DNA of 43,292 bases from Bacteroidales bacterium (lineage in GTDB: Bacteria > Bacteroidota > Bacteroidia > Bacteroidales > WCHB1-69). Positions 1 to 43,292 of this stretch are shown here, one piece after another. Numbering within the stretch: the first letter of the stretch is position 1; each line of letters opens with the position of its first letter. The stretch lies in NCBI GenBank assembly GCA_017551725.1, contig JAFZKY010000049.1, positions 1 to 43,292 on the forward strand. Direction: 5' to 3'. The translations under genes and the position numbers were made by a program. The notes beneath the pieces were generated by a model. The model worked only from the letters and a program-made list of their open reading frames with translations, searched no databases and had not been told where the DNA came from.

Positions 1-1033
1 CGGAGACGGTGTATGTCAGGCCGGTGCCGTCCGCCCAGGTGAAGCTCTCGCACACGGTGGTGTCGGTCACGTTGTGCGTGCCGTAGTTCACCGTCAGGTG
101 CAGCGTGTCCACGCTGGCGCAGCCGTCTTCATTGGTGTACGGGTGCGTGTAAGTGCCGGAGACGGTGTATGTCAGGCCGGTGCCGTCCGCCCAGGTGAAG
201 CTCTCGCACACGGTGGTGTCGGTCACATTGTGCGTGCCATAATTCACCGTCAGGTGCAAGGTGTCAACGCTGGCGCAACCGTTGGCGTTGGTGTACGGGT
301 GCGTGTAGGTACCGGAAACGTTGTAGGTCAGGCCGGAGCCCTCCGTCCAGGTGAAGCTCTCGCACACGGTGGTGTCGGTCACGTCGTGTGTACCGTAGTT
401 CACCGTCAGGTGCAGGGTGTCAACGCTGGCGCAGCCGTTCTCGTTGGTGTACGGGTGGGTGTAGGTGCCGGAGACGGTGTAGGTCAGGCCGGAGCCGTCC
501 GCCCAGGTGTAGCTCTCGCAGACGGTGGTGTCGGTCACGTCGTGTGTACCGTAGTTCACCGTCAGGTGCAGCGTATCCACGCTGGCACAGCCGTTCTCGT
601 TGGTGTACGGGTGCGTGTAGGTGCCGGAGACGGTGTAGGTCTGGCCGTCACCGTCAGTCCAGGTGAAGCTCTCGCACACGGTGGTGTCGGTCACATTGTG
701 CGTGCCGTAGTGGACGGTCAGGAACAGCGTATCAACACTGGCGCAACCGTCTTGGTTGGTGTACGGGTACGTGAAGGTGCCAGAGACGGTATAGGTCTGG
801 CCGTCACCGTCAGCCCAGGTGAAGCTCTCGCACACGGTAGTGTCGGTCACGTCGTGCGTACCGTAGTTCACCGTCAGGTGCAAGGTGTCCACGCTGGCGC
901 AGCCGTTCTCGTTGGTGTACGGGTGCGTGTAGGTGCCGGAAACGTTGTATGTCAGGCCGGTGCCGTCCGTCCAGGTGAAGCTCTCGCACACGGTGGTGTC
1001 AGTCACGTTGTGCGTGCCGTAGTTCACCGTCAG
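1..1033 (-). repeat. 156-bp coding tandem repeat (52 residues per unit), about 6.6 copies, cut by the window edge
   Basis: Copies begin at 1, 157, 313, 469, 625, 781 and 937, an exact 156-bp period with no indel. The seventh copy stays close to the others only to about 1033 and then diverges into a degenerate unit. Each unit reads TVCESFTW, then a G(T/D)G(L/Q)TY segment, GTYTHPYTNENGC, ASVDTLHLTVNYGTH and V(T)D. Two Cys per unit could form a disulfide. Copies differ by a few point changes in different combinations, for example GTHNVT against GTHDVT and LHLTVN against LFLTVH, as expected for unequal crossing-over or gene conversion. Confidence 0.97.
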
Positions 1034-4000
1034 ATTATACGTTACGGTGCTGTCACAGCCAGTGGCTAACGTATATGTGTGGCTGACGACATCGCTCACG
1101 GTGTAAGTGCTGTCGTTCCAGACAAACTGTTCACAAACCGTAGTATCTATTGAGAGATGATAACTCGGATTCACATCTACATACATATTCACGATGCTGT
1201 CACAACCATCCGGAGTATGCAAAGTGTCTATATACGTTCCCGTCTCAGTCAGCATACGTCCGTGGAAATCAACGCTTTCACCTTCGCAAATCCGTTTGTA
1301 CAAACGGGTGATAGGCGTGGTGTGCAACAGAATCTCATTCACGGCAAAGCTCTTCTCTATATACAGACCTCCAACATCCGTACTTCTGACACGAATGGAA
1401 TAATCCGTACGATGACTGCACACGAACGTGGTGTCGGTTTTCAACTCGTTACCCATGATTGTGAAGAGAGAGTTATCATCGTCACCATCACCGCTCACCA
1501 ATTCATATACAAAAGGAAGATCCACATCATTGTCAATCGTGGAGAATGTTCCGATGTAGGTGTGTTCGGGCACATATTCATAGAAGAAATTGCCATCCAG
1601 CACCAGGTCCGTCGGGGCAACGTTGAAATTAATCATGGTATCCGGACGATCCTTGAAAGCCTCTTTATTGCCCACATTGTCGGTGGCGATAGACATGAAT
1701 CGGTAAAAAGCTCCGTTGTCAAGTGCGTAGGAGAAGGTACTGTCAGGATTAACACTGCCTAATGAGGCATATTCCGCGTTATTAACAGACACATACACCT
1801 CCACACTCCGCACGCCGGAACCGCCAGCATCATCCTCTGCATCAAATGTGAAGGTGCAGTACAGTGAATCCAGTGCATTCATTTCTGCATGAAGCATGGA
1901 TGTCGGGGCCACCGCATCGAAGGTGTTGACCCACACATTGGTGCCGATGGGAGGATTCTCATCAAAGACGATATAGGCTTCGGCAGCCACCGTATCGCCG
2001 GTTTGAACATTGGTTTCGGGGGCTATGTAGAAGCTGACATACCCCTCGCCGTGTGCTAACGAGTCGTTGACGGGCAGGAAACCCATCTGCGAATTGACCG
2101 GTTCGGCACCGGTGGCGGGGTCTATACTCTGGAAGATCCAGAACAGTTGGTTGTTGATGATGTCAATGCCGGCTGTCACATCCACCCACACGCCCAACGA
2201 ATCGGAGACATCCAAACGATGGCTGTAAGATGACACATTGGAGGGAACCGTGAAGATGAAATCACCAAAGCCGAAGTCTGTCAGGCGGAAGGATGACAGG
2301 CGGTGCTGGTCGGGCACATCGTAGGTGATTTTCACACGCGAAGCGGGTGCCATGGCAAAATCCGGGTCATTTTCAAAATAGATGGAATAATTCATCTTGT
2401 TGTTCGCATTGACAAAGCGTTTTTCCTCTGAATAGCCGGCAGGCCCCCTGATCTCGTTGGGATCCACAGGGCACTCCAGATCCTTGACAAAGCATTTCAA
2501 TTCATCACTGTTACAACTGCCTTTGGAGTCGCAAGCGGAACAAGTCACGACAAAATCTCCCGTAGGAGCAATGGTTTGGACAGCCATATTGGAGCCAATC
2601 TGTTCCCATCCCGCCGAGAAGGTGTATGGGCCGGTTCCGCCAGACGCCGTAGCCGTGAATGTGACGGGAGGTGTCTCATCATTACACTTCGCAGCCACTG
2701 ACCCAGGGCCTGAAATGTTCACTTCGATGTCTCCGCATTTCTTTTCTTTTGTGATTTTAACTAAACTATCGTAAAGTATGATATCGGGATTTTTCATGTG
2801 CAGTACTTTCACATGATAGATACCTTTCGTCAAATGCTCAACCGTTTCCCGATTGGAGGTTTCTCCATTATTCAAATCCCATTCAATGGCACATTCATTT
2901 TTTATCTTGTCCGGAATAAATATCTTTGCCACACCATCATTCCCATCACAAGACTCCTCCTTGTCCATGTAGGCATGAATACAGGTGTCCTCCACACTGG
3001 TAATAACCAGATGCAGGGTTTGGGTGGATGGACAACCATTATCCGCAGTATATTCATAGACATAGGTGCCACTTTGTGAATAGGTCTCCCCATTGACCGA
3101 CCATGTGTAGGGATCTTCACTTTCTATAGAAACACCTCCGTGTTCCCCTTCGTTAATGGTCAGATTCAAAATCTTGTAACGATTGCAACCCTCCAGAGTC
3201 CGATACTCGAATCTCTCCCCCTCTATGCTGGCGGTATAGGTTTCCCCGTTAATCCACGTATAGGAATCACAGGCTGTCACATTTTCCTCTCCAGACTCTG
3301 TATCCTCATAAATCTCCACTTGGATGGTCTGCCTTTTCTTACAACCATATTCATCCCGGGTCTCGTATTCATAGAAACCCGACTGATAATAGGTAACCCC
3401 ATTCACCTCCCATGTAAACGACTCACAGACAGTGGCGGTTGGCCACTCTATAAGTTGGTCATGATGAAGTTTGAGATCCAAAATGTATGCGCTGAGACAG
3501 CCGGAGCCGTCCACATAATTGACATAATATCTTCCCGGATTCGAATATGTCTCTCCATTTACACCCCAAACGTATGAATTACAAACTGTTGCACTTGTCA
3601 CCTGATCGGGAGTGGGCTGATTTACCACGATGGTATATGAAGCACTGTTACTACAGCCATTCTCATCTATGCCTGTGACAGAATATGTGGTGGTGGCAAC
3701 GGGTTGCACACTACGGCTGTTATCCGAGGTTTGACCAGCCATATCGTTCCATTCGTAAGATTGGGCACCATCTACTACCAAGGTTGTTTGAGAACCAGCG
3801 CATATCGGAGTGTTTCCTGTAATATTGACGTTGGGCAGGCTATGGACATCAACCTGAAGAGATACTGGCCCGAAAGGACAGTTTGTGCCAGATTCCCTAA
3901 CTCTAAGCGTATATTCGCCTGCACTCTGAGTTGTGGCAGTGAAGGCAGGTGGATTTTGCTCCGCTGAGGAAAAACCGTTAGGACCGGTCCACTCGTATGT

Positions 4001-7000
4001 CAAAGTCGAGCCCGAAGAGACACCGGTTGGGTGAGCGGTCAGCACAAGGCTCTCGCCCTCGCAGGGTGTGTTGGCGGAGATCTCCACTCTGAGGCTGCTT
4101 CCTTCGTTGGTGACCGATCCAGGAGCGGAGGAGGTGCAATTGGTGCTGACATCTTTCACCGTAACCGTATATGTGGCAGCATACAAATTGCTGAACGTGG
4201 GTTCTGGCTGGAACGTCCCTCCATTGAGCGAGTAAAGGTAATTGCTTCCCGTTGGGCTTTGTACCGTAAGGCTTCCGTCGCTGGTGGGGCTTCCGCAATC
4301 GGTGTTGGAGTGCATGCTGAGGACGGGAGAATTAGGAGAAGCCTTGACCGTGACATTTATGGTCTGCGGCGTGGCCGAACAATTGGTGCCATCAATGGTA
4401 GCAGAGACCGTATAGGGACCTGAATGCTGCGGGGTGGCAGATGGGATGGTCGGATTGGATACGGAAGAGGAAAAACCGTTGGGACCTGTCCACACATATA
4501 CGATTGGTGTACCAGAGGGAACGCCCGTCGGAGTGGCGGTCAGCATGAGATCCTCGCCCTTGCAGGGCTCGTTAGAGGTGACACTCAGACTGAGATTATA
4601 ATCCACTTTATGGATGGTCTGGGGAGCGGAGGCGGAACAATTGTTGCTGTTGTCTGTCACCGTGACAGTATAGGTTCCTTCTGCCAACCCGCTAAACGTA
4701 TAGCCCGTCGGGGTCATGCCGTTACTGAGCACGTAAGAATACTGGCTACCCACTGGCCAGTCAACCGTAATGCTGCCATCAGGGCTGTTGCCCGAACAGT
4801 CCATATTGTTCACCACAGTAAATGTGAGATCGCTGGGAACTTTCTTAACGGTAACCGGATACTCTACTGTCTTTGTACAATGCGTGATATTATCAGTGAG
4901 TATAAGGGTGTAAGTGCCCCCACTGACAACAGGTGACGCAGGAAATGACACAATGTTGTTGTGCACTGTGACGGAGTTTCCATTCGGATCTATCCATCGG
5001 TAGGTCAAATCGGAAATTGACGAGAAACCGCCTGTCGGGATGACCGTCAGCACGAGGGTCTCGTTCTCGCAGGGCTCATTAGAGGTTACTTCCACACTAC
5101 CTCCCTCCGAGGGGACCAGCACGTTGGTGGAAGAGGAGCATCCGTTGCTGTTGATGGCGGTGAGGGTGTAATTGTCGGGAGCTAGGCCGTTGAACGTCAC
5201 ATCGGACTGTGGGGCTCCCCCATTGAGCGAATATTGGTATTCGCTTCCCACAGGCTTGCGCACCGTGATGCTTCCGTTAGGATTTTCTTCACAGGCGGTG
5301 TTGGGTGAGATGATAAGTTCCGGAATAGGTGACGGCCTGACGACCGCTTCCCGATTCACGGTAGCAAAACAGGTCGGCTCCTTAACAGAGAAGGTAAGCG
5401 TATATAGACCGGCATGATCAGGCGTGGCTCCGGCAATGGACGGATTCTGTTCGGTTGAGGAAAAGCCATACGGTCCCGTCCACTCGTAGAACACCGGAAT
5501 ATCTGTAGGGATATCGCTTGCCGGCGTAGCGGTCAACTCAAGCGTCTCTCGCTCACAGGGTGTGTTCATCGTGACCGTCACCGCAGGTGTGACTTCCACG
5601 TTGTCAATCGTCTGAGTGGCGGTGGCCGTACAACCGTGGCCGTCTCTTACGGTAATGGTGTAGGAGCCCGAGCTCAGATTGTCGAACGTGGTGGTGGCGT
5701 TCTGGAATGCGCCATTGTTGAGCGAGTAATACAACTCGCCGCCCACCGATCCGTTGACTGTGATACTGCCGTTAGGCGCAATGCTGCCGTTAGCGGGTAC
5801 ACAAGCGATGTTGTCCTTGTATGTAAGAACAGATATACCGGGCAATGCGTGGACGTGAACATCCTCTCTTCTTGTGACAAAACAACCCGTGGCCATATCC
5901 GTAACTTTGAGCGTATATGTGCCAGCATGAAGCATGGCGACATTGGGAACTGATGGATTCTGAACTGCCGAAGAGAAATTGGGGGCCGTCCACTCGTAAG
6001 TCAAATTCGAGCTGACGAATGTGCCTGTCGGAGTGGCTGTCAGATTCAGAGTCTCTTGCTCACAAGGCACATTAGTTGTAATGGTCACATCGAAAGTTCT
6101 GCCCACCGAATCAACTGTTCCCCAAGCGGAGGCTGTACAGCCATTGCCATTCCGGACCGTAATCGTGTAGGTGCCTTTGCCCAGTCCGCCAAACGTTGTG
6201 CCCGACTGGAATGCACCATTGTTGAGCGCGTAGGAGTAGTCTGTGCCCGTCGGACTTCCAACGGTTATACTTCCATTCGGATTGATGCAATTGGTATTGG
6301 CAACAACGGAAAGAACTGGGGTGTTCGGGATTGGGTTAACCAAAACATTCTGTGTCGCGGTGGCGGTGCAATTGTGGTTATCCGTGACCGTGACGGTATA
6401 GGTCCCTGTAGTGGTCACATTAATGGAACGGGTCGTTTCGCCCGTATTCCAAGCGTAGGAACCGCCTTCCGAAGCGGTAAGCACCACGGTCTCTCCCTCA
6501 CACGCCACATTATCACCCGTAATGCTGACTTCGGGCAATTCGTGGACAGTGACCTCTGTTGAGTCCTTGGCAGAACAATGTGTGGTGCTTTCCGTCACTT
6601 TTACAGTGTATCTGCCAGAATTAGCCGAGGAGACATTGGGAATGGTGATATTCTGGTCCGCCGATAAGAAATTGGGACCTGTCCACTCGTAAGTAAGATT
6701 CGAGCCGGAGGAAACGCCTGTTGGGGTGGCCGTCAGGTTAAGGGTTCCATGCACACAAGGCGCATTGGCGGTGATGTTCACGCGAAGGTTGCTCACGGTG
6801 GTGGCGACCGTTGCGGACGTAGAGGTGATACACCCGTGGTCACTCTTCACCTGGATGGGATAATTCCCCGCATCCAAGTTGTTAAAAACAGTATTGGTGC
6901 CAAAAGGCCCGTTATCAAAAGAGTATGTATAGGATGTACTTGGTTGGGTGAGAATCGTAACACTTCCGTTAGGGCTCGTACAGCTGGTATTGTTAACTAT

Positions 7001-7771
7001 GGAAAGGGTTGGCGTAGCAGGTGCCGGATATATGGTGAGTTTCAACGTGTCGGCACTGGGATAGCCGGATGCATTTGTGTAATTTCTTATATAGACACCA
7101 CTTTCATCATAGGTCCGCCCATCTGCCTGCCATGTGTAGGTCACGCATTCGGCTGCCGTGGTTACCGTATAGGTCGGTTTGCCATGTATCAGGTAGAGGA
7201 CCACCACACTGTCGCAACCGTCCAAGGTCTGGAAATGGATGTGATGCGTGGAAGAGTCCGCCGTGGAGTTCGTGAACGTGGAATCACCATAATGATATGG
7301 ATAATTGTTCCTGGCAATTATCACCGTGTCCCTTGTGGTGATGGGCATACACAAGGTGCGGAACTCCATCTGTTCGCCGTATGCGGTTCCGGCATTGTTG
7401 GTGGCGTAGGCGCGCACATAGTATTTCTTGCCCGGTCGCAAGTTCGTCAGCGAGCTGGTGAAAGAGCCCTCTCCGGTGCCGTCAACCGTGTGCGGGTCGG
7501 CAAGGGTCGGGTTGGGGGAAAGGCTCCAGCAGACGCCGCGCGCGGTCACGTTCTCCCCACCGTCGGATGTCACCATGCCTCCCGAACGGGCGGCGACGGT
7601 GGTGATGCTGTCCACCACCCGGGTGGAAACCACCGGCACGGTTCCCGTCATCTCACACCGCGGCTGATGTGGATATGCGTCATGCGTGCCTATAGCGGAC
7701 GCATTACTCATTATGGCTGACAACAAAATTGCCAGTATCAATACCTGAAAGAAATATCTATACATTTTCAT
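1..7771 (-). CDS. Giant SprB-like repeat adhesin, C-terminus beyond the window (partial)
   Basis: The frame is open from the ATG at 7771 to the left edge (2,590 codons) with no stop, so the C-terminus is missing. The start is followed by a signal peptide (MKMYRYFFQVLILAILLSAI, then NASA). Domains in order, with approximate residues: FN3-like GVCWS...YYVRAYATN domain 75-142; a Cys/Trp repeat 150-250; alternating SprB-like units (NGSITV...YSLNNGAFQ...GTYTITV) and Ig-like units (PCE.ETL.LTATPTG...YEWTGPN) 254-1377; four degenerate C..(F/Y).W repeats 1377-1590; a DPNEIRGPAGY module 1770-1945 of the type seen in other large secreted Bacteroidota proteins; an Ig-like domain 1955-2050; a cadherin-like domain (PTDLVL...YSIRVRSTD) 2050-2147; then 52-residue repeats to the edge. 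SprB is the mobile gliding adhesin of Flavobacterium johnsoniae, but that role is not implied here. It follows the TSP3 gene by 21 bp and is probably the last gene of the operon visible. The anchor or type IX secretion signal, if any, would lie outside the window. Confidence 0.93.
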   Translation of the reverse strand, partial: MKMYRYFFQVLILAILLSAIMSNASAIGTHDAYPHQPRCEMTGTVPVVSTRVVDSITTVAARSGGMVTSDGGENVTARGVCWSLSPNPTLADPHTVDGTGEGSFTSSLTNLRPGKKYYVRAYATNNAGTAYGEQMEFRTLCMPITTRDTVIIARNNYPYHYGDSTFTNSTADSSTHHIHFQTLDGCDSVVVLYLIHGKPTYTVTTAAECVTYTWQADGRTYDESGVYIRNYTNASGYPSADTLKLTIYPAPATPTLSIVNNTSCTSPNGSVTILTQPSTSYTYSFDNGPFGTNTVFNNLDAGNYPIQVKSDHGCITSTSATVATTVSNLRVNITANAPCVHGTLNLTATPTGVSSGSNLTYEWTGPNFLSADQNITIPNVSSANSGRYTVKVTESTTHCSAKDSTEVTVHELPEVSITGDNVACEGETVVLTASEGGSYAWNTGETTRSINVTTTGTYTVTVTDNHNCTATATQNVLVNPIPNTPVLSVVANTNCINPNGSITVGSPTGTDYSYALNNGAFQSGTTFGGLGKGTYTITVRNGNGCTASAWGTVDSVGRTFDVTITTNVPCEQETLNLTATPTGTFVSSNLTYEWTAPNFSSAVQNPSVPNVAMLHAGTYTLKVTDMATGCFVTRREDVHVHALPGISVLTYKDNIACVPANGSIAPNGSITVNGSVGGELYYSLNNGAFQNATTTFDNLSSGSYTITVRDGHGCTATATQTIDNVEVTPAVTVTMNTPCERETLELTATPASDIPTDIPVFYEWTGPYGFSSTEQNPSIAGATPDHAGLYTLTFSVKEPTCFATVNREAVVRPSPIPELIISPNTACEENPNGSITVRKPVGSEYQYSLNGGAPQSDVTFNGLAPDNYTLTAINSNGCSSSTNVLVPSEGGSVEVTSNEPCENETLVLTVIPTGGFSSISDLTYRWIDPNGNSVTVHNNIVSFPASPVVSGGTYTLILTDNITHCTKTVEYPVTVKKVPSDLTFTVVNNMDCSGNSPDGSITVDWPVGSQYSYVLSNGMTPTGYTFSGLAEGTYTVTVTDNSNNCSASAPQTIHKVDYNLSLSVTSNEPCKGEDLMLTATPTGVPSGTPIVYVWTGPNGFSSSVSNPTIPSATPQHSGPYTVSATIDGTNCSATPQTINVTVKASPNSPVLSMHSNTDCGSPTSDGSLTVQSPTGSNYLYSLNGGTFQPEPTFSNLYAATYTVTVKDVSTNCTSSAPGSVTNEGSSLRVEISANTPCEGESLVLTAHPTGVSSGSTLTYEWTGPNGFSSAEQNPPAFTATTQSAGEYTLRVRESGTNCPFGPVSLQVDVHSLPNVNITGNTPICAGSQTTLVVDGAQSYEWNDMAGQTSDNSRSVQPVATTTYSVTGIDENGCSNSASYTIVVNQPTPDQVTSATVCNSYVWGVNGETYSNPGRYYVNYVDGSGCLSAYILDLKLHHDQLIEWPTATVCESFTWEVNGVTYYQSGFYEYETRDEYGCKKRQTIQVEIYEDTESGEENVTACDSYTWINGETYTASIEGERFEYRTLEGCNRYKILNLTINEGEHGGVSIESEDPYTWSVNGETYSQSGTYVYEYTADNGCPSTQTLHLVITSVEDTCIHAYMDKEESCDGNDGVAKIFIPDKIKNECAIEWDLNNGETSNRETVEHLTKGIYHVKVLHMKNPDIILYDSLVKITKEKKCGDIEVNISGPGSVAAKCNDETPPVTFTATASGGTGPYTFSAGWEQIGSNMAVQTIAPTGDFVVTCSACDSKGSCNSDELKCFVKDLECPVDPNEIRGPAGYSEEKRFVNANNKMNYSIYFENDPDFAMAPASRVKITYDVPDQHRLSSFRLTDFGFGDFIFTVPSNVSSYSHRLDVSDSLGVWVDVTAGIDIINNQLFWIFQSIDPATGAEPVNSQMGFLPVNDSLAHGEGYVSFYIAPETNVQTGDTVAAEAYIVFDENPPIGTNVWVNTFDAVAPTSMLHAEMNALDSLYCTFTFDAEDDAGGSGVRSVEVYVSVNNAEYASLGSVNPDSTFSYALDNGAFYRFMSIATDNVGNKEAFKDRPDTMINFNVAPTDLVLDGNFFYEYVPEHTYIGTFSTIDNDVDLPFVYELVSGDGDDDNSLFTIMGNELKTDTTFVCSHRTDYSIRVRSTDVGGLYIEKSFAVNEILLHTTPITRLYKRICEGESVDFHGRMLTETGTYIDTLHTPDGCDSIVNMYVDVNPSYHLSIDTTVCEQFVWNDSTYTVSDVVSHTYTLATGCDSTVTYNLTVNYGTHNVTDTTVCESFTWTDGTGLTYNVSGTYTHPYTNENGCASVDTLHLTVNYGTHDVTDTTVCESFTWADGDGQTYTVSGTFTYPYTNQDGCASVDTLFLTVHYGTHNVTDTTVCESFTWTDGDGQTYTVSGTYTHPYTNENGCASVDTLHLTVNYGTHDVTDTTVCESYTWADGSGLTYTVSGTYTHPYTNENGCASVDTLHLTVNYGTHDVTDTTVCESFTWTEGSGLTYNVSGTYTHPYTNANGCASVDTLHLTVNYGTHNVTDTTVCESFTWADGTGLTYTVSGTYTHPYTNEDGCASVDTLHLTVNYGTHNVTDTTVCESFTWADGTGLTYTVS
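3650..7015 (-). repeat. Alternating SprB-like and Ig-like protein repeats in the adhesin
   Basis: Six SprB-like units (N..C....GS(I/V)TV...Y.YSL..G.....F..L..G.YT(I/V)TV....C) alternate with eight Ig/PKD-like units. Five or six of the Ig-like units carry a YEWTGPN-type strand (YEW, YRW or YVW). The repeats are diverged in DNA, unlike the 156-bp array, so they are older. Unit counts were made by eye from the translation. Confidence 0.85.
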
Positions 7772-7792
7772 ACATTTTCCTTTCTTGTCCAT

Positions 7793-9193
7793 TTATTCAC
7801 AAATATCACCAATGCCGTTCCCGTTCTCATCCGTCTGGTCCGGATTGAAGTAATCGGGACAATTGTCAGATTCATTCGGCACCATATCGCCATCCCGGTC
7901 GGGATCGCAAACATCACCCGTCCCATCGCAGTCATAATCCAGCTGGTCGGGATTGTAGGTGTAGGGGCAGTTGTCCTCAGTGTCGGGAACCCCATCGCTA
8001 TCGGAATCTTCATCGCAGGCATCCCCCACCCCATCATAATCGGTGTCCTCCTGGTCGGGATTGTAGGTCACCGGACAATTGTCGCACGGGTCGCCAATAC
8101 CATCGCCATCCGTATCATCCTGATGAGGATTGTAGTGGTAAGGACAGATGTCCACATCATTCGGCACCCTGTCACCATCTATATCATCATCCAAATCATT
8201 CGGAATGCCGTCATTGTCAATATCATCATCACAGTCGTTGCCAATGTTGTCCGAATCGAAGTCATATTGGCGCGGATTGGGGAAATACTTGCAGTTGTCG
8301 CAGGAGTCGCCCACCCCGTCGTGGTCGAAGTCCAACTGGTCGGGATTATAATTCCACTTGCAGTTGTCGCAGACATCCCCCACGCCATCGCGATCGAAGT
8401 CCTTCTGGTCCGGATTCGCTTTCACAGGGCAGTTGTCGCACGCATCCCCTACTCCATCACCGTCACCATCCACTTGGTCGGCATTGCTGATACAGGGGCA
8501 GTTGTCCTGGTCATCCGTAATGCCATCGCCATCGAAATCATTGCCGGAAACAAAATCACCGACCGTCCTTGAATCCAAGAAAGACAATATGTTGGAGTTC
8601 AAAGGCAGACTATCGTTGACAATGGAGGCATACCACTGGTTTCCGATATTCTGCATAAAATAGGGAATGGTAACAAACGGGACATTATTGTTATAACAGG
8701 AAACGATGGCCACCGTATAGTCCCCAGCATTGTATGAGAGCAGCAGCTTCATTTTCTGCACACGCCCCACAAGATGCAGGAATCGTTGGGCAAGCGAGTC
8801 GGTTGGGAACATGCCATCAAAAATGGCAGCGTCGGAAGGCCGGTACTGCTGTTTCACAGCGGTCATACTCTGTTGCTGATACGCCTGCAGCAAGCGGCAC
8901 AAGGCAGCCGGAAGCGATGGGTTCTGAGCCGGGTTTTCCGTACCTCCCGTCAACGAAATCATACGGTTGTCGTCGTCCGAGGGAACAAGTCCCGTAAGGG
9001 AATAGGAGTACACCTCCCCGCACAACCTGTGCACACTATCGTATGAGTGGAGGTTGGGGCTGACAAGACCCAAATCCAAAGTCACTCTGTAATTGTCGTT
9101 CTGATAGGCCGGAAAACGGCAGGTCTGAGCCTTCACCGGCATAACATACATTAAAGCGACAGCCAATCCGAAAATGATATATAACTTTTTCAT
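7793..9193 (-). CDS. Secreted protein with C-terminal thrombospondin type-3 calcium-binding repeats
   Basis: 466 residues. A signal peptide (MKKLYIIFGLAVALMYVMPVKA|Q) is followed by a unique domain of about 190 residues with several Cys that I do not recognise. From about residue 215 to the end there are roughly nine TSP3-type units (D.DGDG(V/I)GD.CDNCP...NPDQ). This Asp-rich loop binds calcium in thrombospondins and in many bacterial outer-membrane proteins. TSP3 repeats often sit before an OmpA peptidoglycan-binding domain, but here the protein stops inside the repeat (NGNGIGDICE), with no OmpA domain and no sorting domain. The gene lies 18 bp after the 416-residue gene and 21 bp before the adhesin gene. 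A likely role is a calcium-stiffened spacer or partner for the giant proteins, but that is inference from context. Confidence 0.93.
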   Translation of the reverse strand: MKKLYIIFGLAVALMYVMPVKAQTCRFPAYQNDNYRVTLDLGLVSPNLHSYDSVHRLCGEVYSYSLTGLVPSDDDNRMISLTGGTENPAQNPSLPAALCRLLQAYQQQSMTAVKQQYRPSDAAIFDGMFPTDSLAQRFLHLVGRVQKMKLLLSYNAGDYTVAIVSCYNNNVPFVTIPYFMQNIGNQWYASIVNDSLPLNSNILSFLDSRTVGDFVSGNDFDGDGITDDQDNCPCISNADQVDGDGDGVGDACDNCPVKANPDQKDFDRDGVGDVCDNCKWNYNPDQLDFDHDGVGDSCDNCKYFPNPRQYDFDSDNIGNDCDDDIDNDGIPNDLDDDIDGDRVPNDVDICPYHYNPHQDDTDGDGIGDPCDNCPVTYNPDQEDTDYDGVGDACDEDSDSDGVPDTEDNCPYTYNPDQLDYDCDGTGDVCDPDRDGDMVPNESDNCPDYFNPDQTDENGNGIGDICE

Positions 9194-9198
9194 ATTTT

Positions 9199-9206
9199 CA
9201 CCTCCC
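9199..9206 (-). promoter_or_regulatory. Strong Shine-Dalgarno site of the TSP3 gene
   Basis: On the minus strand the sequence GGGAGGTG ends a few bases before the ATG at 9193, with 7 nt between the GGAGG core and the start codon. It is a near-perfect anti-16S match. The first two cluster genes lack such a site, and Shine-Dalgarno use is generally weak in Bacteroidota, so this gene may be translated independently of its upstream neighbour. Confidence 0.7.
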
Positions 9207-9211
9207 TATCC

Positions 9212-10462
9212 TTATTTAAACAATGTAGTTTCAATTATATTAAATGGACCAAATTTTTCAGTGGCAAGGCTGAAAAGGGTGATTTCGCCCCCAATACCCA
9301 CAGAGAAATTAACCCCACCCCATCGGAGTTCATCCCCCACTTTCCAAAGGACACTGGTGTTGGCCTCCCCTTGCAGTTTTAGGTCTGCCTTGAAAAATTT
9401 GTCATTGATAACAAGCACGCGGACACCTCCATAGGCCGACGCGAACAACTTGAATTCAATAAACATGTCAGAACACTTCCCACGGAAAACCACCGATATT
9501 GGCCCTGCCGTCACACCCATTCCCGCGCCAAAGATGACATACACGCCTCCCACGTATGGGAAACTGAGATTGGGAATAGGAAATTGGCAGTCAATATTCG
9601 CCGAAAAGGTCATGGTGGGACTGAAAACCTGGAAAGCCGTTACCGAATCATGGTTGCAGCACGCCCGGAAGAATTTTGGCGCAAGCATTGAAAATCCGCT
9701 TTCCACACCATCCGAACTGCCAAAACCGGTAAAAGAGGGTTTGCAACCGGGTCCGGCATCTGGGGATATACTTTCAATAAGCCCCGACACCTCCTGTGCT
9801 TGTAAAAGTAGATCTCTGGCTTTTTGTATCTTATCCTTAATTTGGGTTAATTCATTAGGATCGGTATCAACGCTTACATCGGAACTTGAGTTATCATTGA
9901 AAACTTTCAGATTATCAACTGTATAGTCGGACGTATGTCCGTTATACCGAATTGTAAGCACCACCGGCTGGCCTTCGTGTGCCACATCGGGCCACACGGT
10001 TGCCTTATTGCCGTAGCCTTCCGGAGAGGTCTCTATTATAAAATCTTCCGGTTTTATGGGTTCTCCTTCGGTATAGCATTGGTATAGTGGCGTAACGTTC
10101 ACAATGGTGATGGAGTCTATCAAAGTCACCAGCACCCGTGCCTCCTCCACACCGCATTTGGAGACACGCCGCACATTATACTCGTTCTCCATTTCCCTCG
10201 GGTTCACTGTCACGACCGGTTTTTTCGGGTCTCCGACAATGTTCGGGCCGCTCCATTCGTAGCTTTTGTCCTGCGAGTCCTCCATAGAGCCTATCTCCAC
10301 CACTTGTGAGTTGTCAGCGAATTTCTCCACCTTTACGGTGTCCTTTCCCCACCAGTGATTCGAGCCATTATTCTGCTGGGCTTGGGCCGAGCAAAACAAC
10401 ATAAGTGCAAAAAATACTGTTATTATGGATTTTATAGTATTCATATCGTTATGTTTTTTCAT
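9212..10462 (-). CDS. Secreted protein of unknown function, translationally coupled to the giant gene
   Basis: 416 residues; no family recognised. The N-terminus MKKHNDMNTIKSIITVFFALMLFCSAQA gives a signal peptide with likely cleavage before QQN; the internal Met at residue 7 is an alternative start. Residues of about 50-110 contain SYEWSGPNIVGD and a strand pattern like the Ig-like units of the downstream adhesin. Residues 110-200 are another beta-rich stretch. About 200-235 is a short, probably helical or coiled-coil segment (ELTQIKDKIQKARDLLLQAQ). The rest is Gly/aromatic-rich beta structure with several Cys. Its ATG shares one base with the stop of the 6,920-residue gene (TAATG), so the two proteins are probably made together. 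It could be a chaperone, an anchor or a minor subunit; the sequence does not decide between these. Confidence 0.9.
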   Translation of the reverse strand: MKKHNDMNTIKSIITVFFALMLFCSAQAQQNNGSNHWWGKDTVKVEKFADNSQVVEIGSMEDSQDKSYEWSGPNIVGDPKKPVVTVNPREMENEYNVRRVSKCGVEEARVLVTLIDSITIVNVTPLYQCYTEGEPIKPEDFIIETSPEGYGNKATVWPDVAHEGQPVVLTIRYNGHTSDYTVDNLKVFNDNSSSDVSVDTDPNELTQIKDKIQKARDLLLQAQEVSGLIESISPDAGPGCKPSFTGFGSSDGVESGFSMLAPKFFRACCNHDSVTAFQVFSPTMTFSANIDCQFPIPNLSFPYVGGVYVIFGAGMGVTAGPISVVFRGKCSDMFIEFKLFASAYGGVRVLVINDKFFKADLKLQGEANTSVLWKVGDELRWGGVNFSVGIGGEITLFSLATEKFGPFNIIETTLFK

Positions 10463-13400
10463 TATTTAACAGGTTTGATGGAGAAAATCAACGCATTCGA
10501 CGAATAGGTAAAAATATTAAGAACCCCGTAGCTACCCGGGCGGAGCAGGCCGGCGGGTTCGCCATCAATGGTGAGAGGCAGCCGGATGGTGGTGTTGTTC
10601 TGCCCCACCCCTTCAGATGTCAGGGAGATAGGACAACCGCCGATACTGGTGATTTCCAATACCTGGTCGTGCAAATCGACATTGCCGGTATTGCCAAACT
10701 CAAGCATCATCACAATATTACGATTGGGACGCGGGGCGCTGGGGAAGAGCAGGTTGAAGCCCACCTCCGAAGGCTGGCCGTTCACGATAGTGAATCCGTT
10801 GTACAATACCGACTCACCCTCGCAGAGGTTCACCGCACTCACATCGTAAACACCCGGAGTGTGACCCGTCAGATTGAAGCGGGCAAAGGCCTTGTAATAG
10901 TTCACATAGATCAGCGTGTCGGCACAGATCTCCTCGTTCCCGTGCCTCAGGCACACGGCCATGTCGGGACGGAAGCGCGAACCCGTCAGCTCCACGGTCA
11001 CTTTGCCCGTGTTGCCACCATGATCCGCATTCACAGCCCGCAGCTCAAACGGAAGGATGTCGGCACGGACAATCATATTCTGCGACACGCCGACCGGTGT
11101 GGAACCATAGATGTTCACCCCATAGTATCCAGGCAGCGTGGAGGGTATATAGAGTTCTGCATTGGCAGTATATTGCCCGATGGTGGAGAAATTGTAGTTC
11201 AGGTTGTCGCCCATGCCGTTGTGGGTAATGTAGATCATGTTCACGGCACCGTCGAGCGAATCTTCGGAAGCCAAATGCACACGCACCGTCTGACCCTTAT
11301 TCTCTCCTACGGTCAACTGGTAGTCCGACACCTCGCTGTTCCGAACCGTATCAAACACGTCCGTATTGAAAGGCAGCGGGCGGATGGTGACCGTAAACGG
11401 ATCGAGCAGATATCCGGTGTTGTTTTGGTCGTTCACCTCGTGGAAGGCGTTGGTGACATCGATTTTCACAATGATGTAGTATTCGCCGGGAGCCAAGCCG
11501 CTGATGCGGCCTGTCACATTCTGCTGCATAGTGGCGTCAACTCCCATATTGATGCCATTGCTTGTGACACCACCCAGCAGGCGGTCATTGACATCAAACA
11601 CCGTGTCGGCGGAGATGTAAGCCAACGAGCGCAGGCCATTGCCCCGCAATGCATTGTTGCCGATGTTTTTAATAGTCCATCTTGCATTAAGCTGCTGACC
11701 GGAAACCACACTGTTGGCACAAGAGACCTCCGTCACCACCAAGTCGCCAGGTAAAGGCAGAGTCACATTGACCGGCACCGCCACCATATTGTTTTCCCTG
11801 TTCGCCTCAAACATGATATTGTTGCCGTTGGCCTCCATCAGCAGATAGAGGTTCCCGTTGAATGCCATAGGCACAGCAAAGGTTATGGTATCGCGATAGG
11901 ACTCTTGCATTCCGAGTGTCATATTCGTTCGTCCCACATTCTGCAACAAGACAGCCGTGTTTCGGAGCGTACTGTCGCCCGAGACAAACACCCGGTCAAC
12001 CCAAGATTGCTGGCTGATGTCAAGCTCAGTGCTCACATTGGTCACTGTGTAGGCTATACGTGTTGCCTGGCCGCATACCACCTCATCCAACACCACCACA
12101 TTGCTCACCGCCAAGTCGGGAGTGGACGTAGGTTTGATTCTCACTTCTTTGATAAACTGGTTGTTGTCCCTGTTGATATCCGGATTTGCATGGTCTTTGT
12201 CCGTCACCCCTATCAGATAGGCGACGGTAGTGTCGGCTCCGTAGGGTACCGTTATGGGCAACTGTACGGTATAGGTAGCGCCGGCAGCTAAGACGGAGTC
12301 GCGCTGCTCTGACGCTAATTGCAAATCATCGTTCGATCGTATCGGGTCATAGGAGAGATAAACCACATCCTCCCATCTCGGCCATCTGGGAACAAACGAG
12401 GGCACGTCGGAATTGTTCCGGATATGCAGTGTGCATATCACCGTCTCGCCCCACCTCAACACATCGGGAGCCTCCAACGTCAATTGCAGATCCAACGGAT
12501 AAACCAAGGCCATGACCGAGCTGCTGACACCCCGGTTGTTATCCTCGGCCTCATGCTCATAGATCTGGTCGGTGGCATCCGTCACCACGTGGATGAAGTA
12601 GTTTCCGGATGTGATATTGACAGGCAACGCTCCAACCAACGTGTTGGTCACGGATGCGTTGACCTCAAGATCCAGATGTTCGTTGACCATGGCGAACTGA
12701 TTCAGCGTGTCGTAAGTGGTGCGGGAGTTGGAGTAGTAGAATTTCTGAACGACATTATGGTGCACAGCGGCTGTCCCCTGATTGGCAATGGTATAGTTCA
12801 GCTCGAAGTTGGCTCCAAGATATATCTGGGCGGGAGCCGACACATCCGTGACAACCAGATCCGGCGAAGGGCTAACCTGTACATCGAGTGGATCGCTCGA
12901 CATAGAGGGACGCACAGGCATACATATAATGTCCGTGGCATTGCACACCACGTGGAAGTAATAGTTACCGCTAACCCCATTGGGGATCGTGACCGGACAA
13001 ACGTAGCTTTCCGAAGAGCCTCGTTCAAGGTATATCGGATGGATGTTGACACCCACCGAATCGGATGCGCTGTAGCTATCGGCATAGCGGCTGAAGTAAA
13101 TTTTGTCCACAATGGTATCGCTTTCCACTTCCACCAAGCCAATATTCGTCACCGTATAGGACAAGTTGGCGGTGGTGCCGCTCCACAAGGGATCGTTGAC
13201 GGCAGAGGCATTCCTCACAACCGACAGGTCGCTCACCCGCAGCGTGGAGGCGTGAAGGTTCAGTTGCTTGGTCGTGTAATTGTTGAGTTCATTGGCTTCC
13301 ATTACTCTGAGGTTGTCATCTGTGAAAATGGTGAGTGCCGCCGGACTGACACAGGGAATCCGAATGAGAGCGGTACGAACAAGAGAATCACCAGCAGGAA

Positions 13401-16400
13401 TAGAAACGTTTCTCACATCGGCTTCATACACCACCTCATTCTCAACAACGAAGCGGTCGGTGAAGGAGCGGTTGATCAGATTTCCCGGCCCGTTGTTGCG
13501 CACCACCCACCGGACTGGGGTCAGGACGAGCGGTTTGACCACATCAGGAAGCGTGATGCTCGACACATACAAATCCGGGACTCGAACATCCAACGCCGGC
13601 GAATAGGTAAAGACATTGTTATCCTCGGCGGTGTTCAGCAATCCCACACTATGCTCAAACACATCGTTCTGGGCGTCGGCGATCACAAACAAATATCTCT
13701 TTCCCGAAATGGTGTCGGGAATATGCATATTGACCTCCACATCGTAATGGTCTTCCCCGTTCAGCACGCCATTATGCGTCACCGCAGCCAAGCGGAAAGC
13801 GGTAAGTCTGCTGTAAACAGAATCCCGGCTGATATAGACGGCATCCACCCATCTGTTCTCGTATGTGGGAGTTGCTCCGTTGTTGGTGACGGTAAAGTGG
13901 CAGGACAAATCACCGTTAGCATCCACCACGTTACTGGACAAACTCACGTTGGAGGCCACGAGGTCGGTGTGACGGGTAAGGATCACCGTCAGAGGTGCCG
14001 AGATGCCCGTGTTGTTTCCCTCATAGATGTTCTCATAGACGGTCTGGGCGTGATCTGTCACCACAAAGATGTAGTAATCGCCCATATAGTCCACGGGGAT
14101 GGTCACCTCTGCGCTGTTCTGATAGTTCTCGCCGGCACCTAATCCGTTCTCATGCACGTATCTGCCGAGAAGCAAGTCGTTGAATTGATCCAAGATGGTA
14201 TCCTCCGAAATATAGATGGCATCGATCCAGGAGGTGTCTCTTGCTACCGACGAGCCCGTATTCTCTACCGTCCAGGTGATGGTGGTGCGGTCGCCCGAGT
14301 TGGCGTTTCCACTGTGGTTCACCGCCGTCACCACTAAGTCGGGCGCTGGCGGCGGCATCACCTCCAACACCTTATAGAAGAAGTTGTCATTAACCCCAAA
14401 CCTGATCATACCCTCAGCCATTTCAAATTCGTATTTGCCGGCTTCTGGTAATATTCCACCATAATGACTAAATGCTTTAACGTATGGATACGGATTACCG
14501 GTAACACTAGGCTGATACGGATTTGGTGCCGCACTATCTGGACATTGGCTAAAGTCATGGTAAAATGCATCCATCTGATCAGCAAGCACGTAGAGATAGT
14601 AGGTGCCACTCTCAATATCACTTGGAATGGTAACCGTCACTTCGCGATTAGCGGAATCTCCCGGATACAATTGTCCCAAACATGGCACTTGAGCCAGCAA
14701 GTATAATCCTCCGAGTCCCTGTTCTTCCCAACGTATATCACCATTCGAAGTTATCCAGATGTACTCTGTCCATACCATGCCATTCGGGGTCCTTCCCCCT
14801 CCGTCATTTTTCACCGTGTAGTTCACCGTCATAGGTTGCGACACCCTTGCAGCGGAATTGGTGATCTGAGTCACGTGCAAATCACACTGTTTGGGCAAGG
14901 TGAAGGTGTCCACCGGACTGCTCTTACTGACACAATTGTTCCACGCTACTACCTTCCAACAGTATGATTCGCCAAATTGGAAACTTTGCCAATAATTATC
15001 TGTTTCATAATAATCTCCAAAGAAGTCATAATAGCTATACGCATATCTTTTGGGTAACGGATAAGCAGAAGATATGGTGGGAGTGGTTACAGTGTATCGT
15101 GGAGTGGTAGGTTCGGGATCTGTGGCATTCCACAAATACACATCGTAGGAGGTTGCATGCTCAATAGCACTCCATGCGAGATCCAACCCCGGTATTCTGT
15201 ATACATACTTAACGTATTCATAATCATCGGCATTCAGAACGGTCATCGAGGTGAAGTCGGGCATGTTGTCGAATGCGGCCGTATCGCAGATAGTGGTGAA
15301 TGTAACAGGCAGAGAGTAAACGCTGTTGATGCTGTCACCACATACGGCACGCAGGTCCGCCGTATAGCTCCGGAAGGAGGTTAGTCCGTTTAAGCGATAG
15401 GTTACATTGCCAGCAGTGTCCTGTGTAACGTCGTTGACATTCACCGTGACGAGTTCCTCCGGGCTGCCATACGCCACCCTATGATAACGGAGCAGCCACT
15501 GGCTTTCACTGCCCGTGGGGTGCCAGTTCAGGTCAACCCACGTGGCGCTGACATTGTCCACATGCAGGTTGAGGACCGGCGGGCAGGAGTTCTCCTCCTG
15601 CATCTCATAGCAGCCCATATCCACCACTTGATTCTTCACACGCGGATTGCCCAACAGGTCCAGCGTATCCGTGGAATCCAAGGCGGCATTGCTGCCCACA
15701 TTCACGCAATTGGAGGTGATGTGGAGCCGGAAATCATCGGCGGCGGGATCTATGAAGCGCACATAGTTGCGGTCACTCGCATAGCCGTCGTTGTCGGATT
15801 CCAGGGTGATGTTCCCTTCGCCCGTGTAATTGGAATTCTCGCGGTCTTTTTGGATGGCGCAATAGGAATAACTGACACTACCATTCGAGTAATTTCCCAT
15901 ATAATTACCACCATTCCCCCAAATGATACAATTGATCATGGTACCGTGGTTGTTGGAAGCCCCGCCACGATTCTGTACAATGTCACAATTTATGTATGTG
16001 CCATCGCCAACACCCGAAGCATTGTACGAACTGTTCCCATAATTAGTATAAATAGTTTCAGCTTTATTGTCATAAATCAGCGAGTTGGTGACGTAGCCAC
16101 CGGAAATACCGCCATGGCTATACGCTGTGTTATGGCTGATTTCCGAATGGTCGATTCTACCACCGGACACGCCACCGCCCGTAACCCGTTCGGCATTCAC
16201 GTATGTGTTGTATTCAACTTTACAATGGCTGATGATGCAGTTGTAATTATTGGAGGCATACACGCCAGCACCGTAATAAGAGGTGGTGTTGTTAGGAGTT
16301 TCGCTTGCAATCACGTTGTATCGTACCGTACAGTTCCGAATGGTGGAATAAGCCCTCATATACACGCCGGCACCATTCCCCAGGGTTTGACCGTTCTGGA

Positions 16401-19400
16401 TGATGAAACCATCCCAGATGGCCGCTGTCTCGGCTGTGTAGTTTCTGTCCTGCATCAGCACCCGCTGGCGGTAATCGCCGTCAAGGATGGTGGGATTGTC
16501 CTCGATAACCCGTTGGGCGATGGAGGTCTCCACGCCGGCGAAACCGCCATAGACCCGGATGCCCGGTGCCATGTAGAATGCAGATCCAGACACACTGTCT
16601 CCGTAATAGGAGCCACGAGCCACCCACACCTGGGCATGATACAGGGTGGCCAGAAGCAAAGCTTCTTGTATGGTGGGAAGGGCATTTTCCCAACTGTCGC
16701 CTGTTCGCGCTCCCGCACCGCCTTCCACCACATAAATGATGCTGTCGTAGGTTGTCGGGAACACATACGTGCCCATATACGGAGACTCGTAACAGCCGAG
16801 GTCGATAGTGCTCATCTGCACACGGTCGTTACCCTCTATGTCATAAACGGTGGCCACCGAATTGTCGCCACGGTTCACCAGAGTGGAACTCCGATTCAGA
16901 TGCCAGTCCACACGGGCGGTCGTGTCATCACTGCCCGCCGTATGCGACGGACGCACGAACTCCGGACCTTGCAACGCACTGCTGCCCTCATTGGCGGGAG
17001 ACAACAGGATATTATAGTCACCCTCCAAAACTTCATCGGCGGCGGTGCGAGAAACAGTAAGATAGCCATCCCCCATATAGATGCTGCTTATCCCATCCGA
17101 AGAGTTCTTATTACCCCAGACAATACAATTAATAATGGCTGATCCATAGCTGCCCGCATAGATACCCGCCCCTTGAGGTGAGTAGGAAACGTTGTTCACA
17201 ATGGTGGAGTTCTTGATTACCACCGAGGTGCCGGCATACACACCACCGTAGCCGCTGCTGGACCCTCCGGTATTGTTGGCTATCAGACAGTTATCTACAA
17301 GAGTGTTGGAGGCCGACAAACCGCCTGTTGAGTTCGCTTCGTTGTAACTGATATCACATGCCGACACTACGGCGTTTGTTGCAGAAACGCAAGACATCGT
17401 GGATCCAGAGTAGTAAAGAACCGAGTTATATCGAACGGTGCTGTTTCTTATAGCGCCATTATCAACATACACCGTATAAGCATACACTTCCTTGTTGTTT
17501 TCGACAACGCAAGAATCCATAACGACTTTTTTATAAAGATACACCACACCTTTACCATTGTATGAACTGCCTATTGCTGAATTATGACTTATGGTGCAGT
17601 TCTGCAGATAAGTGGTGTCATAGTTGCTATAATATGAGTTGTCGCCCTCCACATACACAGCTTTACCATATCCAGTGCCCGTACAGTGTGTAATCTGGCA
17701 ATGACTCAATGTGCTACCGTTTTTCAAATACACACCACCACCATTATTTTCAGAAGAGTTGCTTGTATTTGCGTTACCATTTTGAATGGTGAAGCCGTCC
17801 CAGGTGGTGCGGGTTGTGAAATGCGAAGGTTGGTTCAACACCCGTCTATTGTTCCGGCCATCCAGAATGGAGGCGTGGTTTTCAAAGTCACGCAGCGAGA
17901 GGTCATAGTTCTCCGGCTCAACGCCCTCGAAACCACCATACACATTCACACCCTCCACCATAGTGAAGGCATTGTCAGATACGGCAGTCGTGTCGCCGTA
18001 GTAAGTACCCTGAGCCACCCAGATATCCGGTGTGTGCCCGAACTGCGCCCTGACGGAGAGCGCCAGATTCTGCATCGCGGATATGTCATGGGCGGCTTTC
18101 GCCCAGCTGGTGCCGTCGCCCGTGCCGTTAGGGGTCACATACAGCCGGTTGATGTCCTTGGCAGGGGTGCGGAAATAGACATGACGCCATTCGCTGCTGC
18201 CATTGCCGCACCATACGCGCGCACGCACCTCGTAGCGGGTGTCGGGGCTCAAGGCATACAGCTGAACCGGCATGTTAGAAGACAATGGGGCCGGAAGACT
18301 GTTATAGGTCTCATTGCCCGCGTTGTCCGTATCCCTGTACTCCAGTTCGGTTGTGTCGCCCTCGACAATGCCTGTCACTAAGACGCTCGCTGACGAGTCG
18401 GTCACATCCTGCACCGTCAGCCCCGGAGCGTCGCAGGTTCCCTGCACGCATTTACCCGGGAAACGGATAACATTGTTATAATCGGTTCTGGTTCCATCAT
18501 CCGGATGCAACAGATCATATTCACTGGATGCATTAAAATTATTATACCTATAAGAATATAATGATCGGCTTCCAGAAGTATAATATGTATAACAGGTGTA
18601 ATAGGAAGAGAGGTTACTGCGAGCCCCCGTGTGGTCATGGAAAGCGATCACTAAATTGTCGATGCCATTGTATTCGAAGGCGGTCAACGGAATGGCGAAC
18701 CATTCACCATCGCCGGCGTTGGGGAAGTTTAGATTGCCGGAATAGACTAAGGTGAGCTCATTAAATGGTACCCAATCGCTGTTGTTGCTGAATTCGTTCT
18801 TTCTTGTATGACCCATGTAGACATCCAGATTTCGGGAAAATTCTGTTGAGGAATAGCGTCGTAAATACAACGTATCCAACATCCTCCACCCTCCGATTTC
18901 ATCCGACAGGTAAATCTGCTGGGTATAACTGCGGTAACCGCCCGCATACACGGGATAATAATTAGCAGATGAATTAGATGCGTTATACCCGTTACCTACC
19001 GTCACCTCTTCGGCATACTCGCCCGAGCAAACGGTCGTGAAGGTCACTGGGGCGGAATATTCGGAGGAGGTCACATCATACTGTGGGAAGATCCATATTG
19101 GGGTGCTGTCTCCCGGTTGCGTATTGGTGGCTGGGGGTACCTCCAACGTGCACACCGCCAACACACATGCCTGATAGGTCGTCTGTTGCTGCAGACCGGT
19201 GATTACAAAGCTGTTATCGTATATCAGTTGGGGAACTTCTGTCCAAGTGCTCTCCCCTTCCTTGCGATAAGCTAATATGTAATGGTCGGAAGTGGCCGGG
19301 TTGCCGGACTGCCAGGAAATCACGGCAGACGTGCCCGTGATGTTGTTGGCCGCAAGGCTGTATGGCACGGAGCAATAGACCTCTCCATGGTATTCGTAGC

Positions 19401-22400
19401 AGCCGATATCAATCGTGCCGTTGTTGTGCACACGGGTTTCACCGGCCAGATCTTTTTCGGCCATCTCCACCGTATTGAGGCCCATATCTATCAGGGAAGA
19501 ACCCTCCTGCAGGCGGTAATCGCCGGAATAGGGTGAGGCGAACATCGGATAATGAAGTCCACTTTCCGTACCTAAATTGTCGTGTGCCAGATTGATCACG
19601 GTGGTATCGCCTTCTAAACCACCCTCAATGGCGCAGTGGATGAGCGTTAAGTCGCTGCCGTAGTTGGCGATGTTGCAGACCGTGTCGTCCGAGATGTTAC
19701 CCCATACCACCGTGTTAATCATCACACCGGAAAAATAATCCAGGCCCGCGTAGTATCGGGTGTAATAGGATCCCCCCGAATTGGTGTACCGACTGGTGTT
19801 GCCCACAATGTCGCAGTTGATCAGGGTGTCGGAAATGCTGTATGCACCGGAACAGAAGCGAGCCGTATTGTCGCTGATTTCGCAGTTCACCAACTTGCGT
19901 CCGCCGTATAGAGCGCCACCACTTCCTCCGGCGTTATTGCCGGTGAAGCGGCAATTGATATAGCTGGCATAATCCTTGTAATCATAGACAGCGCCGCCAT
20001 CACTATTGGACGACGTGTTGCCTGTGAACTCACAATTGCGGAAGCAATATCGGTTGTAACGGTCACCATCATCGTATCCATATACTTCCTCAATGTAAAC
20101 GGCGCCACCGCTTGATGTGGACGTGTTGTCCACGAAACGGCAATTGCGCACCTCGAAATTACGTTTCAGGTATGCGCCACCGCCTTGACCATTGATGTTG
20201 CCATGCCGGATGGTGAAACCGTCGAGCACCACTGTCATGCTGTCGTTATAGGAATTCTGATACAGCAACCTGTTGTTATTATAGCCATAGAGAACAGTAG
20301 GATGGGCATTGATATTACGTGCTTCAATGGAGGTATCACCCCTGACGAAGCCGCCGTATAATTTCATGCCGGCCTCCAAGATAAAGTCGGCCCCACTTGT
20401 GCTGGAAGTGCTGCTATAGGAGCCCTCCGCCACCCAGATTTCCGGCATCGTACCGTATGTCTGGTATATCTGCTGGGCAGTACTCATCGCCCAATCAAGG
20501 TTGCGGGTGGCATCTTCCCAACTGCTGCCATCGCCCATACCCCTGTTGGAGACATAGATACGGGAAAGATGTTTGGGAGGGGTGGTGAAGCGAACTCTCT
20601 TCCACGCGCTGGCAGAATCGCCGGAGCAAACCGAACGCACACTCACCTCGTATTGGGTGTTCTGGTGCAAGCCTCTCAGCCAGTTGTAGCCGCTGTCGGC
20701 CTGTACCCAAACCGGGTTGGCATAAGTTCCCACCACGCTATACATCATATCCAAAGATGTAGCCCCTTCACCTGGCACAGCAAGCAGTAAAGCGCTGGAA
20801 TCCGTCACCTCCTGCACGAAAAGATTCGCGCGATCGCAGCCCATATCACAATATCCCGGCAAACGCAAATTGTTCACATAATAAGAAGTGGTTCCGGTTG
20901 TGACCGTATAGGGGTCGAAGTCATCACCATTGTTGTTGTTATAAACATACAGGCCTCTGCGTTCCGAAGCATTATGTGTGTAAAAAGCCGTTGCCTGCGG
21001 TATTCCCGTGTCGCCAGTCTTGTCATTGAACACAAGCACCAGATTGTCTATACCATTGTACTCAAACGTATCAAGAGGAATGGAGAACCAGTTGTCACCT
21101 CCTGTCTCATTGAAAACTATATCGCCCGAGAACACCAATTGAAGGGCGCTACCCGGCACAAACGTGTTGTCAGAGAAGGATGATTTACTCGTATGGCCCA
21201 GATAGATATCCACGATTCTATGCGCACGCGACGAGTTGTAATACTGCAGATATATGACGTCAATGGTTCTGGCCCCACCCAGTTCGGAAGCCTGGTACAG
21301 CTGTTGCGAATAGGACTGGGTGGCAGTGCCGTAGATCGGTAGCCTGTCAGCATTTGATGTGCCGTTGGATGTTCCCAAAATCAGTTCCGGAGCATAGCCG
21401 CCCGAACAGTTCGTGGTGAATGTGAGTGCATCCGAATACTCTGACACTTGCCCCGTGTCGCAGATGGCGCGCAGTCGGGCCATGTAGGAGGTTTGCGGCG
21501 ACAAGCCCGTCAACAGATAGGAGTTGTCATGAATCTGTTCGCCAACCGTGGTCCATGCCACATCATCCGCTTTTTTATAGGAAAGCTCATAATACAAAGG
21601 CTCGTTGAGATTGCTGTTGGCCCATGTCAACATGGCGGAACTGCCCATCACATCCTGCAGGGCAAGAGAGGCGGGTTCCATGCAGTATTCTTCATTGTGG
21701 AACTCGTAACAGCCGATATCCACCGTATTGTCATACACACGAACACCACCCGCCAAGTCTGTAGCGGGCATATTGTCGGTGTTCATACCGGCGTTAATCA
21801 AAGAGGAGCCGGCACGCAAACGATAATCGCCACTGTTCGGAGCGACAAAGAACGGATAATACAGCCCCTGTTCGCTACCCATATTGTCGTGTTGCAAGAT
21901 TTTAACTCCTGTAAAGTCATTCGTAAGAGATTCCACCGCCGAATACTGGAAGGTGGCGTTGTTCTCCACATTGGAGGCATAGCCGATATTGGTGTTACCC
22001 CAAATTACGCTATTATTCACAATATTGAAACTTTGCGTAGAACTGAAGTAGACACCACCGCAAATCGAAGTGGCGTAATTGTTGACAACCGTGGAATTTT
22101 CCATTCTCAACCTCGAGTTCACATAGATGCCACCACCCACCATAGCGGTGTCATTTGCTATCAGACAGTTTATGATACCTTGACAGGTGTCGGTCGAGGA
22201 AAGATACGTTACATTGATACCGCCGCCATAGGAATTGCTGCGGTTATGAGTGATCGAACAGCTTTGAACAAGGCCGTAGTACATGCAAACACCACCTCCG
22301 TCGGAATAAGCCCCGTTATGCGAAACCGTACTATTTTTCAGTTGGGAGTAATAAAGATATACACCGCCACCTAAACTGCTGTATGAATTGTTGTTTTCTA

Positions 22401-25400
22401 TCGTACAATGGTCAATAATGACACAACTGGTGCTAAGGGTGTTTGTGGATGTGCTCACACCGCCTGCATACACACCGCCGCCCGACGAATAGGCCCAGTT
22501 GTCCACGACACGGCAATGGATTAAGGAGGAGTTGCCTCTCAGATAAGCGCCGCCGCCAATCTGACCGCTACTGTTCTCGTAGGCGGCTTTACCATGCTGC
22601 AAGGTAAAGCCATCCCACACGGTTCTTTGGGTGAAGCTGGTAGGTTGATATAACACACGCTGGCTGTTCTGTCCATCAAGTATGGAGGGATGTGCTGTAA
22701 CGTCACGCAGACTCAAGTCATAATCGTCGCTCTCGTCACCAGCAAAACCACCATACACATTCACGCCCTGCACCATGGTGAAAGCATTGTCGGATGTTCC
22801 GTCGCCATAATAGGTACCCTGAGCCACCCAGATGTCCGGTGCCATGCCATACTTCTCCTTGATGCTGGCGGCATAGTTCAGCGCCCACGCCAGGTCATTG
22901 GTGGCATCAGCCCAGCTGCTACCGTTGCCTTGGGAACCTTCTCTCACATACAAACGGTCAAGATAAGCTAAATTCGTCTTGAACGTTTTCATCTGCCAAA
23001 CGCTGCTATCTTGTCCGGAGCAGATGGAGCGCGCCCGCACCTCATACAACGTGTTTGGGAGCAATCCCGTTAGCAAATACGGACTGCTTTGGGTCGGCAA
23101 CACCGTATAATTGTCTTGTCCATACACATGGTATTCCATCTGCATATCGACAGCCCCGTTGCCTGCTGCAAAAACGACAAGAGCGGATGTGTCGGTCACA
23201 TCTCTCACTACCACATTGACGCGACCACAATCCGCCGCCTCACACAATCCCGGCAACCACAAGTTGTTCACGTATGTCAATTTACCACCCGTTACAAGCG
23301 AAGCCGGATTGATGACAGCGGAACTGGTGCTGCTGCGATAGCTGTTTAAAGTCCTAGCATCGGGAGTTACATGAGTATAGAAGCCGCAATCCGATGAGCT
23401 TGTGGAACCCGTCTTGTCATTAACCGCCAATACTAAATTATCCACTCCATTATATTCAAACACTCCCCTATTCAACGGGATTGCCAACCAATCGTATTCT
23501 ACCGTAGTATTGAGCGTAAGTGAACCCGAGAACACCAGCTGAAGCTCGCTGACCGGCACATAGGAATTGTCCGTGGCGAATGTTGAACGGCTGGTATGCC
23601 CCAAGTATACGTCTAGCGTCCTGTTCTCCGAAAAATAATTATTATAATATTGCAAATACAGGGTGTCAATTGGTCTGGCGTTTCCAATCTCGGAGGCAAG
23701 ATACAGCTGTTGACAGTATGAGTAACGAGCATTGGAGTTGAAGGGTATGACAGTGCCGTTAGTCGTCTCATCGGTCTCCCCAATATGCACATCTGCTACA
23801 TAATTACCCGAGCAGACAGTGCTGAACGTGACAGCGTCCGTATAGGCCGAGCTGCTATTCTCACCGCATACGGCACGCACCCGCACCATATAGGATTTTT
23901 GCGGCTCCAAACCCGTTAATAGGTAGTAGTTGTCCGCCACCTGTCCCGCTACGATCCAATCGTTAACATTCGCGATCTTGTACGACAGCTCATACTGGAC
24001 GGCGTCTTCTATGGAGCTGCTCTGCCACGTGATTACCGCGGAGTTGCCCGTAACATTTTCCACGGTCAACGCCATCGGGGAGAGGCAGTAGATCTCGCCA
24101 TGATATTCGTAGCATCCCATGTCGATGGTGTTGTCATACACACGCACCAGATCCGCCAGGTCAGTGGAATCTTCGTTTTTGATGTTCCATCCCGCATTAA
24201 TCATCGGGGATTGGCTGCGCAAACGATAGTCGTCATACTCCGGAGACACGAAGAAGGGATAGTAAAGTCCGTCGCCTACACCGATGTTCTCACTCTGCAA
24301 GATGATGTTTGTATTGTCGGCATCGGTAGGACAGTTCTCCACCGCATTGTACCGGAAATAGCTGACACTATAATATGGGACATTGTCAACCACCTGGTTG
24401 CTGCCCTTTCGGTTGCCCCATACAATGTTATTATATAGGTAGTTTGAAGTGTTCTGGTTATGGATACCACCAGCATTGCTGCTAGCCCAGTTATTCACGA
24501 CAGTATTGCCTACGATATTTGAATAGCTTCTGTATGCATATACACCGCCGCCGGTTGTAGAACTTGTATTATTGGCTATCAAACAATTGTAAAGTCCATT
24601 TGTTCCATCTGCATAATCCAAATAAACACCGCCACCATTCGAAGAACTTGTGTTATGGCTTATGATACAACGTTTTATCAAACTGTAATACCCATTCACA
24701 CCACCACCAAAAGAGGAGGAATTGTATTCAACCGTACAATTTTCAATCGTACTGTGAGAAGCATATACACCACCACCCGAGTATCCTGTGTTATGGGTTA
24801 TCGTACTATGCCCCACTGTACTGTATATTGCATAGAGACCGCCGGCATAATAGCCCGTATTGTTGGTCACCGTGAGATGTTCAGCATTGCTATATCGGAT
24901 ATAGATACCTCCACCGTAATTGTTTGTGGAGTTCAAATGATAATAGTTACCTGAAATCACACAGGAGTCTATCTGGATTCGGCCATCAGAATTTCCGAAT
25001 GCGAAAAGACCACAGCCTCGATATGCGGAAGCATTGTTGACCACTTTGCACTTGTGCAATGTCGACATTTCACGCAGGTAAATGCCACCGCCATCGCCGT
25101 TATCATTTCCGGAGGAAGCCCATCCATGCTGTATGGTGAAGCCGTCTATAATGGTACGGGTGTTGAAATCGGCGGGCTGATACACCACACGCTGGCTGTT
25201 TTGACCATCCAGGATGGTGGGATGTGCATCCGGATCGCGCAGCGAGAGATCGTAGTTGTCAGGTTCGTTGCCCACAAAGCCGCCATACATGTGCACGCCT
25301 TCCACCAAGGTAAAAGCGTTGTTGGAGATGCTGTCGCCGTAGTAGGTGCCTTGAGCCACCCAGATATCCGGGGTAATGCCCGAAGACTGGCGTTCGTATG

Positions 25401-28400
25401 CGGCATAGTTCAATGCCCTGACCAGGTTGCCGGTGGCATTCTCCCAGCTGCTGCCATCGCCATGGAAGCCTTCCCGCACATACAAACGGTTGAGACTCCG
25501 GACGGCAGTGGTGAACGACTGGCTCATCCAATTGCTGTATTGATCCTGGTCACAGATTGATCGGATGCGCACTTCGCCTCGCGTGAAAGGACGCAGCCCC
25601 GTCAGCAGGTGGGAGCCGTCGCCAACAGGCAGACTGGTGTATTGGTCGTCACCCTCCATCTTGTATTCCAACTCCGTGCTCACCGTTCCGACACCCGGGG
25701 TGTAGAGAATCAGGACCGAGCTGTCGGTCACGTCCCCTATTGTCAGGTTGGCGCGGTCGCAACCCTCAGAGATGCACTGGCCCGGTAGCCGGATGTTCAT
25801 CCGGTAATTGGTTCGTGAGCTGGCCGACTGCGGACTGGCAGGGTTGCAGTTGGTGTTGTCGTTGTAGTAGGCAATGCTGCTGTTGGGCAGAGATGAGTGC
25901 AAGTAAAAACGGGCTGCGTTGGTGCCCCAACTACCAGTATTGTCATCGAAAACCACTACTAAGTTGTCGGTGCCGTTGTAGGCGAAAGTGGTGTCGAACG
26001 GAATGGTAAACCAGTAATCCTCGCCGCTATTGTTGAATGTCAAGGATCCGGAATAGACCATGGTGAGATCGCTCAATGGCACCCAGTCACTATTGCTGGA
26101 GAAAGAGTTTTTATCAGTATGCCCCAAATAGATGTCTATCGTACGACTCACGGTTGTAGTGTAAAAATACTGCACTGCCATCTGGTTGATGTCCTTTTCG
26201 CCGCCGAGCATGTCTGCCCTATAGATTTGCTGGGTGTAGCTGTATTTGTAGTAGGCATGGGTTGGCAGGTAACTCACACTGGTATTGGTGCTCCCCGATT
26301 CAATGACGATCGCATCCGTATATCCGCCCAAGCATTCCGTGGAGAACATTGCGGTGGCATAGCTGGACAAACTGTCATCGCAGAATGTGCGCAGCCGCAC
26401 CTGATAGGCCGTCTGCTGTTGCAGGCCGCCTAACAAATGATATTCGTGCTGAAGGCCCGTCACGGTGTGCCATTCGGTCGAGTCGGCCGCCTTGTATTGC
26501 AGTTCGTATGACAGAGGGGCTTCCGAGTTGCTGTTGCGCCATGTGATCAGTGCCGAGCTACCTGTAATATTATTCACCACGATGTTAATCGGGGCGGTAC
26601 AGTAGGTCTCGCCATGATACTCATAGCAGCCCAAGTCGATAGTATCGCCATACACACGCGCCAAGTTTGCCAGGTCGGAGGCGGAAGTTGTGGTAGTGGC
26701 GCCGCCGGCATTAATCAAGGCAGATCCTTCCCGCAGGCGGTAGTCGCCATCCTCGGGTGATGCGAACATCGGATAATGCTGTCCGTTGTCCGTACCGATG
26801 TTCTCATTTGACAAATTGATAACACCGTCATTCCCACTAATACCGCCTTCCACAGCACAATTCTCGTAGCTGTAGGAGAGATAATCCGTGCTGTTACTAC
26901 CGGTGGTGTTGCCCCAAAGCACGCAGTTCTTCAGGTTGATGCTGACTGAAGTATTGCTTCTGTATATGTCACCTGCGGAGCTGTTGGCATGGTTGTTGGC
27001 CACCGTAGTCTGTTCTATAGTGAGATTATCCTGGGTTTTATAGATGCCGCCACCACTATATAACGATGTGTTATCGGCCACAAGGCAGTTGGAAATCTGC
27101 ACACCCGGAACGGAATAGGTATAATAAATTCCGCCGCCGTAATTGGCTTGATTGTTTGTGAAACTGCTGTTACGGATTTGTGCGTAAATGGCATAAAGGC
27201 CACCACCGTAAGAGGTTGCCGTATCATGTGTAAAGGTACAATGATCTATCAGCACCGGATTTGTTTCACTGCCTGTGGCATATACGCCCCCACCCCAGAT
27301 TCCTTTGTTATTCATCAGCTTGCAATGGTTCAAGCCCGACCCCGCATACAGGTAGGCTCCACCGCCATAAGCACTAGGATTTCCGTTTTGAATGGTGAAA
27401 CCATCCCAGACGGTTTGGGTGGTGAAAGCCTGCGGCTGCTGCAAAACCCTGCGACTGTTCTGTCCGTCGAGAATTGTGACATGGAGATCGAAATCACGCA
27501 AGGCCAAATCATAGTTGTCGTCCTCGTTCCCCTCAAAACCGCCATACACATTCACGCCTTCTGCCATGGTGAACGCATTGTCGGCATGGACATCCCCATA
27601 GTAAACGCCCTGCGCCACCCACACGTCCGGGGTGACACCAAACTGCTGTCCTATAGTGGCTGCCGTGCTCACCGCCCAGTTAAGGTCGTTGGCGGCATCG
27701 CTCCAGCTGCTGCCTTCGCCGGTCCCGCCGGCCTTGACATACAAACGATCGTAGCGCTTTGCCCCCGTGGTGAAGGTTACGCTCTTCCACACGCTGCTGT
27801 CTGCACCGCAATGCGAGCGGATACGCGCCTCATACTGGGTGTTCTGCGTCAAACCCGTCAGTGTATAGGGACTTCCCGCTACTTGGATCGGGGTGTAGCT
27901 GTCCTCACTCATTTTGCGGTATTCCAGGTCATAATCAGAGCTACCCGCACCCGGCACAAAGACCAGCAACGCCGATGAATCGGTGATGTCTCTCACCACT
28001 AAATTCGAGCGGTCACAACCCGAATTGATACACATGGGCGGGATGCGCAGATTGTTACGGTACGTGGTGTAACCTTTGGCGTTACCCGGAGATGAAGGAG
28101 AATAATTCGTGTAGTCGTTATTGTAGTACAAAGCTCGTGCTACAGGCGTCGTATGGACATAGAAATTGTTTCCCGTCACATCCGAACCGGTGTTGTCATC
28201 AAAAGCAAACACCAAATTGTCAGTGCCGTTATACTCAAAAGCGGTTGTCAGCGGAATTGTTTGCCAATCGGTTGTTCCGGTAGTGTTGAATGTGATATAG
28301 CCGGTAAATACCGGTGTCAGATTACTATAGGGCACCCAATCGCTAGTGCTGCTAAAAGAACTTTTATTTGTGTGACCGAGATAAATGGAGACATATCTTC

Positions 28401-31224
28401 GTTGGGAAGAGCCTGTGTATTGGAGAGCGATATTGTCAATGGTCACCGGCCCTCCGATCTCCTCCGCCAAATAAATCTGCTGGCTGTAAGAATACTTATA
28501 ATATATATGTGTCGGCAGATAACCGATAGTGGAGGTTCCCTGCCCTATGATACCCGAAGATTCCGACAAACATTTGGTGGTAAATGCCTTTTCGCTGGAA
28601 TAACCGGAAACAGTCCCCGCATCACACCAGGCGCACATTCGCACAAGATAGTCTGTGTGAGGCTGCAAGCCCGAAATCATGTAATAGTCATCGTGAATGT
28701 TGTCAATCACCGTCCAATTAGCAGAGTCAACCGCCTTATAGGACAATTCATACTTGTACGCCGCCTCCGGATTGCCGTTCTCCCACGTGACCATCGCCGA
28801 GCTGGAGACAATGTCGGCGACGACAATGCTGCATGGTGCGGCACAGTAGGTCTCGCCGTGGTATTCGTAGCAACCCATGTCTATCGAATCGCCATACAGG
28901 CGGCTTTCGCCTGCCAAGTCAGATGTACCCCGTACATAGCTGTTCGAACCCGCATCAATCAAGGCCGATCCGGCGCGCAGACGGTAGTCTCCATACTCCG
29001 GTGCCACAAAGAAGGGATAATGCTTGCCGTCCTGCGTGCCGAAGTTGTCGTTTTCTAACGCAATAATCTCCTCACCACCGTCATAGCCGCCCTCTATTGC
29101 CGAGCGGACGGCGACGATTCCAGCCGGAAGATTGCTGGATTCATCACCCATCTTGTTGCCCCAAACCACACTGTTGATGAGTGTGAAGCTTGAAGTAGAA
29201 GGCGCACTGATGCCTGCGACACCCGTGCTGGAGATGGTATTGCCCACCACGTCACAATTCAACAACACCCCTCTTATATCGTACAAACCGCCTGAATAAT
29301 ATGTGGCTTTATTGTTGGCTATAAGACAGTTGGTGAAATTTCTCGCTATGTTCACCGCTCCAACGTATGAATCGGATTGGTTGTTGGCAAATAGGCAGTC
29401 GGCAAAATCAAGAGAGGCATAACCATTCACGGCACCGCCGTATGTGGTGCTTCGGTTGCCGACAAACTCGCAATTTTGGAAATCATATCCTTCGAATTGG
29501 TGTTGGACTCCCGCATACGCCACCGCGCCGCCTCTGCCTGCCAAGTTGTCCGAGAACTTGCAGTTTCTCACATATACTTTCTCATACAGATACAGGGCGC
29601 CGCCGTTGGTGCTCACCCCATTCTGGAAGGTGAAGCCGTCAATTACCGTTTCTATGGAATCCCGCACAAAGAGACACTCCATCACACGCCGATCCTTATG
29701 TCCGTCTAACACCGTGGAATGGGCGGTCAGGTTGCGCTGTTCCTTAGAGGTCTCACCGGAGGCAAATCCGCCATACAGCTTGATCCCGTTGTACATGGTG
29801 AAGGCGGTTGTGCCGTCCCCACTGCTGTAACAGCTGCCTTCAGCCACCCAGACTTCCGGGTTCACACCGTATGTGTTCCGGATTTCAAAGGCCGTGCGGA
29901 GCGCCCAGTTGAGATCATCGGTGGCCTCGCTCCAGCTGCTTCCATCGCCCGTTCCGGTAGTAGTCACGTACAAACGCTCGAGGTTCTTCACCCCTGTGGT
30001 AAATGTGAAGGATTTCCACGAACTGATTCCATTGGCGCAAACGGTGCGCACACGCACCTCGTATTCGGTGTTCTGATTTAGATCCGTAAGTGTAAAAACA
30101 TCGTTGTACGTTGGTAAGGCTGTGTACATATTGTCGCCAGTCTTGCGGTATTGCACCTCCTGTCCGGCATTCTCGGGAACCACTAGAAGAACTTTCGCCG
30201 AGGAGTCGGTGGGCTCTACCACCACCACATTCGACGTGCCGCACGCGTTGTCAAGGCAAGTTTCAAAACGAATGTTATTGCGATAGCCCGACCTGTTGAC
30301 CTGATAGAAATTCGCATCCGAATTAATGGAACTGATTGTCGAGAAATCGTAATTTGATACGCCATACGCATATAAAGCCCGATTGACTCCGCAATATGAG
30401 GTGAAAAATTTTTCTGCCGACACACCGTCGGCTCCCGTATTATCGTCAAAAGCGATAATCAGATTGTCCGTGCCATTGTAGCTGAAGGGAGTGCTCAAGG
30501 CGATGGTGAACCATTCGCTGTTGTTGTTGAACGTGATTTCACCCGAGAACACCTGTGTCAGGCTGTCGCTCACCTCCCAGTCTGTCGTGCTTGCGAACGA
30601 CGACTTGGCAGTATGTCCCAGGTAAATGGTCAGATTACGGGTAATGGGAGTGCCATAAAAATACTGCAACGAAATATTCGAAATGATTCTTGCACCTCCG
30701 AGCTCTGCCGCCGTGTAAATCTGCTGCGAACAGGCATAGTAATTATTGTAATTGAAGAAGGGCAGCATGGCGCCGTAGTTGCTGGCGTTCCCCTCACCTA
30801 TTGTGGCGGTTTCCGAGGCACGGCAGCCCGTGGTGAAGCTCTTTTCCACATAATCCGACGTGGTTCCCGCGCACACAGCCCGCAGGCGTACATTATAGAC
30901 CGTCTGCGGCTGAAGACCGGTGAGCAGATAATACTCTGTCTGCAGGTCCGTTACCACAATCCATTCATTGGAACCAGTCATCTTGTACGACAGTTCGTAT
31001 GAGCCGATGAAGTCATTGTTGCGCTGCCATGTCACAAACGCCGATGTGCCCATTACATCGCTCACCTCCAAATACGCCGGTGGCTGACACTCATCGAATG
31101 TGGCAAGCATATGTCCGTTAACGTATGCGGTACCGACACTAATCGTGGCGTGAACAGCGTTTAGCGGACACAGGCCGGTAATGGAAGACAATAACAAAAC
31201 AATAAGGAAGTACATTTTTCTCAT
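10462..31224 (-). CDS. 6,920-residue modular exported protein: FN3, beta-sandwich, beta-helix and CARDB domains
   Basis: A single uninterrupted frame of 20.8 kb. The N-terminus MRKMYFLIVLLLSSITG...NAVHA is a signal peptide. Domains by approximate residue: FN3 46-133; a beta-sandwich-like domain 134-325 (QQIY...YLGHT.KSSF...YNGTDNL.IAFDDNTG); a second FN3 326-412; a right-handed parallel beta-helix 413-785 (LYV...GDGSSW.DA, (V/I)WVAQGTYYGD, YGGF, repeated GGGVY.., C.(V/I).NN). The helix ends in a DYRL..GS.LI(D/N)AG...D.GCYEYHGE closing motif. This set recurs with ends near 785, 1531, 2373, 3175, 3945 and 4811. A seventh beta-helix lacking FN3 and sandwich ends near 5205. Two FN3-like domains follow (to about 5440), then nine CARDB-like domains (DLVV....NYTV.N.G, 5445-6615) and a unique C-terminus of about 300 residues with an IPT/TIG-like stretch. 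I see no type IX sorting domain and no catalytic motif. It is probably a very long surface or extracellular adhesive fibre and the first gene of its operon. Confidence 0.95.
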   Translation of the reverse strand: MRKMYFLIVLLLSSITGLCPLNAVHATISVGTAYVNGHMLATFDECQPPAYLEVSDVMGTSAFVTWQRNNDFIGSYELSYKMTGSNEWIVVTDLQTEYYLLTGLQPQTVYNVRLRAVCAGTTSDYVEKSFTTGCRASETATIGEGNASNYGAMLPFFNYNNYYACSQQIYTAAELGGARIISNISLQYFYGTPITRNLTIYLGHTAKSSFASTTDWEVSDSLTQVFSGEITFNNNSEWFTIALSTPFSYNGTDNLIIAFDDNTGADGVSAEKFFTSYCGVNRALYAYGVSNYDFSTISSINSDANFYQVNRSGYRNNIRFETCLDNACGTSNVVVVEPTDSSAKVLLVVPENAGQEVQYRKTGDNMYTALPTYNDVFTLTDLNQNTEYEVRVRTVCANGISSWKSFTFTTGVKNLERLYVTTTGTGDGSSWSEATDDLNWALRTAFEIRNTYGVNPEVWVAEGSCYSSGDGTTAFTMYNGIKLYGGFASGETSKEQRNLTAHSTVLDGHKDRRVMECLFVRDSIETVIDGFTFQNGVSTNGGALYLYEKVYVRNCKFSDNLAGRGGAVAYAGVQHQFEGYDFQNCEFVGNRSTTYGGAVNGYASLDFADCLFANNQSDSYVGAVNIARNFTNCLIANNKATYYSGGLYDIRGVLLNCDVVGNTISSTGVAGISAPSTSSFTLINSVVWGNKMGDESSNLPAGIVAVRSAIEGGYDGGEEIIALENDNFGTQDGKHYPFFVAPEYGDYRLRAGSALIDAGSNSYVRGTSDLAGESRLYGDSIDMGCYEYHGETYCAAPCSIVVADIVSSSAMVTWENGNPEAAYKYELSYKAVDSANWTVIDNIHDDYYMISGLQPHTDYLVRMCAWCDAGTVSGYSSEKAFTTKCLSESSGIIGQGTSTIGYLPTHIYYKYSYSQQIYLAEEIGGPVTIDNIALQYTGSSQRRYVSIYLGHTNKSSFSSTSDWVPYSNLTPVFTGYITFNTTGTTDWQTIPLTTAFEYNGTDNLVFAFDDNTGSDVTGNNFYVHTTPVARALYYNNDYTNYSPSSPGNAKGYTTYRNNLRIPPMCINSGCDRSNLVVRDITDSSALLVFVPGAGSSDYDLEYRKMSEDSYTPIQVAGSPYTLTGLTQNTQYEARIRSHCGADSSVWKSVTFTTGAKRYDRLYVKAGGTGEGSSWSDAANDLNWAVSTAATIGQQFGVTPDVWVAQGVYYGDVHADNAFTMAEGVNVYGGFEGNEDDNYDLALRDFDLHVTILDGQNSRRVLQQPQAFTTQTVWDGFTIQNGNPSAYGGGAYLYAGSGLNHCKLMNNKGIWGGGVYATGSETNPVLIDHCTFTHDTATSYGGGLYAIYAQIRNSSFTNNQANYGGGIYYTYSVPGVQISNCLVADNTSLYSGGGIYKTQDNLTIEQTTVANNHANSSAGDIYRSNTSVSINLKNCVLWGNTTGSNSTDYLSYSYENCAVEGGISGNDGVINLSNENIGTDNGQHYPMFASPEDGDYRLREGSALINAGGATTTTSASDLANLARVYGDTIDLGCYEYHGETYCTAPINIVVNNITGSSALITWRNSNSEAPLSYELQYKAADSTEWHTVTGLQHEYHLLGGLQQQTAYQVRLRTFCDDSLSSYATAMFSTECLGGYTDAIVIESGSTNTSVSYLPTHAYYKYSYTQQIYRADMLGGEKDINQMAVQYFYTTTVSRTIDIYLGHTDKNSFSSNSDWVPLSDLTMVYSGSLTFNNSGEDYWFTIPFDTTFAYNGTDNLVVVFDDNTGSWGTNAARFYLHSSLPNSSIAYYNDNTNCNPASPQSASSRTNYRMNIRLPGQCISEGCDRANLTIGDVTDSSVLILYTPGVGTVSTELEYKMEGDDQYTSLPVGDGSHLLTGLRPFTRGEVRIRSICDQDQYSNWMSQSFTTAVRSLNRLYVREGFHGDGSSWENATGNLVRALNYAAYERQSSGITPDIWVAQGTYYGDSISNNAFTLVEGVHMYGGFVGNEPDNYDLSLRDPDAHPTILDGQNSQRVVYQPADFNTRTIIDGFTIQHGWASSGNDNGDGGGIYLREMSTLHKCKVVNNASAYRGCGLFAFGNSDGRIQIDSCVISGNYYHLNSTNNYGGGIYIRYSNAEHLTVTNNTGYYAGGLYAIYSTVGHSTITHNTGYSGGGVYASHSTIENCTVEYNSSSFGGGVNGYYSLIKRCIISHNTSSSNGGGVYLDYADGTNGLYNCLIANNTSSTTGGGVYAYRSYSNIVGNTVVNNWASSNAGGIHNQNTSNYLYNNIVWGNRKGSNQVVDNVPYYSVSYFRYNAVENCPTDADNTNIILQSENIGVGDGLYYPFFVSPEYDDYRLRSQSPMINAGWNIKNEDSTDLADLVRVYDNTIDMGCYEYHGEIYCLSPMALTVENVTGNSAVITWQSSSIEDAVQYELSYKIANVNDWIVAGQVADNYYLLTGLEPQKSYMVRVRAVCGENSSSAYTDAVTFSTVCSGNYVADVHIGETDETTNGTVIPFNSNARYSYCQQLYLASEIGNARPIDTLYLQYYNNYFSENRTLDVYLGHTSRSTFATDNSYVPVSELQLVFSGSLTLNTTVEYDWLAIPLNRGVFEYNGVDNLVLAVNDKTGSTSSSDCGFYTHVTPDARTLNSYRSSTSSAVINPASLVTGGKLTYVNNLWLPGLCEAADCGRVNVVVRDVTDTSALVVFAAGNGAVDMQMEYHVYGQDNYTVLPTQSSPYLLTGLLPNTLYEVRARSICSGQDSSVWQMKTFKTNLAYLDRLYVREGSQGNGSSWADATNDLAWALNYAASIKEKYGMAPDIWVAQGTYYGDGTSDNAFTMVQGVNVYGGFAGDESDDYDLSLRDVTAHPSILDGQNSQRVLYQPTSFTQRTVWDGFTLQHGKAAYENSSGQIGGGAYLRGNSSLIHCRVVDNWAYSSGGGVYAGGVSTSTNTLSTSCVIIDHCTIENNNSYSSLGGGVYLYYSQLKNSTVSHNGAYSDGGGVCMYYGLVQSCSITHNRSNSYGGGINVTYLSSTDTCQGIINCLIANDTAMVGGGIYVNSRLRMENSTVVNNYATSICGGVYFSSTQSFNIVNNSVIWGNTNIGYASNVENNATFQYSAVESLTNDFTGVKILQHDNMGSEQGLYYPFFVAPNSGDYRLRAGSSLINAGMNTDNMPATDLAGGVRVYDNTVDIGCYEFHNEEYCMEPASLALQDVMGSSAMLTWANSNLNEPLYYELSYKKADDVAWTTVGEQIHDNSYLLTGLSPQTSYMARLRAICDTGQVSEYSDALTFTTNCSGGYAPELILGTSNGTSNADRLPIYGTATQSYSQQLYQASELGGARTIDVIYLQYYNSSRAHRIVDIYLGHTSKSSFSDNTFVPGSALQLVFSGDIVFNETGGDNWFSIPLDTFEYNGIDNLVLVFNDKTGDTGIPQATAFYTHNASERRGLYVYNNNNGDDFDPYTVTTGTTSYYVNNLRLPGYCDMGCDRANLFVQEVTDSSALLLAVPGEGATSLDMMYSVVGTYANPVWVQADSGYNWLRGLHQNTQYEVSVRSVCSGDSASAWKRVRFTTPPKHLSRIYVSNRGMGDGSSWEDATRNLDWAMSTAQQIYQTYGTMPEIWVAEGSYSSTSSTSGADFILEAGMKLYGGFVRGDTSIEARNINAHPTVLYGYNNNRLLYQNSYNDSMTVVLDGFTIRHGNINGQGGGAYLKRNFEVRNCRFVDNTSTSSGGAVYIEEVYGYDDGDRYNRYCFRNCEFTGNTSSNSDGGAVYDYKDYASYINCRFTGNNAGGSGGALYGGRKLVNCEISDNTARFCSGAYSISDTLINCDIVGNTSRYTNSGGSYYTRYYAGLDYFSGVMINTVVWGNISDDTVCNIANYGSDLTLIHCAIEGGLEGDTTVINLAHDNLGTESGLHYPMFASPYSGDYRLQEGSSLIDMGLNTVEMAEKDLAGETRVHNNGTIDIGCYEYHGEVYCSVPYSLAANNITGTSAVISWQSGNPATSDHYILAYRKEGESTWTEVPQLIYDNSFVITGLQQQTTYQACVLAVCTLEVPPATNTQPGDSTPIWIFPQYDVTSSEYSAPVTFTTVCSGEYAEEVTVGNGYNASNSSANYYPVYAGGYRSYTQQIYLSDEIGGWRMLDTLYLRRYSSTEFSRNLDVYMGHTRKNEFSNNSDWVPFNELTLVYSGNLNFPNAGDGEWFAIPLTAFEYNGIDNLVIAFHDHTGARSNLSSYYTCYTYYTSGSRSLYSYRYNNFNASSEYDLLHPDDGTRTDYNNVIRFPGKCVQGTCDAPGLTVQDVTDSSASVLVTGIVEGDTTELEYRDTDNAGNETYNSLPAPLSSNMPVQLYALSPDTRYEVRARVWCGNGSSEWRHVYFRTPAKDINRLYVTPNGTGDGTSWAKAAHDISAMQNLALSVRAQFGHTPDIWVAQGTYYGDTTAVSDNAFTMVEGVNVYGGFEGVEPENYDLSLRDFENHASILDGRNNRRVLNQPSHFTTRTTWDGFTIQNGNANTSNSSENNGGGVYLKNGSTLSHCQITHCTGTGYGKAVYVEGDNSYYSNYDTTYLQNCTISHNSAIGSSYNGKGVVYLYKKVVMDSCVVENNKEVYAYTVYVDNGAIRNSTVRYNSVLYYSGSTMSCVSATNAVVSACDISYNEANSTGGLSASNTLVDNCLIANNTGGSSSGYGGVYAGTSVVIKNSTIVNNVSYSPQGAGIYAGSYGSAIINCIVWGNKNSSDGISSIYMGDGYLTVSRTAADEVLEGDYNILLSPANEGSSALQGPEFVRPSHTAGSDDTTARVDWHLNRSSTLVNRGDNSVATVYDIEGNDRVQMSTIDLGCYESPYMGTYVFPTTYDSIIYVVEGGAGARTGDSWENALPTIQEALLLATLYHAQVWVARGSYYGDSVSGSAFYMAPGIRVYGGFAGVETSIAQRVIEDNPTILDGDYRQRVLMQDRNYTAETAAIWDGFIIQNGQTLGNGAGVYMRAYSTIRNCTVRYNVIASETPNNTTSYYGAGVYASNNYNCIISHCKVEYNTYVNAERVTGGGVSGGRIDHSEISHNTAYSHGGISGGYVTNSLIYDNKAETIYTNYGNSSYNASGVGDGTYINCDIVQNRGGASNNHGTMINCIIWGNGGNYMGNYSNGSVSYSYCAIQKDRENSNYTGEGNITLESDNDGYASDRNYVRFIDPAADDFRLHITSNCVNVGSNAALDSTDTLDLLGNPRVKNQVVDMGCYEMQEENSCPPVLNLHVDNVSATWVDLNWHPTGSESQWLLRYHRVAYGSPEELVTVNVNDVTQDTAGNVTYRLNGLTSFRSYTADLRAVCGDSINSVYSLPVTFTTICDTAAFDNMPDFTSMTVLNADDYEYVKYVYRIPGLDLAWSAIEHATSYDVYLWNATDPEPTTPRYTVTTPTISSAYPLPKRYAYSYYDFFGDYYETDNYWQSFQFGESYCWKVVAWNNCVSKSSPVDTFTLPKQCDLHVTQITNSAARVSQPMTVNYTVKNDGGGRTPNGMVWTEYIWITSNGDIRWEEQGLGGLYLLAQVPCLGQLYPGDSANREVTVTIPSDIESGTYYLYVLADQMDAFYHDFSQCPDSAAPNPYQPSVTGNPYPYVKAFSHYGGILPEAGKYEFEMAEGMIRFGVNDNFFYKVLEVMPPPAPDLVVTAVNHSGNANSGDRTTITWTVENTGSSVARDTSWIDAIYISEDTILDQFNDLLLGRYVHENGLGAGENYQNSAEVTIPVDYMGDYYIFVVTDHAQTVYENIYEGNNTGISAPLTVILTRHTDLVASNVSLSSNVVDANGDLSCHFTVTNNGATPTYENRWVDAVYISRDSVYSRLTAFRLAAVTHNGVLNGEDHYDVEVNMHIPDTISGKRYLFVIADAQNDVFEHSVGLLNTAEDNNVFTYSPALDVRVPDLYVSSITLPDVVKPLVLTPVRWVVRNNGPGNLINRSFTDRFVVENEVVYEADVRNVSIPAGDSLVRTALIRIPCVSPAALTIFTDDNLRVMEANELNNYTTKQLNLHASTLRVSDLSVVRNASAVNDPLWSGTTANLSYTVTNIGLVEVESDTIVDKIYFSRYADSYSASDSVGVNIHPIYLERGSSESYVCPVTIPNGVSGNYYFHVVCNATDIICMPVRPSMSSDPLDVQVSPSPDLVVTDVSAPAQIYLGANFELNYTIANQGTAAVHHNVVQKFYYSNSRTTYDTLNQFAMVNEHLDLEVNASVTNTLVGALPVNITSGNYFIHVVTDATDQIYEHEAEDNNRGVSSSVMALVYPLDLQLTLEAPDVLRWGETVICTLHIRNNSDVPSFVPRWPRWEDVVYLSYDPIRSNDDLQLASEQRDSVLAAGATYTVQLPITVPYGADTTVAYLIGVTDKDHANPDINRDNNQFIKEVRIKPTSTPDLAVSNVVVLDEVVCGQATRIAYTVTNVSTELDISQQSWVDRVFVSGDSTLRNTAVLLQNVGRTNMTLGMQESYRDTITFAVPMAFNGNLYLLMEANGNNIMFEANRENNMVAVPVNVTLPLPGDLVVTEVSCANSVVSGQQLNARWTIKNIGNNALRGNGLRSLAYISADTVFDVNDRLLGGVTSNGINMGVDATMQQNVTGRISGLAPGEYYIIVKIDVTNAFHEVNDQNNTGYLLDPFTVTIRPLPFNTDVFDTVRNSEVSDYQLTVGENKGQTVRVHLASEDSLDGAVNMIYITHNGMGDNLNYNFSTIGQYTANAELYIPSTLPGYYGVNIYGSTPVGVSQNMIVRADILPFELRAVNADHGGNTGKVTVELTGSRFRPDMAVCLRHGNEEICADTLIYVNYYKAFARFNLTGHTPGVYDVSAVNLCEGESVLYNGFTIVNGQPSEVGFNLLFPSAPRPNRNIVMMLEFGNTGNVDLHDQVLEITSIGGCPISLTSEGVGQNNTTIRLPLTIDGEPAGLLRPGSYGVLNIFTYSSNALIFSIKPVK
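11375..14895 (-). repeat. Array of nine CARDB-like domains
   Basis: Nine diverged units of about 110-130 residues start with (P/G/T)DL.V..(V/I) and contain an (Y/W)T(V/I).N.G strand, a WVD..Y(I/L)S segment, and SG.YY(I/L)(F/H)V(V/I)(T/A)D..(D/N).(I/V)(Y/F)E followed by NN. CARDB is the cell-adhesion-related Ig-like domain found in bacteria and archaea. Such arrays typically form extended stalks. Confidence 0.85.
15600..31090 (-). repeat. Six full FN3/sandwich/FN3/beta-helix modules plus one beta-helix-only module
   Basis: Full modules span about 750-870 residues (2.2-2.6 kb). Their closing GCYE(Y/F/S) motifs lie near 28870, 26630, 24105, 21700, 19390 and 16790. A final beta-helix without the FN3 and sandwich parts closes near 15610 with GCYEMQEENSC. 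Most modules begin with a C..P FN3 start directly after the closing motif of the previous one. DNA is diverged overall, but short blocks are nearly identical between modules, for example the part encoding NVYGGF around 17930, 22750 and 27540. Confidence 0.9.
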
Positions 31225-31286
31225 AAGCCGTACTTTTTATATTAGTTGTTTAAAAATCAAAATCAATTAATTGCATAATAATTTTG

Positions 31287-31320
31287 CAAAGATACAAATT
31301 TTATATTAGTAACACCCAAA
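31287..31320 (-). promoter_or_regulatory. Bacteroidota-type promoter of the giant-protein operon
   Basis: On the minus strand a TATCTTTG -7 box (31287-31294, matching TAnnTTTG) has a TTTG -33 element (31317-31320) upstream, 22 nt apart, slightly wider than the usual 19-21. Transcription would start near 31280, giving an AT-rich leader of about 55 nt before the ATG at 31224. Confidence 0.65.
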
Positions 31321-31373
31321 TGTTAATAACTTTCGGATGGAGGCGATGTAAAAAAAAATAGATACGGCACTTA

Positions 31374-31407
31374 AAATCGCAGATTCTTTTGTGAAGAATC
31401 GCAGATT
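31374..31407. repeat. Short direct repeat with internal hairpin in the intergenic gap
   Basis: AATCGCAGATT occurs at 31375-31385 and 31397-31407, 22 bp apart. Between and across them GATTCTT (31382-31388) and AAGAATC (31394-31400) form an inverted repeat with a 5-nt loop. The site sits between the promoter of the giant gene and the terminator of the lipoprotein gene. The remainder of the gap is AT-rich with no gene visible. Confidence 0.6.
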
Positions 31408-31432
31408 AATTTTGAAAAGATTAAAGATTTTC

Positions 31433-31460
31433 AGGACAGGGTTCGACTTGCCCTGTTCCT
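31433..31460 (-). terminator. Probable terminator of the FISUMP lipoprotein gene
   Basis: AGGACAGGG (31433-31441) and CCCTGTTCCT (31451-31460) form a stem with one bulge and a 9-nt loop. It lies 8 bp downstream of the stop at 31468, and the minus strand continues into a T-rich stretch, though without a clean U-run. Confidence 0.55.
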
Positions 31461-31467
31461 GCCCGCA

Positions 31468-32232
31468 CTAATCACGCAGGCAGCGGACGGAAAAAGCAGC
31501 ATGTTTGGCACATTTGACTCTCATCACATCTGTGCTGTCTGTGTGCATGTGAAAGCCTTGGGCATTGTTGTCATTGTCCAAGGAAACACTCCAAAAGAAT
31601 GCATCGAAGCTGTATATACTAACATAACCTCCGTAACCCCAGCCTGCAGGACGAGCTGAAAAACCCGTGGCATTATTGGTCGCAGTGGCATTTCCTATAG
31701 CATTTTCGTTTTCGCTGCATGTCCAGTCCTCTTTTGAAGCCAAAGATTTAGCTATTTGTTTAGCGTACATGGGCTGGGATTCCAAATAATCCGTCAGTTG
31801 CATCCACTCCGCATCCGATGGAACATGCCAGCCTTGAGGACAAATGCCCTGCACGCCGCTTGGATTGACGTCGCTGCTGCACGCGTTGTGTATCATAGCA
31901 GACCAGTTATAAAGATAACCGAAATCATGAACCATGTTTGCATACCAAGGATAATATAGAAATGGATGTTCGTCAGAACAGGAGTGTTCCCCAGCCAAAG
32001 GTATTTCCGTCCCGTCGGCATAGTGGGTGGTTTTTAGGTTCTCGGCCATCCACACCTGATTACCGATGCGCACGGCATCGTACTGATTTCCATCAACATC
32101 CTTCACAGCATTGAGGATAACATCTGCTGTGGCAGGATATTCGTGTTTGTTTTCTTTTTCTCGGTCGCAAGAGATGAGGCATAACGCCGCAAAAAAAACC
32201 GCTGCAAAAATCAAGTGTTTTGTTGTATTCAT
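31468..32232 (-). CDS. FISUMP-domain lipoprotein
   Basis: 254 residues. The start is the ATG at 32232 (MNTTKHLIFAAVFFAALCLISC). The reading frame continues open upstream into the antisense of the beta-galactosidase gene, but that part has no sense. The lipobox LISC gives Cys22 as the lipidated residue, followed by charged DREKE, which may help export to the cell surface. From residue 45 on is a FISUMP domain (named for the Fibrobacter succinogenes major paralogous domain): DGN.YDAVRIGNQVWMAENL, HYADG, GYLYNW, GVQGICPQGWHVPSDAEW, the tail SVRCLRD. This domain is common in exported Bacteroidota and Fibrobacter proteins and its function is not established. It has its own promoter and is divergent from the beta-galactosidase. 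Confidence 0.92.
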   Translation of the reverse strand: MNTTKHLIFAAVFFAALCLISCDREKENKHEYPATADVILNAVKDVDGNQYDAVRIGNQVWMAENLKTTHYADGTEIPLAGEHSCSDEHPFLYYPWYANMVHDFGYLYNWSAMIHNACSSDVNPSGVQGICPQGWHVPSDAEWMQLTDYLESQPMYAKQIAKSLASKEDWTCSENENAIGNATATNNATGFSARPAGWGYGGYVSIYSFDAFFWSVSLDNDNNAQGFHMHTDSTDVMRVKCAKHAAFSVRCLRD

Positions 32233-32272
32233 TGTTTTTTTAGTTTCATGCTTATTGAATGAATAATCGATG

Positions 32273-32280
32273 CAAAAATA
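32273..32280 (-). promoter_or_regulatory. -7 box of the FISUMP lipoprotein gene
   Basis: The minus strand reads TATTTTTG, a TAnnTTTG match about 40 bp upstream of the ATG at 32232. I see no TTTG at the -33 position. Confidence 0.45.
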
Positions 32281-32298
32281 GCATAATTCCGAATATGA

Positions 32299-36171
<3,873 letters not shown>

Positions 36172-36185
36172 AAAAGAATTTAAAA

Positions 36186-36812
36186 ATGAAAAACTACGGC
36201 ATACTTATTACCATATTATGTATATGCGGATTACTCCAAGCACAGAAGTCCACCACCCTACTATACGGACCCAACGACAACGGCAAGACTTACACCACAC
36301 TGGAGGAAGCTTTGGCGGAGCCGCAAGCGGTTTATCGCTTGAAACTAACCAAACTGCCCAGCAAGGACTCGCTGCCCGGAGAACTCTTCCAGCTGACAGA
36401 ACTTCGGGAGCTTACCGTTAAAGGCTGCAAACTATGGACGCTCAATGCCCAAATCGACAAGCTGACACATCTCCAATATCTGAATTTGGACAAAAACAAG
36501 TTGGTGCGACTACCGGAAAGCATCGGAAAACTTTCCGAATTGCGATTTCTCAACGTCAGCCGGAATCTGTTGGAAACTTTTCCTGAATCCATTAGCAACT
36601 TGAAAATGCTGAACGCCATTGATGCCTGGAACAACCCGTTGTATGTTCTTCCCGGAAGCATTTCCGCACTTAAAAACACTCTGCAAACGCTTGATCTACG
36701 GCAAATACCGCTCACAAAAACAGAATTTGAAGCCATGCAACAGCTTCTGCCAAACACCAACATTCTATTTACCGACATTTGCGAATGTGAAAACCGACGC
36801 GAGCACGATTGA
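36186..36812 (+). CDS. Small secreted leucine-rich-repeat protein
   Basis: 208 residues from the ATG at 36186. An in-frame start at 36030 exists but lies inside the beta-galactosidase gene and would hide the signal peptide MKNYGILITILCICGLLQA|Q. Residues 48-172 form about five LRRs of the L..L..L.L..N.L..LP.SI type (HLQYLNLDKNKLVRLPESIG, LRFLNVSRNLLETFPESI). LRRs bind proteins; no enzyme motif is present. The C-terminal tail is short and polar. It lies 14 bp after the beta-galactosidase, so the two are probably an operon, although a functional link is not evident from sequence. Confidence 0.9.
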   Translation: MKNYGILITILCICGLLQAQKSTTLLYGPNDNGKTYTTLEEALAEPQAVYRLKLTKLPSKDSLPGELFQLTELRELTVKGCKLWTLNAQIDKLTHLQYLNLDKNKLVRLPESIGKLSELRFLNVSRNLLETFPESISNLKMLNAIDAWNNPLYVLPGSISALKNTLQTLDLRQIPLTKTEFEAMQQLLPNTNILFTDICECENRREHD

Positions 36813-36840
36813 GACGGATTAAAAATAAAAATTCAATCCA

Positions 36841-36886
36841 AGTGAGTCGGATGATATTTTTTCGTACCATCCGATTTACTTTTTTT
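36841..36886 (+). terminator. Rho-independent terminator after the beta-galactosidase/LRR operon
   Basis: The 16-nt arms at 36841-36856 and 36865-36880 pair with a few G-U and mismatch positions around the loop TTTTTTCG, followed by a run of T to 36886. It lies 28 bp after the LRR stop. Confidence 0.8.
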
Positions 36887-36887
36887 A

Positions 36888-36895
36888 TACATTTG
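36888..36895 (+). promoter_or_regulatory. -7 box of the arginine decarboxylase gene
   Basis: TACATTTG matches TAnnTTTG and lies 29 bp before the ATG at 36925, immediately after the terminator T-run. No -33 TTTG is seen. Confidence 0.5.
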
Positions 36896-36924
36896 CGGCG
36901 TTTTTAATTTAATCACATTCGAAG

Positions 36925-38343
36925 ATGAAAACCAAGTACATCGACCTGATTTCCCAGACCTACGAATTCCCGCAGGAGGAGTTCGACGTGGAAGACAACG
37001 AACTGTTATTCAATGATGTACCGCTTATGGACATCATCAAGCAGTATGGAACGCCGTTGAAGATCACCTACCTTCCCAAGATTTCGGAGAACATACAGAA
37101 AGCGAAGCGTTGGTTCAATGTGGCCATCGCAAAATCCGATTACAAAAGCTCGTACCACTATTGTTACTGCACCAAAAGCAACCATTTTGAGTTTGTATTG
37201 AATGAGGTGCTCAAGAACGATGTACACTTGGAAACGTCATCGGCATTCGACTTGAATCTGATTGAGACGCTTTACGAGAACGGACAGTTCCAGAAGGACA
37301 ATTATATATTATGCAACGGATTCAAGAAGCAGCCCTACATTGACAACATTTCCATGATGTTGGAAAAGGGCTTTATCAACACCGTTCCCGTTTTGGACAG
37401 CAAGAAAGAGTTTGATTTGCTTGATCAAAACATCAAAACAAAATGTAAAGTAGGCATACGTATCGCAGCCGAAGAGGAACCGCGCTTCGAGTTCTACACC
37501 TCGCGCCTGGGTATCCGTTACAACGATATCATCCCCTTCTATCAGGAAAAAATAAAGAACAACCCGAAGTTTGAGTTGAAGATGCTGCACTTCTTCATCA
37601 ACACCGGCATCCAAGATACGGCATACTATTGGAACGAGTTAACCAAGTGTGTCAACATCTATTGCGAACTCAAGAAAATATCGCCCGAGCTGGACTCCCT
37701 GAACATCGGCGGCGGCTTCCCCATCAAGAACTCGCTTTCGTTCGACTATGATTACGAGTATATGGCGGAGGAGATTGTGTCGCAAATCAAGACGATATGC
37801 AACCGCGAGGGCGTGGAGGAGCCGGACATCTTCACCGAATTCGGATCATATACCGTGGGCGAAGCCAGCGCAGTGCTCTTCTCTGTGCTGCAGCAGAAGC
37901 GCCAGAACGACCGCGAGTTGTGGAACATGATCGACAGCTCCTTCATGACCACCCTGCCCGACACCTGGGCCATCAACCAGCAGTTCATCATCCTGGCCAT
38001 CAACAACTGGGACAAGGCTTACGAGCGCGTGTTCCTGGGCGGGCTCACGTGCGACAGCCACGACTACTACAACTCAGAGTCGCACTTGAACGCCGTGTTC
38101 CTCCCGCAAATCAACTCGGAGAACTACCCCTTGAGCGACAGTCCGGAGGACATCCAGTACATCGGATTGTTCAACACCGGTGCCTATCAGGATGCCCTCG
38201 GCGGCTACGGCGGCATACAGCATTGCATGACTCCGGCTCCGAAACACATCATCATCTACCGCGACGAAGAGGGTGAAATCTGCACCAAGTTATTTGCTAA
38301 AGAGCAGAGTTACAAGTCGATGCTGAAAATTTTGGGTTACTAA
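36925..38343 (+). CDS. PLP-dependent arginine decarboxylase-like protein (alanine racemase fold)
   Basis: 472 residues, a length typical of the arginine decarboxylase-like proteins of Bacteroidota and shorter than the roughly 650-residue SpeA of proteobacteria. It is a fold-type III PLP enzyme. Residues 77-86 (YHYCYCTKSN) hold the likely PLP lysine K84, RLGIRY lies near 195, the phosphate-binding NIGGGFPI loop near 262, and GGLTCDSHDYY carries the active-site Cys376. GAYQDALGGYGG and CMTPAPKHI close the barrel. The predicted reaction is arginine to agmatine plus CO2, the first step of polyamine synthesis in the cytoplasm. Meso-diaminopimelate, ornithine or carboxynorspermidine decarboxylases share the fold, so the substrate is inferred from overall similarity to flavobacterial proteins I remember, not proven. 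It is monocistronic between a terminator and the SRP RNA. Confidence 0.88.
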   Translation: MKTKYIDLISQTYEFPQEEFDVEDNELLFNDVPLMDIIKQYGTPLKITYLPKISENIQKAKRWFNVAIAKSDYKSSYHYCYCTKSNHFEFVLNEVLKNDVHLETSSAFDLNLIETLYENGQFQKDNYILCNGFKKQPYIDNISMMLEKGFINTVPVLDSKKEFDLLDQNIKTKCKVGIRIAAEEEPRFEFYTSRLGIRYNDIIPFYQEKIKNNPKFELKMLHFFINTGIQDTAYYWNELTKCVNIYCELKKISPELDSLNIGGGFPIKNSLSFDYDYEYMAEEIVSQIKTICNREGVEEPDIFTEFGSYTVGEASAVLFSVLQQKRQNDRELWNMIDSSFMTTLPDTWAINQQFIILAINNWDKAYERVFLGGLTCDSHDYYNSESHLNAVFLPQINSENYPLSDSPEDIQYIGLFNTGAYQDALGGYGGIQHCMTPAPKHIIIYRDEEGEICTKLFAKEQSYKSMLKILGY

Positions 38344-38364
38344 GTCCCGCATCGGTTTTTTTTA

Positions 38365-38372
38365 TACTTTTG
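38365..38372 (+). promoter_or_regulatory. -7 box of the SRP RNA gene
   Basis: TACTTTTG matches TAnnTTTG and ends 5 nt before the first G of the SRP RNA. The preceding T-run (38356-38363) may also serve as a weak end signal for the decarboxylase transcript. Confidence 0.65.
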
Positions 38373-38377
38373 CCGCC

Positions 38378-38475
38378 GGGTAAGTCTTGTACGATCTGCT
38401 CCCTTCTAACTCCCCCAGGGTAGGAATACAGCAAGGGTACGTCGGTTGTAGCGATGCGATGCAAGTAGCTTACCC
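38378..38475 (+). ncRNA. ffs: Small bacterial signal recognition particle RNA (4.5S type)
   Basis: About 98 nt. GGGTAAG at the 5' end pairs with CTTACCC at the 3' end, followed by six T (38476-38481) as the stop signal. The apex has the domain IV pattern CAGG-GTA-GGAA-TAC-AGCA: a GGAA tetraloop on a short stem flanked by the conserved internal loop. This is the site bound by the Ffh M domain. The RNA with Ffh guides signal-peptide proteins to the membrane. End positions are inferred from the pairing. Confidence 0.93.
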
Positions 38476-38481
38476 TTTTTT

Positions 38482-38610
38482 AGTGGACAGTAAACAGGGT
38501 ACAGGGTACAGAATTTCCATTCTTTAGGAAAGAGTGCCCGTTTGGCGGGTAGTTGGATGGTGCAGAAAACAGTTTATAAGGACGATACCATAATATTATA
38601 TAGTCGGAAC
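38482..38610. other. Spacer between the SRP RNA and the YciO-family gene
   Basis: It contains a short ACAGGGT repeat, a TTTCC/GGAAA inverted repeat and the small hairpin CCCGTTTGGCGGG, then an AT-rich stretch before the ATG. No gene is seen. I could not find a convincing TAnnTTTG box for the downstream gene. Confidence 0.5.
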
Positions 38611-39228
38611 ATGTTGTTGAAAATTTATCCGGAGAATCCGAACCAGCGGGCCATCGACCGTGTGGTGGAGTGTCTGAACGACGGTGGTGTCATCATCTAC
38701 CCCACAGACACCATCTACGGTATTGGCTGCGACATTTTCAAGCCCAAGAGCATCGAGCGCATCACCGACATGTTAGGCGACCGCAAGAAAAAGAGTGCGA
38801 TGACATTCATCTGCTCCGACTTGAGTCATCTTTCCGATTACGCCAAACCGATCTCCAACCCCATATTCAAGACCATGAAGAAGGTGCTTCCCGGACCGTT
38901 CACGTTCATTTTGGAAGCCAACGGCAACGTGCCCAAACTGTTGCAGAGCAACAAGAAGAGCGTCGGCATACGTGTGCCCGACAACAACATTATCCGCGAA
39001 ATTGTGCGTCAGCTGGGCCATCCCATCCTCTCCACCTCCGTGAAAGACGATGACGAGGTGGTGGAATACACCACCGACCCCGAGCTCATCCACGAGCGTT
39101 ACGGCGACCTGGTGGACATCGTCATTGACGGCGGCTACGGCGACAACACGCCCTCCACCGTGCTGGATTGCACCGGCGACAGCATCGAAATCATACGTGA
39201 AGGAAAAGGCGATGTGAGCCTGCTGTAA
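38611..39228 (+). CDS. YciO-type protein of the Sua5/YrdC/YciO family
   Basis: 205 residues from the ATG at 38611; an upstream in-frame ATG at 38542 lies in the SRP RNA spacer and adds unlikely sequence. The YrdC-like fold is shown by IIYPTDTIYGIGCDI (28-42), KKKSAMTFICSDLSHLSDYA (59-78), LPGPFTFILEA (93-103), VGIRVP (118-123), and the STSV strand (141-144). The family makes threonylcarbamoyl-AMP for the t6A modification of tRNA. The ICSDLSHLSDYA part and the single-domain length resemble YciO more than TsaC, and YciO's own role is less certain. It is convergent with the O-antigen ligase gene, 47 bp apart. Confidence 0.88.
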   Translation: MLLKIYPENPNQRAIDRVVECLNDGGVIIYPTDTIYGIGCDIFKPKSIERITDMLGDRKKKSAMTFICSDLSHLSDYAKPISNPIFKTMKKVLPGPFTFILEANGNVPKLLQSNKKSVGIRVPDNNIIREIVRQLGHPILSTSVKDDDEVVEYTTDPELIHERYGDLVDIVIDGGYGDNTPSTVLDCTGDSIEIIREGKGDVSLL

Positions 39229-39275
39229 AGAATCCTTGTTTTATTTTCCCCAAAAAGATCGACTCAATCTATCGG

Positions 39276-40826
39276 TCAGGCGTTGTATTCATAGCGGTTG
39301 ACATTCTGCCGTTCCCCGCCCGCCATCAACAGTAGCGGGTTCATCACGGCGAACATGATGCAACCTGTCTGGGTTTCGAGCGTATCCTCCATAAAAAACG
39401 ACATCACCATCAGCAGGGCGAAAGCAACATATACAAAGGTTATTCTGTTGCGCATCCGCACGAAGGGATAAACCAGGACGAAGATGAAATACAGCAAGAA
39501 GAGGATGCCCGCGCTGAGCCAGAAGGTCAGGTACTGGTTGTGACAGCCCTGCTTTTTGCGCGCGACCACCGGCGAATTGCATTTCTTAAGTTGGTCGTTC
39601 AGCGCATTTTTCACATTGTCCAACCCGACACCGAAGAGCCAGTTTTCACGGATCACCAGCCACGACACGCGCCACAGCTCCACCCGCTGCAGGAGTGAAG
39701 AATTGTCGAAATAGTGGTTCTTCTGATACAAGGTGATGCAGAAGAAGGTCGGGTACAGGGCGCGGCGCATACCGAACACCCTCGTGTAGTCGTAGTTGGC
39801 GATGCCGTTCTCCACATTGCGGATGTCTTCCTGCGACAACGCCATCACCGCGGCGGAATCCTTATGCAGTCCTTTGGAGTTGAGATAGCGAATCAGCGTA
39901 CACTCTACCCACGGCGTGAGCGCCGAGTCGGAGCGTTGTGTCCAGGCCGATTGCAGCTCGGGCTTGCATACATAGTAGTCGATGCGATGACCGTTTTCCA
40001 CCATCGACTGCGGGTCAAAGGTATAAGGGTTTCCCAATGCCGTAGTTTGCTCTGTGATGACGGCATCTTGGTCATGGAAATAGTCGTAAGTGAGATAGGC
40101 CACGTATCCGAACGCCACTACCATGCCCGACAGGATGGAGAGCAACACAGCCTTGCGGACGGGCGTGCGTCGGGCGCTGCCCAGCAGATACAACCCGTAT
40201 GCCAACATGATGGCCAGCAGGATCAGTATTCCTGTAAGTGTTTGCGCTAGAAAAAGATAGATGATCAGCAAGAGAGCTAGCAACGAGGCCGACACCTTCA
40301 ATACTGTTGTCGGGGCCTCCCGCAGGCAGTAGTGGACGCAAAACACCACAGACATCACCACGCAGAGGCTGAAGCGGATATGGTCGATGAACACGGAAAT
40401 GTCCCGCACATCCTGCACCGGGTTCTGGTACCAATACACCAACGAATAGACGCCCACGGCAAAGGTGGACAAGACGAAGGAGGCAAAAACCAGGCGACGT
40501 TCCCTCGGCTGAAGGGGACGAGTGGTAGCCACGATTATCGGGGCAAAAAACCACACCAGTTTGGCGGTGAGCCGCCGCAGGGTGAGCAAGGGGTCGCTGG
40601 CATGGACAAGCCCGAGCAGCAGGAATACGAACAGCAGGGAAAAAACGAGGAAACCCCGGTTGGCGCGGAGCATGTCCCTTTTCTCCCGCCAGTTCCATTC
40701 GGCCACCCAGTTCAGCAGCAGCAGGAATGTGGAGAAGCCCATCAGGAAGTGCGACAACGGAAGCGCGGCCATCAAAAGCATGATGCCCAGCACATAAATT
40801 GTATGATGAATCCGCTCGCGAGTCAA
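39276..40826 (-). CDS. O-antigen ligase/polymerase-family membrane protein
   Basis: 516 residues with about 10-12 membrane segments and a large periplasmic loop (about 240-390). The region around RVELWRVSWLVIRENWLFGVG and HNQYLTFWLSAG is the Wzy_C/WaaL signature of enzymes that join or polymerise lipid-linked glycans at the periplasmic face. The start is uncertain. The first usable codon after the in-frame stop at 40835 is TTG at 40826, which gives TRERIHH before the first membrane segment. The first in-frame ATG is at 40781, which would leave the first membrane segment without its positive N-terminal flank. The gene follows the S41 protease with 6 bp between stop and TTG, so translational coupling is likely. 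Whether it acts on lipopolysaccharide, capsule or glycoprotein cannot be told. Confidence 0.85.
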   Translation of the reverse strand: MTRERIHHTIYVLGIMLLMAALPLSHFLMGFSTFLLLLNWVAEWNWREKRDMLRANRGFLVFSLLFVFLLLGLVHASDPLLTLRRLTAKLVWFFAPIIVATTRPLQPRERRLVFASFVLSTFAVGVYSLVYWYQNPVQDVRDISVFIDHIRFSLCVVMSVVFCVHYCLREAPTTVLKVSASLLALLLIIYLFLAQTLTGILILLAIMLAYGLYLLGSARRTPVRKAVLLSILSGMVVAFGYVAYLTYDYFHDQDAVITEQTTALGNPYTFDPQSMVENGHRIDYYVCKPELQSAWTQRSDSALTPWVECTLIRYLNSKGLHKDSAAVMALSQEDIRNVENGIANYDYTRVFGMRRALYPTFFCITLYQKNHYFDNSSLLQRVELWRVSWLVIRENWLFGVGLDNVKNALNDQLKKCNSPVVARKKQGCHNQYLTFWLSAGILFLLYFIFVLVYPFVRMRNRITFVYVAFALLMVMSFFMEDTLETQTGCIMFAVMNPLLLMAGGERQNVNRYEYNA

Positions 40827-40832
40827 ATGGAA

Positions 40833-42476
40833 CTATTTTTTAGGCGAAAGAATGGAGCGGTAACGCTGGCCGTCCAGTAGCACCGACTTGGCGACGGCAA
40901 TATCCGGATCTTCGCTCAAGATATTCATAATCCGTCCTTTCTGATAATAATAGCGGACCACGATTTCTGAGGCAAGATAGTTGCAAATCTCTTTCTTGTA
41001 GGTCTGCAAATCCTTCGACTTGGCCTGTTCAAGCGTCTCTTTCAACTGGTTGTAAATGGATTCCACTGCCTTGAAGGATTTTGTTTCCTCGGCCGTTTTC
41101 TTGAAATCCTCCAGAGCCTCTTCGGCTTCGGTCTTGTAGCTGTAGTCCTTGTCCTTCAGAAAGTCCACAAACTCGGCGTAAAGGGCATCGTCCACCACAA
41201 ACTGGTCGGCGGGGGCGATGGTTTCGTGTTTCGCACGATAATTGTTGGCGAAGTCGAAGATGAGATTATGGGTGACCAGAGAGGTCAGCACCTCGCTCAG
41301 GAGGCTGTCCTCGGTGAGCACGTCCGGCTCTACGCCGCCCTTGTCATAGACGGTCCTGCCGTTTTTGGTTTTGAAGGCCACGGCCAACGAATCAGGGATC
41401 TTGAATGCACCCTTGGAGGTGTCCTTCTCGAAATACTCGATGTTCTGCACACAGCGGCCCGACGGAATATAGTATTTGGCCACCGTGATTTTCAGCGAGG
41501 TGTTGTAGTCGAGAGGCAATACGTTCTGAACCAACCCTTTGCCGAAGGTCTTTTTGCCAATGATGACACCACGGTCAAGATCCTGGAAGGCGCCGGACAC
41601 AATCTCCGAGGCGGATGCGCTGTATTCGTTCACCAGCACCACCACGGGGATGTTCTTGTCGGTGGCGGGCACGGGGGTCTTATACACCTTCTGCATCTCC
41701 GGGATTTTACCTTTGGTCTCCACAATCTTGACGCCCTGATCCACGAAGATGTTCATGATGCGCACCGCCTCGCCCAGCAGACCGCCGCCGTTGTTGCGCA
41801 AGTCGAGGATAAGGTACTCCATGCCCTGCTCTTTGAGTTTCTGGAAGGCTTCCAGCACCTCCGAAGCGGCCTTTTCCGTGAACTGGTCCAGCTTGATATA
41901 GCCAACCTTGTCGCCGATGATGCCGGAATAGGGAATGTTGGGGAGTTTTATTTCCTCACGGACAATGTTGAATGTCAGCGTCTTGTTGGCAGATGGCCGG
42001 AACACCTCCAGCACGAGGGTGGAACCTGGCTGGCCCTTCATGGCACTGCTCACATCATTGGAGTTCTTACCATCAAGGCTCTGGCCGTTCACCTTGCGCA
42101 CAACGTCGCCCGCCCACAAGCCTGCCTTGGCCGCCGGGGAGCCCTCGTAGGGTTCGGAAATGACAACATCTTTGCCATGCTGCTGAATCAGAGCCCCCAC
42201 CCCGCCGTACTGGCCGGTGGTCATCATGCGGTAATCCTCAATCTGCGATTCGGGATAATAGACCGTATAGGGGTCCAGACTTTTCAGCATGGCATCGATG
42301 GCCGTCTGCGTCAGCGCTCCCGGCGAAATCTCGTCGGCATATTTCTCGTTCAGATCTTTTAAAATGGAGACAAAGATGTTGACATTCTTGGCTATCTCAA
42401 AGTCATTCTGCGCAGAAACGGGCAGGAACAGCCACAACGGGAGCGCCAACAGGCATATTCGCAATAATCTTTTCAT
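40833..42476 (-). CDS. C-terminal processing peptidase, S41 family
   Basis: 547 residues from the ATG at 42476. A signal peptide (MKRLLRICLLALPLWLFLPVSA|Q) targets the periplasm. A PDZ domain follows at about 80-170 (GGVGALIQQ...VVISEPYEGSPAAKAGLWAGD). The S41 core has DLRNNGGG near 230, SASASE at 286-291 with the likely nucleophile Ser288, and the GKGLVQ lysine Lys313. The 25-residue Ser-Lys spacing matches the family. A helical C-terminal extension (about 400-547, E/K-rich) is longer than in many CtpA proteins. The family trims or degrades exported proteins from their C-termini. Upstream Met at 42506 overlaps the promoter, so the later start is used. It is likely co-transcribed with the O-antigen ligase. 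Confidence 0.93.
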   Translation of the reverse strand: MKRLLRICLLALPLWLFLPVSAQNDFEIAKNVNIFVSILKDLNEKYADEISPGALTQTAIDAMLKSLDPYTVYYPESQIEDYRMMTTGQYGGVGALIQQHGKDVVISEPYEGSPAAKAGLWAGDVVRKVNGQSLDGKNSNDVSSAMKGQPGSTLVLEVFRPSANKTLTFNIVREEIKLPNIPYSGIIGDKVGYIKLDQFTEKAASEVLEAFQKLKEQGMEYLILDLRNNGGGLLGEAVRIMNIFVDQGVKIVETKGKIPEMQKVYKTPVPATDKNIPVVVLVNEYSASASEIVSGAFQDLDRGVIIGKKTFGKGLVQNVLPLDYNTSLKITVAKYYIPSGRCVQNIEYFEKDTSKGAFKIPDSLAVAFKTKNGRTVYDKGGVEPDVLTEDSLLSEVLTSLVTHNLIFDFANNYRAKHETIAPADQFVVDDALYAEFVDFLKDKDYSYKTEAEEALEDFKKTAEETKSFKAVESIYNQLKETLEQAKSKDLQTYKKEICNYLASEIVVRYYYQKGRIMNILSEDPDIAVAKSVLLDGQRYRSILSPKK

Positions 42477-42495
42477 CTTGTTCAAATTAGGGCGG

Positions 42496-42503
42496 CAAAG
42501 ATA
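42496..42503 (-). promoter_or_regulatory. -7 box of the S41 protease/O-antigen ligase operon
   Basis: The minus strand reads TATCTTTG, a TAnnTTTG match about 20 bp before the ATG at 42476. No -33 TTTG was found. The box separates this operon from the FISUMP gene that ends 50 bp upstream. Confidence 0.55.
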
Positions 42504-42526
42504 CAATTTAATTGGTTTGGTTTAGT

Positions 42527-43261
42527 TTAGTTCTTGAGGCAACGCACGGAATAGGCGGCCTCCTTGGGGGTGCAGTTAATTTCCACCACTGCATTGGTAA
42601 AATAAAAATGATGTATCGGCGAGCTCACGTCGCTGCCTTCTGAGGCGGTCCAGAAGCCGGCATCCATGCCGAAACCGTCAACCGTATGGAAAAAATTGCC
42701 CGCCGGCAGCACATTCATGCCGGAGGCGTTGTTGGCGGCCATGTTCTCCACAATGCAGCAGGGCTGTCCCTGCGTCATGAAGTCCGAGTGCCAGCCTGTC
42801 TTCGAAGCCATGCTGCGGGCCACATTGTTCACGTCCGTGCCACAGCGGAACTCCTCTTTATAACCGAGAAAGTCCTCCAACGCCATCCACTCGAAATTGG
42901 AGGGCAGATGCCATCCCGCAGGACAGATGCCCTGCACGCCACTCGGCACCTCCTCGGATGTGGCATGGCCGTTCATCACCGTGTACCAGGAGTACAGCAG
43001 ACCGTATGCGGCTACATTCTCGGCTTTGTTATCCGGATAATAGTAAAAACGCCCCGTCGCCGAGGTTTCCGTACCCGCGGTCAACGCTGTGCCGTCGGCA
43101 TAGTGCGTCACACGCAGGTTTTGCGCCATCCAGCACTGGCTGCCCAGCTGCACGGTGGCGTATTCATTACCGTCATAGTCGGTCAGCGTGCCGCAGGAAC
43201 TCTGCGCCCGCAATCCTGACACTGCACCAATCAACAAAATAATAATGTATAATCTCCTCAT
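42527..43261 (-). CDS. Secreted FISUMP-domain protein
   Basis: 244 residues from the ATG at 43261; the signal peptide MRRLYIIILLIGAVSGLRA|Q supports this start over an upstream in-frame Met at 43285. Unlike the lipoprotein copy at 31468-32232 there is no lipobox. The FISUMP domain has DYDGNEYATVQLGSQCWMAQNL, HYADGTAL, GLLYSWYTVMNG, GVQGICPAGWHLPSNFEW, GFWTASEG and SVRCLKN. The Cys residues may form disulfides. The function of FISUMP proteins is not established. It is co-directional with the protease 50 bp downstream, which has its own promoter. Confidence 0.92.
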   Translation of the reverse strand: MRRLYIIILLIGAVSGLRAQSSCGTLTDYDGNEYATVQLGSQCWMAQNLRVTHYADGTALTAGTETSATGRFYYYPDNKAENVAAYGLLYSWYTVMNGHATSEEVPSGVQGICPAGWHLPSNFEWMALEDFLGYKEEFRCGTDVNNVARSMASKTGWHSDFMTQGQPCCIVENMAANNASGMNVLPAGNFFHTVDGFGMDAGFWTASEGSDVSSPIHHFYFTNAVVEINCTPKEAAYSVRCLKN

Positions 43262-43266
43262 CTCAA

Positions 43267-43292
43267 CAATTAAACAATTAAACAATTAAACA
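43267..43292. repeat. 8-bp tandem repeat CAATTAAA, three copies, at the window edge
   Basis: Three direct copies with an 8-bp period and a start of a fourth lie 5 bp upstream of the FISUMP start. On the minus strand they form an AT-rich leader. The promoter would be outside the window. Confidence 0.8.

What the first reader, a model, noticed from the sequence alone, without database searches (positions are those of the whole stretch)
1..31224. Operon-like set of four exported proteins including two giant modular adhesins
Four minus-strand genes with gaps of -1, 18 and 21 bp all start with signal peptides and contain only structural or adhesive domains that I can recognise. The first is 6,920 residues, and the last at least 2,590. 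One promoter sits upstream of the first. A coordinated fibre or adhesin system is inferred; SprB-like repeats suggest a surface role, and TSP3 repeats suggest calcium dependence. I know of no described system with this gene set.
Basis: partly seen in the sequence, partly recalled or inferred. Interest (0 to 1): 0.75.

Follow-up and report, generated by a model that had tools for sequence, protein, structure and literature searches.

The report
Four-gene split surface-protein assembly
Four adjacent genes in a Bacteroidales genome look like a split-up version of a giant surface protein that other bacteria make in one piece, with a central slot whose contents differ between species.

Summary
In detail: four minus-strand genes (A 6,920 aa; B 416; C 466; D >=2,597, cut by the contig end) with gaps of -1, 18 and 0/21 bp behind one promoter-like site. 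The set is conserved: A-B-C-D recurs, gaps at most 111 bp, in 18 named Bacteroidota loci and in a second operon of the same genome. In a 393-genome order sample all 6 copies of C lie in A-B-C-D.

A's last 420 residues and D's DUF7619-like domain are partners: 15 of 15 places in the order sample, 62 of 66 named loci. In 26 named loci, from at least nine phyla by title, both sit in ONE polypeptide. Between them is a variable slot: RHS repeats, thermolysin, M23, M43, caspase, transthyretin-like repeats or, here, B plus TSP3 protein C. In six outer relatives A begins with a cohesin and D carries a dockerin.

Best reading: a gene-split, T9SS-linked surface scaffold with an exchangeable central payload. 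Contact, surface location and adhesion are inferred. Ten paper searches listed no description of it; few listed papers were opened.

The parts
31287..31320 (-). promoter-like site TTTG-N18-TATCTTTG, 62 bp before the start codon of gene A
   Evidence: only full match on either strand of the window; consensus recalled
10462..31224 (-). gene A, 6,920 aa: N-terminal fn3 / beta-helix / choice-of-anchor Q repeats, then CARDB repeats, then the conserved C-terminal region
   Evidence: choice-of-anchor Q motif at residues 779, 1527, 2365, 3166
12442..14307 (-). part of A's CARDB repeat stretch (three places matched by the A3 profile; Pfam finds 7 CARDB stretches in A's C-terminal half)
10465..11727 (-). 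'Acterm': conserved C-terminal 420 residues of A, one half of the A/D pair
9212..10462 (-). gene B, 416 aa: Ig-like N-terminal domain common in Bacteroidota proteins, plus a C-terminal half (beta-rich by eye only) with invariant CC and C
7793..9193 (-). gene C, 466 aa: 190-residue N-terminal domain of its own (8543-9115) followed by 9 TSP_3 stretches
2..7792 (-). gene D, at least 2,597 aa, C-terminus beyond the contig end
1871..2476 (-). DUF7619-like domain of D, the other half of the A/D pair
1..1033 (.). 156-bp tandem array (6.6 copies) in D at the contig end

Best explanation
The operon encodes a multi-subunit surface assembly that is the gene-split form of a giant protein of plan [CARDB repeats]-[Acterm]-[slot]-[DUF7619]-[C-terminal part]. 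In many phyla this plan is one chain; in Bacteroidota it is usually cut at the slot edges into A (CARDB + Acterm) and D (DUF7619 and, in many relatives, a type IX secretion tail), with the slot content as its own gene(s) or as the N-terminal part of D. SHOWN by sequence: the conserved gene order, the A/D partnership, the fused forms, the variable slot, the T9SS tail on many relatives' D, and cohesin on A with dockerin on D in outer relatives. INFERRED: all four are exported by Sec; D crosses the outer membrane by T9SS and is anchored; A, which has no T9SS tail, is held by D through the Acterm/DUF7619 interface (helped in relatives by cohesin-dockerin binding); A's long fn3/beta-helix arm reaches outward as a ligand-binding arm; B and the presumably calcium-binding TSP3 protein C are carried in the slot as the payload or a calcium-stiffened joint. 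In the window's genome no cohesin or dockerin is found and A begins with fn3 and beta-helix repeats instead (the C21 copy with fn3).
For: Linkage: of 16 Acterm places at E<=1e-20 in 393 genomes of the order I dropped one CARDB-only fragment (G188:C257, 81 bits); the other 15, in 10 genomes, all have the DUF7619 profile downstream on the same strand within 8.0 kb, 3 of them in the same frame; rough chance expectation 0.03. Own genome (81% complete): 2 full Acterm matches and 2 DUF7619 places, both pairs in the two operons. Named loci: of 77, 11 without a full Acterm were dropped; of 66, 26 fused, 18 A-B-C-D, 18 split with other slot content, 4 without DUF7619 but with at most 2,366 bases left after A. 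In all 18 A-B-C-D loci the gaps, measured to the first Met of the next frame, run from -26 to 111 bp. Slot contents. Cohesin on A and dockerin on D in 6 of 6 outer A-B-C-D relatives (L074-L077, L079, L113, own profiles; 2 of the A and 3 of the D match by construction; Pfam cut-offs met in 2 A and 3 D). T9SS tail over cut-off on D: 4 of 4 outer and 5 of 9 closer relatives scanned. T9SS in own genome: SprA_N and 71 tail matches, 64 over the cut-off.
Against: The window's D is cut, so its tail is not seen; L062, L066 and L072 D show none and L073 is below cut-off. No cohesin or dockerin in the window's genome, so the second link is absent here. 19 of 34 DUF7619 places in the order sample had no Acterm at 1e-20; of 5 such places on 4 contigs that I opened, 4 have a weaker Acterm match upstream in the same frame and G240 has none; the other 14 were not opened. 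The named set and the order sample overlap (G052, G094 and G354 contigs recur with the same lengths). Three genus mates and two family mates in the sample lack it, so it is accessory. Many named loci are metagenome-assembled.
Confidence: 0.6

Rival explanations
1. A payload-delivery system: A and D form a T9SS-linked chassis for a polymorphic effector, as proposed for TANFOR proteins; B (and C) would be an uncharacterised toxin-like or enzymatic payload acting on neighbours or on the substrate.
For: The slot holds RHS repeats in 10 of 16 Pfam-scanned split loci without B and C, with a GIY-YIG match below cut-off in one, and M4, M43, M23 or caspase domains elsewhere. PMC7073777 (abstract, passages and section 9 seen) reports toxins fused to, or encoded just downstream of, TANFOR proteins, near SprB + CTD genes.
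Against: Neither B nor C matches an enzyme or toxin family in Pfam or NCBIfam (a relative's B), and profiles of B and of C's N-terminal domain find nothing meaningful in the PDB. Immunity genes were not searched for. The PLA2-like 'CCNHD' in B is not conserved.
Confidence: 0.2
2. A plain adhesin/fibre operon: four separately functioning surface adhesins co-transcribed for attachment to plant fibre or host mucus.
For: fn3, beta-helix, CARDB, TSP3 and DUF7619 domains; 7 of the 13 closest named loci (L061-L073) have titles naming rumen, abomasum, deer or horse faeces.
Against: The strict A/D partnership, fused forms and conserved slot position say one assembly, not four free adhesins. No carbohydrate-binding family was listed for A-D.
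Confidence: 0.15
3. A secretion pair: B or the end of A is a dedicated export factor for A, and D is a passenger.
For: A lacks a T9SS tail and ends at the conserved Acterm region in all 6 A proteins aligned; B's C-terminal half looks beta-rich (by eye) with a nearly invariant G.
Against: B has no match to outer-membrane channel families in Pfam; in fused proteins Acterm is internal, so it is not a terminal export signal there; B was found in only 19 of 66 named loci.
Confidence: 0.05

Closest known systems
TANFOR polymorphic toxins of Bacteroidetes (Jana et al. 2020, PMC7073777; abstract, passages and section 9 seen)
   Same: Large secreted proteins, often with fn3, in neighbourhoods enriched for SprB repeats and T9SS tails; payload either fused or in the next gene.
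   Different: No TANFOR match in A of the window or of six relatives; the payload sits between two conserved halves, not at the C-terminus; the window variant has no recognised toxin.
SprB-type T9SS adhesins (recalled)
   Same: Giant, exported, T9SS-linked; SprB repeats in 3 of 4 outer relatives' D.
   Different: Four-gene assembly; Pfam SprB not matched in the window's D; gliding partners not examined.
Cohesin-dockerin scaffolds (cellulosome kind; recalled)
   Same: Six outer relatives have cohesin on A and dockerin on D; dockerin also on the upstream giant gene in 5 of the 6; two small neighbours carry cohesin plus a T9SS tail.
   Different: The window's genome has neither domain at E<=0.001; enzymes were not sought in these loci.
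T9SS-exported multi-modular enzymes of rumen Bacteroidales (PMC5831590; passages only)
   Same: Rumen Bacteroidales exporting large modular proteins with T9SS tails, some in operon-like clusters.
   Different: Those are carbohydrate-active enzymes; that paper reports no cohesins or dockerins.
DUF7619 isopeptide-bond domain family (PMC12617251; passages only)
   Same: D's domain matches PF24595.
   Different: No column of the 20-row alignment has lysine in half or more of the rows, so the predicted Lys-Asp-Asn bond is not supported in this subfamily.
Thermococcales hypervariable Ig/CARDB modules (PMC8416519; passages only)
   Same: Large CARDB-containing surface protein with variable downstream genes.
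   Different: Archaeal; no Acterm/DUF7619 pair in the passages seen.

Membership tests
T9SS substrate | C-terminal sorting domain at the end of D | tested here: inconclusive
   window D cut by contig end; over cut-off in 4 of 4 outer and 5 of 9 closer relatives scanned
T9SS substrate | genome encodes T9SS | tested here: met
   SprA_N 539 bits; 71 tail matches, 64 over cut-off; other components not searched
T9SS substrate | C-terminal sorting domain on A, B, C | tested here: not met
   no Por_Secre_tail in A, B, C
SprB-type adhesin | SprB repeats | tested here: not met
   no PF13573 match in window D at E<=1; over cut-off in 3 of 4 outer relatives' D
TANFOR polymorphic toxin | TANFOR (TIGR02542) domain | tested here: not met
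   NCBIfam scans of window A and six relatives' A
TANFOR polymorphic toxin | toxin payload | tested here: not met
   B and C: no toxin family; other loci carry RHS or peptidases
Cohesin-dockerin assembly | cohesin and dockerin domains | tested here: not met
   own genome 0 and 0; present in six outer relatives
A-slot-D plan (this report) | Acterm followed downstream on the same strand by the DUF7619-like domain | tested here: met
   window 10465-11727 and 1871-2476
A-slot-D plan (this report) | physical A-D association | not testable with these tools
MtsC cell-cell cohesion protein (NF047638) | score over curated cut-off 350 | tested here: not met
   C scores 232.9 bits, best stretch in the TSP3 part

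The most novel reading that the evidence does not exclude
Acterm and the DUF7619 subfamily are the two conserved jaws of a widespread extracellular chassis that holds an exchangeable payload (RHS shells, peptidases, caspase-like, transthyretin-like, or B+TSP3). It is one chain in most phyla and a non-covalent, T9SS-exported complex in Bacteroidota, where cutting the gene at the slot edges lets payloads be swapped as whole genes. The window shows a variant with a non-enzymatic, calcium-binding payload, in two copies in one genome.
Probability: 0.4. Interest if true: 0.78.

Novelty: new variant of a known kind. Interest (0 to 1): 0.62.

Why it matters
It turns four 'adhesin-like' genes of unknown role into one testable assembly: which protein anchors it (D), which depend on it (A, B, C), and where a payload sits. 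The same plan, cut or uncut, occurs under titles from at least nine phyla (titles), so it may explain a large class of giant CARDB proteins, some with RHS repeats. It also predicts that proteins without a T9SS tail can be carried to the surface by a partner that has one, which as far as I know (recalled) is not settled.

Tried and rejected
PLA2 idea for B: 'ACCNHD' in P0002 looked like a phospholipase A2 motif, but the HD is not conserved in 5 or 18 relatives; in that region only CC is. Rejected.

Not used as evidence. G245, a weak match to P0002, was dropped: it lies in a 912-residue frame and the genome has no Acterm, DUF7619-subfamily or C match. So 4 of 393, not 5, genomes carry B in an A-B-C-D operon.

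Isopeptide bond in D: no conserved lysine. B versus the two-gene slot of G086/G188: only the Ig-like N-terminal domain matches. PDB searches for B, C's N-terminal domain, Acterm and DUF7619: nothing meaningful. Slot contents were Pfam-scanned in 10 of 26 fused loci and 16 of 18 'other' split loci; L082 and L124 were assigned M23 by 60% and 56% identity to L078; the transthyretin-like match in L104 is below its cut-off. Separate promoters for B, C, D: little room between genes; not tested by RNA. Five papers were opened in passages or sections (PMC12617251, PMC8416519, PMC7073777, PMC5831590, PMC10266427); the other listed papers were seen as listings only.

Full report
WHAT IS THERE. The window is a whole contig (G000:C50, 43,292 bases) of a 2.32-Mb, 66-contig, 81% complete genome. 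Four minus-strand genes fill its left three quarters: A 10462-31224 (6,920 aa), B 9212-10462 (416 aa), C 7793-9193 (466 aa) and D from 7792, open at the left end (2,597 aa read). A and B overlap by 1 bp, B and C are 18 bp apart, and D starts directly after C or 21 bp on. All four begin with a hydrophobic stretch (crude). One site of the TTTG-N18-TAnnTTTG kind lies 62 bp before A and is the only full match in the window (consensus recalled). D's left end is in a 156-bp tandem array, and the D of the second operon is cut by its contig end too.

DOMAINS. A carries fn3, beta-helix and choice-of-anchor Q repeats, then seven CARDB stretches. C has nine TSP_3 stretches. D has DUF7619. B matches no family. 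The 'SprB-like' label is not supported by Pfam in the window's D. A, B and C show no T9SS tail.

THE GENE SET IS CONSERVED. A second A-B-C-D operon lies in the same genome at C21:2-22273, and the same order occurs in G052, G354 and twice in G094, which belong to other families. C's 190-residue N-terminal domain occurs at 6 places in 4 of 393 genomes of the order, all 6 in A-B-C-D. A scan with A's C-terminal 420 residues (A3) gave 77 named loci; 18 hold A-B-C-D and one more (L063) ends after B. In the 18, gaps to the first Met of the next frame run from -26 to 111 bp. Of the 13 closest (L061-L073), 7 titles name rumen, abomasum, deer or horse faeces. The named set and the order sample overlap. 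The system is patchy: three genus mates and two family mates in the sample lack it.

TWO HALVES AND A SLOT. D's DUF7619 region forms a recognisable subfamily (A6, 20 rows, mean column identity 60%). In the 393-genome sample, 15 full Acterm places (one CARDB-only fragment dropped) all have this domain downstream on the same strand within 8.0 kb (chance estimate 0.03). The own genome has two of each, paired. Among 66 named loci with a full Acterm (11 of 77 dropped for want of one), 26 have both in one polypeptide (cyanobacteria, planctomycetes, proteobacteria, Lentisphaerae, Acidobacteria, a Clostridia MAG and others by title), 36 have them in separate genes on the same strand, and 4 run out of sequence. 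All 36 split loci are Bacteroidota by title. Against this, 19 of 34 DUF7619 places in the order sample had no Acterm at 1e-20; of 5 that I opened, 4 have a weaker Acterm match upstream in the same frame and one has none.

SLOT CONTENTS. Between the halves lie RHS repeats (10 of 16 scanned split loci without B and C, and 2 of 10 scanned fused loci), M23 (2 scanned, 2 more by similarity), M4 (1) and M43 (1), with L084 showing only SprB repeats and L080 nothing; among the 10 fused loci, 1 caspase-like, 6 transthyretin-like (one below cut-off) and 1 without any match. In the order sample, M4 occurs at three loci, G086 and G188 have two genes without enzyme families, and three fused loci have no match. 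B and C occupy this slot in the window.

A SECOND LINK BETWEEN A AND D. In six outer A-B-C-D loci (L074-L077, L079, L113) A begins with a cohesin and D holds a dockerin. The profiles came partly from these loci (2 of 6 A and 3 of 6 D match by construction); Pfam cut-offs were met in 2 A and 3 D, and full-length scans of the G052 and G354 A proteins gave no Pfam cohesin. The upstream giant gene has a dockerin in 5 of these 6 loci, and two small neighbours carry a cohesin plus a T9SS tail. The window's genome has neither domain, and the own profiles found none in L061-L073, where A's N-terminus is often outside the fetched DNA.

EXPORT. The genome has SprA and 71 T9SS-tail matches, 64 over the cut-off. 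D ends in such a tail in 4 of 4 outer relatives and in 5 of 9 closer ones scanned (one more below cut-off, three without).

MECHANISM. Fusion elsewhere, constant neighbourhood and, in outer relatives, a cohesin-dockerin pair all suggest that A and D work as one object. I infer that D is the T9SS-exported anchor, that A is held by D and reaches outward, and that B and C sit between them. What B does is unknown; C should bind calcium through TSP3 repeats (family knowledge). Adhesion to plant fibre or mucus is the likeliest role if, as its closest relatives suggest, the organism lives in a herbivore gut; this is not shown.

LITERATURE. Ten searches listed no paper that, from its listing, describes this arrangement; five papers were opened in passages or sections. 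The nearest is the TANFOR class (PMC7073777), whose defining domain is not found here. DUF7619 appears in one held paper (PMC12617251) as a predicted isopeptide domain, which this subfamily does not support.

Noticed in passing
G000:C21:43829-62721 (L020, L021): Three successive T9SS-tailed proteins (2,947, 2,647 and 512 aa) with near-identical last 30 residues, on the same contig as the second A-B-C-D operon.
   Followed up: no
window 31468-33072 and 42527-43285: Two Fib_succ_major domain frames flank a beta-galactosidase gene (32320-36171), a PLP decarboxylase, an O-antigen ligase-like gene and an S41 protease.
   Followed up: no
L089:11178-18718: Spirosoma arboris: RHS gene with a C-terminal GIY-YIG match below cut-off, then a 310-residue frame, then the DUF7619 gene; looks like a toxin plus immunity gene inside the slot (inference).
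   Followed up: partly
L099:11180-12469: A caspase-like (C14) domain sits between Acterm and DUF7619 in a giant protein of a Burkholderiales MAG.
   Followed up: partly
L029:6191-11065: A T9SS-tailed protein with 14 PKD_6 stretches lies downstream of the G354 operon.
   Followed up: no
L151:112-3045 and L152:1146-4031: Pair of 960-980 residue slot proteins with no Pfam match, 53% identical, whose Ig-like N-terminus matches that of B.
   Followed up: partly
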